Below, piece after piece: positions 1 through 47,465 of a stretch of DNA of 47,465 bases. How positions within the stretch are numbered: the stretch's first letter is position 1; the number at the start of each line of letters is the position of its first letter. The position numbers and the translations under genes were made by a program. This DNA comes from Dyella psychrodurans (GTDB lineage: Bacteria > Pseudomonadota > Gammaproteobacteria > Xanthomonadales > Rhodanobacteraceae): NCBI RefSeq assembly GCF_003363265.1, contig NZ_QRBF01000003.1, forward strand, positions 299,208 through 346,672, written 5' to 3'. The notes below the pieces were generated by a model. That model saw only the letters and a program-made list of their open reading frames with translations. It had not been told where the DNA came from and ran no database searches.

Positions 1-375
1 CGGAAAAATCGGCTTGGCGGGGGCACGCGCGAGCGTGCGTGCCGTATGATCGAACGTAACCATGATCAACTCTCTATCTAGTTGGTTGTGGCCAGCGGAT
101 CGTTTGGGGTGCAACCCAGGCGATCCGCGCTACTTCACTCATGTCGGGCGTGCCGGCTTCATCGAACCGGGATGGGCACGCCCGACAACAGCACCATCGC
201 ATAGATGCGATGCCGTGATCTGTCAGGGGACGCGGATTGGTGTTGACGGTAAAGCCGATGTGCTTTAGCCGATGTCGACCTTCCATGCGCCGAGCCGCCG
301 CATCGGATGGAAACTTGAGCCGCGCGAGCCTAAACTCCGGTAGGGTCGAACCCTGAGCGGGGAGGCGTGAGCGCC
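1..375. other. Left-edge region with two inverted repeats, no convincing gene
   Basis: No reading frame here looks like a real protein. It holds two inverted repeats. One has 8-bp arms (GCGGATCG at 95-102 and CGATCCGC at 121-128). The other has perfect 13-bp arms (TGTCGGGCGTGCC at 142-154, complement at 175-187) around a 20-nt loop. The stretch 355-375 supplies the Shine-Dalgarno of the next gene. The arms suggest REP-type repeats or structured RNA; which one cannot be decided here. Confidence 0.5.
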
Positions 376-1221
376 ATGCTGAGCTGGCAAGTAGGCCGGG
401 TGAAGATCACCCGCATCGTCGAAATGGATTTGCCGGTGCCGGCCACATGCCTGCCGCAGGCCACGGCCGCGGAGCTGCGCAAGTCGCCGTGGCTCTATCC
501 GCACTTCGTCAGCGAGGACGACAGCATCCTGAAGCTCAGCATTCACGCGCTGCTGGTCGAGGCGCCGGGGATGAAGCTGGTCGTCGATACCTGCATCGGG
601 AACGACCGGCCGCGCGAGATCACCGGCGGCCTGCCGCTGGCGACGCCGTTCCTGCAGCATCTTGGCGATGTTGGCTGGTCGCGCGAGGGCGTCGACACGG
701 TGGTGTGCACGCACCTGCACGTCGACCACGTCGGCTGGAACACGATGCTGGAGAACGGCAAGTGGGTGCCGACCTTCCCGAAGGCGCGCTACCTCATCGG
801 TCGGCGCGAGTACGACTACTGGCGCACCTATGATGACGAGGAGCAGCAGACGATGCTCGGCGACAGCGTCAAGCCGATCTTCGACGCTGGCCTTGTCGAG
901 CTGGTGGAGCTGGACCATGTGATCTCGCCGGAGATCCGGCTTACGCCTTCCATCGGCCACACGCCGGGCCACGTCAGCGTGATGATCGAGTCCGACGGTG
1001 AGCGCGCGGTGATCACCGGCGACATGACCCACCATCCCTGCCAGATGGCGCACCCCGACTGGATGTTCGGCGACGACGACCCGAAGGCCGCTGTGCTCAC
1101 TCGCTCGCGCCTGTTCGCGGAATGGTCCGACCGACCCATCCTTGTCATCGGCACGCACTTCCCTGCCCCTACCGCCGGCCGCGTGGTTCGCGACGGTGTA
1201 GCGTTCAAGTTTGAGGTGTAA
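376..1221 (+). CDS. MBL-fold metallo-hydrolase
   Basis: This is a 281-residue metallo-beta-lactamase-fold hydrolase, probably cytoplasmic because no signal peptide is visible. The metal-binding signature HLHVDH lies at about residues 113-118. A second histidine is in GHTPGH near 195-199, the bridging aspartate in TGDMTHH near 216, and a C-terminal histidine in GTHFP near 261. The set is complete for a binuclear zinc site. Family members include lactonases, sulfatases and glyoxalase II-like enzymes, and the substrate cannot be read from sequence. I chose ATG 376 because GGGGAGG lies about 10 nt upstream; GTG 367 is too close to that site. It converges with the GST gene across a palindromic repeat. 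Confidence 0.85.
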   Translation: MLSWQVGRVKITRIVEMDLPVPATCLPQATAAELRKSPWLYPHFVSEDDSILKLSIHALLVEAPGMKLVVDTCIGNDRPREITGGLPLATPFLQHLGDVGWSREGVDTVVCTHLHVDHVGWNTMLENGKWVPTFPKARYLIGRREYDYWRTYDDEEQQTMLGDSVKPIFDAGLVELVELDHVISPEIRLTPSIGHTPGHVSVMIESDGERAVITGDMTHHPCQMAHPDWMFGDDDPKAAVLTRSRLFAEWSDRPILVIGTHFPAPTAGRVVRDGVAFKFEV

Positions 1222-1248
1222 GGGCGACGAGCCTGAGGCTTGTGTCAG

Positions 1249-1432
1249 CAAATCATGGGGATAGATTTGGAGCGACATACCGCATGCTTTTTTTTGCTCG
1301 TCATCCCGGCGCAGGCCGGGATCCAGTGAAATACGCGTGCGCAGCACACTGAATAGCTTTTAGTTGTTGAGTGCTTCGCACCGGTATTCAAACTGGATCC
1401 CGGCCTGCGCCGGGATGACGAGCAAAAACGTG
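1249..1432. repeat. Palindromic repeat element, copy 1 (core orientation A)
   Basis: Arms of 36 bp at 1292-1327 and 1392-1427 are perfect inverted complements and contain the CATCCCGGC...GCCGGGATCC pattern. They flank a 64-bp asymmetric core at 1328-1391. A conserved leader (GGGGATAGATTTGGAGCG) starts at 1257. Related copies are at 22417-22606 and 32387-32582. The element lies between the 3' ends of convergent genes (MBL stop 1221, GST stop 1498). Translations through it give the spurious peptide IPACAGMT, so short reading frames here are not genes. Confidence 0.9.
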
Positions 1433-1497
1433 GCGACGAGCCCCACTCCCATCGCTGTGAACGCCATTCACTTGGTAGCAAACCGAACGGTGACCCA

Positions 1498-2136
1498 CTA
1501 TGCCGTTTGCGCGAGCCACGCCTTCCTGGAGTGACAGGTTTCCATGGCGCGCTTGTAGCCTTCGCGTGCGCGGGTGCGCGCCAGGTAAGACTGCTCTGCC
1601 TCGCCGAGGGTGATGCCGCCACTGGTTTTGGCCAACTCCAGGGCGTAGGTCACCGAAATGTCGGCGGCGGTGAACGTTTCGCCGGCAAGAAAGGGCGTGC
1701 GTGCAAGCTGTCGCGTCACCAGTGTCAGCCGGCTCTCGAAAACGCTTAGCGCCTGGCCAGCGCTCCAGTTCTTCCGCTCGGATTCCGGCGCAAAGTTGCG
1801 GGCACCCACGACGAAGTAGATGGAAGCCGCGAGGCCGGCTTCACCGAGGTGAAGGAACTGTTGATAAGCGGGGAAGGTGGGATCGTGCGGGTCGGGCGCG
1901 AGCGGCGTCGGCCCGTAACGCGCCATCAGGTATTCCATGATGGCGATGGACTCGACCATCGTGACGTCGCCGTCCTGAATCGCCGGAATGAAACCGGCGG
2001 GGTTGATGGCCAGGAACTCCGCGTCATGCTCGGCGCCAGCCAGCAGGTTCACCGGCCTCAGCCGGTACGCGAGCCCCATCTCCTCCAGCAGCCAGACGAC
2101 CCGGAAACCTCTTCCTTCACCAAAGACTGTGATCAT
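1498..2136 (-). CDS. Glutathione S-transferase family protein
   Basis: This 212-residue protein has the usual GST length and layout. An N-terminal thioredoxin-like domain (about 1-78) contains NPAGFIPAIQDGD, which carries the cis-proline, and VESIAIMEYL, the glutathione-contacting ES motif. An all-helical C-terminal domain (about 88-205) contains LAGETFTAADISVTYAL, the conserved N-capping and hydrophobic-staple region. The cytosolic enzyme would conjugate or reduce small electrophiles with glutathione; the class and substrate are unknown. ATG 2136 is preceded by AAGGA at good spacing. It shares the minus strand with the desaturase upstream, but a gap of over 120 nt separates them, so co-transcription is not evident. 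Confidence 0.9.
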   Translation of the reverse strand: MITVFGEGRGFRVVWLLEEMGLAYRLRPVNLLAGAEHDAEFLAINPAGFIPAIQDGDVTMVESIAIMEYLMARYGPTPLAPDPHDPTFPAYQQFLHLGEAGLAASIYFVVGARNFAPESERKNWSAGQALSVFESRLTLVTRQLARTPFLAGETFTAADISVTYALELAKTSGGITLGEAEQSYLARTRAREGYKRAMETCHSRKAWLAQTA

Positions 2137-2261
2137 CGTTCGTCATCCTTCTTTGATTCGGCCTTATCGGCCCCGCCCCGGAACGACGAACGGGCATTTC
2201 GAAAATCGACATGGCCGGCAGAATTTATCCAGATCGCGCGATGGGGCCGGGCGCGTCTCCT

Positions 2262-3248
2262 TTAACGTACTTTGCCAAACCCGCGAAACTGCCGGAGCGC
2301 GGCTCTGAAATAACCCGCTTCGGTATCGGGAGCGGAGGCTGCGGCACCCTCGCGCGCGAGCGCCGGAAGCGCTGTCCACGGCAGCGTGGGATGCTGGTGA
2401 TGCAGGCGGTGAAGATGATGATTCATCAACACGGGCCGCCAGATGGCCGGCGCGCGAAAGTTGCGAGCCCGTCCTTGTTCGTCAAGCGTGACATCGTAAT
2501 GTGGAAGGTTATCCACCAGTGAGAGCCACAGTCCGCGCAAAAACATCGTTATGGCAAGCGCGGGCCACCACGCGCCGTAGAGATAAAATGCGCAGGCGTG
2601 GAGTGCGACCGATAGTATCCAGTCATGCCGCATACGGACGCGCCGCTCCGGATTTCCGGCAAAGCCGACAAACAGGCGCTGGACATCACGGCCTATCGGC
2701 TCTTCGCTGTGAAACTTGTGCGCGACGATGCGGCACACCCATGGGGTCGGCAGAAAGGTGACCAACGGCACCGCAAGTTCCACCAGATACAGACCGCCCA
2801 ACAAGCGCGTGTAATAACCGACGCGAGCGAGCATGTGATGCGTCACGCCATCATGCACGTCCGGCCGGTCAAAGGGTTCGCGCGTAAAGCGGTGATGCAT
2901 CAGGTGACCGAAGCGCACGGCGTCGAACGGCAACACGAAGGCGATGGCCAATGCCCGCCCAAGCCATTCGTTGAGCCGCCGTTGGGGCGATAACTGCCCA
3001 TGAATGGATTCGTGGATCAGCCCCCAATGCGTCGGGGCCAGCACCACGAGCGGCAGCGCGACCCACAGCGCGGACGCACCCCACTGCCGCAACATGAATG
3101 GCCATGCGATGAGCTGCACCAGCACGGCTGTCGCGACGAGTCCAAGGAGCGCCCCATTGGCGCGATGGTCGATGGGAGCACGCCGATACGTCCGCCGTTC
3201 CGCCGCTGTTTGGGGGCCATCCCTTTCTGCCGCTGCCTGTAGGCGCAT
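2262..3248 (-). CDS. Membrane fatty acid desaturase family protein
   Basis: This 328-residue integral membrane protein carries the three histidine boxes of the di-iron desaturase superfamily: HESIH at about 79-83, HLMHH at about 115-119, and HHLHRLHHQHP near 278-288. Hydrophobic segments at about 33-55 and 62-78, and further on between the boxes, fit a four-helix membrane topology with the iron ligands on the cytoplasmic face. The reaction would be O2-dependent desaturation or hydroxylation of an acyl chain or other lipid. The regiospecificity is not predictable, and related families act on carotenoids and sphingolipids. ATG 3248 has GGGGAAAAG just upstream. No dedicated ferredoxin or reductase gene is adjacent. 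Confidence 0.85.
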   Translation of the reverse strand: MRLQAAAERDGPQTAAERRTYRRAPIDHRANGALLGLVATAVLVQLIAWPFMLRQWGASALWVALPLVVLAPTHWGLIHESIHGQLSPQRRLNEWLGRALAIAFVLPFDAVRFGHLMHHRFTREPFDRPDVHDGVTHHMLARVGYYTRLLGGLYLVELAVPLVTFLPTPWVCRIVAHKFHSEEPIGRDVQRLFVGFAGNPERRVRMRHDWILSVALHACAFYLYGAWWPALAITMFLRGLWLSLVDNLPHYDVTLDEQGRARNFRAPAIWRPVLMNHHLHRLHHQHPTLPWTALPALAREGAAASAPDTEAGYFRAALRQFRGFGKVR

Positions 3249-3381
3249 CTTTTCCCCACAAGTACAGAATAGTCGCCGGATAACCTAGCAGCGTCTTTTG
3301 ACAGCTTAAAGAGCGTGCCAGCGATTAAGTCCTTTTGACCGGATAGGGCCTGAAATACCCCACCGCTTCGGTGCAACTCAT

Positions 3382-3678
3382 TTAGGTTGGAAGGCCTTCA
3401 ACGATGCGAACGTCACGTTCGGCTGCGCCCACGAGGTGCTGCACCGCGGCCTGATACTCGGGGCTGCGATACGCGGCGTCAGCGGCGTCGAGACTGCTGA
3501 ACTCGACGATGGCTACGCGCTGCAGCATGCCCGCTTCGTAGGCAAAGGCGGGCAGGCCCACCGCTAGAACCCGGCCACCTTGAGCCCGGATGACCGGCCC
3601 AGCAGCGGCTGCGTATCTGTCGAAGCCAGCCTGATCCGACAGGGACCGAAATGTCATGATCCAGTATCCACTAGCCAT
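3382..3678 (-). CDS. DUF1330 family protein
   Basis: This small 98-residue protein matches the DUF1330 pattern, a dimeric alpha-beta barrel fold. It opens with GYWIMTFRSLSDQAGFDRYA and continues with GGRVLAVG, VAIVEFSSLDAADAAYRSPEYQ, and a short acidic and hydrophobic tail. Family members are cytosolic and uncharacterised, so no enzymatic role is assigned. ATG 3678 is preceded by AGAGGAG at 7 nt, a strong ribosome-binding site. It is a single gene: 133 nt separate it from the desaturase start and about 230 nt from the pilus operon. Confidence 0.8.
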   Translation of the reverse strand: MASGYWIMTFRSLSDQAGFDRYAAAAGPVIRAQGGRVLAVGLPAFAYEAGMLQRVAIVEFSSLDAADAAYRSPEYQAAVQHLVGAAERDVRIVEGLPT

Positions 3679-3910
3679 CGTTCACTCCTCTGGGTGGGAT
3701 ATCGCCTAGGCATAAATCGTGAGAACAAGACACGGACTTTGCCACAGACATGAAGCCTGTGCCGATTAACCCATCGTGCGCAGATCGCGACGCAGCCCGT
3801 CGAGCAACGCCAGGGTGGCTATAGAAACAGTCGCATGTTGAAGAAAGTCTTCATGGCGCTGCTGACACATCGGTGATTTCGTCCAGCGTCCTGGATTTTT
3901 CAAGCTGCCC

Positions 3911-4678
3911 TTACGGCGTCAACGTCGCGGTGTGCGGCACAAATTGGCCATAGTCGCTGATGCTGCTGAAATGCACTTCCAACTTCGCCCCGTTGGCCGG
4001 ATGAAAATCCTTGAGCGGGTAACGTTGCGTGCCGCCGGGCGCGATCATTTGCGGGGTGTCGCTCTTGATGTCCTTGCCATCCGCGACGAGCGACACGCTT
4101 TCGAACGAGACGTGATAGACGCTGGGGTTTTCCGCGACCAATGCCGGTTCCGCGCCGTCTGTCACCAGTTTCCAACGTAACTGGCCTGGCGCATCGGCGG
4201 CATTGCCTTTCAGACCTTTGGGTCGGAAGAACAGCTTGATGCGCGTGCGAAATGCCAGTTGCAGCGTATTGGGCTGCTGTCCGTTGACGGCCTTGGGCTT
4301 GGGCGGTATTTCCAGCACATTGAGCCAAAACACCGACTCTTTGTCCGTGGGCAGCGGTTTATCGTTGTCCTTGAGGTAGGTCACCCGCAGTGCTTGCCCC
4401 TTGCCGGGGTCGATGCGAAATACGGGCGGTGTCAGGAGGAACGGTACATGGAGCTGATCCGGCGTGCTCTTCTCATTGCCGTCATCGATCCAGGCGTGCA
4501 CCAGCAGCGGCGACTTCTCGTCCTGATTAGTCAGCTTGACGGTGATCTCGCGCTCCTGCGCGGGATAAATCACCCGTGTAGTGTCGAGCACGACACCGGC
4601 CTGGACGGGAACGGTGAACATGCTTGCCAGGCAGCAGGCTGCCAGCGCACATAGCGAGCGAACGTGGTGCATCTTCAT
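3911..4678 (-). CDS. Periplasmic pilus chaperone (third in operon)
   Basis: This 255-residue PapD/FimC-type chaperone has a signal peptide (about 1-27, ending VPVQA). The N-terminal Ig-like domain begins GVVLDTTRVIYPAQEREITVKL, the usual G1-strand signature region. The family motif DKESVFWLNVLEIPPK and the RTRIKLFFRP stretch follow, and the second Ig domain runs to the C-terminus. It would bind pilin subunits by donor-strand complementation in the periplasm and deliver them to the usher. It is the last gene of the operon. GGGGAGAG lies 8 nt before ATG 4678, partly inside a small hairpin at 4691-4708. It resembles the chaperone just upstream, so the pair probably arose by duplication. Confidence 0.92.
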   Translation of the reverse strand: MKMHHVRSLCALAACCLASMFTVPVQAGVVLDTTRVIYPAQEREITVKLTNQDEKSPLLVHAWIDDGNEKSTPDQLHVPFLLTPPVFRIDPGKGQALRVTYLKDNDKPLPTDKESVFWLNVLEIPPKPKAVNGQQPNTLQLAFRTRIKLFFRPKGLKGNAADAPGQLRWKLVTDGAEPALVAENPSVYHVSFESVSLVADGKDIKSDTPQMIAPGGTQRYPLKDFHPANGAKLEVHFSSISDYGQFVPHTATLTP

Positions 4679-4690
4679 GAGTAGTCTCTC

Positions 4691-4708
4691 CCCATCCTCA
4701 AGGATGGG
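4691..4708 (-). promoter_or_regulatory. Hairpin overlapping the ribosome-binding site of the last chaperone
   Basis: CCCATCCT at 4691-4698 and AGGATGGG at 4701-4708 are complementary. In the minus-strand mRNA the second arm runs into the GGGGAGAG Shine-Dalgarno (about 4686-4693) of the downstream chaperone. The hairpin could lower translation of the distal chaperone. That effect is inferred from position only. Confidence 0.4.
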
Positions 4709-4711
4709 TGT

Positions 4712-5482
4712 TCAATGCCATTGCAACTTGGCCGTATAGTTCTGCTCGCTGCCGTAATCATCGACAGCCGAAAAATGCACTTCTGACGTCGCATCGGTCT
4801 TGCCGGAGAAGTCTTTGAGCACGTAGCGTCCCGTACTTCCCGGAGCAAGCATCGGCGGTGCGTCGCTTTTGATGTCCTTGCCGTCCACCACCAGCGCGAT
4901 CTTGGAAAACGAGATGTGGTAAGCACTGGGGTTGTAAACCTCCAAGGCTTGCGCTGCACCGTCTGATACGAGTTTCCACTTCAACTGCCTCGGTGCAGCG
5001 TCAGGCTGGCCGGCGAGACCGTCGGGGCGGAAAAACAATTTGATCCGGGTGCGGAAGGCAAATTGCACGGTGTTTTCGCTGGCCTTGCCGGCGGGTTTGG
5101 GCGGCACCGCCAACACGTTGAGCCAGAACACCGACTCCTTGTCCGCGGGCAATGGCTTTCCGTGGTAATCGCTTTTTGTATAGATGACGCGCAAGGCTTG
5201 GCCCTTGCCCGCGTCCAGGCGAAACATCGGCGGTGTCAGCGTAAACGGCACATCGATCTGATCGGGCGTTTTACTGGTGTCGCCATCGTCGATCCACGCG
5301 CGCACCAGCCGTGGGTCGGTTTTTTCGTCATTGGTCAGCTGGACGGTGACTTCCCTCTCTTTCGCGGGATAAATCACGCGCGTGCCGTTGATCACGATAT
5401 CGGCCTGCACCGGCGCACAGAACAGCGCCATCAGGCACGTGGCGGCAAATAAACGGGCAAGGTTTGAAAATAACATGTTCAT
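4712..5482 (-). CDS. Periplasmic pilus chaperone (second in operon)
   Basis: This 256-residue chaperone of the PapD/FimC family has a signal peptide (about 1-27, ending CAPVQA). The mature N-terminus DIVINGTRVIYPAKEREVTVQL matches the first Ig domain. The motif DKESVFWLNVLAVPPK and RTRIKLFFRPDGL follow, then a second Ig domain with the PSAYHISF segment. It would escort pilins to the usher. Three chaperones serve one usher here, suggesting each is dedicated to a subset of subunits. GGGAG lies about 10 nt before ATG 5482. A 55-nt gap separates it from the upstream minor pilin. Confidence 0.92.
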   Translation of the reverse strand: MNMLFSNLARLFAATCLMALFCAPVQADIVINGTRVIYPAKEREVTVQLTNDEKTDPRLVRAWIDDGDTSKTPDQIDVPFTLTPPMFRLDAGKGQALRVIYTKSDYHGKPLPADKESVFWLNVLAVPPKPAGKASENTVQFAFRTRIKLFFRPDGLAGQPDAAPRQLKWKLVSDGAAQALEVYNPSAYHISFSKIALVVDGKDIKSDAPPMLAPGSTGRYVLKDFSGKTDATSEVHFSAVDDYGSEQNYTAKLQWH

Positions 5483-5537
5483 GATCTCGACTCCCTCGAT
5501 GATGTCTTTCCACTCGCAGAGAGGAACGTAGGCCGCA

Positions 5538-6107
5538 TCAGTTATACGACAACATCACGGTCACCACGCTATCGGCCGCACCCGGCGTGACCGTTGACAG
5601 TGTTTGCACATAACGCGCCCGCATGGGGTAGGTACTGCCGGCTGCGACCGGTGACCAATTCAATAAATTGGTGGTGCTGTTGGGCACCACGGTGGCGGTG
5701 CCATCCTGGGTCTGCAGTTGTATCCCGATCCCGCTGGCGCCACCGGTAGCAATCGCAAACAGGCCGCTGTTGGTGGTGTCGGCGTTTCCGTTAAAGCCCA
5801 TATGAATGGTCACGATATCGGCACTGCATCCTTCCGAGGTGATCGGAAAATCGACCCAGCCGGAGGGTGGTGACGTACCGACGCCGGTAAATTCGCTGGC
5901 GTCGTGCGCACCCAGGTCGACCGGATTCGTCGAGATGGCGCAAGCGCCGCCGCCGATGACGCCGGTGACGTTGATGGTGGCGTTCCCGGTCTGCGCCAGC
6001 GCAGCACCGGATACCAGGGTCATCAAGCCCGCCAATAAAGCGATAGCCCGTCGACGATGCCCTAAACGGGTATGGGGAAATACATACGGGTGTCTCATCT
6101 CGTGCAT
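5538..6107 (-). CDS. Minor pilin subunit (last of three)
   Basis: This 189-residue type 1-like pilin has a long signal peptide (about 1-39, ending AALAQ). The Ig-like pilin domain has two cysteines (GGACAIST and SEGCSADIV) that would form the subdomain disulfide. It ends DSVVTVMLSYN, the penultimate-tyrosine beta-zipper tail recognised by chaperones. An N-terminal extension rich in GNATINVTG would donate the complementing strand. Either ATG 6107 or ATG 6098 could be the start. The stop of the preceding pilin lies at 6109-6111, so the genes are almost contiguous and likely translationally coupled. It is more diverged than the two pilins upstream. Confidence 0.85.
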   Translation of the reverse strand: MHEMRHPYVFPHTRLGHRRRAIALLAGLMTLVSGAALAQTGNATINVTGVIGGGACAISTNPVDLGAHDASEFTGVGTSPPSGWVDFPITSEGCSADIVTIHMGFNGNADTTNSGLFAIATGGASGIGIQLQTQDGTATVVPNSTTNLLNWSPVAAGSTYPMRARYVQTLSTVTPGAADSVVTVMLSYN

Positions 6108-6108
6108 C

Positions 6109-6657
6109 TCACGTATAAGTGATCAGGACGGTGATGGTTGCGTCGGCCGGCCCTGTGGTGATGTTGAGGTCGCTTTGTACATAGCGCGCAGAGAACGTGT
6201 AGAGCCCGCCTGCAGCCTGAGGTGTAAACGGCACCGGGGTGCTGCTATTGGGTATGGCTATAAAGCCGTTGAGCTGAAACAACTCGATGCCGACACCGGC
6301 AGCACCCCCGGTCACCGCAAATAAATGGGGGTTGGTGCTGTTGGCTGGGGCGGTGAAGGTCATCGATACCAGGGACGCGTCGCAGCCACCGGAAACCAGG
6401 CTGCCGTTCACCCAAGGCGAAAAGCTTCCCACGCCGGTAAAGGTCGACTTATCCACGGTTCCCAACGGAATCGTGACATTCGACGTGCTCAGCGTGCAGG
6501 TTGCCCCGGTAATCGTGCCCGTGACATTAATTGTCGCATTGCCGGTGCTCTGCGCAAAAGCGGAGCCGCATCCCAAGGCCATGACACCCGCCAACAAGGC
6601 GATAGTCTGGCAGCGCTGCGCTAAATGTAATTTATAAAATTCGCGTATGTTTTTCAT
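6109..6657 (-). CDS. Minor pilin subunit (second of three)
   Basis: This 182-residue pilin has a signal peptide (about 1-36, ending GSAFAQS). The mature part has GNATINVTGTITGATCTLST, a second cysteine in VSGGCDASLVSMTF, the conserved core LFAVTGGAAGVGIEL, and the tail ATITVLITYT with the penultimate tyrosine. Much of it matches the neighbour at 6668-7201 residue for residue, including SLVSMTF, FAVTGGAAGVGI, ARYVQSD and the tail, so the two are recent paralogues. It would be a fibre subunit polymerised by donor-strand exchange. The start lies 10 nt past the upstream stop with a poor ribosome-binding site, consistent with coupling. Confidence 0.87.
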   Translation of the reverse strand: MKNIREFYKLHLAQRCQTIALLAGVMALGCGSAFAQSTGNATINVTGTITGATCTLSTSNVTIPLGTVDKSTFTGVGSFSPWVNGSLVSGGCDASLVSMTFTAPANSTNPHLFAVTGGAAGVGIELFQLNGFIAIPNSSTPVPFTPQAAGGLYTFSARYVQSDLNITTGPADATITVLITYT

Positions 6658-6667
6658 GTCAGGTATC

Positions 6668-7201
6668 TCAGGTATACGTGATCAACACGGTGATGGTCGC
6701 GTTGGCCGGCCCCGTCGTGATGGTGGCATCGCTTTGGACATAGCGTGCAGTAAACGAATAGCCTGCACCCGCTGCTGCCGGTGCAAATGTGACGGGATTT
6801 GTCGTGTCGTTGGGTATGGCTTGGCCGCCGCCTGCACCACCACTGGTATTGCTCTGCTGCAACTGTATGCCGACCCCTGCTGCACCGCCGGTGACCGCAA
6901 ACAAATTAGGGTTGCTGCTGTTGGCCGCACCGGTGAAAGTCATCGATACCAGTGAGGCGTTACAACCCGCTGAAACCAAGGCCACATTCGGTCCCCAGGG
7001 CGACGGGCTGCCAACGGCGGTAAATACCGATTTGTTTACGGCGCCCAGCGGAATGGTGATATTCGATGTACTCAGTGAGCAGGTCGGTCCATTGATCGTG
7101 CCGACGAAATTGATGTGCGCCGTATCCTGGGCCGAGGCCGAACCGGTAACCATCAAACCTGCTAGCAGGGCGCAATGAAAAAAGGTGTGTTTCATCTTCA
7201 T
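6668..7201 (-). CDS. Minor pilin subunit (first of three)
   Basis: This 177-residue pilin has a short signal peptide (about 1-24, ending GSASA). The mature domain holds GPTCSLSTSNITIPLG, AGCNASLVSMTF, FAVTGGAAGVGIQL and the tail ATITVLITYT. A glycine-rich insertion (SGGAGGG) sits where the next pilin has a short loop. The start may be ATG 7195 rather than 7201: AAGGG abuts the first ATG but is 6 nt from the second. It directly follows the adhesin gene with a 3-9 nt gap. Its position after the adhesin suggests a tip-proximal adaptor role, which is inference. Confidence 0.87.
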   Translation of the reverse strand: MKMKHTFFHCALLAGLMVTGSASAQDTAHINFVGTINGPTCSLSTSNITIPLGAVNKSVFTAVGSPSPWGPNVALVSAGCNASLVSMTFTGAANSSNPNLFAVTGGAAGVGIQLQQSNTSGGAGGGQAIPNDTTNPVTFAPAAAGAGYSFTARYVQSDATITTGPANATITVLITYT

Positions 7202-7204
7202 CCC

Positions 7205-8284
7205 TTATTGGTAATTGACGGTGACGGTGACGGTGGCGTTAACCGAGCCGGCGGTGACGGTCGGCGCCGTTTGGATATAGCGCGCGCTGAACGTATAGGG
7301 TCCGCCTGCGCCCTGCGGGGCAAAATTGATGGCACCGCCATTGGGAATGGCTTGCGAACCGCTGGCTTGCCATAACTCCATGGCAACCCCTGTCGCGGTG
7401 CCGTTGTTGGCAAACGCATTGGTATAAGGTGCCGCCGCAGCGGTGCCTGCAAAGGTCATGGATACGGTGTTGGCATTACAGCCGCCAGAAATCAGGGACT
7501 GGTCCGCCACCCAGCCATACTCATGACCGACCCCGCCGTTGAAGCTCGACGTCACCAAGGTACCCATGTTGAAGGTGGCGCTGGAGGTGGAAAGGGAGCA
7601 AGTGGGCGCCGGGATGATGAATTGGGTGGTTCCCACCCACAGCGCGCTGGGCGCATCGACCCCTGTTTGAGTGGCATGCAGCGTTGCCACCTGCTGGCTG
7701 TTGATGGTGTACGTGCCTGGACTGAGGGGCCCAGTTTGAATGAATTTGGCTTGAGTAGTCCAACCAATGCTTTGATATGGATAAGCGACGATGTACGGAC
7801 TCTGCACTGATGCGACCACACCGGTCATAGGCTCGCCTGTAGGAGTGCCCGTCACACCAATGACGACTCCCACACCTGTGACATTTGTCGGATAGATCGT
7901 GTAGTTGAGGCCCGCTTCCGAGTAGGTGCCCGCTCCAGAGGCGGGCACGCCGATTTGGAAGCTATAAGTCCAAGGACCAGTGATGTTGATGTAATAGCAC
8001 GTCTGTACAATGGGTATATAGTTCGTACCCAACCATCCGGTCAGTGGAGTGCCTACTGGCACCTGGTTTTGAATGGTGATCGAAGCGGGCAATGTGATGG
8101 TGACGCTTGGCTGCGTCGTTGTGCACCACCCGTTTCCTGTTCCTTGCGCAGCAGCATTACCCGACAGCAGCAAAAGTAGCGCAAAGACGATATAGCGCGG
8201 GTAGGACATGAGATTGTTCATGCCGCGATCCAGCCGCGCATGCCCACCGACGCGTATCGTCGTCAAATACTTCAACATGTTCAT
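7205..8284 (-). CDS. Two-domain pilus tip adhesin
   Basis: This protein of about 359 residues is roughly twice pilin length. A signal peptide (SYPRYIVFALLLLLSGNAAA) is followed by a unique N-terminal domain of about 180 residues rich in Tyr, Thr and Pro with its own cysteines. A C-terminal pilin domain starts near APTCSLSTSSATFNMG and ends NATVTVTVNYQ. That lectin-plus-pilin layout matches FimH/PapG-type tip adhesins, so it would bind a surface ligand at the fibre tip. The ligand is unknown; the N-terminal domain has no motif I recognise. ATG 8284 overlaps the usher stop by 4 nt; ATG 8221, directly before the hydrophobic signal segment, is an alternative start. Confidence 0.8.
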   Translation of the reverse strand: MNMLKYLTTIRVGGHARLDRGMNNLMSYPRYIVFALLLLLSGNAAAQGTGNGWCTTTQPSVTITLPASITIQNQVPVGTPLTGWLGTNYIPIVQTCYYINITGPWTYSFQIGVPASGAGTYSEAGLNYTIYPTNVTGVGVVIGVTGTPTGEPMTGVVASVQSPYIVAYPYQSIGWTTQAKFIQTGPLSPGTYTINSQQVATLHATQTGVDAPSALWVGTTQFIIPAPTCSLSTSSATFNMGTLVTSSFNGGVGHEYGWVADQSLISGGCNANTVSMTFAGTAAAAPYTNAFANNGTATGVAMELWQASGSQAIPNGGAINFAPQGAGGPYTFSARYIQTAPTVTAGSVNATVTVTVNYQ

Positions 8285-11115
8285 CCTGTGGCCCTCACTG
8301 ACAAGCCTGGGAATTGATTCTCGACGCGGGCAGGCGTGAAGCCACCCGCATGCATGGATGGTGTGCGGTTGACACCGGGATCGCGCTGTATCGGAGCGCG
8401 CACGGCGACGGGCTTGGATGACGGAGTGCCGGGTTGCACGCTCGCCGCACCTTCGGTCTGGCAGGCGGCGTGAATCGTCTCCAGTTCGGCCTGACGCCCC
8501 TTGGCTGCGGGTGGTAACGACACGTTGATGCGGCACGATTCCGCTGCGCCTTCGCCCCATTTCACCGTCAAAACGCCGGACGACTGCATGTCGCGGATAA
8601 ACAGCCGGCTGCCCTGCCCGGCGACGCCCACGCTGTTGCCTTGCGCGTCGAACACGTCGGCGCCGAACGGTACCGGGCTTCCATCGGGCAAGGCGGTTTC
8701 GATCATCAGCGCGCGGCCGCTGGTGGTTTCGTAGTTCAACCGCACCACCGAACCCGCGCGCGGCGCGACGTTGGCGGTGGTGGTTTTCAACTCCACGCCG
8801 GCATCGGTGCCCTTGGGATCGAGCGTGACGGTGTTGAGCTGATACGGCATCAGGTTCGGCACCACCGCATAGCCGTGCCCGTTTACTACCGCGCCTTGCC
8901 CGTTGGAAACGGTTGCGCCGGTGGCGTTGGGAGCATGCACCAAACCGATGGTTTCGCCGGTGGGCGGCGCAAACGTGACGCCACCGCTGTGGACGACCAC
9001 GCTGCCCGATGCACTGGCATTGATCTGATGATAATCGCTGCCCTGGCTGTAACCGGCGACGAGCTGCGCAAGCGGACTGCTGTACTGGGCGTTCACGCCG
9101 CCGGTGGTGCCGCTGCCATCGGCCTGACCGACGGTGGCGCTGTAATTGAGGCGATTGTCTGCACCAGCCGAACCGCTCACGGTGGCCTGGCTGCTGTTGC
9201 CGCCGTCCTTGGAGCGATTGAACATAGTCGTCAATTGGGGCGCTTGTGCACTGCGTCCCAACGGCACGCTGACCGTGGCCATGAAAAGCGTGTCGCGACG
9301 CCCGGGGGTTTGAAGATTGAACGCACTGGGCGCACCGGGAATCTGGTCGATTGGTGCCGTACCCGGCACGCCAACCTGACTGGCGCTGACCAACTGACGT
9401 TGCGCGGTGAAGCTGTAGTTGAGCGACTTCCAGTGGTTGCTGTAGCCCGCCGAGAAATTGGTCTGACGTCCGCTGCCGTTCCAGTAATCGGCCACCGAGC
9501 CCTGCAGGAACAGTTGTCCATAACTGTCACCGAGCTTCTGGTTGATATTGACGTCGATACGGCTGCGCTGGCGCGGAATGTAGCTGGCGCCCAAGCCGCG
9601 CGCTGCCGCATCGCGCATGGCGACGGCATCGTTGAGGCCGACATAGCCGCTGGTCGAATAGCGATACGCGGCGACCGCGAAATTGGTGCCGGTGTCGATG
9701 ACGTCTTTGCTGTAGCCCAGGCGCAGGCTCTGGCCCTGGGTCTTGCTTTGGCCCGGCGCCTGGTTGCTGGCATGGGTGATGTCGGCGGAAAAGGCGCCGA
9801 CCTTGGTGTTGAGTGCCGCGCCGGCGAGGACGGCCCCGTAGCCGTTGGCGAAGGTGGCGCCGCCATAGGCGGTAACGCTGTTGGTGATGCCGCGCTGATA
9901 GGTGCCCTGCACCATCATGGGTGTATTGAGCAGGTTCAGCTGCTCGACTTTGCCGGCAGCCACGCTCCAGCGGCTTTGCCCGGGGCGAAGCAATTGCGCC
10001 ACGGCGGAGAAAGGCACGGTAAAGCGCTGGACGCGCCCATCGGCTTCGGTGACTTCCACATCGAGATCGCCACCGTAACCGGTGGGGTAGAGATCGTCGA
10101 TGGCGAACGGACCGGGCGCCACGTTGGCGTCGTAGATGATGTAGCCATGCTGGCGGATGACGACGTGCGCATTGGTTTCCGCAATGCCGCGCACGATGGG
10201 CGCGTAGCCGCGCATGGACTGGGGCAGCATGCGGTCGTCGGTGTACAGGCGCATACCGCGCAAGCGTACGCTGTCGAACATATCGCCCGGCGTGAAGGTG
10301 TCGCCCACCACGACCTGCGCTCCCAGCGAGGGAATATCGTGCTGCAGGTAGGTGGCGGTGTTCTGGTAGTGCTTGCCGTTGCGGCTGGACCAGCTCAAGG
10401 AGCCCAAGCTATACGCGTGCCAGGAACCCAGTTTCAGCGACGCGTTGAGGCCGACATAAGCGCTGGTCTGGCTCTGGTTGCCCTGACTCGAGCGATATAG
10501 GTTGGTGTTGTAGCCGAGCACGCCCGCGTTGATGCCCGCATCCCATTGCGAGGGATCGACATAGCCGCGCGCCGCCTGGTTGGTGTAGATCTGCGGCACG
10601 GACAGCGACAGTTCCTGCGTACCGATATCGAAGTCGGCCGTGGCGCCGGGGATGTAGTCGCCGATGGGGCCGCAGAACTGGCCCTCGGGCATTTTCTTGA
10701 GCGAGGGGTTCTCGGTTTGCGTAAGGACTTTTTTCAGATCCACGCCAAGGCTGATCAGCGTGGCCGGATCGAAACAGGGCTGCGCGTTGTCCTTGCCTGG
10801 CACGGCCACGAACACGAGATCGTTGCGCGCCTTCCACACCTTGTTGAGGTACACGTCACCGCGATAGGTGCCCGGCAACACGACGTTGCCTTTCTCGAAG
10901 CGGGAGAGATCGACCTTGGGCGCCGTGCCAGCGGGAAAGAAGTTCTGATCGAAGTCCACGCTGTTCGATGCCGGATCGGCCGGGTCGACGGCGGCAGGGT
11001 CTGCCGCATACGCCGAGTTCGCCAGCGCACTCAGCAGCAGCGCAGGCAGCAGCGCGCGACGCATCAGCGCATCCTGGCTGGCTTTCGATGCTTTGGTTTT
11101 GGCTCTGGAGGACAT
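8281..11115 (-). CDS. Outer-membrane fimbrial usher
   Basis: This 944-residue FimD/PapC-type usher has a signal peptide ending ANSAYA. The N-terminal chaperone-binding domain contains SVDFDQNFFP and LSRFEKGNVVLPGTYRGDVYLN. A 24-stranded barrel with an internal plug follows (for example FTPGDMFDSVRLRGMRLYTDDRMLP and GYIIYDANVAPGPFAIDDLYPTGYGGDLDVEV), then C-terminal domains with PFGADVFDAQGNSVG and GQGSRLFIRD. It secretes and polymerises the pilus. The length is in the family's usual 800-950 range with no frameshift. ATG 11115 (MSSRAK) has GGGA at 9 nt; ATG 11124 is an alternative. It overlaps the adhesin start by 4 nt, which implies coupled translation. Confidence 0.95.
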   Translation of the reverse strand: MSSRAKTKASKASQDALMRRALLPALLLSALANSAYAADPAAVDPADPASNSVDFDQNFFPAGTAPKVDLSRFEKGNVVLPGTYRGDVYLNKVWKARNDLVFVAVPGKDNAQPCFDPATLISLGVDLKKVLTQTENPSLKKMPEGQFCGPIGDYIPGATADFDIGTQELSLSVPQIYTNQAARGYVDPSQWDAGINAGVLGYNTNLYRSSQGNQSQTSAYVGLNASLKLGSWHAYSLGSLSWSSRNGKHYQNTATYLQHDIPSLGAQVVVGDTFTPGDMFDSVRLRGMRLYTDDRMLPQSMRGYAPIVRGIAETNAHVVIRQHGYIIYDANVAPGPFAIDDLYPTGYGGDLDVEVTEADGRVQRFTVPFSAVAQLLRPGQSRWSVAAGKVEQLNLLNTPMMVQGTYQRGITNSVTAYGGATFANGYGAVLAGAALNTKVGAFSADITHASNQAPGQSKTQGQSLRLGYSKDVIDTGTNFAVAAYRYSTSGYVGLNDAVAMRDAAARGLGASYIPRQRSRIDVNINQKLGDSYGQLFLQGSVADYWNGSGRQTNFSAGYSNHWKSLNYSFTAQRQLVSASQVGVPGTAPIDQIPGAPSAFNLQTPGRRDTLFMATVSVPLGRSAQAPQLTTMFNRSKDGGNSSQATVSGSAGADNRLNYSATVGQADGSGTTGGVNAQYSSPLAQLVAGYSQGSDYHQINASASGSVVVHSGGVTFAPPTGETIGLVHAPNATGATVSNGQGAVVNGHGYAVVPNLMPYQLNTVTLDPKGTDAGVELKTTTANVAPRAGSVVRLNYETTSGRALMIETALPDGSPVPFGADVFDAQGNSVGVAGQGSRLFIRDMQSSGVLTVKWGEGAAESCRINVSLPPAAKGRQAELETIHAACQTEGAASVQPGTPSSKPVAVRAPIQRDPGVNRTPSMHAGGFTPARVENQFPGLSVRATG

Positions 11116-11220
11116 ATCGAACATTCCCAACGGTTACTTCGAGACAGCTGTGGTTAGTTGCCGCGCAGCGTGCTGCGCGGCCATGGACATTTCTGCGGTA
11201 GCTGCCGGGGCAACGCGCGC

Positions 11221-11979
11221 TTACGGCGTGAGTGGTTGCTCCAGCTTGTTGATGGCGCCGAAGTCGGTGATGACGCCGAATTGCGCCTTCACATCGCCCG
11301 TCGGCCGGCTGCTTAGCCCTTCGAGCTGGAAGGTGGTGGTGCCGCCTGGCGCGACCATGCCGCCCTTGTCGCCCTTTTCCTGCTGCGGGATGCTGCGCTC
11401 GCCAACCTTCACGCCCACACTGGCGAAGTTGACGTAGTACGGCGTCGGGTTGGCGACTTGCAGGGCCATGCCCTTGCCACCTTCGCCATTGACCAGTTTC
11501 CAGGTCAGCTTTTCCGGCGCGCCGTTGACCGTGCCGGGCAAACCGGCCGGCCGGAAGAACAACTTGATGCGGGTGCGGAAGGCAAACTGCAGCAGATTGC
11601 GGCCGTCATCGGCCGACTTCGGCGGCACTTCCAGCACGTTGACCCAGAACAAGGTTTCCTTGTCGGTGGGTAGCGGCTCTCCGCTATACATCACGCGCAC
11701 CGCCTGGCCCTTGCTCGGGTCGAGGCGAAAAAACGGGGGCATCACCTCGAACGGCACTTTGGACGAGGTCGGGGTCGAGTGTTCATCGCCCGTATCGAGC
11801 CACACCTGCACGAGCGCAGGCTTGGTGCCTTGGTTGGTGAGCTTGATGGTGACTTCCTTCTCCTGGGCGGGGTACACCACGCGCGTGCCGCCGATCACCA
11901 CCGTGGCTTCGGAGCGACCGGCAAAGATGCCCGCGCAGAGAAACAAGCCAGCCATGGCGTAGCGCATTACGTTGTTCAT
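11221..11979 (-). CDS. Periplasmic pilus chaperone (first in operon)
   Basis: This 252-residue PapD/FimC-type chaperone has a signal peptide (about 1-25). The N-terminal Ig domain begins TVVIGGTRVVYPAQEKEVTIKL. It has DKETLFWVNVLEVPPK and RTRIKLFFRPAGLPG, then a second Ig domain with ANPTPYYVNFASVGVKVG. It lies between the major pilin and the usher, so it is probably the principal chaperone for the shaft subunit. It is more diverged from the two distal chaperones than they are from each other. AGG lies about 7 nt before ATG 11979. A strong hairpin precedes it, separating it from the major pilin. Confidence 0.92.
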   Translation of the reverse strand: MNNVMRYAMAGLFLCAGIFAGRSEATVVIGGTRVVYPAQEKEVTIKLTNQGTKPALVQVWLDTGDEHSTPTSSKVPFEVMPPFFRLDPSKGQAVRVMYSGEPLPTDKETLFWVNVLEVPPKSADDGRNLLQFAFRTRIKLFFRPAGLPGTVNGAPEKLTWKLVNGEGGKGMALQVANPTPYYVNFASVGVKVGERSIPQQEKGDKGGMVAPGGTTTFQLEGLSSRPTGDVKAQFGVITDFGAINKLEQPLTP

Positions 11980-12004
11980 ACATCACCTGTGAGAGGGGGT
12001 TAAA

Positions 12005-12030
12005 TCGACGGCCGTCTAAACGGCCGTCGA
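12005..12030 (-). promoter_or_regulatory. Intercistronic hairpin after the major pilin gene
   Basis: TCGACGGCCG (12005-12014) and CGGCCGTCGA (12021-12030) are perfect 10-bp complements with a 6-nt loop, in the 76-nt gap between the major pilin stop and the chaperone start. No U-tract follows on the minus strand. It is therefore more likely a partial attenuator or an mRNA 3'-end stabiliser than a full terminator. Such hairpins are known to raise the pilin to assembly-protein ratio in other pilus operons. Confidence 0.65.
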
Positions 12031-12055
12031 GGGGTAACACTTACGGGCTAAGCGA

Positions 12056-12628
12056 TCAGTTGTAGGTGACCGCGTACACAACGTTCGTGCTGACCAGGCC
12101 CGGCGTCGCTGCGCCGTTGACGGCCAGGTACTGGGCGGTGAACGGAATCGTCGCCGTGTTGTTGGCGATCGTTGCCATGCCGGCAACGGCGCCCATGCGC
12201 AGATCGATCACGGCGTTGGTGCTATCGAGCAGCTGGATCTCCGTGTTGGTGGCTTCGCCGGACAGGGCGTTGGAGAGGGCGCCGGTGGCTGCATCGATAT
12301 AGATGCTGGACGGCAGGAACGACATCGAGGCGACTTTGCCGTCCTCGCAGGTGCCCTGGCCCGGACCGCCGATGATCACGTCGAACATCTTCGGGTTGGC
12401 GGTAACGCCAGCAGCGGACAGCACGCTGGCATCCACCTGGTCGAGGGCCACGCTGAAGTTGCCGGTGCCGCCGGACGTGCCGGTGCCGCCGGTGACGGTG
12501 CAGGTGGCGTCGGTGACCGAGCCGGTGAAGGTGATGGTGCCGCCCGAGGAGCTCTGCGCGCTGGCCGAACCAGCAATGGCGAGGCCCAGGGTGAGAGCAA
12601 TCGCGGAGGCGATCTTGAACTGCTTCAT
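12056..12628 (-). CDS. Major pilin subunit
   Basis: This 190-residue pilin is the first gene of the operon. It has a clean signal peptide (about 1-24, ending GSASAQ) and the donor strand SGGTITFTGSVTDATCTVTGG. The paired cysteine lies in GQGTCEDGKVASMSF, and the C-terminal tail VSTNVVYAVTYN has the penultimate tyrosine. Promoter-proximal position and separation from the assembly genes by a hairpin mark it as the shaft subunit. It shares little beyond the fold with the three minor pilins. AAGGA lies 9 nt before ATG 12628. Glycine and threonine repeats near residues 48-56 suggest a flexible loop. Confidence 0.88.
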   Translation of the reverse strand: MKQFKIASAIALTLGLAIAGSASAQSSSGGTITFTGSVTDATCTVTGGTGTSGGTGNFSVALDQVDASVLSAAGVTANPKMFDVIIGGPGQGTCEDGKVASMSFLPSSIYIDAATGALSNALSGEATNTEIQLLDSTNAVIDLRMGAVAGMATIANNTATIPFTAQYLAVNGAATPGLVSTNVVYAVTYN

Positions 12629-13213
12629 TTGGTAAATCCTTGAGGTTGGGTTTGTTGTTATTCGCTGGTTGGCGAATTGCCTTTGTTACCGGTCGCACGA
12701 CTGGCTACAAAGAGGGGTGGAACAAGCGCATCGATGTGCGTCTGATCCGAAAATGGGCCATGAAGAAGCGCGCGGAAGGGATTTACCCTCAGCGAAATCA
12801 CTGCATCCGATGGCGTTTGTCTTGCTCGATGCGGAGCAATCTGCAGGCGTTCCCGTCATCCGGATGGAACGCTCGCTCCGTGAAGCAAACTTTAGGAAAA
12901 ATGCGAGGGCAAAAAAATCGTACTAGCCCTAAAAATCAATCCAGAATGAGGCCTTCTGCTGTTCTCGCGACACAAGAGGCGACGACGCGAATCGTTCAAG
13001 TCATCCCTGATCGTTGCAAGGGAAGCGGCAAGCATTGTGGGATCTTTCTCGGGGTTTTCTACGCGGCCACCTACAAGGGGCCGCGTGCCGGGAAGTATGA
13101 AGATTTGTCATCGCCAATCCATCGGACCGGTCCTAAATTTTCGACGGCCGACGAAGCTTCACATCCATGACGGTATCAACCGCATGCCGGCACACATCAC
13201 CCCTTACGCACAT
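12629..13213 (-). promoter_or_regulatory. Leader and promoter region of the pilus operon
   Basis: No convincing gene is present on either strand; the plus-strand frame across 12640-13170 has an unprotein-like composition. It should hold the minus-strand pilus promoter. An AT-rich block at about 12890-12950 stands out. A small hairpin, ATTCGC (12660-12665) and GCGAAT (12672-12677), sits in the expected 5' UTR of the major pilin mRNA. I cannot assign -35 and -10 boxes with confidence. Confidence 0.4.
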
Positions 13214-13243
13214 AAAAAAACCGGCATCCGAAGATGCCGGTTT
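13214..13243 (-). terminator. Rho-independent terminator of the AI-2E family gene
   Basis: On the minus strand AAACCGGCATC is followed by the tetraloop TTCG, then GATGCCGGTTT and a run of T. The stem is 11 bp and perfect (13218-13228 with 13233-13243). It lies about 75 nt beyond the stop of the permease gene at 13318, which is the right place and strand for its terminator. Confidence 0.88.
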
Positions 13244-13317
13244 GGCATTGCCGCCCGCGTTCGTACCCGGATGTTCTACTTAGATCGCGAAAGACATGGC
13301 ATGCCATTCGTCGCCGG

Positions 13318-15213
13318 TCACTTCATGAACTTTTCGAGCGTATATTGCGCCGCCTGTTCAAAGGACTGGGCGATGCGATCGATGTGCTCGCCCAACGCGG
13401 GGATCTCCTGCGTTTCCAGGAGAGTCGGGAGAAGCACGGCGATGATGACGGCATCCGCATACCGCGCTCGCTTTCGCATTTCACTTGCTATGGCATCGCC
13501 GGATTCCCACCCGTCGGTGCCGGACGCGTTGACTACGTGGATCATCGAAATGGCATCGGGCGTCGCTTCCGGATGGCTCTCACCTTCGAACTCTTCGACA
13601 TCTTTCAAGGATGCATGCCGTGCATCGACATGAAGTTCGCGAAGAATGCGTACAAGTATCTCCGTCGCCATGTCGTCATAACGGTTGCCGCTACCCATGC
13701 ATAGCACGATCGACCCCGGCGCCACGGCAAGCGGCCCTTGCCAGCGTCCTGCCACATGCTCGCGTTGCTGCCGAAGGTAACGTCCCAGGTTGTCGTCATC
13801 GAGCACGGAAGTACGGCGGCGCCAGCGCGGCTGCGGAGGCGTCTCCCTTCCAAGCGACTCGACGACTTTGACAACCGTCGTTCTCGCCTTGAGCAGTTGT
13901 TCCGGAACGATCGCTTTCTGCGCAAGATCCATTTGCGCGAGCTGCAGCGCCGGCAGCAATACGACATCGCAATACCTGGCAAACGATCTTTGCCTTAAAA
14001 AGACACGCGCGGCCTCGATGATTTCGTCGGCGTCCCCGGAAAGCGCCCGCTGATAGAACCGTTGCGGCAACGTCAAGGCCGGCGTGTCTCCAAGCAGAAT
14101 CCCCAGCAACGTGAATGCTTTGACATGCCGTCCCACCACCACCAGGCAAAGCGTCAGCGGCGTGGACAGCACCAATCCCATGGGTCCCCAAAGCCAACTC
14201 CAGAAGATCGCCGAAACGACAACGGCAAGGGGCGACAAGCCAGTCGCATGGCCATACAACTGAGGTTCCAGCAACTGGCTCACCAGCAATTCGACGATGA
14301 CGAACAGACCCAGCGTCATCAGCAGTAGCGACCACCCCGGGGTAACGGCCGCGGCGAGCAAGGCAGCAAGAAGCGCGGCCAGCCACACACCCACGTAAGG
14401 CACAAAGCGCAGCACGGCGGTGAGCGCGCCCCAAAGCAAGGCATTCGGAAGTCCGATGACAGCCAATCCCAGCCATATCGCGAGCCCCACGCCGAAATTC
14501 ACCGAAAACTGCGAGACGAAAAAATGGGAAAGGCGTTCACCGGCGTCATTGATCGCCGCCGTCGTTGCGCGCAGATCGGCGCCGCCGATGGCGCGGATAA
14601 AGCGATCGCGCAAGGATTCGTATTCGAGCAAAACAAACACCAGCGTGACCAGCACAATGCCGGCGGTTTCCAAGGGGCTCCAGAGCGAGGACAGCACCTT
14701 CCTCACCGCGTTCCAGGGGCTGCCCAGAACGGAGACGTCCGTCGCATTGGCGTAGGAAGGCGCGACAGGCGCTTCCCGGACTTGCTCCGCATTGCTTGTG
14801 ACACCAAACGAGTTGATGACCTTGCCCGCTTCGCCCTGCACCGCTTCCAGACGAGCTATCGTCAGGTCATGCAGCACCTGGAGTTTGGCTTGAACGGTCC
14901 TTTCGTACTGGGGAAGGCCTTCCGCCAGATGCACGATCTGGGAACCGATGACCGCCATAAGCCCGGCTGCCACCATCGCCAACAACAGCACGGCAACGAG
15001 TACGGCGTATGCATGGCCCAACTTCAACTTCTGCAGCACACGCACGAACGGCGCCATCAGCAACGCCAATATCAAGGCCAGGATGATGGGAACAAGTACG
15101 TCTTTGCCGACATACAGCAAGGCAAACACCACGCCTGTGGCAATGATGGTCAACGATCGTTGACTTGCCGATGCAACGGGCTGCGAATCTGGCGTCAAGG
15201 GCATGATGGACAT
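13318..15213 (-). CDS. AI-2E family transporter with C-terminal cytoplasmic extension
   Basis: This protein of about 631 residues has an AI-2E/TerC-like permease domain in its first 340 residues. Paired hydrophobic helices open it (SLTIIATGVVFALLYVGKDVLVPIILALILALLMAPFV), and characteristic segments such as GLPNALLWGALTAVLRFVPYVGVWLAALL and GPMGLVLSTPLTLCLVVVGRHV lie downstream. The remaining ~270 residues are soluble. They contain SIVLCMGSGNRYDDMATEILVRIL, probably a separate cytoplasmic domain of unknown role. AI-2E proteins are inner-membrane exporters of varied substrates; autoinducer export is not implied. Start choice is uncertain: ATG 15213 or 15204, neither with a clear ribosome-binding site, and the frame stays open to 15273. 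It is divergent from the RND operon. Confidence 0.82.
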   Translation of the reverse strand: MSIMPLTPDSQPVASASQRSLTIIATGVVFALLYVGKDVLVPIILALILALLMAPFVRVLQKLKLGHAYAVLVAVLLLAMVAAGLMAVIGSQIVHLAEGLPQYERTVQAKLQVLHDLTIARLEAVQGEAGKVINSFGVTSNAEQVREAPVAPSYANATDVSVLGSPWNAVRKVLSSLWSPLETAGIVLVTLVFVLLEYESLRDRFIRAIGGADLRATTAAINDAGERLSHFFVSQFSVNFGVGLAIWLGLAVIGLPNALLWGALTAVLRFVPYVGVWLAALLAALLAAAVTPGWSLLLMTLGLFVIVELLVSQLLEPQLYGHATGLSPLAVVVSAIFWSWLWGPMGLVLSTPLTLCLVVVGRHVKAFTLLGILLGDTPALTLPQRFYQRALSGDADEIIEAARVFLRQRSFARYCDVVLLPALQLAQMDLAQKAIVPEQLLKARTTVVKVVESLGRETPPQPRWRRRTSVLDDDNLGRYLRQQREHVAGRWQGPLAVAPGSIVLCMGSGNRYDDMATEILVRILRELHVDARHASLKDVEEFEGESHPEATPDAISMIHVVNASGTDGWESGDAIASEMRKRARYADAVIIAVLLPTLLETQEIPALGEHIDRIAQSFEQAAQYTLEKFMK

Positions 15214-15539
15214 GTCGGCTGGAGTGGCTGCTCCGCAAGGACTGCTCACACAAGCGGCGTTCGAACTGCACAAGCATTATCCCCGGACATGGCTCAAGCC
15301 TGCCGTGCTTCAAGGATGCATGCGATTGGATCACATCGTTTGCGCATCCTCTTACTCATCGGATCATGACAGCTTTCCCGATCCTGACGGTTGGTCCCGG
15401 CGAAACTCCATTGCCTGATAGGCCCCACGCCGTCTGCCGTCATATTTTTGCAACCTCTCACGATTTTCGTGGCTAATCAAACAGAAAGTTTCTGCGGATA
15501 GGCTAGGGACCGACGCAGTAGGCTGGGAAAGGGGTTCCG

Positions 15540-16682
15540 GTGAAGAAGGTGTTGGCCATCGCCACCGCGGGCATGATTGCGCTGGGTGTCGCGATCGCCT
15601 GGCTTTTTGTCCATTCCGCACCTGCCGCCTCGACGGCTCGCGAGGCGGTCCATGCCGTACCCGTCGTGGTTGCGCCGGTGATCCAGCGCGATATGCCACT
15701 CAGCGTCACCGCACTGGGCACCGTGCAGGCGTTCAACAGCGTGTTGGTGAAACCGCGTGTCGACGGCACGCTCGATCAGGTCGCCTTCGTCGAAGGAAAA
15801 GCCGTCCATCGAGGCGATCTGTTGGCGCAGATTGATCCACGTCCCTATCAGGCGCAGCTGCAAGCCGCGCAGGCGCAAAAGGCACACGACGCCGCGCAAT
15901 TGGCCAATACGGAACGCGACATCCAGCGTTACACCTATCTGGCCTCGCAGAAGATCTATCCGCAGCAGCAACTGGACACCACCCGCTCGCAAGCGGATGC
16001 GCTGAAAGCAACCGTCGCACAGGATCAGGCGCAGATCGACAACGCCCGGGTGCAGTTGGAATACACCACCATCCGCGCGCCGCTGGATGGCCTCACCGGT
16101 GCACGCCTCGTCGATGCGGGCAACATGGTCCATGCCACCGACACCACGGGACTCGTGCTGATCACGCAGGTGCATCCCATCTACGTGAGCTTCAACTTGC
16201 CGCAGGATGCCTTGCCCGCCCTGCTCTCTGCGCGCGCGCACGGTGCGGTGGCGGTCATCGCGAGCAATCGTGATGCAAGCCAGTTGCTCGACCACGGCGA
16301 GCTCAGCCTGATCGACAACCAGATCGACGCCACGACCGGCACCATTCATTGCAAGGCCACGTTTGCCAATCAGCAGGAAACGCTTTGGCCTGGCCAGTTC
16401 GTCTCGCTGCGCATCGTACTGTCTACCCAACACAACGCCCTGACCGTGCCATCCGCTGCCGTGCAACAAGGCAGCAACGGCAATTACGTGTTCGTCATCA
16501 AGCCTGACAACACGGCCGAGCTTCGCCAGGTCAACGTGGCATCCAACGAAAACGACACCAGTGTGATTACGCGTGGCCTGAACCAAGGCGATCGCGTGGT
16601 CGTGCAAGGCCAGTTCAAGCTGGAAGACGGCACAGCGGTGCGCATCGCCGGCGATGCGGCACGCGACGGAACCGCCCCGTGA
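15540..16682 (+). CDS. RND efflux periplasmic adaptor (membrane fusion protein)
   Basis: This 380-residue MdtA/AcrA-like adaptor has an N-terminal hydrophobic anchor (about 4-22) with no lipobox cysteine. The barrel-sandwich first half is VKPRVDGTLDQVAFVEGKAVHRGDLLAQIDPRPYQ (split across residues 78-112). An alpha-hairpin of about 70 residues rich in Gln and Ala follows, then the second lipoyl half (IRAPLDGLTGARLVDAGNMV) and beta-barrel and membrane-proximal domains. It would link the inner-membrane pump to an outer-membrane channel for drug or metabolite efflux. GTG 15540 has GGGAAAGGGG at good spacing. Its stop overlaps the pump start by 4 nt (GTGA), so the two are an operon. Confidence 0.92.
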   Translation: MKKVLAIATAGMIALGVAIAWLFVHSAPAASTAREAVHAVPVVVAPVIQRDMPLSVTALGTVQAFNSVLVKPRVDGTLDQVAFVEGKAVHRGDLLAQIDPRPYQAQLQAAQAQKAHDAAQLANTERDIQRYTYLASQKIYPQQQLDTTRSQADALKATVAQDQAQIDNARVQLEYTTIRAPLDGLTGARLVDAGNMVHATDTTGLVLITQVHPIYVSFNLPQDALPALLSARAHGAVAVIASNRDASQLLDHGELSLIDNQIDATTGTIHCKATFANQQETLWPGQFVSLRIVLSTQHNALTVPSAAVQQGSNGNYVFVIKPDNTAELRQVNVASNENDTSVITRGLNQGDRVVVQGQFKLEDGTAVRIAGDAARDGTAP

Positions 16683-19600
16683 GAAGCGTTCCATTCTCGA
16701 CGTTTTTCATCCGGCGACCGGTCGCCACGTCGCTGCTGATGGTCGGTGTTCTGTTCCTGGGCATCGCCTGCTATACCCAACTGCCCATCGCCGGCGTGCC
16801 GCAAGTCGATATCCCCACCATCGGCATCAGCGCGTCGTTGCCCGGCGCAAGCGCGGAAACGATGGCCACCGCGGTCACCGCACCCTTGGAGCGCGCGTTG
16901 GCGGTGATGCCCGGGGTCACCGAGATGACCTCGACCAGTTCCCTGGGATCGACGTCGATCGACGTACAGTTCGACCTCTCGCGCACCCTCGACGGCGCCG
17001 CGCTGGACGTGCAATCGGCGATCAACGCGGCGGCCGGCGATTTGCCCAAGGATCTCCCGCACCCGCCCACCTTCGAGAAAGCCAACCCCGCGGATGCCCT
17101 GTTGATGAGCATCGCGGTGTATTCGGACATCCTGCCGATCGACCGTGTGGACGACTACGTCGAAAACTACCTCGCCCCCGAGATCGCGCGCATCAATGGC
17201 GTGGGCGTGGTGGATTACCACGGCCAGCAGAAACCGGCGATTCGCGCGCGCGTGAATCCGGCGGCGATGGCGTCGCTGGGCTTGAGCCTGGAGGACGTGC
17301 GCAATGCCATCAGCAATGCCACGTCCAATGCTCCGAAGGGCACGCTCAACGGCGCGCATCAAGCTGTCACGCTCGACGCCACCGACCAGGCCATCGATGC
17401 CGCCACGTACGCCAGCCTGATCGTCGCTTATCGCAACGGCGCACCCGTACGCCTTCGCGATATCGCACAAGTCGTGCCTTCGGTGGAAGACATCCGTCAG
17501 GGCGCCTGGTATGGCAACCATCACGCCGTGATGGTCGATGTGCACAAGCAGATCGGATTCAACATCAACCAGACCGTGGACTTGATCAAGGCGGAATTGC
17601 CGCGCCTTGAGCGCGATCTTCCCGCCTCGATGCACCTGGAAGTGTTGGGCGATCGCACACAGACCATCCGCGCCTCGGTTCGCGACCTGCAATTCACTCT
17701 GTTGCTGAGCGTGCTGCTGGTGGTTGGCGTGGTGTATGTCTTCCTGCGCGACATTCGGGCGACACTCATTCCCGCCATCACGATACCGTTGTCGCTGCTG
17801 GGCACCTTCGCCGCGATGAAGGCGCTGGGTTACAGCCTGGACAATGTCTCGCTGATGGCGCTGACGGTGGTCATTGGCTTCGTGGTGGACGATGCCATCG
17901 TGATGCTGGAAAACGTGCTGCGCCATATCGAGGAAGGCAGAACGCCGTTCGATGCGGCGATCGAGGGCTCCGGCGAGATCACTTTCACGATCGTCTCCAT
18001 GACTTTTTCGCTGGTCGCGGTGTTTATCCCGCTTCTGTTCATGGGCGGACTCGTGGGACGGCTGTTCCGCGAGTTCTCGGTGACAGCGGGCGTGGCGATC
18101 ATCATTTCGGGCGCGATATCGCTGACGTTGACTCCCATGTTGTGCGCGCTGTTCCTCAACCGGGATACGGCCCACGGTGACGGTCATTTTCACCGCGCGG
18201 CGGAAGCCTTTTTCAACCATTTGCAGGAGCTGTACGCGAAAAGCCTGCAACGCGCGCTGAGACATCCCGGTCTGATGCTGGCCGTCGCCGCCGCCACCAT
18301 GGTTGGCACGGTATGGATGTATGCCGCCATTCCCAAAGGCTTCTTTCCACAGCAGGACAACGGCTTGATCGCGGGCGTGGCCGAGGCGTCGCAGGATATT
18401 TCCTATCCGGCCATGGTCGAGCGCATGCATGCCCTGGCTGCCGCGGTGGAAAAAGATCCCGCCATTGCGCATGTGTATTACTGGGTCGAAGGCGATCCCT
18501 CGGTCAACATCGCGCGGCTGATGATCGATTTGAAACCCTTTGGCGAGCGCGACGTATCGGTTTACGAGGTCATCAACCGACTTCGCCCGAAGGCGGCGCA
18601 GGTACCGGGCATCACACTTTCCATGCAGGCACGGCAGGATCTGCAGATCGGTGCCCGCGTGAGCAAATCGCAGTTTCAGTACACCTTGCGGGACGCCAAC
18701 CTCGATGAGTTGCGCCAATGGGCGCCGGTGATGCTGAAGGCGCTGCGCGACATCCCCGTGATACAGGATGTGGAGGCCGACCTGGAACCCGTGGCACCGC
18801 AGCTGAAAGCGATGCTGGATCGCGACACGATGAGCCGCCTCGGCATCACGCCGCAGCTGGTCGACGATACGCTCAACGATGCTTTCGGCCAACGCCAGGT
18901 CGCCAGCTATTACACGCAGCTCAATGCTTATCGCGTGGTGCTGGAAGTCGATCCGGCCTATCAGCTCGACGAAAATGCACTGCAACAGCTTTACCTCACG
19001 GGTAGCGATGGCAAGCAGGTGCAGTTGTCTTCATTCATCCGCCTGCAGCACTCCACCGCGCCATTGACGGTCAACCATGACAGTCAGTTCCCGGCGGTCA
19101 CCATCTCGTTCAACCTCGCACCCGGCCATTCCTTGAGCGAGGCCGTGGAAGCCATCGATGCGAAAGGACAGGACCTGGGCAAGCCGTCCGGGCTCACTGC
19201 CTCGTTCCAGGGATCGGCCAAAGCGTTCAAGGCATCGCTGGCCGACCAGCCGTTGCTTATCGCCGCGGCATTGCTGGCGATCTACATCATTCTCGGGATG
19301 CTCTACGAGAGCTATATCCATCCGCTGACGATACTCTCCACGTTGCCTTCGGCAGGTATCGGCGCGCTGGGTGCGCTTATGCTGCTGCATGACGAGTTTT
19401 CGCTGATCGCCCTGATCGGCGTGATCCTGCTGATCGGCATCGTGAAGAAGAACGGCATCATGATGGTGGATTTCGCCATCGCCGCCGAGGATCAACGCGG
19501 CTTGCCACCGGCACAAGCCATCTACGAAGCCTGCCAGCTGCGTTTCCGCCCGATCATGATGACCACCATGGCCGCGTTGCTGGGCGCGCTTCCGCTGGCT

Positions 19601-19783
19601 TTCGGCGCGGGAGCCGGTGCCGAGCTGCGGCGTCCACTCGGCATCACCATCGTGGGCGGCTTGCTGATTTCGCAGGTGCTGACGCTCTACACCACGCCGG
19701 TGATCTATCTGCTGCTTGATCGGTTCCGGAATCGAAAGGCACATGTGATCCCAGATAGTGGGATTGCATACGAGGCAGATTAA
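16679..19783 (+). CDS. RND efflux pump, inner-membrane permease
   Basis: This 1034-residue AcrB/MdtB-class permease has TM1 at about 14-32 (RRPVATSLLMVGVLFLGIACY). The large periplasmic loops and the TM4 proton-relay segment VVIGFVVDDAIVMLENVLRHIEEG, with the paired aspartates, are present. The second half holds GIVKKNGIMMVDFAIAAE and the terminal TM bundle. Family length is about 1020-1050, so it is intact. It exports amphiphilic compounds with the adaptor encoded upstream. No outer-membrane factor gene follows, so a TolC-type protein encoded elsewhere must be used. GTG 16679 overlaps the adaptor stop. No local regulator is adjacent. Sequence type suggests the MdtBC/OqxB side of the family; substrates are unknown. 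Confidence 0.94.
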   Translation: MRSVPFSTFFIRRPVATSLLMVGVLFLGIACYTQLPIAGVPQVDIPTIGISASLPGASAETMATAVTAPLERALAVMPGVTEMTSTSSLGSTSIDVQFDLSRTLDGAALDVQSAINAAAGDLPKDLPHPPTFEKANPADALLMSIAVYSDILPIDRVDDYVENYLAPEIARINGVGVVDYHGQQKPAIRARVNPAAMASLGLSLEDVRNAISNATSNAPKGTLNGAHQAVTLDATDQAIDAATYASLIVAYRNGAPVRLRDIAQVVPSVEDIRQGAWYGNHHAVMVDVHKQIGFNINQTVDLIKAELPRLERDLPASMHLEVLGDRTQTIRASVRDLQFTLLLSVLLVVGVVYVFLRDIRATLIPAITIPLSLLGTFAAMKALGYSLDNVSLMALTVVIGFVVDDAIVMLENVLRHIEEGRTPFDAAIEGSGEITFTIVSMTFSLVAVFIPLLFMGGLVGRLFREFSVTAGVAIIISGAISLTLTPMLCALFLNRDTAHGDGHFHRAAEAFFNHLQELYAKSLQRALRHPGLMLAVAAATMVGTVWMYAAIPKGFFPQQDNGLIAGVAEASQDISYPAMVERMHALAAAVEKDPAIAHVYYWVEGDPSVNIARLMIDLKPFGERDVSVYEVINRLRPKAAQVPGITLSMQARQDLQIGARVSKSQFQYTLRDANLDELRQWAPVMLKALRDIPVIQDVEADLEPVAPQLKAMLDRDTMSRLGITPQLVDDTLNDAFGQRQVASYYTQLNAYRVVLEVDPAYQLDENALQQLYLTGSDGKQVQLSSFIRLQHSTAPLTVNHDSQFPAVTISFNLAPGHSLSEAVEAIDAKGQDLGKPSGLTASFQGSAKAFKASLADQPLLIAAALLAIYIILGMLYESYIHPLTILSTLPSAGIGALGALMLLHDEFSLIALIGVILLIGIVKKNGIMMVDFAIAAEDQRGLPPAQAIYEACQLRFRPIMMTTMAALLGALPLAFGAGAGAELRRPLGITIVGGLLISQVLTLYTTPVIYLLLDRFRNRKAHVIPDSGIAYEAD

Positions 19784-20066
19784 ACGCCTGTCTACGATCA
19801 TCGCGTGGCCTGCGCTGGTTCTCTTTGCTCGCCCGGGAGCCGCCGGCCATGCCTCAAGTGAGATGAGGGAAAGCGACGCCCCGCCGATCCTGGGGCTCCC
19901 TTTCAAACCCGCAACCTGAATGCCGATAGGCGATTGTTTCAAAACAGGTTGCCATCGTCCTATTTAATGCCATCGAGCGCGTGGCAGGATGTCGCGTCAC
20001 CGCACGAGGCAGGACGGTTATAATGCCGAGGGCGGTGAGGTCTTTCCTTCGCTTCAGGGATTTACG

Positions 20067-20438
20067 GTGCTCCGTGTAAAGGCTTTACATCGATATATGG
20101 CGTGGCTGGCGATGCTGGCCATGGCATTTATCGTGGTGATGCCTGTCGTGTCGCGCACAATGCCCATGTCGATGCCGGGCATGGACGGTGCTTGCCCGGA
20201 GCACGTCGCGCTGGGCGCAAAACAGCCGGGCTCGCCTCACGCACCCGTCGACCCGATGGAGCGCTGCGGTTACTGCTTCCTGCTCCATCACAGCCCGCTT
20301 CTGAGTGCGGGCACGATCGTTCATCTTGTCCCAACGGCCCCTTCGCTCGATGTTCCCGTCGCGGCGCTGCCCGCCGACAGGTCCAACGCGCCGCTGCTTA
20401 GCGCCGATCCACGCGGACCACCCGCACACATCAGCTAA
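20067..20438 (+). CDS. DUF2946 family protein
   Basis: This 123-residue protein has an N-terminal hydrophobic helix (about 10-30, YMAWLAMLAMAFIVVMPVVS). A Met-rich stretch (RTMPMSMPGMDG) follows, then the DUF2946 signature ERCGYCFLLHHSPLL with CxxC and paired histidines, and a low-complexity Pro/Ala tail. Family members are membrane-anchored and often occur near copper or other metal genes; their function is not established. The Met, Cys and His content fits metal binding in the periplasm, an inference. GTG 20067 has AGGGA 6 nt upstream, better than the in-frame ATG at 19989. It precedes a CxxCxC barrel protein and a TlpA-like protein on the same strand. Confidence 0.75.
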   Translation: MLRVKALHRYMAWLAMLAMAFIVVMPVVSRTMPMSMPGMDGACPEHVALGAKQPGSPHAPVDPMERCGYCFLLHHSPLLSAGTIVHLVPTAPSLDVPVAALPADRSNAPLLSADPRGPPAHIS

Positions 20439-20699
20439 TCGGCAAGCCTCGTCGATGCGGCGCGCATGCCGCGATGTTTGCCCTATTCCACGCATTCTTC
20501 TTCCGTGCGCGATCTGTGCGCCTTCACGGCGCGTGGATCCATGGCGTATGGAACCCGCCCATGGCGCGTGATTCGGTTTGCCCGAGGATCGCTGCCTTCT
20601 CGCGAGAGTTTCCTGTTCATGACAACCGAGCGTTCTCCCAACTCCCCTCGCACACGTGAACGACGGCGTGCCTGGATGCCATCCGACAAAGGCTCATCC

Positions 20700-21776
20700 G
20701 TGCATCGACGCACCATGCGCCTCGCCGACAAGCCGCTATTCGCGATCACAGTGTTGTGCGCGGTTGGATTCCTGCCGCACGCGGCCTATGCATGCGCCAC
20801 ATGCGGCTGCACGCTGAGCACCGATGCCGCCACGGGTTATTCGACAGCATCAGGATGGCGTCTGAATATCGATTACACCTTCATCGATCAGAATCAACTT
20901 CGGCACGGCAGCGGCAAGGCCAACCCCGAACAGGTTGTCAATCAGCCGTCCGATCCTTCGCTCGGCGGCGGCGAAATCGAGCGTGGCACGATCAACCGTT
21001 ACATCAATGTCTCGGCAACGTATCGCTTCAATGCCGACTGGGGCGTCACGTTTCTGCTGCCTTATGTGATTCGCGATCACTCCACCTACGGCACGCAGCT
21101 GGCTCCGTATTCGTCCAGCGAAACCGCGCCCAACCAGATCAGCGATTCGCACGTATCGGGGTTCGGCGACGGCAAGATCATCGCCAGCTATCAGGGCTTT
21201 CTGCCCACGCACAATCTCGGCGTGCAATTCGGCGTCAAGCTACCCACCGGCAACTACGGCGGCCAGGACATCGACGGCAATCTGGTCGGTCATCCGGTGA
21301 CGTTCAAAACAGGCCCCAATCTGGGGCAGTCGCTGGATACCAGCCTTCAGGCCGGCACCGGCAGCACGGACTTGATTATTGGCGGCTACTACTTCCAGCC
21401 GGTGAGCCAGAATTTCGATGCGTTCGTGAACGGCCAGTTTCAGGCCGCTGTCAAAGAGAACCTGGATCAACCTGGCGCGGATTTCCGTCCCGGCAACACC
21501 ACCACCGTCAGCATCGGCCTGCGTTACGAAGCGCATGCCAACTGGGTGCCGCAATTGCAGATCAACTGGCTGCACAAGATGGCCGACCAGGGATTTCTGT
21601 CCGATCACCCGGATACGGAAGGCACGGTCGCGTATCTCAGCCCTGGCATCAGCGGCAGCCTGAGCAAGAATCTTCAGATGTATGCCTTTGTGCAGGTGCC
21701 GATCTATAGCCACTTGCAGGGATATCAGCTTTTCCCCGGATGGACGGGAACCGTGGGTGTCAGCATGAAGCTCTGA
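20700..21776 (+). CDS. Putative outer-membrane beta-barrel protein with N-terminal CxxCxC
   Basis: This 358-residue secreted protein has a signal peptide at about 1-31 (ending AAYA). The mature N-terminus is CATCGCTL, a CxxCxC motif that could bind a metal or form a disulfide. The remainder has alternating amphipathic strands with aromatic girdles (WRLNIDYTFIDQN, WGVTFLLPYVIRDHS, NLGVQFGVKLPTGNYGG, and a C-terminal strand ending VGVSMKL). These are typical of MetA-like or transporter-type outer-membrane barrels. GTG 20700 has AAGG 8 nt upstream; ATG 20715 is an alternative. The flanking DUF2946 and thioredoxin genes suggest that metal or redox handling, not bulk nutrient uptake, is the theme. 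The substrate is unknown. Confidence 0.65.
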   Translation: MHRRTMRLADKPLFAITVLCAVGFLPHAAYACATCGCTLSTDAATGYSTASGWRLNIDYTFIDQNQLRHGSGKANPEQVVNQPSDPSLGGGEIERGTINRYINVSATYRFNADWGVTFLLPYVIRDHSTYGTQLAPYSSSETAPNQISDSHVSGFGDGKIIASYQGFLPTHNLGVQFGVKLPTGNYGGQDIDGNLVGHPVTFKTGPNLGQSLDTSLQAGTGSTDLIIGGYYFQPVSQNFDAFVNGQFQAAVKENLDQPGADFRPGNTTTVSIGLRYEAHANWVPQLQINWLHKMADQGFLSDHPDTEGTVAYLSPGISGSLSKNLQMYAFVQVPIYSHLQGYQLFPGWTGTVGVSMKL

Positions 21777-21800
21777 TGGACTGAAGTGGTTTTCGACAAG

Positions 21801-21826
21801 GCGTTGCCGCACACAGGCGGCAACGC
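21801..21826 (+). promoter_or_regulatory. Intercistronic hairpin before the TlpA-like gene
   Basis: GCGTTGCCGC (21801-21810) and GCGGCAACGC (21817-21826) are perfect 10-bp complements with a 6-nt loop (ACACAG). They lie between the barrel gene stop (21776) and the TlpA-like start (21855). No T-tract follows on the plus strand, so attenuation or mRNA processing is more likely than full termination. Confidence 0.6.
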
Positions 21827-21854
21827 TCCGAAAAACAATGTTGGAACTGAAAAA

Positions 21855-22382
21855 ATGTTTGAACGCATGAACCGTTACGTACGATGCATGACAGCCGCGA
21901 TGATGCTGATGGTTGCCGCGCTGCCGCTGCACGCCAACGACCTGTCGGTGGGAAAACCTGCCCCACCGATAACGCTCAACACGCTCGATGGAAAACACAT
22001 CGCGCTGGGCGATCTGCGCGGAAAAGTGGTGATCCTGACCTTCTGGGCAACGTGGTGCGGCCCCTGCCAGCAGGAGCTGCCACTGCTATCCCAGTACGCG
22101 CGCGAGCATGCGAAAGATGGCCTGATCGTGCTGGGCTTCAGCCTCGACGAGCCGGACGACATGAAGCAGGTTCGCGCGGTGGCCGACCGTTTGAGTTTCC
22201 CCGTGGGCTTGCTGGGTGACCCGCGCGTACCCGGCTATGGACGCATCTGGCATCTGCCCGTGAGCTTCACCATCGATCGCAACGGATTGCTCGTTGACGA
22301 CGGCTGGAAAGACGAAGATCCATCGTGGACGCAGGCGCGGCTCGAGAACATCGTGACGCCGTTGCTACGATCATCGAATTGA
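21855..22382 (+). CDS. TlpA-family thiol-disulfide oxidoreductase
   Basis: This 175-residue periplasmic thioredoxin-like protein has a signal peptide at about 1-29 (MTAAMMLMVAALPLHA). The redox motif WATWCGPC has cysteines at about 68 and 71. The cis-proline region is in WHLPVSFTIDRNGLL, followed by a helix and a short C-terminal tail. TlpA/ResA-type proteins reduce disulfides in cytochrome c maturation or metal-binding targets. Here a plausible client is the CxxCxC barrel or the DUF2946 protein, but this rests on adjacency only. ATG 21855 has GGAA 8 nt upstream. It converges with the gene at 22651 across palindromic repeat copy 2. Confidence 0.88.
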   Translation: MFERMNRYVRCMTAAMMLMVAALPLHANDLSVGKPAPPITLNTLDGKHIALGDLRGKVVILTFWATWCGPCQQELPLLSQYAREHAKDGLIVLGFSLDEPDDMKQVRAVADRLSFPVGLLGDPRVPGYGRIWHLPVSFTIDRNGLLVDDGWKDEDPSWTQARLENIVTPLLRSSN

Positions 22383-22416
22383 TCGTCGCGTCGTCGCTAG
22401 TTTTGTCCAGAAAAAA

Positions 22417-22606
22417 ATGGGGATAGATTTGGAGCGACATGCCGCATGCTTTTTTGCTCGTCATCCCGGCGCAGGCCGGGATCCAGTGAAATACGCGTGC
22501 GCAGCACACTGAATAGCTTTTTAGTTGTTGAGTGCTTCGCACCCATATTCAAACTGGATCCCGGCCTCCGCCGGGATGACGAGCAAAAACGTGAGGAAAC
22601 CTCAGG
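22417..22606. repeat. Palindromic repeat element, copy 2 (core orientation A)
   Basis: Arms lie at 22452-22487 and 22553-22588 (36 bp each, one mismatch), with a 65-bp core at 22488-22552 in the same orientation as copy 1. The leader GGGGATAGATTTGGAGCG precedes it, and AACGTGAGGAAACCTCAGG follows it, as in copy 3. It sits between convergent genes (TlpA-like stop 22382, hypothetical stop 22651). Confidence 0.9.
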
Positions 22607-22650
22607 CTCTGCCCCCTTTTCGTGATCCCATTTTCGAGACCGCGCCTGTA

Positions 22651-23403
22651 TCAGTGATCATGCATATCCGCAGGCGTTCCGTCGGACCAATTGGGGACCG
22701 CGACCAGGAACACCAGAATCGGCGGTAGCTCTTTCATTTTGGGTTGTTCGCCCGGAGAGTAGAACCAATAGGGGCTGGACATGATCGGCGAGTTCTCTGC
22801 GCCTGAACCCCAATCCTTACTGTCTTTGACGCGGGTGTAGAACATGACATGGGGCATGTTGTGGCCCCCTTGGTCGGTGAGATACGACGATTTCGACATC
22901 ATGAAATCCATCGCACCGCTTTCGAGGTCCGGCAGTTGTTTATTTTGGTATGCGGCCTTGAGTGCCGACACCGTCTCCGCCTTGGAGCGACCGGCCATCA
23001 CCATCTTGGCGCGTAGCTCAATGATGGGCACTATCGAACGTGCAGCCTGGGGGTTCAGGCAATCGGCAGCTCTCACCTTCGGGTTCCAGAATTCGTCCCA
23101 GTCGAATGCCGCAGCCCAGCTCCGGCCCACAAAGCAGACGAAACCGTTCTTTCCTTGGACCGCCGTCTCATAGCCATGCCGTCCCAGCACCAGAATCGTC
23201 GCATCGCGAGAAATGGATTCCGGCGCCGCACTTCGCGCCAGAGCAATTTCAGCGTCCCGGTCCGCCATGAGGTATTGATCGGTCGGCGCCATCTTCGGAT
23301 AGGGTTGCGCGGCATCTTGTGCCATCGCCTGAAGTGCCGTGCCGAGCCCGACAAGTAGTGCGACGCTCGTGATTACCGTTGCGCCAATCTTGTTCTTGCG
23401 CAT
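22651..23403 (-). CDS. Secreted hypothetical protein
   Basis: This 250-residue protein has a clear signal peptide (about 1-29, ending LQAMAQ). The mature part has no domain I recognise. Visible features are DATILVLGRHGYETAVQGKN, FVCFVGRSWAAAFD, two separated cysteines (FVCF and ADCLN), PHVMFYTRVKDS, and a C-terminal PPILVFLVAVPNWSDG. The sequence looks globular and single-domain. ATG 23403 is chosen because GAGGAGAG lies directly upstream; the frame stays open further but without a signal peptide. A YCII-domain gene lies 89 nt upstream on the same strand, so the two may be co-transcribed. A periplasmic location is inferred; no function is assigned. Confidence 0.7.
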   Translation of the reverse strand: MRKNKIGATVITSVALLVGLGTALQAMAQDAAQPYPKMAPTDQYLMADRDAEIALARSAAPESISRDATILVLGRHGYETAVQGKNGFVCFVGRSWAAAFDWDEFWNPKVRAADCLNPQAARSIVPIIELRAKMVMAGRSKAETVSALKAAYQNKQLPDLESGAMDFMMSKSSYLTDQGGHNMPHVMFYTRVKDSKDWGSGAENSPIMSSPYWFYSPGEQPKMKELPPILVFLVAVPNWSDGTPADMHDH

Positions 23404-23492
23404 AGTGCTCTCCTCACCATCGGTCATTTCACCCAGAAACGTATCGTGCGCCCGACCCTCTGCGCCGCACCCGTTCGCTGCTGCCGTACTGC

Positions 23493-23849
23493 TCAGTTCT
23501 CCGCAGGAGCGGGCATGAAGAAAATCTCCCGCACCTCGACCACGCTCTGGAACGCCTTGGCGCCTTTGCGCATCCACGCCAGCACTTCATCCAGATTTTC
23601 AGTTTCCAGTATCGAAAGACCGCCCACGTATTCCTTGGCCTCGATGTACGGACCGTCAGTGACGACCACCTCACCATTGGGCTGCGACCGCATGGTCACT
23701 GCCTTCGGACTCAGGCCACACGCAAACTTCCTGACACCCGCAGCGACCATCTCCCTGTTGAGCGCGTGGATGGCTTCGATGGTCTCTTCGGTGACGAGCG
23801 ACGGGTCGAAGTTTTCGGGAATGTAGGTAGAGATCAGATATTGCGGCAT
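23493..23849 (-). CDS. YCII-domain protein
   Basis: This 118-residue single-domain YCII-type protein (dimeric alpha-beta barrel) has the opening strand QYLISTYIP. The family motif VVTDGPYIEAKEYVGGLSIL contains the conserved DGPY and E residues. A helix with DEVLAWMRKGAKAF and a final strand VEVREIFFMP follow. Such proteins are cytosolic; some act on small ring compounds, and many occur beside ECF sigma factors, although none is present here. GGGGAA precedes ATG 23849. The secreted hypothetical gene lies downstream on the same strand. Confidence 0.82.
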   Translation of the reverse strand: MPQYLISTYIPENFDPSLVTEETIEAIHALNREMVAAGVRKFACGLSPKAVTMRSQPNGEVVVTDGPYIEAKEYVGGLSILETENLDEVLAWMRKGAKAFQSVVEVREIFFMPAPAEN

Positions 23850-23980
23850 GGTCGTTCCCCAATAGAGTCATCAGCCGGGCCGGTTGCCCATCTTGACTAT
23901 AGCGACGAACGACCAAACCGGAATTCGACAGGTTGCCCAGAAAATTTTGACTGCTTTCACACTGCAAAAAAGGGGCCAGC

Positions 23981-24014
23981 GCACTTTTCTATTTCCCTTT
24001 CCATGGAAAAGTGC
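23981..24014. repeat. Short inverted repeat, GCACTTTTC family
   Basis: GCACTTTTC (23981-23989) and GAAAAGTGC (24006-24014) flank a 16-nt loop. A related sequence with matching loop bases and following CG-CCC lies at 32590-32621, attached to the right side of palindromic element copy 3. The two are probably one short dispersed repeat family. Confidence 0.55.
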
Positions 24015-24032
24015 TTCGACCCTTTTCCCAGC

Positions 24033-24284
24033 CTAAATCGGCTTCAAATCATCCGGAAACTGGGAGGCAGAGTCCCAATCTCTCTTGTCCACGGCTCGCA
24101 TGCTGCGGCGCCACGCCCTGTTTAGATGCGCATATACGTGGCCAAGATCGATTCGTAAATTGCTTTCGTCATAGGCCGCATCTCCCTCGATTTCCTTAAT
24201 GAGGTTGGCAAGATGTTCCTTGGCGTCTTCAAGTTCATACATGAACTCGGACCACTCCACCGGTTGAAGATTTCGGTCAATCAT
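24033..24284 (-). CDS. Small hypothetical protein
   Basis: This 83-residue acidic, soluble protein has no recognised family. It begins MIDRNLQPVEWSEFMYELED and contains a helix-rich middle (AKEHLANLIKEIEG), then DLGHVYAHLNRAWRRSM and WDSASQFPDDLKPI. The length and pattern suggest a small helical bundle. ATG 24284 has AAGG 7 nt upstream. The frame can be extended to 24377, but that part is translated from a hairpin repeat (24318-24347), so the shorter start is preferred. Confidence 0.6.
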   Translation of the reverse strand: MIDRNLQPVEWSEFMYELEDAKEHLANLIKEIEGDAAYDESNLRIDLGHVYAHLNRAWRRSMRAVDKRDWDSASQFPDDLKPI

Positions 24285-24597
24285 CTGTCGCCTTGATCGC
24301 TGAGGGCTTTGAATGACAAGGTCCGCTCCGGGTCGATAGCGGACCTTCAACGCCAGGGTTAAGCGGCACGGGGGCATCCGCTTTGAATGAATGGTTGAGT
24401 GCCATTTGCACTCGCTCCCATGATGCTACCGGACCCGCGCTTTTGCGAAATAGCGGGTGGCACATTGGCCGCTTGTGCGGATGCTCATCGACGACGACAA
24501 CTTCGATGACAAAGATCATCTGTTCGAAGCGCCGGACTCGCACCCGAGCATCGAAATTCGCCTGTTCAATTGCGTAGACGACGCATGCATAAGTCAA
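24277..24597 (-). CDS. Possible small protein, doubtful
   Basis: A 106-codon frame ends within the start of the gene at 24284. Its first 60 residues (MTYACVVYAIEQANFDARVR, then RRFEQMIFVIEVVVVDEHPH) look protein-like, but the C-terminal third is translated from the hairpin repeat at 24318-24347. It may be a gene truncated by repeat insertion. No family is recognised and no clear ribosome-binding site precedes it. The surrounding 24285-24828 stretch holds nothing else that I can support. Confidence 0.22.
   Translation of the reverse strand: MTYACVVYAIEQANFDARVRVRRFEQMIFVIEVVVVDEHPHKRPMCHPLFRKSAGPVASWERVQMALNHSFKADAPVPLNPGVEGPLSTRSGPCHSKPSAIKATDD
24318..24347 (-). repeat. Short hairpin repeat (GTCCGCT...AGCGGAC), copy 1 of 6
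   Basis: AAGGTCCGCT (24318-24327) and AGCGGACCTT (24338-24347) are perfect complements around a 10-nt loop. Read on the minus strand the asymmetric loop matches the other copies. It lies 33 nt upstream of the start of the small gene at 24284. Confidence 0.8.
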
Positions 24598-24828
24598 TGC
24601 GTGGCGTCATCCGGCTCTTTCAGCAGCCTGTCGCATTTCACTCAATGTCGAGTACCCCCATGGATTCAGGGCCTGGACCCGCCATGTTCGTTTTGGATCA
24701 AAGTGTGCGCCAGGACAAATTGTAAGGCCCATGAAAGCAGGAAGATTGCGTGACGCAGATCAAGTTTGTGCACCTTCGGCCGATTCGGTAGCTTTACGGT
24801 CCGCGCGATTCGTTAGCCTAGGCGTCCG

Positions 24829-25353
24829 ATGGAAAACCCTCATCACACCCCGTCTGCCAGAACCTTGAGGCGCCTTGCGGGCTCGCAAGGGACGCAGTTG
24901 TTTTCTGCCAATGAACTGAGCGAATGGGCCGCCGAGGCGGGTCCCGCGTCGCATGGACGCGCCAGCAAGCGCGAACCGGTGCTGCAGGGAACGAATGCCG
25001 GGCTCGAAGGCCATCGCTTTTCCCTGCGCGCCGGCCGGCAAACGATCGGCCGCCGCGCCGACAACGACATCGTGGTGAACGAGCCGAGCGTGTCGTCGGC
25101 GCATGCATGGATCATCAACCAGCAAGGCCACTACGTGGTGATGAACACACTTTCCACGAATGGCACGTTCGTCAACGACCAAAACATCCACGAGGCCACC
25201 ATCAAGCATGGCGACCGCGTTCGCTTTGGCCAGGTGGAATTCGTGTTCCTGACGCGCGAGACTCGCAAACGCAGGCGCACCGGCGTCATCGTGCTGACGA
25301 GTCTGCTGGTATTGGCAGGCCTGTCCGCGCTGTCCTGGTGGATGCTTTCCTGA
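24829..25353 (+). CDS. FHA-domain protein with C-terminal membrane anchor
   Basis: This 174-residue protein has an FHA phosphothreonine-binding domain at about 58-142. Its conserved residues are visible: IGR (73-75), the phosphopeptide-contacting SSAH (89-92), and STNGTFVND (109-117). A basic stretch RKRRR precedes a C-terminal TM helix (about 152-172), so the FHA domain would face the cytoplasm as a tail-anchored protein. It is probably the phosphothreonine reader or substrate of the Ser/Thr kinase encoded 4 nt downstream. The N-terminal 50 residues look disordered. AGGCG precedes ATG 24829. Confidence 0.9.
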   Translation: MENPHHTPSARTLRRLAGSQGTQLFSANELSEWAAEAGPASHGRASKREPVLQGTNAGLEGHRFSLRAGRQTIGRRADNDIVVNEPSVSSAHAWIINQQGHYVVMNTLSTNGTFVNDQNIHEATIKHGDRVRFGQVEFVFLTRETRKRRRTGVIVLTSLLVLAGLSALSWWMLS

Positions 25354-25357
25354 CACG

Positions 25358-27064
25358 ATGAGCGACTACGACATTCCGCGCAGCATCGGCCGCTATCGCA
25401 TCGACGGCATCCTGGGTGCAGGGGCGATGGCGGTGGTCTATGCCGGTTTCGATCCCGACATCGACCGGCCCGTGGCCATCAAATGCCTTCATCGAGACAC
25501 GGCCTCCGATCCCGACGCCGATCGCCGGCTGCTGCTCGAGGCGCGTGCGTCGGGGCAGCTGGTGCACCCCAACATCGTCACCATCTTCGACACCGGGGAA
25601 ACCGACGACGGTCGCCCCTATATCGCCATGGAGCGATTGTCGGGCGAAACGCTGGCCAGCCGCGTCGCGCGCGAGGGGCTGCCATCGCTGCTGACGGCGA
25701 TCGAGCTGGCATCGCAGGTTGCCTCGGCGCTGGATCATGCTCACCGGCAAGGCATCATCCATCACGATGTGAAGCCCGAAAACATCATGCTCGCGGAGTA
25801 CGCCAAGCTCAGCGACTTCGGCATCGCCGAGCGGCGTGCGCGTCACGGTGGACTCGCCGGCGGCAACCAGATCGGCGGCACACCCGCGTACATGGCGCTC
25901 GAACGTTTGCGCGGCGAACCGGCCGATGCGCGCAGCGATTTGTTTTCGCTGGGCGTGGTCCTCTACTGGCTGATCACCGGCAAATTGCCGTGGCCGGACA
26001 TGCCGGACATAAAGCAGCTGATCCGCGAACGGCATCGCCACCCGCGACCCGCTGTCACGCCGCTCGATCCTGCGGCCCCCGCGATCCTGACGGACGTGGT
26101 CGGCACCTTGTTGGACCCCCGCGCGGATGCGCGTTATCAATCCGGCGCGGAAGTCATCAACGATCTGCGCCTGGCGCGCCGCGAATACGAGCAAGCGAAC
26201 GAAACGCCCATCGCCGCCCGCATCATTTCGTTGCGCATGCGTTGGATCGGAACCCTTGGCGCCATCCTGTGCCTCGTGCTGCTCATGGGCCTGGCCGGGA
26301 TCTACGCCAAGCAGAACATTGCGGTGAACGGCCTCGCCACCGACTTCGGCAGCTCGCTGAGCCGCATGGTCGCGAGCGAATCGGCGGAAAACCTGCTGCT
26401 GGGTGACAACGCCGCCACGCGCGCGCTGGTGCAAGACGTCGCGCGCAATCAGCAGATCCACTACCTTGCCATCGCCAATCGTCAGGGCCAGGTCGTGGCC
26501 AGCACGCAGGCATCGGACATGGGCCAGCCGCTCGCCGATGCCGGCCCCTCCCAGCCCTTGGCTTCCGCCCCTGACGTCAAGCGATATCTCGGCCATCCGG
26601 CCGGCCTGGACGACATGATGGTGTTCGACGTACCCATCCATTACCAGGACAAGTCGGTGGGCGAACTGCGTCTTGGCGTGAGCGACGCGCCGCTGGTCGC
26701 CGCGCAGCGAACCACGCTGGGCGTCATCATCGCGGTGCTGCTGGTTACGCTGTTGGCGTTGGTGGGCGCGGCCTACTGGCTGTTCCGCCAACCGTTGGCG
26801 TTGATGGCGATGCTCGGCGATGCGCTTAGGCGCGTGGCGCGGGGCGAATACCAGCATCGCATCCGCCTCGCGCGTCGCGATGAACTTGGACAACTCTTCG
26901 CCTCGTTCAACTTGATGACGAGCGCACTGGAATCACGCCACGCTGTCGATACATCGCCACGGCAAGGCCCGCCGGCTCAATCCGCCGAGCAGCCTACGGT
27001 GATCGTATCGCTGCCGACAGACTCCATCGGCAAGCGACAGCGCTTGCGCCTCAAATCTGATTGA
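25358..27064 (+). CDS. Transmembrane Ser/Thr protein kinase with periplasmic sensor and C-terminal HAMP-like segment
   Basis: This 568-residue Hanks-type kinase has its kinase domain at about 13-275. The glycine loop is GILGAGAMAVVYAG (17-30) and the catalytic lysine K42. The catalytic loop reads HHDVKPENIM (D137, N142), with His where most kinases have Arg. DFG is at 153-155, and ALE at 180-182 replaces the usual APE. TM1 (about 297-316) leads to a ~135-residue periplasmic region with SRMVASESAENLLLGDNAATRALV, resembling sensor domains of two-component proteins. TM2 (about 453-475) and a HAMP-like segment (about 476-528, with P479 and DELGQLFASFN) follow, then a disordered tail. Catalytic residues are intact. 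It converges on the LysM gene, overlapping it by 14 nt. Confidence 0.92.
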   Translation: MSDYDIPRSIGRYRIDGILGAGAMAVVYAGFDPDIDRPVAIKCLHRDTASDPDADRRLLLEARASGQLVHPNIVTIFDTGETDDGRPYIAMERLSGETLASRVAREGLPSLLTAIELASQVASALDHAHRQGIIHHDVKPENIMLAEYAKLSDFGIAERRARHGGLAGGNQIGGTPAYMALERLRGEPADARSDLFSLGVVLYWLITGKLPWPDMPDIKQLIRERHRHPRPAVTPLDPAAPAILTDVVGTLLDPRADARYQSGAEVINDLRLARREYEQANETPIAARIISLRMRWIGTLGAILCLVLLMGLAGIYAKQNIAVNGLATDFGSSLSRMVASESAENLLLGDNAATRALVQDVARNQQIHYLAIANRQGQVVASTQASDMGQPLADAGPSQPLASAPDVKRYLGHPAGLDDMMVFDVPIHYQDKSVGELRLGVSDAPLVAAQRTTLGVIIAVLLVTLLALVGAAYWLFRQPLALMAMLGDALRRVARGEYQHRIRLARRDELGQLFASFNLMTSALESRHAVDTSPRQGPPAQSAEQPTVIVSLPTDSIGKRQRLRLKSD

Positions 27065-27995
27065 GGCGGCGTTGCAGTTCGATGGCGCGTGCGCGGTAGA
27101 TCACCGCAGGCTCGTAGCTCGGATCAACAGCCAGGATGCGATCCCATAGCGCGATCGCCTGATCGAGCTTCTGATCGCGATAAAGCACCACGGCGCGCTC
27201 GTGATACGACGACAGCAATTGAGCGCGCAATGCAGGATCGCCGGCCGGCTTCACATGCGGATCGACCGTCAACGCCTCATCGAGACGCGTCAGAGCCTGA
27301 TCCTTTTTCCCCTGTTGGAGCAGGGCCGTGCTCTCCGCCTGCAATCGTTGCGCTTTCATCGCGGGCGATTCGTCGGATGGCGAGGCATCCTGCGACGTTG
27401 CGGGCGTGACGACGATGGTGGGGGTCTCCTTGGCGTTGCCATGGGTCGATGTGCTGTTCGATGCCGCGCCGCGCGAGGCCATCCTAGGCAGGCGAACCAC
27501 TTCGCCTACACGAAGCGTGGATGGGTTCGTCGAACCGTTGTAACGCGCCAACGCGAGAAACTGATTGGAATCGCCCAGATAGCGCGCGGCCAGCGTGCTG
27601 TAACTATCGCCCGGCTGCACGACATAGCTGCGCGACGCCGAGCCAAGCATCGCCTTCGGATCCGCGGTGAGCTGTCGCAGCATGTTCTGCGCGGCGCGGT
27701 CGTTCGGATACTTGGCCAGGTATGTACGCAAGTGTTGCTCGCCTTCGACATAGCGGCCTTGCAACAGATACGTGTTGGTGATGGCGCTCAGGCTCAGCGG
27801 CTGGTCGCTATCCGGCGCAGGCGAAGCCTGTACGTCGGCCCCTGCTGGCTTCGGGCTGAAGGCGTTGCTCACCTTGGATTTAAGCGCCCCCACCTGGCTG
27901 CAGCCGGCCATGCCAAGCACGGCGATGAGGCACAGAGCGTGTGTCGCGCATCGCGCAACAGTTAGTTTGGAACGAATCGCAGCGATCAAACTCAT
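27051..27995 (-). CDS. Lipoprotein with LysM and TPR repeats
   Basis: This 314-residue protein has a lipoprotein signal (VLGMAGC, C32). A TPR-like helical region at about 70-110 (YLLQGRYVEGEQHLRTYLAKYPND) precedes a LysM domain at about 123-169 (SYVVQPGDSYSTLAARYLG, then LRVGEVVRLP). A low-complexity Ser/Thr/Ala linker and C-terminal TPR repeats at about 215-305 (GKKDQALTRLDEALTVDP and DQKLDQAIALWDRILAVDP) follow. LysM binds peptidoglycan, so it would be an envelope scaffold. ATG 27995 overlaps the phosphatase stop by 4 nt, so it is co-expressed with PP2C. It may give the kinase/phosphatase module a cell-wall sensor, which is inference. Confidence 0.87.
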   Translation of the reverse strand: MSLIAAIRSKLTVARCATHALCLIAVLGMAGCSQVGALKSKVSNAFSPKPAGADVQASPAPDSDQPLSLSAITNTYLLQGRYVEGEQHLRTYLAKYPNDRAAQNMLRQLTADPKAMLGSASRSYVVQPGDSYSTLAARYLGDSNQFLALARYNGSTNPSTLRVGEVVRLPRMASRGAASNSTSTHGNAKETPTIVVTPATSQDASPSDESPAMKAQRLQAESTALLQQGKKDQALTRLDEALTVDPHVKPAGDPALRAQLLSSYHERAVVLYRDQKLDQAIALWDRILAVDPSYEPAVIYRARAIELQRRLNQI

Positions 27996-28858
27996 ACCTC
28001 GTCATACGTGTTGACCGGCGACTTGCTTCGCCGCCGGATCGGAAATATCGCCTGCCACAGGGCGGGCCAAAAACCGCCGCCAAGTCGTCGCCGCCCACTG
28101 CCGACCTGTGGGCGCGCAAAGATCAACGAGACATTGTCGCCACTTATGCCGCCGCGCTCCACCGCCAGATGGATGGCTTCGTGCAAAGCTTCATGCTGGT
28201 CGCGGCGTTGCGCGAAACGGCCAAGCTCATCGTCCTGCAGCTGCGTCCACACGCCATCGCTGCACAACACGAATGCATGGCCTCGGCGCAAATCGCCACT
28301 GCCGTGATCGACCACCGGCTCATCGGGTCCGCCCAAACCACGCAACAGCTGCTGCTGATCGGCGTGCGTCGCGAGTTCGCACTCGGAGATCTCGCCTCGC
28401 CGATACTTGAGCTGCGCCAAGCTGTGGTCCTCCGTGCGCCCCATCAATCGGCGCCCATTAAAACGATACAACCGGCTATCCCCGACGTGAGCCCAGGCGA
28501 CGCGGCTATCCTTTACCAACAAGGCGACCACGGTGGAGTGCGTTGCACCGCTGGCCAGGCGCACCTGACGACGACGAAGCTCGGCGTGGGCTGCCTGACA
28601 CAATGACTCCAGGAACAACGAGGTCGGCTGGCGACGCCATTCACCTCGTTCCCATAGCCGGTGCGCGACGTCGATCACACCCTGGGAAGCCAGCTCGCCC
28701 GCACCGTCGCCGCCCATGCCATCGGCCAGCACCAGAAGGTAGGTATGCGTCGCCGGATCGTAGAGACAAGCCAGATCATCCTGCTGCGTATCGCGGCCAC
28801 CTCGCGCCCGGCCAGCGGCCACGCTGGGAAGCGCATGGAATTCGATCGAGTTGTCCAC
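27992..28858 (-). CDS. PP2C-family Ser/Thr phosphatase
   Basis: This 288-residue PPM/PP2C phosphatase has the metal and catalytic motifs in order: GGRDTQQDD (about 20-28), LADGMGGDGAGE (44-55), AHVGDSRLYR (123-132), LCSDGVWTQL (198-207) and SGDNVSLIF (239-247). The two-metal site is complete. It is soluble with a basic C-terminal tail (RRRSKSPVNTYDEV). It would remove phosphate from targets of the kinase encoded on the other strand, possibly including the FHA protein. GTG 28858 follows GGGAGGGGGC, a strong ribosome-binding site. A hairpin repeat lies 67 nt upstream. It overlaps the LysM gene by 4 nt. Confidence 0.92.
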   Translation of the reverse strand: MDNSIEFHALPSVAAGRARGGRDTQQDDLACLYDPATHTYLLVLADGMGGDGAGELASQGVIDVAHRLWERGEWRRQPTSLFLESLCQAAHAELRRRQVRLASGATHSTVVALLVKDSRVAWAHVGDSRLYRFNGRRLMGRTEDHSLAQLKYRRGEISECELATHADQQQLLRGLGGPDEPVVDHGSGDLRRGHAFVLCSDGVWTQLQDDELGRFAQRRDQHEALHEAIHLAVERGGISGDNVSLIFARPQVGSGRRRLGGGFWPALWQAIFPIRRRSKSPVNTYDEV

Positions 28859-28925
28859 CCGCCCCCTCCCTTAGAGACCGATCCTCGGCTCCGACAATTT
28901 AGCTGGATGAGCACTATTGTGTAAT

Positions 28926-28949
28926 GTCCACTTTGGGTCGAAAGCGGAC
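28926..28949 (-). repeat. Short hairpin repeat, copy 2 of 6
   Basis: GTCCACTTT and AAAGCGGAC pair except for one A/C mismatch. The loop is asymmetric and on the minus strand reads like the other copies. It lies 67 nt upstream of the PP2C start at 28858 and marks the left edge of the AT-richer patch. Confidence 0.8.
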
Positions 28950-29027
28950 CTCATGTCTATTCGCAAAAAACTGAATCACTGGAATTGCCACTCATTACAT
29001 ATCGATCAGAACCAACACTGTGAATGC

Positions 29028-29291
29028 TCAGAAAAAAATCAGAACCACAAAGCACAAAACAGCACATACCCCCGACAGGCAAATTCCGCACCAAAAGAGA
29101 ACAGGATCCTCAGATCTCTTGGCCATTGAATAGAGGATTGAAGCATTTCCAGTTCTGAGCCCTCTGATCAAATTGAGCAAAAGGAACGCGCCGGCCAAAA
29201 GTAAGAAAAAATCTTCCTTCACAGTTTGGCTACTGTAATTTCGATTAATCATACTGTTCGCAAAGGTGAACACCCAGACCTTCATAACCAT
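29028..29291 (-). CDS. Small membrane protein, unknown
   Basis: This 87-residue protein has two predicted membrane helices, about 28-45 (FFLLLAGAFLLLNLIRG) and about 66-87 (WCGICLSGVCAVLCFVVLIFF). A short polar loop (RTGNASILYSMAKRSEDP) lies between them. No family is recognised. GGGGG abuts ATG 29291, so ATG 29285 (7 nt away) may be the real start. Base composition is visibly more AT-rich than the flanking kinase module, which suggests later acquisition. No partner gene is evident; the lipoprotein gene upstream on the same strand is about 190 nt away. Confidence 0.5.
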   Translation of the reverse strand: MVMKVWVFTFANSMINRNYSSQTVKEDFFLLLAGAFLLLNLIRGLRTGNASILYSMAKRSEDPVLFWCGICLSGVCAVLCFVVLIFF

Positions 29292-29478
29292 CCCCCGTGG
29301 CTAACCGCAATGTCAGCTATGGATCGAAACAGACTAAGAGGCCAAAGAGAAATCAACTAAAGCTCCCTAGCCACTTCCAGCCTTTTTACGCACTAAACAT
29401 AAAACAGCTAAGGGCATACCAATCCGTCTTGCAACTCGTCGAAGACAGCTTTGCTCAAAACTCAGCAGGAAGCTCTCG

Positions 29479-30027
29479 CTAATACGCCTGGTTCGTGGGT
29501 TGCTGATCTTCCGTCAGGTGAATTACCGAAGGATAAACACGAGACAATTGTGGATAGTCGCTCGCGACAGTAGGGAGCCAGACTTTGGACTGATCCTCAA
29601 TACGCAACTTATAAGTCGGCAAGCCATCCGGTCTATTGACCCTGGTAAAAGTGAGCAATAGATCACCGACGTAGTTGATTTTCCCTGCCTCGATGGTAAA
29701 GGGCATGCGATACGACGTCGCAGATCCTGCGTAAAGGCCCAAATCTATAGTGGCCCAGTTGTACTCTCCCGCCGGAAGCGCAATCACTATTAGGTTGCTC
29801 CGTTTACGCGGATAGAGAGTCGTCGGGATCGAACTACCATCGAGCTTGTCGACTTTGATACTGAGAGCATCGTATTTGAAGGAGGAGGTTTCCGAAAATA
29901 TCGAGACATGGGCAACCATGATGCCAGTCCCCGGAGGAAGCATGGCAGTGTCTTTCAATATTGAATTTGTCGAGCAGCCGGCGATCAACATGATCAACAG
30001 CAAGAACCACACCCTGCCTAATGACAT
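29479..30027 (-). CDS. Lipoprotein of unknown function
   Basis: This 182-residue protein has a short lipoprotein signal (FLLLIMLIAGC, cysteine about 18). The mature part is all-beta in pattern: GTGIMVAHVSIFSETSSFKY, LNVIVI-type strands with LPAGEYNWATIDLG, MPFTIEAGKINYVGDLLLTF, and a Pro/Tyr-rich end (SDYPQLSRVYPSVIHL). LPAGEY followed by INYVGDL resembles small envelope lipoproteins with a DUF2846-type fold, but I am not certain of the family. GGAG lies about 8 nt before ATG 30027. A hairpin repeat lies 29 nt upstream. Gene composition is AT-rich for this genome. Confidence 0.65.
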   Translation of the reverse strand: MSLGRVWFLLLIMLIAGCSTNSILKDTAMLPPGTGIMVAHVSIFSETSSFKYDALSIKVDKLDGSSIPTTLYPRKRSNLIVIALPAGEYNWATIDLGLYAGSATSYRMPFTIEAGKINYVGDLLLTFTRVNRPDGLPTYKLRIEDQSKVWLPTVASDYPQLSRVYPSVIHLTEDQQPTNQAY

Positions 30028-30056
30028 ATTCCAATCTCCAATAGATGTGTTCGATT

Positions 30057-30084
30057 AGGTCCGCTATAGGCCGAAAGCGGACCT
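30057..30084 (-). repeat. Short hairpin repeat, copy 3 of 6
   Basis: AGGTCCGCT (30057-30065) and AGCGGACCT (30076-30084) are perfect 9-bp complements. The orientation of the loop matches the other copies. It is 29 nt upstream of the lipoprotein start at 30027. Confidence 0.85.
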
Positions 30085-30142
30085 TAACTAAAGCACTAAA
30101 ACGCTCGACTGCACGCTCCAGAAATCTTGACCTCATCCACAG

Positions 30143-30673
30143 CTACCGGAAGCCTCGCGCTACCTTTTCTATATCGTCCCTATTTTTGAGGGGCATCCGA
30201 GGGCGGAGACAAGTACTCCCCCAAGGGTTTGTCGCCGGATCTACTTCGGATATCTCGTCTAAAGTGCCTCCGGAAAAATAAGCACCGTACTCCGCCAATT
30301 CCACGGGGCGCGCTTTGAAACGTCCCCATATCCTCACGTAAGTGTGGTTCAGCGAGAAGAGCTGTTGCTTCAACTTAAAATTCTTCGGGAGCGCAACGAC
30401 TAAGCCATTCGAGACGTCTGAATTCATAAAAGAATCCGGATTGAGAAACAAGATCGGCACTTTCGCATATACAAAATAGCCCGTGACCATGACTAATTTG
30501 TTGTCGAATTCCTCGCGCCTAGCCATCAAAACCGACATGGATGGCATGCACGTGACTTCGCCGAGTCCGCCTATGTAGTGGCAATAAGGATTGGGGTTGT
30601 CGCCTGAGATAGATGGCTCGATGGAATTTGCAGCCAAGAGCGGAGCGACGATCACTAACACCCACTTTTTCAT
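30143..30673 (-). CDS. Secreted hypothetical protein
   Basis: This 176-residue protein has a short signal peptide (KKWVLVIVAPLLAANS). The mature protein carries NPYCHYIGGLGEVTCMPSMSVLMARREEFDNKLVMV (split across residues about 29-63). GYFVYAKVPILFLNPDSFMN, HTYVRIWGRFKARP and a C-terminal TCLRPRMPLKNRDDIE follow. The strand pattern VMVTGYFVY...VRIWGRF suggests an OB-like barrel, as in small nucleic-acid or ligand-binding folds, but this is tentative. Cysteines at the N- and C-terminal parts may pair in the periplasm. AAGGG lies about 7 nt before ATG 30673. A degenerate hairpin repeat is 83 nt upstream. Confidence 0.6.
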   Translation of the reverse strand: MKKWVLVIVAPLLAANSIEPSISGDNPNPYCHYIGGLGEVTCMPSMSVLMARREEFDNKLVMVTGYFVYAKVPILFLNPDSFMNSDVSNGLVVALPKNFKLKQQLFSLNHTYVRIWGRFKARPVELAEYGAYFSGGTLDEISEVDPATNPWGSTCLRPRMPLKNRDDIEKVARGFR

Positions 30674-30756
30674 ATCAGCCCTTATTGCCTCTATATCGGG
30701 TGATGTCGCTTCCAGTCTGGCACTTGACGCCGAAGACGGAGAGGAGCCCATCTCAT

Positions 30757-30778
30757 TGCTTTGGGTCGGAAGCAGACA
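30757..30778 (-). repeat. Short hairpin repeat, degenerate copy 4 of 6
   Basis: The sequence matches the family across the loop (TTTGGGTCGGAAGC), but one arm has decayed, so the stem is short. It is 83 nt upstream of the start at 30673 and in the same orientation as the others. Confidence 0.55.
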
Positions 30779-30786
30779 CCAAAAAG

Positions 30787-31071
30787 CTACCGGATAAGCT
30801 GATCTCTCCATCCGATAAGCAACTCAACCACTTTCCTGTCGTGCTCGTGATTAGCCCCCACGCCGATCTGCTCGGTGCTCAGCCAATGAAGGTATTCGGC
30901 CACATCCTTCCCATCGGTGGTGCCTTTAAGTCGCAGGAACACCTGCGGGACATAGCTTTCGTACTCATCCCTCGCCTGAGGAACATGGGCGACTCCAACT
31001 GGATCCCATACGTAGTGAAGGACTTCGTCGATCCTGCGTAGAAGCTCGTTGTCTTGTGGCGAGAGATTCAC
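30787..31071 (-). CDS. Hypothetical protein with RRIDEVLHYVWDP motif
   Basis: This soluble protein of about 94 residues begins VNLSPQDNELLRRIDEVLHY and contains VWDPVGVAHVPQARDEYESY, VFLRLKGTTDG and a helical C-terminus (VVELLIGWRDQLIR). The combination RRIDEVLHYVWDPIGV followed by PEARDEY recurs in many bacterial hypotheticals, but I know no function for it. GTG 31071 is my choice of start: the open frame runs on to 31263, but the extra residues are translated from the hairpin repeat (31101-31124) and from the 3' end of the VOC gene. The weak GGA 12 nt upstream makes the exact start uncertain. Confidence 0.6.
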   Translation of the reverse strand: MNLSPQDNELLRRIDEVLHYVWDPVGVAHVPQARDEYESYVPQVFLRLKGTTDGKDVAEYLHWLSTEQIGVGANHEHDRKVVELLIGWRDQLIR

Positions 31072-31100
31072 TGGGTCATTTCCGGAGGAATTTTTGTTTG

Positions 31101-31124
31101 GTCCGCCTTGGGTGGGAAGCGGAC
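31101..31124 (-). repeat. Short hairpin repeat, copy 5 of 6
   Basis: GTCCGCCTT and AAGCGGAC pair around a GGGTGG loop. The orientation is as in other copies. It is 29 nt upstream of the preferred start at 31071. Confidence 0.75.
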
Positions 31125-31238
31125 ACTCCAAGAATGTCCGCGCAATCATCTCGTCAACAATGTTGCCTTGGACTACCAGCGACCATACGGTTCTAGCGTA
31201 CATAAAGGAAATGGAGGCGATCCCTTCTTGTTCGATGG

Positions 31239-31667
31239 CTACGGGTGCCGCTTCGGGTTCCACGCTTTGTGCACGAACTCAATACGGTTTCCATCGAAGT
31301 CGGCGACGTTAGCTGCGTAGTAGCCTCGGGCAAAGTAGGTACGATCTGCTGGTTTACCTTCGTCGGTGCCACCGGCTTTGATTGCGGCCGCGTAGGCGGC
31401 GTCGACCAATTCATTGGTATCGCAGACGATTCCGATGTAGAGCCCGGTCTCGCCAGGCTTGCGTTGCCGTAGCCAGACGCTTGATCCGACCGCCTTCCCG
31501 CTGAGATACGCATCATCAGCAATGCCGTAAAGATCCGGGACGCCCTCGGGACCTGAAGCAGCGTCGTAGTTGCCGAACAGGCGCCAGCCGAGCGGCTTCA
31601 GGGCTTCAGAGTAGAACGCCAGCGACTTGTCGATGTCGGTGACGGAGATGTAGACGTGGTCGATCAT
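31239..31667 (-). CDS. VOC (glyoxalase/bleomycin-resistance fold) family protein
   Basis: This 142-residue vicinal-oxygen-chelate protein has paired beta-alpha-beta-beta-beta modules. It opens IDHVYISVTDIDKSLAFYSE, with the first metal-ligand histidine position. The second module has LYIGIVCDTNELVDAAYAAA and ends YYAANVADFDGNRIEFVHKA, with the conserved DxDGNxIE glutamate. Family roles include isomerases, dioxygenases and fosfomycin-type resistance; the substrate cannot be told. ATG 31667 is preceded by AAGGGAAAA. The frame extends upstream through a hairpin repeat, giving the peptide MSAFDPKRTF, a common annotation artefact, so the longer start is rejected. Confidence 0.87.
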   Translation of the reverse strand: MIDHVYISVTDIDKSLAFYSEALKPLGWRLFGNYDAASGPEGVPDLYGIADDAYLSGKAVGSSVWLRQRKPGETGLYIGIVCDTNELVDAAYAAAIKAGGTDEGKPADRTYFARGYYAANVADFDGNRIEFVHKAWNPKRHP

Positions 31668-31707
31668 TTTTCCCTTTTCTTGTTGCTTCAAAGCCAATGC
31701 GGAAAAG

Positions 31708-31731
31708 GTCCGCTTCGGGTCGAAAGCGGAC
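31708..31731 (-). repeat. Short hairpin repeat, copy 6 of 6
   Basis: GTCCGCTT (31708-31715) pairs with AAGCGGAC (31724-31731) around a CGGGTCGA loop. It lies 40 nt upstream of the VOC gene start. On the minus strand it encodes the artefactual peptide MSAFDPKRT. Confidence 0.88.
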
Positions 31732-31818
31732 ATTACGACAGCTCGACGGGGAACTCCAATCCGATGAGCATGGTCAAGTCTCGGACGCGCCAAGTGGGCG
31801 CATATAGGGAGTGGAGCC

Positions 31819-32334
31819 ATGAAGGTACAAGCGTGCATCGCACTGGCCATTGTCGCAGTGATGTCTATCGGCAATTCTTCGATGGCAGCATCGCCGACAA
31901 TGCCGCCTGTGCAAGGCGACGAGGTTTCAGCGCTACATGCGCTGTGGGGTCGCTATCAAAAAGCCGTTGCGAGTAAAGATGCGGCAGCGATGCTGGATAT
32001 GTACGTGAGTGGAGATGCACCCGTCATGGGGGCATTCGCTCCCAAGTCCTATGCGGTTGTAACGGCCGCCAACAAACAGCCGGTGCCGCGCACCCTGCTG
32101 AGCACCGCAAAGGAAGACGTGGCGGGTGAGGTCAAACTACCGCCAGACGAGATTGAAAATCTGGACATTCATACCGACGGAGAGGTCGGGTCAGTCTCGT
32201 TCGACTATAAAGCCAAGGTAGGCCACGGACGGATCATCTGGACAACCGTCCATACAAACGAAGGATGGAAGATAGCTTCCGTCGTCTATTCAATAAATGT
32301 TCCCGCTGCGGACAGCGAAGGCACGTCGGGCTAG
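31819..32334 (+). CDS. Secreted NTF2/SnoaL-like protein
   Basis: This 171-residue protein has a signal peptide at about 1-24 (ending SSMAAS). The mature domain opens with a helix and conserved pattern, EVSALHALWGRYQKAVASKD, followed by AAMLDMYVSGDAPVMGAF. Curved-sheet strands follow (VGSVSFDYKAKVGHGRIIWT and EGWKIASVVYSI), typical of NTF2-like or DUF4440-type folds. Many such proteins bind small ligands or act as isomerases; no catalytic set is evident. GGAGTGGAG precedes ATG 31819. It is divergent from the VOC gene, with the hairpin repeat between the two, and converges with the gene at 32644 across palindromic repeat copy 3. Confidence 0.75.
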   Translation: MKVQACIALAIVAVMSIGNSSMAASPTMPPVQGDEVSALHALWGRYQKAVASKDAAAMLDMYVSGDAPVMGAFAPKSYAVVTAANKQPVPRTLLSTAKEDVAGEVKLPPDEIENLDIHTDGEVGSVSFDYKAKVGHGRIIWTTVHTNEGWKIASVVYSINVPAADSEGTSG

Positions 32335-32386
32335 AGAGCCCGCTCACTCATGTGGCCACCCATGTTTTGCGATAGACAATCGTCAA

Positions 32387-32582
32387 CAAATCATTGGGGA
32401 TAGATTTGGAGCGGCATGCCACATGCTTTTTTGCTCGTCATCCCGGCGCAGGCCGGGATCCAGTTTGAATACCGGTGCGAAGCACTCAACAGCTAAAAAG
32501 CTATTCAGTGTGCTGCGCACGCGTATTTCACTGGATCCCGGCCTGCGCCGGGATGACGAACAAAACGTGGAGAAACCTCAGG
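32387..32582. repeat. Palindromic repeat element, copy 3 (core inverted, orientation B)
   Basis: Arms lie at 32429-32464 and 32530-32565 (36 bp, one mismatch). The 65-bp core at 32465-32529 is the reverse complement of the cores of copies 1 and 2, differing from copy 1 only by one extra base and one substitution. The outer leader (from about 32396, GGGGATAGATTTGGAGCG) and the right tail (GAAACCTCAGG) keep the same orientation as in copy 2. It sits between convergent genes (stops 32334 and 32644). Confidence 0.9.
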
Positions 32583-32589
32583 AGCAGCA

Positions 32590-32621
32590 CACTTTTTCTA
32601 TATCCGTTCCATAGAAAAGTG
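32590..32621. repeat. Short inverted repeat, GCACTTTTC family, second copy
   Basis: TTTTCTAT (32594-32601) pairs with ATAGAAAA (32611-32618), with CAC and GTG extending the stem after a one-base bulge. It resembles the repeat at 23981-24014 in arms, loop bases and downstream CG-CCC. It is joined directly to the right side of palindromic copy 3, near the 3' ends of two convergent genes. Confidence 0.5.
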
Positions 32622-32643
32622 CCCCGCCCCTTCTTCACCACAC

Positions 32644-32934
32644 TTACTTGCCTTGGATCAGCAGCTCCAGTGGCATGAGCGGACTGACTAGCATCAGCTC
32701 GTAGGTCATCAGGTTTGCCGCCACCAGCGGCAGCGTCGCCAGCTTCGCCTTGGCTTCTTCAACCGACTTGGCGTTCATCAGAAAGATGGGGCCGGCGTTC
32801 TCACGAAACCAGAACTGCTCGATGTCGCCGTCGAGATAATGTTTGAGCGTGGCCGGAACTTCACTCGGCAGGTATTGCTTGATTTGTTCGGGCGTAAGGG
32901 GAGATTTCACAGAAGCGATAGCCATGACTTTCAT
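32644..32934 (-). CDS. Small alpha-beta barrel (muconolactone isomerase-like) protein
   Basis: This 96-residue soluble protein has the pattern of a dimeric alpha-beta barrel. A first strand (KVMAIASV), a helix (TPEQIKQYLPSEVPATLKHY) and an acidic turn with FWFRENAGPIFLMNAKSVEE are followed by a second helix (EAKAKLATLPLVAANL) and strand MTYELMLVSPL. It resembles muconolactone delta-isomerase-like or YCII-type proteins; I do not claim the catalytic activity. ATG 32934 has GAGGAA close upstream. It is transcribed divergently from the GlxA-type regulator and is its most likely target, given the shared promoter region with an inverted repeat at 33012-33040. Confidence 0.6.
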   Translation of the reverse strand: MKVMAIASVKSPLTPEQIKQYLPSEVPATLKHYLDGDIEQFWFRENAGPIFLMNAKSVEEAKAKLATLPLVAANLMTYELMLVSPLMPLELLIQGK

Positions 32935-33011
32935 GGAGGTTCCTCGTTTGATGTGCATTGCGATGTGCAACGAGGAGCAATCTAGTCTTCGGCCTGCCAA
33001 AGCGGTATCGT

Positions 33012-33040
33012 CGTAAATGACAACTTTAGGGTCATTTACG
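33012..33040. promoter_or_regulatory. Putative operator in the divergent promoter of the GlxA-type regulator
   Basis: CGTAAATGAC (33012-33021) and GTCATTTACG (33031-33040) are perfect 10-bp inverted repeats with a 9-nt spacer. They lie between the divergent genes at 32934 and 33043, and the right arm ends 2 nt before the regulator ATG. A regulator bound here could repress its own synthesis and control the neighbour. That is an inference from position and symmetry. Confidence 0.6.
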
Positions 33041-33042
33041 CC

Positions 33043-34008
33043 ATGCGCATTTCCATACTTGCCCTGGACGGCCTATTCGATACGGGCCTTACCGTCACCT
33101 TGGACGCCTTCGGGATTGCCAACAATTTTGCGGCCCGGCAAATGAGTGGCCCGCCTCCTTTCGAAGTGTCGATCGTGGGTGTGCGCAAGAGCGTGCGGTC
33201 CGGCCATGGATGGCCCATACCCGTCCAAGCCATCACACCGGATTTAAAGCCTGACTGGGTGATCGTCCCGGCGCTCAATACAAGTACGCCGGATCGATTG
33301 ATCCCGGCGCTTGCGCGACGAGACGTGAACCAGGCCAAGGCGCAACTGCTGACATGGCATGCCGAAGGCGCTCACATCGCCGCATCGTGTATCGGATCGT
33401 TTCTTCTGGCGGAAACCGGATTGCTCGATCATCAGGAAGCGACAACGACCTGGTGGCTCGCTCCCCTGTTTCGCCAGCGCTACCCGAATGTCTTGCTGGA
33501 CGAATCGCGCATGCTCGTGCCGTCCGGCAGGATGGTTACGACGGGCGCGGCGATGGGACATCTCGATCTCGCTCTCTGGCTGGTACGCAGAGCCAGTCCA
33601 GAACTCGCAACCATGGTCTCGCGCTACCTGCTTGCCGACATACGCTCCTCGCAGGCTCCCTACATCATCCCCAATCATCTGGCGCAGGCGGATCCTCTCA
33701 TTCTGCGCTTCGAGCGTTGGGCGCGGGAGCATCTCAAGGAAGGGTTTTCGTTGCAGAAAGCCGCCGATGCATTGACGACAAGCGCACGCACATTGCAGCG
33801 CCGCTGCCAAGCCGTGCTTGGCAAATCTCCGCTCGATTACTTTCAGGACCTGCGCGTCGAACGCGCGCGATCGCTGGTACAGGGCAGCAGCCTCGATCTC
33901 GAAGCCATCGCAGCCGAGGTGGGTTACGTCGACGGAGCGACGTTGCGAACACTCCTGCGTCAACGCTTAGGGCGCGGAGTGCGAGAACTTCGCGCCGACC
34001 TGCGTTGA
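33043..34008 (+). CDS. GlxA-family transcriptional regulator (DJ-1/PfpI plus AraC HTH)
   Basis: This 321-residue regulator has an N-terminal DJ-1/PfpI-like domain (about 1-190). It opens RISILALDGLFDTGLTVTLD and carries the nucleophile-elbow cysteine in HIAASCIGSFLLAETGLLD and TTWWLAPLFRQRYP. A C-terminal AraC-type double HTH follows (about 220-320: GFSLQKAADALTTSARTLQR, then SLDLEAIAAEVGYVDGATLR). It acts as a DNA-binding regulator with a ligand-sensing domain of amidotransferase descent; the ligand is unknown. ATG 33043 lies 2 nt after the inverted repeat and lacks a normal ribosome-binding site, but domain alignment supports this start, so translation may be leaderless. It is divergent from the small barrel gene. 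Confidence 0.9.
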   Translation: MRISILALDGLFDTGLTVTLDAFGIANNFAARQMSGPPPFEVSIVGVRKSVRSGHGWPIPVQAITPDLKPDWVIVPALNTSTPDRLIPALARRDVNQAKAQLLTWHAEGAHIAASCIGSFLLAETGLLDHQEATTTWWLAPLFRQRYPNVLLDESRMLVPSGRMVTTGAAMGHLDLALWLVRRASPELATMVSRYLLADIRSSQAPYIIPNHLAQADPLILRFERWAREHLKEGFSLQKAADALTTSARTLQRRCQAVLGKSPLDYFQDLRVERARSLVQGSSLDLEAIAAEVGYVDGATLRTLLRQRLGRGVRELRADLR

Positions 34009-34198
34009 CGGCTCGCACAACCGTGCACGCGTCGCATCGGATTCATTCGTCGCAACTGCAAACAGGCCGCCCCATCGAGCAGGCCAACAAGGCCGGCGAT
34101 ACCGCGCTTGCCTTTGCCGTGCTGTTCGGCAAGTACTTCTGCTCACCATGGCGAGCTGAAAGTTGATCGCTGTGCAAAAGCACGCGAGACATGCTCCG

Positions 34199-34387
34199 TC
34201 ACGTGCGGCGTGACTGCTTCTTTTCCACTTTGGGCTTCTCGGGTGCCTGACCCGTATGCGCGGCATCGCGCGCGAAACTGTTCGTCGATTTGAAGTCTTT
34301 GGCCTGGTCGACCACAGGCGTGATTTTCTTGCCGGAATAGACCGAGTGGATGATCGCTGCCGATAGAGGGCGTGGCGTGTCGTTCAT
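34199..34387 (-). CDS. Small hypothetical basic protein
   Basis: This 62-residue lysine-rich, probably disordered protein begins MNDTPRPLSAAIIHSVYSGK, continues KITPVVDQAKDFKSTNSFAR and ends KPKVEKKQSRRT. No family is recognised, though the tail resembles nucleic-acid-interacting or ribosome-associated small proteins. ATG 34387 is selected because extension upstream adds unprotein-like sequence. It is a single gene, convergent with the GlxA-type regulator and about 190 nt beyond its stop. The intervening sequence (34009-34198) shows nothing else. Confidence 0.45.
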   Translation of the reverse strand: MNDTPRPLSAAIIHSVYSGKKITPVVDQAKDFKSTNSFARDAAHTGQAPEKPKVEKKQSRRT

Positions 34388-34643
34388 TCGGATACCTCGA
34401 TGATCGATAAACTGGCTCTCCACCATACTCCTAAACCGTTGGCCGCGCAGGCCATCATTTCCCATATCAACTTGCGATAACAGTACACAAACTCGGCTCC
34501 CTGGCCCGGCATGGTGTATGATCAGTCCGCAAGTATTTGCTTGTTTCTTGCGTTCCGCGTGGCCATTCAGCAGCTACCCGCTTCGCTCCCTCATCTCACG
34601 CGTGAAGCACCTCGCTTAGAAGGTGGCACCCTCGGGAGCATCC

Positions 34644-34997
34644 ATGCCGAACCCATCCGCTCCCCGCGCCGACACGACCCAGCCCGCCAGCCCGGCAAGA
34701 GCTGGATCAAAGTGCACGAGATGCGATGCGGTGTGCTGTCGCCTCACCGTTGTCCTGCAACCCGAGGACAACATCCCTGCCCACCTCACCGCGCAGCTTC
34801 CGAACGGGCTTCAGGTGATGGCCCACGCCGAAGACGGATGGTGCGTCGCCATGGACCGCACCCACATGAACTGCGGCATCTACGCAAATCGACCCTCCGT
34901 CTGTCGACGATTCGTGATGGGCGGCGCGTACTGCAACGCCATTCGCTCGGATTACACAAGACAACACCCTCGCAGCATCGCGATCACTCTGAAATAA
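34644..34997 (+). CDS. YkgJ-family cysteine cluster protein
   Basis: This 117-residue protein has the YkgJ pattern. CTRCDAVCC is followed by a spacer containing EDGWCVAMD, then MNCGIYANRPSVCRRFVMGGAYC. The conserved cysteines would bind a zinc ion or an Fe-S cluster in the cytoplasm; the function is not established in the family. The N-terminal 25 residues are Ser/Pro/Ala-rich and disordered. ATG 34644 is chosen over GTG 34623 because GGGAG lies 5-6 nt upstream of the former. It lies just before a TTG-started 49-residue gene and YaiI on the same strand, probably one transcription unit (13-nt gap). Confidence 0.87.
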   Translation: MPNPSAPRADTTQPASPARAGSKCTRCDAVCCRLTVVLQPEDNIPAHLTAQLPNGLQVMAHAEDGWCVAMDRTHMNCGIYANRPSVCRRFVMGGAYCNAIRSDYTRQHPRSIAITLK

Positions 34998-35010
34998 CAG
35001 GACTCCCCAC

Positions 35011-35160
35011 TTGGCAAAGACCAACTACACCTTTGAAAAACGCCAGCGCGAACTGGCCAAGAAGAAACAGCAAGACGCAAAGCAGGCCAAGAAGAAAGCG
35101 ACGCGCGAAGACGTAAAGCCAGGCGATACGGCACGCGATCTACCCGAACGCCGTCCATGA
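35011..35160 (+). CDS. Conserved 49-residue Lys/Ala-rich protein (TTG start)
   Basis: This 49-residue protein is translated from TTG 35011, with AGGA 8 nt upstream. The sequence begins [20 protein letters not shown] and continues with Lys/Gln-rich helical repeats ([16 protein letters not shown]) and an acidic end. The opening [18 protein letters not shown] recurs in small proteins of proteobacteria, so the frame is likely real despite the rare start. It is probably a single charged helix; the function is unknown. Its stop overlaps the YaiI start by 4 nt (ATGA), so YaiI translation is coupled to it. Confidence 0.75.
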
Positions 35161-35651
35161 ACGCGCCGGAGGCCGCCGCACCGCAGATATGGGTCGATGG
35201 CGACGCCTGCCCGGGCGTGATCAAGGACATTCTGTTTCGCGCCGCCGAACGCGCAAGAATCCATGTAACGCTGGTCGCCAATCACACGCTGTCGCGTCCT
35301 CCATCGCGTTACATCCGGGCCATCACCGTGAGGGGCGGATTCGACGAGGCCGACAACGAAATCGTCGAACGCATGCACGCCGGCGACCTTGTCGTCACGC
35401 AAGACATCCCTCTCGCCGCACGCGTCATCGAAAAAGATGGCGTGGCCATCAATCCGCGCGGCGAGCGCTACACACCTGAGAACATGGCCGAGCGATTGTC
35501 GATGCGCAATTTCATGGAAGAATTGCGCGGAGCCGGCGTTCGCACGGGCGGCCCGTCCGCCTTTCACCAGCGCGATCGGCAGGCGTTTGCCAATCAGCTC
35601 GACCGCTGGCTGGCGCAACACGCCAAGCACACCGCACAACCGAGCGCGTGA
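35157..35651 (+). CDS. yaiI: YaiI/YqxD family protein (DUF188)
   Basis: This 164-residue DUF188 (UPF0178) protein has [20 protein letters not shown] near the N-terminus (about 11-30, the NYN/PIN-like acidic site). GADNEIV-like [20 protein letters not shown] lies near 68-87, with [14 protein letters not shown] sequence [13 protein letters not shown] after it. The fold is PIN-like, and RNase activity is suspected for the family but not shown. ATG 35157 overlaps the 49-residue gene by 4 nt. The protein is cytosolic. Its acidic residues D14, D16 and the D in VTQD are present. Confidence 0.9.
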
Positions 35652-35723
35652 TCGAAACTTCGCGCATGGCATCTCCGGTGCAGATGCGCAGCAGGCGTTG
35701 AAAACACGCCACCCATTACACCG

Positions 35724-35830
35724 CCCCCTCCCCTGCGTGCAGCAGGGGAGGGTTGGGGTGGGGTGAAGCCTTCATGCGAAGCAAGAGCGTTACCCCCTCC
35801 CAACCTCCCCCTACTTCGCAGGGGGAGGAG
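35724..35830. repeat. GC-rich double-hairpin repeat between yaiI and dbpA
   Basis: Hairpin 1: CCCTCCCCTGC (35726-35736) pairs with GCAGGGGAGGG (35742-35752) around GTGCA. Hairpin 2: CCTCCCCCT (35804-35812) pairs with AGGGGGAGG (35820-35828). The whole is roughly self-complementary, with GGGTTGGGG facing CCCAACC. This looks like a small dispersed repeat. Stretch 35652-35914 holds nothing else I can support. Confidence 0.7.
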
Positions 35831-35923
35831 CACAGTGCCGCGTCTCTCATCATCTTCGACCTGTGTTGACGTATTCGTTTTGTTAGCGGCTCTTAATGAC
35901 GCAATCATGCGATCATGCCGCGC

Positions 35924-37303
35924 ATGACCGCCTTCAACACCCTTCCCCTCAAACCCGCTTTGCTCGCCAGCGTCGAAACGCTCGGCTATAGCGAGATGAC
36001 GCCCGTCCAGGCGCAAAGCCTTCCCGCCATGCTGGAAGGACGCGACGTGATCGCCCAGGCACAGACCGGCAGCGGCAAGACCGCGGCATTCGGGCTGAGC
36101 CTGCTGCAATCGCTGAACGCGGAAACCATTCGCCTGCAGGCGCTGGTGCTGTGCCCGACGCGCGAGCTGGCCGATCAGGTGAGCAAGGCCATTCGCAAGC
36201 TCGCCGCGAACATCCCCAACGTCAAACTGCTCACCTTGTGCGGCGGCATGCCCTTGGGGCCGCAACTGGCCTCGCTGACGCACGATCCGCATATCGTGGT
36301 CGGCACGCCCGGTCGCGTACAAGAACACCTCAAGCGCGGCAGCCTGCATGGCGGCGGCATCAAGGTGCTGGTGCTGGATGAAGCCGACCGCATGCTGGAC
36401 ATGGGTTTCAGCGAAGCCATCGACGACATCGTCGGACGCATCGCCAAGCACCATCAGACACTGCTGTTTTCGGCCACCTATCCGGACGATATCCGCGAAG
36501 TCAGCAAGCGCGTGCAACGCAACCCGGTCGAGATCATCGTGGAAGCGCCGGTCGAGACGAAGCCCGCGATCGAGCAGCAATTCATCGACGTCGATCCCGC
36601 CCGCAAACTCGACGCTCTGGCCCAGCTGCTTACCGGCGAAGGCGGCCAGCACGCGCTGGTGTTCTGCAATATGCGCCGCGACGTGGACGCCGTGGCGGAA
36701 GAATTGGATCGCCGCGGCTTCTCCGCGCTGGCCTTGCATGGCGACATGGAACAACGCGATCGCGACGAAGTGCTGGTGCAGTTTGCAAACCGCAGTTGCG
36801 CCGTGCTGGTGGCAACCGATGTCGCGGCACGCGGACTCGACATCACCGCACTGCCGCTGGTGATCAGCTACGACGTCGCGCACGATCCCGACACGCATGT
36901 CCATCGCATCGGCCGCACCGGACGCGCCGGGCAAACAGGGCTTGCGATAGCACTGTGCACACCGCGCGAAAAGCCCAAGGCCGCGAACATCGAAGAAGCA
37001 CTCGGCAGGCCGCTGCCGTGGCACCCGCTGAAGGTTGCGCAGCCACGCGGCAAAACGCTGCATCTGGCGCCGATGAAAACGCTGGTGATCGATGCCGGCC
37101 GCCAGGACAAACTTCGCCCCGGCGACATCCTCGGCGCACTGACCGGCGATGCCGGCCTCAAGGCGGACGACGTCGGCAAGATCGACGTTTTCGCCACGCG
37201 CGCCTATGTGGCCGTCAACCGGTCACTCGCCAACAAGGCGCTGGAGCGTCTGCGTGCAGGCAAGATCAAAGGGCGCAATTTTCGAGTCCGTGCGCTGCAC
37301 TGA
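35924..37303 (+). CDS. dbpA: DEAD-box ATP-dependent RNA helicase DbpA
   Basis: This 459-residue helicase begins MTAFNTLPLK, close to the known DbpA N-terminus; ATG 35915 is an alternative start. Numbered from 35915, the Q motif (YSEMTPVQAQSLP), motif I AQTGSGKT (49-56), PTREL, GG, TPGR and DEAD at about 154-157 are present. SAT, ARGLD and HRIGRTGR follow. The C-terminal ~75 residues (MKTLVIDAGRQDKLRPGDIL...) form the DbpA-type RNA-binding domain that targets hairpin 92 of 23S rRNA, so the role is late 50S ribosome assembly. Sequence and length match the family. No normal Shine-Dalgarno precedes either ATG. Confidence 0.93.
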   Translation: MTAFNTLPLKPALLASVETLGYSEMTPVQAQSLPAMLEGRDVIAQAQTGSGKTAAFGLSLLQSLNAETIRLQALVLCPTRELADQVSKAIRKLAANIPNVKLLTLCGGMPLGPQLASLTHDPHIVVGTPGRVQEHLKRGSLHGGGIKVLVLDEADRMLDMGFSEAIDDIVGRIAKHHQTLLFSATYPDDIREVSKRVQRNPVEIIVEAPVETKPAIEQQFIDVDPARKLDALAQLLTGEGGQHALVFCNMRRDVDAVAEELDRRGFSALALHGDMEQRDRDEVLVQFANRSCAVLVATDVAARGLDITALPLVISYDVAHDPDTHVHRIGRTGRAGQTGLAIALCTPREKPKAANIEEALGRPLPWHPLKVAQPRGKTLHLAPMKTLVIDAGRQDKLRPGDILGALTGDAGLKADDVGKIDVFATRAYVAVNRSLANKALERLRAGKIKGRNFRVRALH

Positions 37304-37342
37304 CGCGCACTGCGGCGCCTCCATCCAAGGGGAACAACACGT

Positions 37343-37849
37343 ATGTGTCCATTCGAGACCGAGCGGCTTCGCGTCGACTACTTCACGCTTGACGATGCGA
37401 ACTTCATTCTCGAACTGTTGAACGAGCCGGATTTCATCCAGAACATCGCCGACAAAGGCGTGCGCGATGTCGCTGGCGCAGAGGCCTATCTCCGCGACGG
37501 ACCGCTGGCGAGCTACGCCAAACACGGCCATGGCTTGTACAAGGTCACGCTGAAACACAGCGGCGAACCGATCGGCATGTGCGGCTTGATTCGCCGCGAT
37601 GTGCTCGAAGACCCCGACCTGGGCTACGCCTTCCTGAAACGACACCATGGTCAGGGTTACGCCAGCGAATCCTGCGCCGCCGTGCTCGATCGCGGCCGCC
37701 GTCAATGGAACATAGGCCGCATCGTGGCGATTACCGCGCCGCAAAACACGGGTTCGATTCGCGTGCTTGAGAAATTGGGGTTTCGCTATGAATCGGAGCG
37801 CAGGTTGTTCGAGGACAGGCCGAGCAGTTACTTCATCTGCGATCCTTGA
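37343..37849 (+). CDS. GNAT-family N-acetyltransferase
   Basis: This 168-residue RimJ/RimL-type GNAT begins with ETERLRVDYFTLDDANFILELL, then has the acceptor-side strand LYKVTLKHSGEPIGMCGLI. The acetyl-CoA-binding motif A is LGYAFLKRHHGQGYASES (about 93-110, with the Q/R-x-x-G-x-G/A type loop). The typical tail IVAITAPQNTGSIRVLEKLGFRYESE follows. It would transfer an acetyl group to an amine of unknown identity. AAGGGGAA lies upstream of ATG 37343. It follows dbpA on the same strand by about 40 nt but is probably not functionally linked. Confidence 0.9.
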   Translation: MCPFETERLRVDYFTLDDANFILELLNEPDFIQNIADKGVRDVAGAEAYLRDGPLASYAKHGHGLYKVTLKHSGEPIGMCGLIRRDVLEDPDLGYAFLKRHHGQGYASESCAAVLDRGRRQWNIGRIVAITAPQNTGSIRVLEKLGFRYESERRLFEDRPSSYFICDP

Positions 37850-38034
37850 AGCGACCTCGCGTGCGTGAAAAGAGATGCGTCAACCGGTCCCAATCGGCGA
37901 TCCTCATGCTCGATCTTCGGCACCCCCTTTCTAACGAAAAGCCAACACCGAGCGTGACTCTCGCCATTAGGCTAGCCTCGCCGCTTCGTCTTACGATTTA
38001 GCCGAATTCGCACTGATACAGGGAGAGCAAAGCC

Positions 38035-38841
38035 ATGAAAACGCGTTTGGTGGGAACGACGTTGCCCGTGCTTGAAGTGGGCCTGGAGCAAGGCGACAGA
38101 ATTGTTTCAGAGCCCGGCCGGTTTTCCTGGATGACACGCAGCATCGTGCTCCAGACGACAGCGCAAACGGCCGGCGCGAAAGGCTTTCTCGGTGTCGTGG
38201 GACGCGCCCTTTCGGGCGGTGGCCTGTTCATGAATGAATACGAGACTTCCGGCTCGCCCGGCATGGTCGCCTTCGCGGCGAAAGTGCCCGGATCGATCGT
38301 CGAAGTACAGGTGAACTCCGGCCAGACCTACTTCATCCATCGCCACGGTTTTCTCTGCGGCACGGAAGGCGTGGATCTCAGCATCGGTTTCCAGCGCTCG
38401 CTCGGCGCCGGCATCTTCGGCGGCGACGGCTTCATCCTGCAAAAACTGGCCGGCACCGCTCGCGCCTGGGTGGAACTCGGCGGCGAAATCGTCACCTACA
38501 CCCTCGCTCCCGGCGAAACGCTGCAAGTGCATCCCGGCCACGTCGGCATGTTCGAAGGCACCGTCAACTTCGACATCACCCTGTTGCCCGGCTTGAAGAA
38601 CAAAATCTTCGGCGGCGACGGCATCTTCATCGCCAACCTCACCGGCCCCGGCCAGGTATGGCTGCAGACCCTCACCATGCCGAACCTGGCGCACGCCCTG
38701 TCTCCCTACATGGGTCGCGAGGGCGGATCGACCTCGTCTGTCGTGAGCGGTATCGGCGGCGATTCGGCTGGTATTGGTGGGGCTATTGCCGGAGGCGTGA
38801 TCGGGTCGGTGCTTGGGAGTATTTTCAACAAGGACGACTAA
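38035..38841 (+). CDS. TIGR00266/AIM24 family protein
   Basis: This 268-residue protein of the AIM24/TIGR00266 family has a beta-helix-like jelly-roll repeat. Markers are LEVGLEQGDRIVSEPGRFSWM, GLFMNEYETSG, GAGIFGGDGFILQKLAGTAR, NKIFGGDGIFIANLTGPGQVW and a Gly/Ser-rich hydrophobic tail (GGAIAGGVIGSVLGSIFNK) that could enter the membrane. Bacterial members are cytosolic or membrane-associated and of unknown function. GGAGAG lies just before ATG 38035. It is a single gene; a candidate terminator lies about 115 nt beyond the stop. Confidence 0.88.
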   Translation: MKTRLVGTTLPVLEVGLEQGDRIVSEPGRFSWMTRSIVLQTTAQTAGAKGFLGVVGRALSGGGLFMNEYETSGSPGMVAFAAKVPGSIVEVQVNSGQTYFIHRHGFLCGTEGVDLSIGFQRSLGAGIFGGDGFILQKLAGTARAWVELGGEIVTYTLAPGETLQVHPGHVGMFEGTVNFDITLLPGLKNKIFGGDGIFIANLTGPGQVWLQTLTMPNLAHALSPYMGREGGSTSSVVSGIGGDSAGIGGAIAGGVIGSVLGSIFNKDD

Positions 38842-38863
38842 GCGCCTGAATCGAGCTATGGGC

Positions 38864-38982
38864 CAGCGAGTGCTAGTCTTTGAAGAAACAGAATCACTCG
38901 CTGAACGGACAAGTTATGGTTTACCGCACATCTGGCCAAACTCAAAAGTCCACGATAAACCTCGCTAAATGCGAGGTTTTTT
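38864..38982 (+). ncRNA. Candidate small RNA, ending in a terminator hairpin
   Basis: An inverted repeat with perfect 9-bp arms, CAGCGAGTG (38864-38872) and CACTCGCTG (38895-38903), is followed downstream by the terminator at 38957-38982. The span between stop 38841 and hsdM holds no protein. The arrangement (stem, linker, rho-independent terminator) fits a small RNA, but an ordinary 3' UTR of the upstream gene is equally possible. Confidence 0.3.
38957..38982 (+). terminator. Rho-independent terminator upstream of the hsd operon
   Basis: AAACCTCGC (38957-38965) pairs with GCGAGGTTT (38971-38979) around TAAAT, followed by a T-run to 38982 on the plus strand. It should end transcription from the TIGR00266 gene or a small RNA, and isolates the hsd operon. 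The remaining 38983-39200 has no gene that I can support and should hold the hsd promoter. Confidence 0.8.
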
Positions 38983-39200
38983 GTGCGACAAAGTCCATCA
39001 AAATCCAATTGATTCCAACAAAAAGCGGACAGGATTCTGTTTAAGTGCGCCGGTTAAATCGCCGGTCGATTACCTAGGTATTGCTCGCCGACTCACGGTT
39101 GGCATTCTTTATTTGATCCAGTGAGAGACTCCTGGCACCTTGGCTGATCTGTAAAATCGCTTGCTCAAGAGCCCCCTACCTTTTTACTGCTGCCCCTCTA

Positions 39201-41597
39201 ATGGCCATCAAAAAATCCGAGCTTTATTCGTCCCTTTGGGCCTCCTGCGATCTGCTGCGCGGCGGCATGGACGCCAGCCAATACAAGGACTATGTGCTGG
39301 TGTTGCTCTTCATCAAGTACATCAGCGACAAGTATGCCGGGCAAAAGTACGCCCCCATCACCATCCCTGCGGGTGCAAGCTTCCGCGATTTAGTAGCACT
39401 GAAGGGCAAGCCGGACATCGGTGATCTGATCAACAAGAAGATCACGGGACCGCTGGCAGCGGCCAACAAGCTGGCGGACATGCCGGATTTCAACGACACG
39501 AATAAGCTCGGCAGTGGCCCGGAAATGGTCAAACGCCTGTCCGACCTGGTCGCCGTCTTCGAAAACCCCGCCCTAGACTTTTCGAAGAACCGCGCCGATG
39601 GTGATGACATCCTCGGTGATGCCTACGAATATCTGATGCGCCACTTCGCCACCGAGAGTGGCAAGAGCAAGGGTCAGTTCTATACCCCTGCCGAAGTCAG
39701 CCGCATCATAGCTGCGGTCATTGGTATCGGAAACACCAAGACCAGCCATGACACAACGGTGTATGACCCTACCTGTGGCTCTGGCTCGCTGCTGCTGAAG
39801 GTAGGCGACATGGCCCATACCAAAGTTACCTTGTACGGGCAGGAAAAAGATTCCGCCACCAGCGGTTTGGCGCGCATGAATATGATCCTGCACGACAACC
39901 CCACCGCGCTGATTGCTCAAGGCAACACACTGACCGATCCGAAGTTCCTGGATGGCGCCGCGCTTAAAACCTTCGACTTCGTGGTGGCCAATCCTCCGTT
40001 CTCCGACAAGCGCTGGAGCACCGGCCTCGATCCACTGCACGATCCCTACGCACGCTTCGACACTTTCGGTGCACCACCCGCCAAGCAAGGCGATTACGCC
40101 TATCTGCTGCACATTATCCGTTCGCTCAAGAGCAAGGGCAAAGGCGCCTGCATTCTGCCGCACGGCGTGCTGTTCCGTGGCAATGCCGAAGCGGAAATCC
40201 GTAAGAACCTCATTCGCCACGGTTACATCAAGGGCATCATCGGCTTGCCAGCCAACCTGTTCTACGGCACCGGCATCCCGGCCTGCATTATTGTCATCGA
40301 CAAGGAAAACGCGCGTACCCGTGAAGGCATCTTCATGGTCGATGCCAGCCAGGGCTTCATCAAGGATGGCCCCAAGAATCGCCTGCGCGAACAAGACATC
40401 CACCGCATCGTGGACGTGTTCAATAGGCAGGACGAAAGTGATCCTCGTTATGCTTGCATGGCGAGCCCAGCCGAGATCGAAAAGAATGACTACAACCTCA
40501 ACCTGTCACGCTATATCGAAAGCAGCGCGACCGAGGACACCCAAGATATCGAAGGTCACCTCAGGGGCGGCATCCCCTTCGCCGACGTAAAAGCGATGGC
40601 TGACTATTGGGCCGTTTGCCCGGCACTGAAGCAGGCGTTATTTAAATCACTGCGTACTGGCTATGTCGAACTGGCCGTGGACAAGGCCGCCATCAAAACT
40701 ACCATCTATCAGCATCCGCAATTCGCTGGCTTTATCAAGGATATGGATGCGTACTTCGCCAAGTGGCGCAAGCAAGTCACGAAAAACTTTAAGGCGCTGG
40801 AACCTGGCTTCCATCCCAAGCAGTTAATCGTGGACATCGCCGATGGCCTACTGAAGTACTACGAAGACAAGCCACTGATCCACGCTTACGACGTGTACCA
40901 GCATCTGATGGATTACTGGGCGGAAACCATGCAGGACGATGCATATTTGGTGGCGGCCGATGGCTGGGTGGCCAAGCCGTACCGCATCATTGAGAAGGAC
41001 AAGAAAGGAAAGGAGAAGGACAAAGGCTGGACCTGCGATCTACTCCCCAAGCCGCTGATTGTGGCGCGCCACTTTGCCAAGCAACAGGCTACCCTCGATG
41101 CCAAGCTGACTGAATTGGAAGCAATAAGCAACCAGATCGCCGAGTTAGAAGAGGATCAAAGTGGTGAAGACCTGGCCCTCTCTGGCTTCGACAAGATCAC
41201 TGTCGCAGCGGTGAAAGAGCGCATCAGGGAAGTCGAAAACGATCCTGAAAGTGTAGACGAACTGGCTGTGCTTAGAGCCTGGTCTAGGCTCAACGGTTTG
41301 GAGAGTCAGCTTAAGAAAAAGGTCAAGGATCTGGATGCTGAATTGGATAAGTTGGCATATAACCGCTACGCCAAACTCAGCGTCGATGACATTAAGACGC
41401 TGGTAATCGAGGACAAGTGGCTCGCAAGAATAGCTACTGACCTGCAGTCCGAGCTCGATCGCGTCAGCCAGAACTTGACTCGCCGTATTGGCGAACTAGT
41501 CGAACGCTATGCCACCCCCTTGCCGACATTGACCGCACGGATGGCCGAGCTACAGGCTAAGGTCGATGCGCATCTGGCGAAGATGGAGGCGGCGTGA
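39201..41597 (+). CDS. hsdM: Type I restriction-modification DNA methyltransferase subunit (HsdM)
   Basis: This 798-residue HsdM is longer than the classical ~530. The N-terminal HsdM_N helical domain (about 1-145) leads into the N6-adenine methylase domain. GQFYTPAEVSRIIA is at about 158-171, motif I DPTCGSGSLLLKVG at 189-202, and the catalytic motif IV NPPFSD at 264-269. The long C-terminal part has a charged coiled-coil region (ITVAAVKERIREVENDPESV and following) and may replace or extend subunit contacts. It methylates adenine with AdoMet in the HsdM2S complex. ATG 39201 lacks a good ribosome-binding site; initiation may be weak. The gene overlaps hsdS by 4 nt. Confidence 0.94.
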   Translation: MAIKKSELYSSLWASCDLLRGGMDASQYKDYVLVLLFIKYISDKYAGQKYAPITIPAGASFRDLVALKGKPDIGDLINKKITGPLAAANKLADMPDFNDTNKLGSGPEMVKRLSDLVAVFENPALDFSKNRADGDDILGDAYEYLMRHFATESGKSKGQFYTPAEVSRIIAAVIGIGNTKTSHDTTVYDPTCGSGSLLLKVGDMAHTKVTLYGQEKDSATSGLARMNMILHDNPTALIAQGNTLTDPKFLDGAALKTFDFVVANPPFSDKRWSTGLDPLHDPYARFDTFGAPPAKQGDYAYLLHIIRSLKSKGKGACILPHGVLFRGNAEAEIRKNLIRHGYIKGIIGLPANLFYGTGIPACIIVIDKENARTREGIFMVDASQGFIKDGPKNRLREQDIHRIVDVFNRQDESDPRYACMASPAEIEKNDYNLNLSRYIESSATEDTQDIEGHLRGGIPFADVKAMADYWAVCPALKQALFKSLRTGYVELAVDKAAIKTTIYQHPQFAGFIKDMDAYFAKWRKQVTKNFKALEPGFHPKQLIVDIADGLLKYYEDKPLIHAYDVYQHLMDYWAETMQDDAYLVAADGWVAKPYRIIEKDKKGKEKDKGWTCDLLPKPLIVARHFAKQQATLDAKLTELEAISNQIAELEEDQSGEDLALSGFDKITVAAVKERIREVENDPESVDELAVLRAWSRLNGLESQLKKKVKDLDAELDKLAYNRYAKLSVDDIKTLVIEDKWLARIATDLQSELDRVSQNLTRRIGELVERYATPLPTLTARMAELQAKVDAHLAKMEAA

Positions 41598-42811
41598 AAC
41601 TGAAGTCACGTTACAAGCAGACTGAAGTAGGTGCTATTCCAAACGACTGGGATGTAAAACTATTGCCCGATGTCTGTCGTTTTCGAAGTGGAAAAGCTCA
41701 TGAACAATATATCTCCGAATCAGGAGAATATGTTTGCGTAAACTCTAAATTCATTTCAACGGATGGACAAGTCCGCAAATATTCTTCCGTTAATTTCTGC
41801 CCCGCCTATCAAGACGACATCTTGATGGTAATGAGTGACTTGCCTAATGGAAGGGCTCTTGCAAAGGCCTATCTCGTCAAGGAGGGTCAAAAATATGCTG
41901 TGAATCAGCGCGTATGCGCTCTTACTCCGTTGCGCGGGAATATTGCCGGCTATCTCTACTACACGCTTAACAGGAATCCTTATTTTCTAAAATTTGATGA
42001 TGGGGTTAGTCAAACACACTTATTGAACCCCGTCTTCAAAAAGTGTCCAGTTGCAATTCCTCAGTCACCTGACGAACAGTCCGCCATCGCCGGCGCCTTG
42101 AGTGATATGGATGCGTTGCTATCCAGCCTGGACGCCCTTATTGCCAAGAAGCGCGACCTCAAGCACGCCTCCATGCAGCAACTACTCACCGGCGAGACTC
42201 GCCTGCCGGGATTTAGTAGCGAGTGGGAGATGAAGCGCCTCGACCAGCTCGCCAGCATTCGCAGCGGTGGGACCCCAAGTACAAGCATAGGACGATTCTG
42301 GGATGGTGATATTCCGTGGTGCACACCAACCGACATCACCCAATTGAACGGCGGCAAGTACTTGTCAAAAACAAGCCGTACAATTACGCGGGAAGGACTA
42401 TTGAACAGCTCCGCTGAACTAATTCCTACAAACTCAGTCGTGATGACCTCTCGTGCCACTATCGGCGAATGTGCAATTAACTCAATACCGATTTCGACCA
42501 ATCAGGGTTTCAAGAACTTCGTTCCATATGCTTCCACGAATGTAGAATTTCTTTACTACCTTCTGCAAACGCAGAAGCAAGGATTCATACGACTTTGCGC
42601 AGGCAGCACATTCCTCGAAATCAGCAAAACTCAGTTGGCAGCCCACGAAGTTCCCTTGCCCTCCTCGAAGAAAGAGCAAGCCGCCATTGCTAAAGCTCTT
42701 TCCGACATGGACGCTGAACTCGCCACACTTGAAGCGCGCCGCGATAAAACCCACGCACTCAAGCAAGGCATGATGCAGGAATTGCTAACCGGCAAAACCC
42801 GATTAGTTTGA
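41594..42811 (+). CDS. hsdS: Type I restriction-modification specificity subunit (HsdS)
   Basis: This 405-residue HsdS has two target-recognition domains (about 10-150 and 210-355), each followed by a conserved helical spacer. The first spacer is EQSAIAGALSDMDALLSSLD then LKHASMQQLLTGETRLPGF; the second is EQAAIAKALSDMDAELATLE then LKQGMMQELLTGKTRL. The matching spacers give pseudo-two-fold symmetry and indicate a bipartite recognition site. The recognised sequence cannot be deduced. The first recognition domain is visibly AT-richer than hsdM, a usual sign of domain exchange. GTG 41594 overlaps the hsdM stop (GTGA) with GGAGG 6 nt before it. Confidence 0.93.
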   Translation: MKLKSRYKQTEVGAIPNDWDVKLLPDVCRFRSGKAHEQYISESGEYVCVNSKFISTDGQVRKYSSVNFCPAYQDDILMVMSDLPNGRALAKAYLVKEGQKYAVNQRVCALTPLRGNIAGYLYYTLNRNPYFLKFDDGVSQTHLLNPVFKKCPVAIPQSPDEQSAIAGALSDMDALLSSLDALIAKKRDLKHASMQQLLTGETRLPGFSSEWEMKRLDQLASIRSGGTPSTSIGRFWDGDIPWCTPTDITQLNGGKYLSKTSRTITREGLLNSSAELIPTNSVVMTSRATIGECAINSIPISTNQGFKNFVPYASTNVEFLYYLLQTQKQGFIRLCAGSTFLEISKTQLAAHEVPLPSSKKEQAAIAKALSDMDAELATLEARRDKTHALKQGMMQELLTGKTRLV

Positions 42812-42828
42812 GAGTGGACATCGCGACC

Positions 42829-43071
42829 ATGCCCAAGCGAAAGTCCCCCTCTTCACTAACCAGCGAAATCGCTTCGCTGGAAGCTGATAAGGCGGCCAGA
42901 ACATCACAGAAGATTCGTGCCTTGCTTCAACAGCAACCGAAAATGATTTTGACCGAGGTCGCACAGGCCATTAGATGCTCCTTGCGTAAGGTGGACCACG
43001 CCTCCGCCAAACTTCAGCAAGAAAACAAGTTGCGCTATCGCGGCCCAAAGAAATGCGGCAATGGGCAGTGA
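42829..43071 (+). CDS. Small winged-helix-like protein within the hsd operon
   Basis: This protein of about 80 residues lies between hsdS and hsdR. The text begins MPKRKSPSSLTSEIASLEAD, then KAARTSQKIRALLQQQPKMI, a helix-turn-helix-like region (LTEVAQAIRCSLRKVDHASA) and KLQQENKLRYRGPKKCGNGQ, which would be a wing or recognition element. The pattern resembles a small DNA-binding wHTH domain and could regulate expression of the restriction genes or act as an accessory subunit; I do not recognise a named family. An alternative TTG start at 42808 overlaps the hsdS stop. hsdR begins 26 nt after the stop. Confidence 0.6.
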   Translation: MPKRKSPSSLTSEIASLEADKAARTSQKIRALLQQQPKMILTEVAQAIRCSLRKVDHASAKLQQENKLRYRGPKKCGNGQ

Positions 43072-43097
43072 CATGACAATCACAGGGGATTGAGTAC

Positions 43098-46000
43098 ATG
43101 AGCAACATTGGTAAGGCGGAGCGGATCACACAGAACCGTGTCATCCAGCTATTCAAGGATCAGTTGCACTACGCCTATCTGGGCGACTGGACGGATCGTC
43201 ACAACAGTAATATCGAAGACGGTTATCTTACGGCCCACCTTACGGAAGCCGGTTACCGCCCTGCACAAATCAGTCAGGCTATCCACCAGCTAAGGACCGA
43301 AGCCGACCACCCCCAGCGCGACCTGTACACCAATAATCAGGCCGCATATCAGCTTCTTCGCTACGGCATTTCCGTGAAAGTGGAAGGTGACAAGCGGAAC
43401 CAGACGATCTGGCTCATCAACTGGAAAGAGCCGCTTAAAAACCACTTTGCCATCGCCGAGGAAGTAACGCTGCGTGGTGGCCACGAGCGCCGCCCCGATA
43501 TTGTGTTGTACGTCAACGGCATTGCCATCGGTGTGCTGGAGTTGAAGAGCAGCCGGGTCAGCATTGGCGACGGCATCCGCCAGAATCTTTCCAATCAGCA
43601 ACCGGCGTTCAACGAGTGGTTTTTTAGCACCGTGCAATTCGTGTTCGCTGGCAATGATACCCAAGGGTTGCAATATGGCACCGTAGGCACGGAGGAGAAG
43701 TTCTTCCTCTCATGGAAGGAGGACGAAGCCGACAACGACGGCTACAAGCTGGACAAATACCTGCTGAAGATGTGCGAGAAGTCGCGGCTTATCGAGCTAA
43801 TGCACGACTTCATCCTGTTCGATGGTGGCAAGAAGAAGCTTCCCCGCGTCCATCAGTATTTTGGTATCAAGGCTGCGCAGGCACATGTGCGCGAGCGCCA
43901 GGGCGGCATCATCTGGCACACCCAGGGCACAGGTAAAAGCATCCTGATGGTATTGCTAGCCAAGTGGATTCTAGAAAATAACTCCGCCGCGCGCGTAGCT
44001 ATCATCACCGACCGCGATGAACTAGACAAACAGATCAAGCGGGTGTTCGAAAGCGCCGGAGAGCCCATTTACCGTACTAGCAGCGGGCGCGACCTAATGG
44101 GCCAGTTGGCCCTGCCCGCACCCCGCCTGCTTTGCTCGTTAGTGCACAAGTTCGGGGCCGGCAAAGGCTTGAGCGATGGCGATTTCGATGCCTTTATCAA
44201 AGAGTTTGGAACTCAGCCTAGCGAGGCTGTCGGTGACTTGTTCGTGTTCGTGGACGAATGCCATCGCACTCAAGGCGGCAGGCTAAATCGGGTGATGAAG
44301 GCGATGATGCCGAATGCGGTGTTCATCGGCTTTACTGGTACGCCACTACTAAAGAAGGATGCTGCCACCAGTCTTGAAGTATTTGGCAGCTACATCCACA
44401 CCTATAAGTTTAGCGAGGCGGTGGAGGATAAGGTCGTCCTTGACTTGGTTTATGAGGCACGTGACATCGACCAGAAGCTTGGCTCACAGGACAAGATCGA
44501 TCAGTGGTTTGAAGCCAAAACCCGTGCATTGAACGACTGGCAAAAGAACGAGCTGAAAAAGCAATGGGGCACGATGCAGAACGTGCTCAGTTCGCGCTCA
44601 CGCATGGATCGTGTGGTTGCTGACATCATCTTCGACTTCGAGACGAAGCCCCGCCTGTCCAATGGATGTGGCAACGCAATGCTCGTAGCCTCCAGCATCT
44701 ACGAGGCATGTAAGTATTTCGATCTCTTTCAGAAGACACCTTTCAAGGGCAAGTGCGCGATCGTCACCTCGTACAACCCACTGGCCAAAGATGTAACGCT
44801 TGAGGAAACCGGAGCCAACTCCGAAACCGACAAGCAGTTCATCTACAACACCTACACCGAGCTGCTAAAGGGCGTGCAAACCAAGCCAAGCATGTCTAAA
44901 ACCGAGGTATACGAAGAACAAGCCAAGGCCAGGTTCATCAAGGAACCGGCCAACATGAAGCTGCTGATCGTTGTGGACAAGTTGCTGACCGGGTTCGATG
45001 CGCCAGCCTGCACTTATCTCTACATTGACAAATCCATGCAGGACCACGGACTGTTCCAGGCTATCTGCCGTACGAACCGGCTGGATAGCGACGATAAAGA
45101 CTTCGGCTACATCGTCGATTACAAGGACTTGTTCAGGAAGGTGGAAAAGGCCGTCGCGGTGTATTCCTCCGAGCTTGATCACAGTGCTGGCGGTGTCGCA
45201 CCAGAAGTCATGCTTGAGAGCCGAGTTAAAAGAGGTAAGGAACGGCTCGGTGCCGCGCTGGAAGCCCTAGCTCTGTTAGTGGAAAAGGTGGAGCCTCCCA
45301 AAGGGGAGCTGCAGTACATCCATTACTTCTGCGGCAATACCGAGATCGCTGAGGACTTAAGGGCACACGAACCACAGCGATTTGCCTTCTACACTGGCGT
45401 CGTGAGCCTGTTGCGCGCCTATGGCGCTATAGCTGACGAAATGGACGAGGCTGGTTATGACCCGACTCAAAAGGAAGCGATTCGGCGCAAGCTCGACGAG
45501 TACGTAAAGCTGCGCGAGACGATTCGCCTGGCCAGCAATGAGACGCTGGACCTCAAGCCCTTCGAGGCTGACATGCGCCATCTGATCGACACCTACATTG
45601 AGGCCAGTGAACCCCGCAAGATTTCCGATTTCGACGATATCGGCCTGCTGGACTTAATCGTGAAGGCGGGCATTGCTCAGGCTATTGCGGAAAAGCTCGG
45701 TCAAATCAAGGATCGGGAAGCCGTGGCGGAAATCATCGAAAACAATGTCCGCAGCAAGATCGTCAAAGACCACCTGACCGATCCAGCCTACTTCGCCAAA
45801 ATGTCCGCGCTGCTGGATGAGATCATCAAGAAGCGCAAAGAGAAGGCTATCGACTATGAGGAATACCTCAAGCAGATAGCTGCGATTGGGAAGATGGTGC
45901 AAAGCGGCAAGGCCGACGACACCCCGATCGCATTGGACACTGCCGGCAAGCGCGCGCTTTACAACCACCTTAAGGATAAGGTACGCGGAGTTGCGGAGCC

Positions 46001-46205
46001 ACCCGCGATCTATGGCCAGCCTGTAGACGAGATGCTAGAGCTAGCTTTGCGAATCGACCAGACCGTTAAGCGCGTTCGTCCGGATGGTTGGCGCGGACAC
46101 ACCCCGAAGGAAAACACAATCAAACACGCGCTTTTGGAAATTCTTGGGGACGAAGCCGAAGTAGAACGCTTGTTCTCCATCGTCAATGCGCACTCGGAGT
46201 ATTGA
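43098..46205 (+). CDS. hsdR: Type I restriction enzyme endonuclease/translocase subunit (HsdR)
   Basis: This 1035-residue HsdR has an N-terminal PD-(D/E)xK nuclease with RRPDIVLYVNGIAIGVLELKSS at about 131-152, with the D, E and K of the site present. The superfamily II motor carries HTQGTGKSILM (Walker A, about 274-284), VDECHRTQGG (DEAD-box-like motif II, about 385-394) and FTGTPLL (motif III). The later motor domain has LLTGFDAPACTYLYIDKSM and AICRTNR (motif VI). A helical C-terminal part contacts HsdM. It cleaves unmodified DNA after ATP-driven translocation. Length is standard and no inactivating lesion is seen. GGGG lies about 10 nt before ATG 43098. Confidence 0.94.
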   Translation: MSNIGKAERITQNRVIQLFKDQLHYAYLGDWTDRHNSNIEDGYLTAHLTEAGYRPAQISQAIHQLRTEADHPQRDLYTNNQAAYQLLRYGISVKVEGDKRNQTIWLINWKEPLKNHFAIAEEVTLRGGHERRPDIVLYVNGIAIGVLELKSSRVSIGDGIRQNLSNQQPAFNEWFFSTVQFVFAGNDTQGLQYGTVGTEEKFFLSWKEDEADNDGYKLDKYLLKMCEKSRLIELMHDFILFDGGKKKLPRVHQYFGIKAAQAHVRERQGGIIWHTQGTGKSILMVLLAKWILENNSAARVAIITDRDELDKQIKRVFESAGEPIYRTSSGRDLMGQLALPAPRLLCSLVHKFGAGKGLSDGDFDAFIKEFGTQPSEAVGDLFVFVDECHRTQGGRLNRVMKAMMPNAVFIGFTGTPLLKKDAATSLEVFGSYIHTYKFSEAVEDKVVLDLVYEARDIDQKLGSQDKIDQWFEAKTRALNDWQKNELKKQWGTMQNVLSSRSRMDRVVADIIFDFETKPRLSNGCGNAMLVASSIYEACKYFDLFQKTPFKGKCAIVTSYNPLAKDVTLEETGANSETDKQFIYNTYTELLKGVQTKPSMSKTEVYEEQAKARFIKEPANMKLLIVVDKLLTGFDAPACTYLYIDKSMQDHGLFQAICRTNRLDSDDKDFGYIVDYKDLFRKVEKAVAVYSSELDHSAGGVAPEVMLESRVKRGKERLGAALEALALLVEKVEPPKGELQYIHYFCGNTEIAEDLRAHEPQRFAFYTGVVSLLRAYGAIADEMDEAGYDPTQKEAIRRKLDEYVKLRETIRLASNETLDLKPFEADMRHLIDTYIEASEPRKISDFDDIGLLDLIVKAGIAQAIAEKLGQIKDREAVAEIIENNVRSKIVKDHLTDPAYFAKMSALLDEIIKKRKEKAIDYEEYLKQIAAIGKMVQSGKADDTPIALDTAGKRALYNHLKDKVRGVAEPPAIYGQPVDEMLELALRIDQTVKRVRPDGWRGHTPKENTIKHALLEILGDEAEVERLFSIVNAHSEY

Positions 46206-46207
46206 GC

Positions 46208-46930
46208 GTGCAGCTGCATAGCCAGCTCGAATTGGGTGAGCTGCATGTAGATGTAGTTAGAAAGGACATCAAGCATGTCCACTTGAGCGTGTATCCACCT
46301 GATGGCCAAGTGCGTATCTCTGCACCGCTGGACATGGCGCTAGAAACTATACGCATTTATGCAATTACTAAGCTGGACTGGATCAAGCGTCAGCAAAGCA
46401 AGCTTCGCTCACAGGAGCGGGAAACCGTTCGCGAATATCTGGAGCGTGAAAGTCACTACGTTTGGGGCAAGCGATATCTGTTACACGTGGCGACAACTGA
46501 CGCCGCACCCACGGTGAAACTGAAACACTCAAAGCTGGAGTTGCATCTGCGCCCTGGCAGTGGCACGGACAAACGTCGTGAGCTACTCGAGGCATGGTAT
46601 CGGGAACAGCTCAAAGCCACTGTGCCAACCTTGCTGGCACGCTGGGAGCAAACGCTTGGCGTGAAGGCCCGACGCGTTATTGTCCAGCGCATGAAAACAA
46701 AGTGGGGGAGCTGCAACCCGACTAGTGGCCTAATCCGCCTCAACACCGATCTGGCCCGCAAACCGCCTGTTTGCCTCGAATATATCGTCGTGCATGAGTT
46801 GGTACACCTACTGGAGCCGACCCACAATGCTCGTTTCCAGTCGCTGATGGATACTGCCATGCCGCATTGGCGGCACGTCAAGCGGGAGTTGAACCAGCTA
46901 CCCGTGCAGCATGATGATTGGGACTATTGA
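46208..46930 (+). CDS. M48/DUF45 (YgjP/SprT-like) metallopeptidase linked to the hsd operon
   Basis: This 240-residue protein is of the YgjP/WLM type often found after hsdR. The N-terminal half is beta-rich with HVHLSVYPPDGQVRISAP. The central motif MKTKWGSCNPTSGLIRLNTD leads to the zinc site IVVHELVHLLEPTHNARF (HExxH with a further histidine), at about 192-209. It would be a soluble zinc peptidase, possibly trimming or regulating the restriction complex; that is inference from linkage. GTG 46208 follows the hsdR stop by 2 nt with GGAG 8 nt upstream; the frame is open further but only inside hsdR. Confidence 0.88.
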   Translation: MQLHSQLELGELHVDVVRKDIKHVHLSVYPPDGQVRISAPLDMALETIRIYAITKLDWIKRQQSKLRSQERETVREYLERESHYVWGKRYLLHVATTDAAPTVKLKHSKLELHLRPGSGTDKRRELLEAWYREQLKATVPTLLARWEQTLGVKARRVIVQRMKTKWGSCNPTSGLIRLNTDLARKPPVCLEYIVVHELVHLLEPTHNARFQSLMDTAMPHWRHVKRELNQLPVQHDDWDY

Positions 46931-47109
46931 TCCGCGTCGCCAACAGTAGTGCGTATCCCACATGAAGGCCGCACTAAATCGTCCCAACCGACTAAGCGCC
47001 ATTGTAGTTAGTCAATGATTTGGTCGAAAAGATAAAGTAATTTTGCCCCGCTTATTCAAAAAGCATTGTGCCGCTGTTCCTGATTCCCTTTTCCTTTTCT
47101 GGCGCACAA

Positions 47110-47379
47110 TCAATGCGCGTTCGCGCAACCCGATCGTGTTGCATCCTGCGCAACAATTTCCAACACATCAGCCATCTGAAAACTTAGGTCGGCGAAGAGC
47201 TGTCCGATCAAGCTGCGACGGATGAAAAGCATGGTGTCGTGATCGCCGTTCGTGGTGGCAGTGCCGGCAAGCTGTGCCATCAGAAGTAACTTGTCGCGAA
47301 TCATGCACAGATCGTCGTAGTGATCTTGGGACAGCTCGTAGCTTCCCGTGTTGAACAGGTTGTGATGGGGGTGATTCAT
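47110..47379 (-). CDS. XAC0095-like small protein
   Basis: This 89-residue mostly helical protein begins MNHPHHNLFNTGSYELSQDH and has YDDLCMIRDKLLLMAQLAGT, then LFIRRSLIGQLFADLSFQMA and a short tail. The RDxLxLxAQLA core and length match XAC0095-type proteins of xanthomonads, which are uncharacterised; the match is tentative. The sequence is His/Asp-rich at the N-terminus. The gene runs convergent to the peptidase gene, with about 180 nt between the stops that shows no other feature. A hairpin is upstream of it at 47402-47428. Confidence 0.5.
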   Translation of the reverse strand: MNHPHHNLFNTGSYELSQDHYDDLCMIRDKLLLMAQLAGTATTNGDHDTMLFIRRSLIGQLFADLSFQMADVLEIVAQDATRSGCANAH

Positions 47380-47401
47380 GGGCCTAGTCCATTACCGTAG
47401 G

Positions 47402-47428
47402 TCGCGCCACGTATTGCGCGTGGCGCGA
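47402..47428. promoter_or_regulatory. Inverted repeat upstream of the XAC0095-like gene
   Basis: TCGCGCCACG (47402-47411) and CGTGGCGCGA (47419-47428) are perfect 10-bp complements around a 7-nt loop, 22 nt upstream of the minus-strand ATG at 47379. In the mRNA this would be a 5' UTR hairpin; at the DNA level it could be an operator. No choice can be made here. Confidence 0.5.
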
Positions 47429-47465
47429 AGGGCTACAGGAAAAATCCTGCACGTAGTGGTGGAAC

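Follow-up and report, generated by a model that had tools for sequence, protein, structure and literature searches.

The analysed window is a 47,465-nt stretch of the Dyella psychrodurans genome. It holds three copies of a palindromic element, whose coordinates in an earlier note on this DNA proved accurate to a few bases. The features described here lie on the plus strand unless stated otherwise. Copy 1 starts with a leader (1249-1291; sequence reading and repeat search) that corresponds to the shortened left part of a MITE and runs up to the left arm (1292-1327), which contains a CGTC-REP at 1299-1325. The asymmetric core (1328-1391; core alignment), in the orientation that we call phase I, separates this arm from the right arm (1392-1427, minus strand), its reverse complement; both arms were defined by inverted-pair search and arm comparison. 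By eye, 11-bp direct repeats bracket copy 1, the left one at 1223-1233 and its partner at 1432-1442. They are a probable target duplication, which is what a transposed unit would show.

Copy 2 is formed by a leader (22417-22451; leader match over 42 bases, 90%), a left arm with a CGTC-REP (22452-22487), a phase I core (22488-22552; core alignment), a right arm with one mismatch (22553-22588, minus strand) and a tail (22589-22606). The tail carries a terminal inverted repeat (TIR) with one mismatch to CCTGAGGTTTCCCCACG (pattern match G000:C10:321797-321813). Copy 3 comprises a leader (32387-32428; leader match over 77 bases, 91%), with similarity extending left to window position ~32359, a left arm with a CGTC-REP (32429-32464), a core in the reverse orientation, phase II (32465-32529, minus strand), a right arm with one mismatch (32530-32565, minus strand) and a tail whose TIR also has one mismatch (32566-32582; pattern match G000:C10:331773-331789). 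In both copies, the left arms were located by repeat search and arm comparison and the right arms by inverted-pair search and arm comparison.

The leader is common to the three copies (repeat family D3), and that of copy 1 is 88% identical over 50 bases to the leader of a full element (G000:C4, L010). All six 36-nt arms differ from the copy 1 left arm at 0 or 1 position, and the earlier note had described shared 36-bp inverted arms around a 64-65 bp core. The tail keeps its position, being truncated in copy 1. The folding test covered copies 1 and 3, and for neither were any of 200 dinucleotide-preserving shuffles as good (z of -12.75 and -11.12, respectively). No Rfam match reached the gathering score within the window.

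We have then compared the cores. Cores 1 and 2 are identical at 62/65 positions in the same orientation. The comparison of cores 1 and 3 gave 43/68 unturned and 63/65 once core 3 was reverse-complemented, with 62/65 for core 2 against the reversed core 3. Each core matches its own reverse complement at 42/67 to 44/68 positions, which makes it a loose quasi-palindrome, and the flip signal far exceeds that level. Hence, the core of copy 3 is indeed the reverse complement of the other two, with about two differences from core 1 after re-orientation, as the earlier note had put it. Its further proposal of a recent flip or a young family was not established, since both phases also occur in other subfamilies, whose flanks diverge by 5-12% on average. 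The turned copy could be copy 3 or copies 1 and 2: two more copies in this genome, both with a complete frame, share the phase of copy 3, whereas that of copies 1 and 2 is the one seen in Dyella lipolytica and in one further species.

Judged by its sequence, the element consists of two CGTC-type REPs, head to head around a short asymmetric core, and lies inside an IS4-type non-autonomous MITE, parts that the earlier note had left unnamed. CGTC-tagged REPs have been described as having a CGTC tag, an 8-bp stem starting with AT, a 4-nt loop and a CCA tail, and as forming head-to-head dimers (PMC3733652). The arms have all these features and match family 1 (stem 8, loop 4), and the two units lie in opposite orientation around a conserved spacer. 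In some species such dimers lie within longer palindromes, and CGTC-REPs have been reported without a dedicated transposase (PMC3733652). REP pairs are also numerous outside MITEs across the genus.

The leader and tail are the MITE ends, with terminal repeats matching those of a 1.35-kb insertion sequence of the IS4 family in related Dyella genomes; in the window, the right end is well kept only in copies 2 and 3, copy 1 being shortened. Among the matches listed for 16 Dyella genomes, the TIR pattern (at most two mismatches) was found at 134 places vs. 6 for the reversed pattern. Three 1.35-kb units bounded by such ends were fetched, and two of them contain a transposase frame. The one tested, from L130, belongs to the IS4 family (NF033591, 303 bits for a cut-off of 152) and also matches DDE_Tnp_1. 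Besides those at copy 1, direct repeats were seen by eye at several MITEs, and several of the targets are themselves similar palindromes. The search of 16 genomes for the IS4-family transposase gave matches in four (G002, G004, G007 and G013) and none in the genome of the window, G006, G008 or G011. The Y1 transposase (RAYT) was rejected as the mover of the element, since PF01797 had 0 matches in the genome of the window, the same search being positive in 5/14 control genomes. An identity as REPIN was rejected on this result and on the tag, which is CGTC and not GTAG.

The MITE ends are asymmetric and therefore provide an outside frame in which the orientation of the core can be read. Phase was scored in 42 framed copies from five subfamilies. 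Four of these contain both phases, with 5:3 in subfamily O, to which the window copies belong, 7:6 and 4:2 in A and B of species G011, respectively, and 2:3 in F (G004); S (G006) has 10:0. Short cores of 12-16 bp between 27-29-bp arms were also flipped. These counts are samples of listed loci, part of which were fetched, and not censuses; for most genomes, 40 first-look candidates were scored per search list, and some lists leave out further matches. The 5:3 count omits two partial copies, C1b (phase I, with a decayed leader; 13/2000 shuffles as good) and C1a (phase II, where only the tail is present).

In subfamily A, 13 of 25 flank matches were scored. The others were broken by another insertion (L156, L163, L228, L229, L234, L236 and L239), had another, long core (L159 and L235), were a half copy (L230), contained a stretch of N (L232) or had collapsed to one REP (L233). 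Six of the 10 subfamily B matches were scored, including two in which one arm carries a 45-bp insert; L152 and L258 had collapsed and L243 and L246 were interrupted. For subfamily S, 10 of 11 matches were used, L141 having collapsed. The subfamily F sample consisted of L132, L134 and 3 of 15 further loci; L133, whose two sides give contradictory frames, and L345, with another core, were dropped, 11 loci fell below the match threshold, and L135-L137 had no pair.

Flipped cores on unturned flanks thus recur in several subfamilies and species, in line with the earlier note's view that the core had turned between its arms while the flanks stayed in place. That note had named a coupling of core orientation to flank type as the sign of two separate families. 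Such coupling was looked for and rejected by the subfamily counts. Two families that differ in core orientation are scarcely credible when the same flank type carries both phases in four of five subfamilies and flank sisters disagree, even though the flank tree of subfamily O is compatible with a single flip. That tree has no supported branch, and one flip fits 36% of 200 bootstrap flank trees; the core tree of this subfamily needs 3 changes and has no starred branch. Phase is scattered over the subfamily A flank tree, where it requires 5 changes (4.5 on average after shuffling; 423/500 shuffles as low). The sole starred branch unites the opposite-phase copies L165 and L225 (98/98), a second pair, L155/L160, has a support of 94/96, and the nearest neighbor has the opposite phase in 9/13 copies; in subfamily B this is so in only 1/6.

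The copies L155 and L160 also bear on the proposal that REP pairs were inserted independently into MITEs in either orientation, for which their abundance outside MITEs would supply the material. Flank and arm join at an identical base whichever the phase, as in these two copies, so that independent insertions would need a strict site choice. Moreover, core flips were also found at shared loci outside MITEs, and we regard this origin as very unlikely.

At two loci shared between species (L181/L183 and L038/L090) the core was clearly flipped, with 0/1000 shuffles as good in each case, and phase was kept at two of the six comparable shared loci and could not be assigned at one. The syntenic 200-kb blocks between G003 and G001 and between G003 and G010 yielded one further locus with comparable cores (scores of 7 for the same and 5 for the flipped orientation, too close to assign a phase), two loci already known, and other shared sites with unlike cores. 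Since the arms are 27-36 bp long and most genomes are multi-contig assemblies, a core between identical inverted arms might not be placeable by assemblers. Such an artefact is nevertheless most improbable: the clear flip L181/L183 involves the single-contig genome G003, and common assembly word lengths exceed the 27-36 bp of the arms, while the whole arm-core-arm unit (~70-140 bp) fits in a single read.

The proportion of opposite-phase pairs rose with flank divergence, from 1/31 (<2%) to 5/28 (2-5%), 20/37 (5-10%) and 24/42 (>10%), the pairs being non-independent. The flip would thus act as a slow, reversible mutation, opposite phase building up to about half, although families differ. Fitted singly, the number of flips per substitution per site was at the upper bound for A, 33 for B and at the lower bound for S. 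A dedicated phase variation, with the core inverted between its arms by a site-specific recombinase serving as a switch, could account for the ~1:1 phases of subfamily A, and short inverted repeats do flank invertible bacterial segments (PMC5903667). Fast switching would, however, randomize near-identical copies, against the single opposite pair below 2% divergence and the single phase of all subfamily S copies (probability 0.002 if phase were random). In addition, cores of 12-65 bp are far below the 266-296 bp of fim-type segments (PMC5903667). A switch of this kind is therefore improbable.

We consider template switching at a hairpin to be the best explanation of the core flips, with a probability of roughly 60%, and a better fit to the sequences than recombination between the arms, the other mechanism offered in the earlier note. 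When DNA becomes single-stranded, as at replication forks or in the course of repair, one arm would pair with the other, which is possible because the REP arms are near-perfect inverted repeats. The polymerase would change template in one arm, copy the core off the complementary strand and return to the first template in the other arm, leaving the core reversed and the arms and flanks intact. The flip would be slow and reversible, would need no dedicated enzyme and, we infer, would be neutral. The flipping of 12-16-bp cores speaks for single strands, since so short a core would be an easy loop and is awkward for two duplex sites. The evidence for core flipping is wholly comparative, no event having been observed within one lineage.

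The main rival is ectopic gene conversion, which we regard as possible though clearly less probable. A broken or gapped copy would be repaired from another copy and its core copied backwards, since a donor can be aligned both ways when the arms are inverted repeats. Near-identical donors are many (84 BLAST matches in the genome of the window), copies 1, 2, 3 and C4 have nearly the same core despite differing leaders, the core of L166, in subfamily A, looks by eye like an intermediate of the core types of A and B, and the trace left would be nearly equal to that of template switching. On the other hand, pairing homology would be limited to the 27-36-bp arms, a short length for RecA-type pairing, and no flip is seen among the 10 copies of S, which is the least diverged subfamily and offers ten near-identical donors.

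The arms themselves were also compared. Of 122 distinct dimers, 103 had the same loop in both REPs (mean of 53.8 and maximum of 65 in 2000 shuffles), with no excess in G010 (5/6, expected 5.0) and 0/2 in G008. This matching may reflect arm homogenization, but dimers descending as units predict the same.

A more doubtful reading than conversion is that the flips are a by-product of the process spreading CGTC-REP pairs. The pair would be handled as a single-stranded hairpin and, within its own arms, either cut and joined again or copied anew, in one direction or the other. If so, every REP pair in such genomes would record hairpin processing as one of two states, and flips, which need an outside frame to be seen, would have been overlooked in many bacteria.

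REP pairs are outwardly symmetric, so that a turned core is normally invisible. Within the asymmetric MITE the flips can be counted, and Dyella has dozens of such natural reporters. This opens the way to measuring the frequency of spacer reversal by hairpin-mediated template switching in a bacterial chromosome, and makes testable both the dependence on spacer length, from 12 to 65 bp in Dyella, and the role of hairpin processing in the spread of CGTC-REPs. Repeat alignments that ignore the flip would misread one event as many substitutions.

Among known systems, the CGTC-REP dimers of Di Nocera et al. (2013, PMC3733652) share the head-to-head layout with conserved, structured spacers. The passages cited here do not treat spacer orientation relative to an outside frame, and neither "inversion" nor Dyella occurs in the main text of that report. 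We found no published report of spacer inversion in bacterial REP pairs. REPINs, i.e., RAYT-mobilized REPs (PMC3116915), likewise have two inverted REPs around a spacer, with a GTAG tag where the Dyella element has CGTC and no Y1 transposase in its own genome. Like IS4-family MITEs, the Dyella element shares its TIR with a DDE insertion sequence, and short direct repeats were seen by eye at the ends of several copies, but its middle is a REP dimer; no name was found for this MITE in the literature consulted.

Spacer inversion between inverted repeats is, according to the sources cited here, already known from yeast and chloroplasts. In yeast, template switching between inverted-repeat arms is reported to lead to arm homogenization and reversible spacer inversion (PMC8604942). 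As in Dyella, the arms are kept while the spacer is reversed, reversibly and recurrently. The yeast cases lie in coding genes, with arms of ~10-16 bp around spacers a few bases long, whereas the Dyella element is a bacterial repeat family of many copies, with arms of 27-36 bp and cores of 12-65 bp. The chloroplast hairpin inversions, such as trnH-psbA, have a loop of ~25-27 bp and inverted repeats of at least 18 bp (PMC2903610). The trnH-psbA loop differs in occupying one orthologous plastid site rather than a dispersed repeat, but it flips back and forth homoplasiously, as the Dyella core does (PMC2903610).

Each of the three copies named in the earlier note (copy 1, 1249-1432; copy 2, 22417-22606; copy 3, 32387-32582) was borne out as a leader, left arm, core, right arm and tail, in this order. 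The inversion claimed for the core of copy 3 also held, since it was identical to cores 1 and 2 at 63/65 and 62/65 positions, respectively, once re-oriented (43/68 match as it lies). The arms are 36 nt long and deviate from the left arm of copy 1 at no more than one position each, and copies 1 and 3, taken as single strands, folded into one long hairpin (z -12.75 and -11.12, respectively). Copy 1 lies directly past the stop codon of a metallo-beta-lactamase-fold gene, between this gene and a convergent glutathione S-transferase gene (window 367-2136). Copy 2 is flanked by an AhpC/TSA-type gene and, convergent to it, an open frame with no Pfam match (window 21786-23577); these genes are ~19.5 kb apart in another Dyella genome, G011, so that copy 2 marks an insertion or deletion point between species. 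Five 27-nt palindromic repeats of the AAGGTCCGCTTCGGGTCGAAAGCGGAC type (window 24318, 28923, 30056, 31098 and 31705) are unrelated to this element.

The arms read CGTC ATCCCGGC GCAG GCCGGGAT CCA. This fits the CGTC-1 repetitive extragenic palindromes (REPs), which the relevant passages of PMC3733652 describe as having a CGTC tag, an 8-bp stem, a 4-nt loop and a CCA tail, as lacking their own transposase and as occurring mainly in head-to-head dimers, the spacers of which are structured in some cases. Copy 1 had 84 BLAST matches in its own genome, most of the full-length ones being pairs without leader, and a search of this genome for a Y1 transposase found none. Inverted REP pairs of a second class have CGTCGTCCCGG as their tag, with cores of the gtgtctt..aagtcac kind (L263-L302; blocks of genomes G003, G001 and G010).

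Judged by sequence, the leader and tail are parts of a MITE, a non-autonomous miniature transposon, full copies of which elsewhere start with CCTGAGGTTTCCCCACG and finish with its reverse complement. The leader pattern matched one stretch in the genome contigs searched, in Dyella lipolytica NBRC 111473. Among the matches listed from 16 Dyella genomes, the CCTGAGGTTTCCCCACG end with up to two mismatches occurred at 134 places, versus 6 for the reversed pattern. MITE-type ends ~1.35 kb apart were present at three places, with a transposase frame in two units and ends only in the third; the protein at locus L130 belongs to the IS4 family (NF033591, 303 bits). The search of the 16 genomes revealed an IS4-family transposase in four and none in the window's own genome, where the MITEs thus look orphaned.

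A REP pair alone is symmetric on its outside and has no frame; the MITE ends supply the frame for orientation. Eight copies of the window's own subfamily, O, retain a leader, a pair of arms and a tail. One core orientation (phase I) is seen in copies 1 and 2, in one G015 copy and in both copies from D. lipolytica; copy 3 and the own-genome copies on contigs 4 and 12 show the other (phase II). Of two partial copies, one is in each phase. Copy 3 is therefore no oddity, and either phase may have come first. The phases were 7:6 in subfamily A (G011, core 12-16 bp), 4:2 in B (G011), 10:0 in S (G006) and 2:3 in F (G004, core about 65-72 bp), so that both phases occurred in four of five subfamilies among the 42 framed copies in the matches listed.

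Six loci common to different species had comparable cores and, being without MITE frame, were oriented by aligned flanking DNA. Two were clearly flipped, L181/L183 (scoring -6 unturned and 10 when flipped) and L038/L090 (12 and 33), with 0/1000 shuffles as good in either case, and L176/L194 weakly so (0 and 2; 34/1000 shuffles). L014/L055 was unchanged (33 and 11), L020/L034 less clearly (16 and 10), and L266/L278 scored nearly equally (7 and 5). Core flipping is thus not confined to MITEs. At one locus, the window's own genome has a long-core REP pair that lacks MITE ends (L026), and G011 has a short-core MITE-B copy (L255).

The flank tree of subfamily A (13 rows) required 5 phase changes, no fewer than with shuffled labels, versus a shuffled-label mean of 4.5 (423/500 shuffles as low). 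Its sole starred branch (98/98) pairs L165 and L225, of opposite phases, as are L155 and L160 (paired at 94/96), and starred branches alone force at least two changes. The nearest flank neighbour was in the opposite phase for 9/13 copies in A and 1/6 in B. A single flip in subfamily O would be compatible with its poorly supported flank tree. In the tree of re-oriented O cores, the phase-II contig 12 copy grouped with the two phase-I D. lipolytica copies (88/94), with 3 phase changes overall (0/200 bootstrap trees need one; starred branches, none).

The contig 4 copy (phase II) and C1b, a partial copy in phase I, shared 96% identity across 163 bases that span both arms and the core, with a 27-bp insert in one arm, and these units were oppositely placed relative to the leaders, indicating that the insert turned together with the core. 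Many copies, in many species, have an insert of ~27 bp (AGGCGCTTC..AGCGAAGCTGGTC and variants) within one REP arm, on the inner or the outer side of its stem (L010/L079, on contig 4, L081, L082, L083, L015, L026, L034, L156 and L163); this insert is perhaps a tiny repeat or a separate template-switch product. A further repeat with CACTGCTGTCCGGGGAA ends and variants has inserted several times into REP-arm loops in G011 (L156, L163, L228, L229, L234, L236, L239, L243 and L246); REP hairpins serve as insertion targets. The left arms of two MITE-B copies of G011, L154 and L241, each contain a 45-bp insert.

Opposite-phase pairs in subfamilies A, B and S numbered 1/31 below 2% flank divergence, 5/28 at 2-5%, 20/37 at 5-10% and 24/42 above 10%, the pairs being non-independent and the low-divergence ones mostly from S; the trend may partly be a difference between families. 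A two-state model over all pairs put the rate at about 11 flips per substitution per site, with a range of 6.5-19 when 70% of the copies were subsampled, and the fits per family disagreed (A, the scan's upper bound; B, 33; S, the lower bound). A fast switch of core phase is spoken against by subfamily S, whose 10/10 copies in one phase have a probability of 0.002 under random phases.

Template switching from arm to arm would reverse the core while keeping arms and flanks, and would homogenise the arms and make the flip reversible. The main rival, compatible with everything described here, is conversion from another copy aligned backwards. Arm loops agreed within 103 of 122 distinct dimers (53.8 by shuffling), which descent as a unit could equally explain. 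Four MITEs (L141, L152, L233 and L258) have lost the core and collapsed to one REP hairpin, as would be expected of slippage in a palindrome, and flips of cores of only 12-16 bp suit a single-stranded loop.

Searches of open-licence PubMed Central full texts yielded no account of core inversion recurring within bacterial REP pairs or of a MITE frame used to reveal it, and the word "inversion" is absent from the main text of PMC3733652. CGTC-REP dimers, IS4 MITEs and spacer inversion between inverted repeats are already known kinds. In chloroplast DNA, small inversions of hairpin loops arise repeatedly, according to PMC2903610. For yeast, the corresponding sections of PMC8604942 describe template switching between arms with a reversed core, homogenised arms and reversibility, the same outcome as that predicted here.
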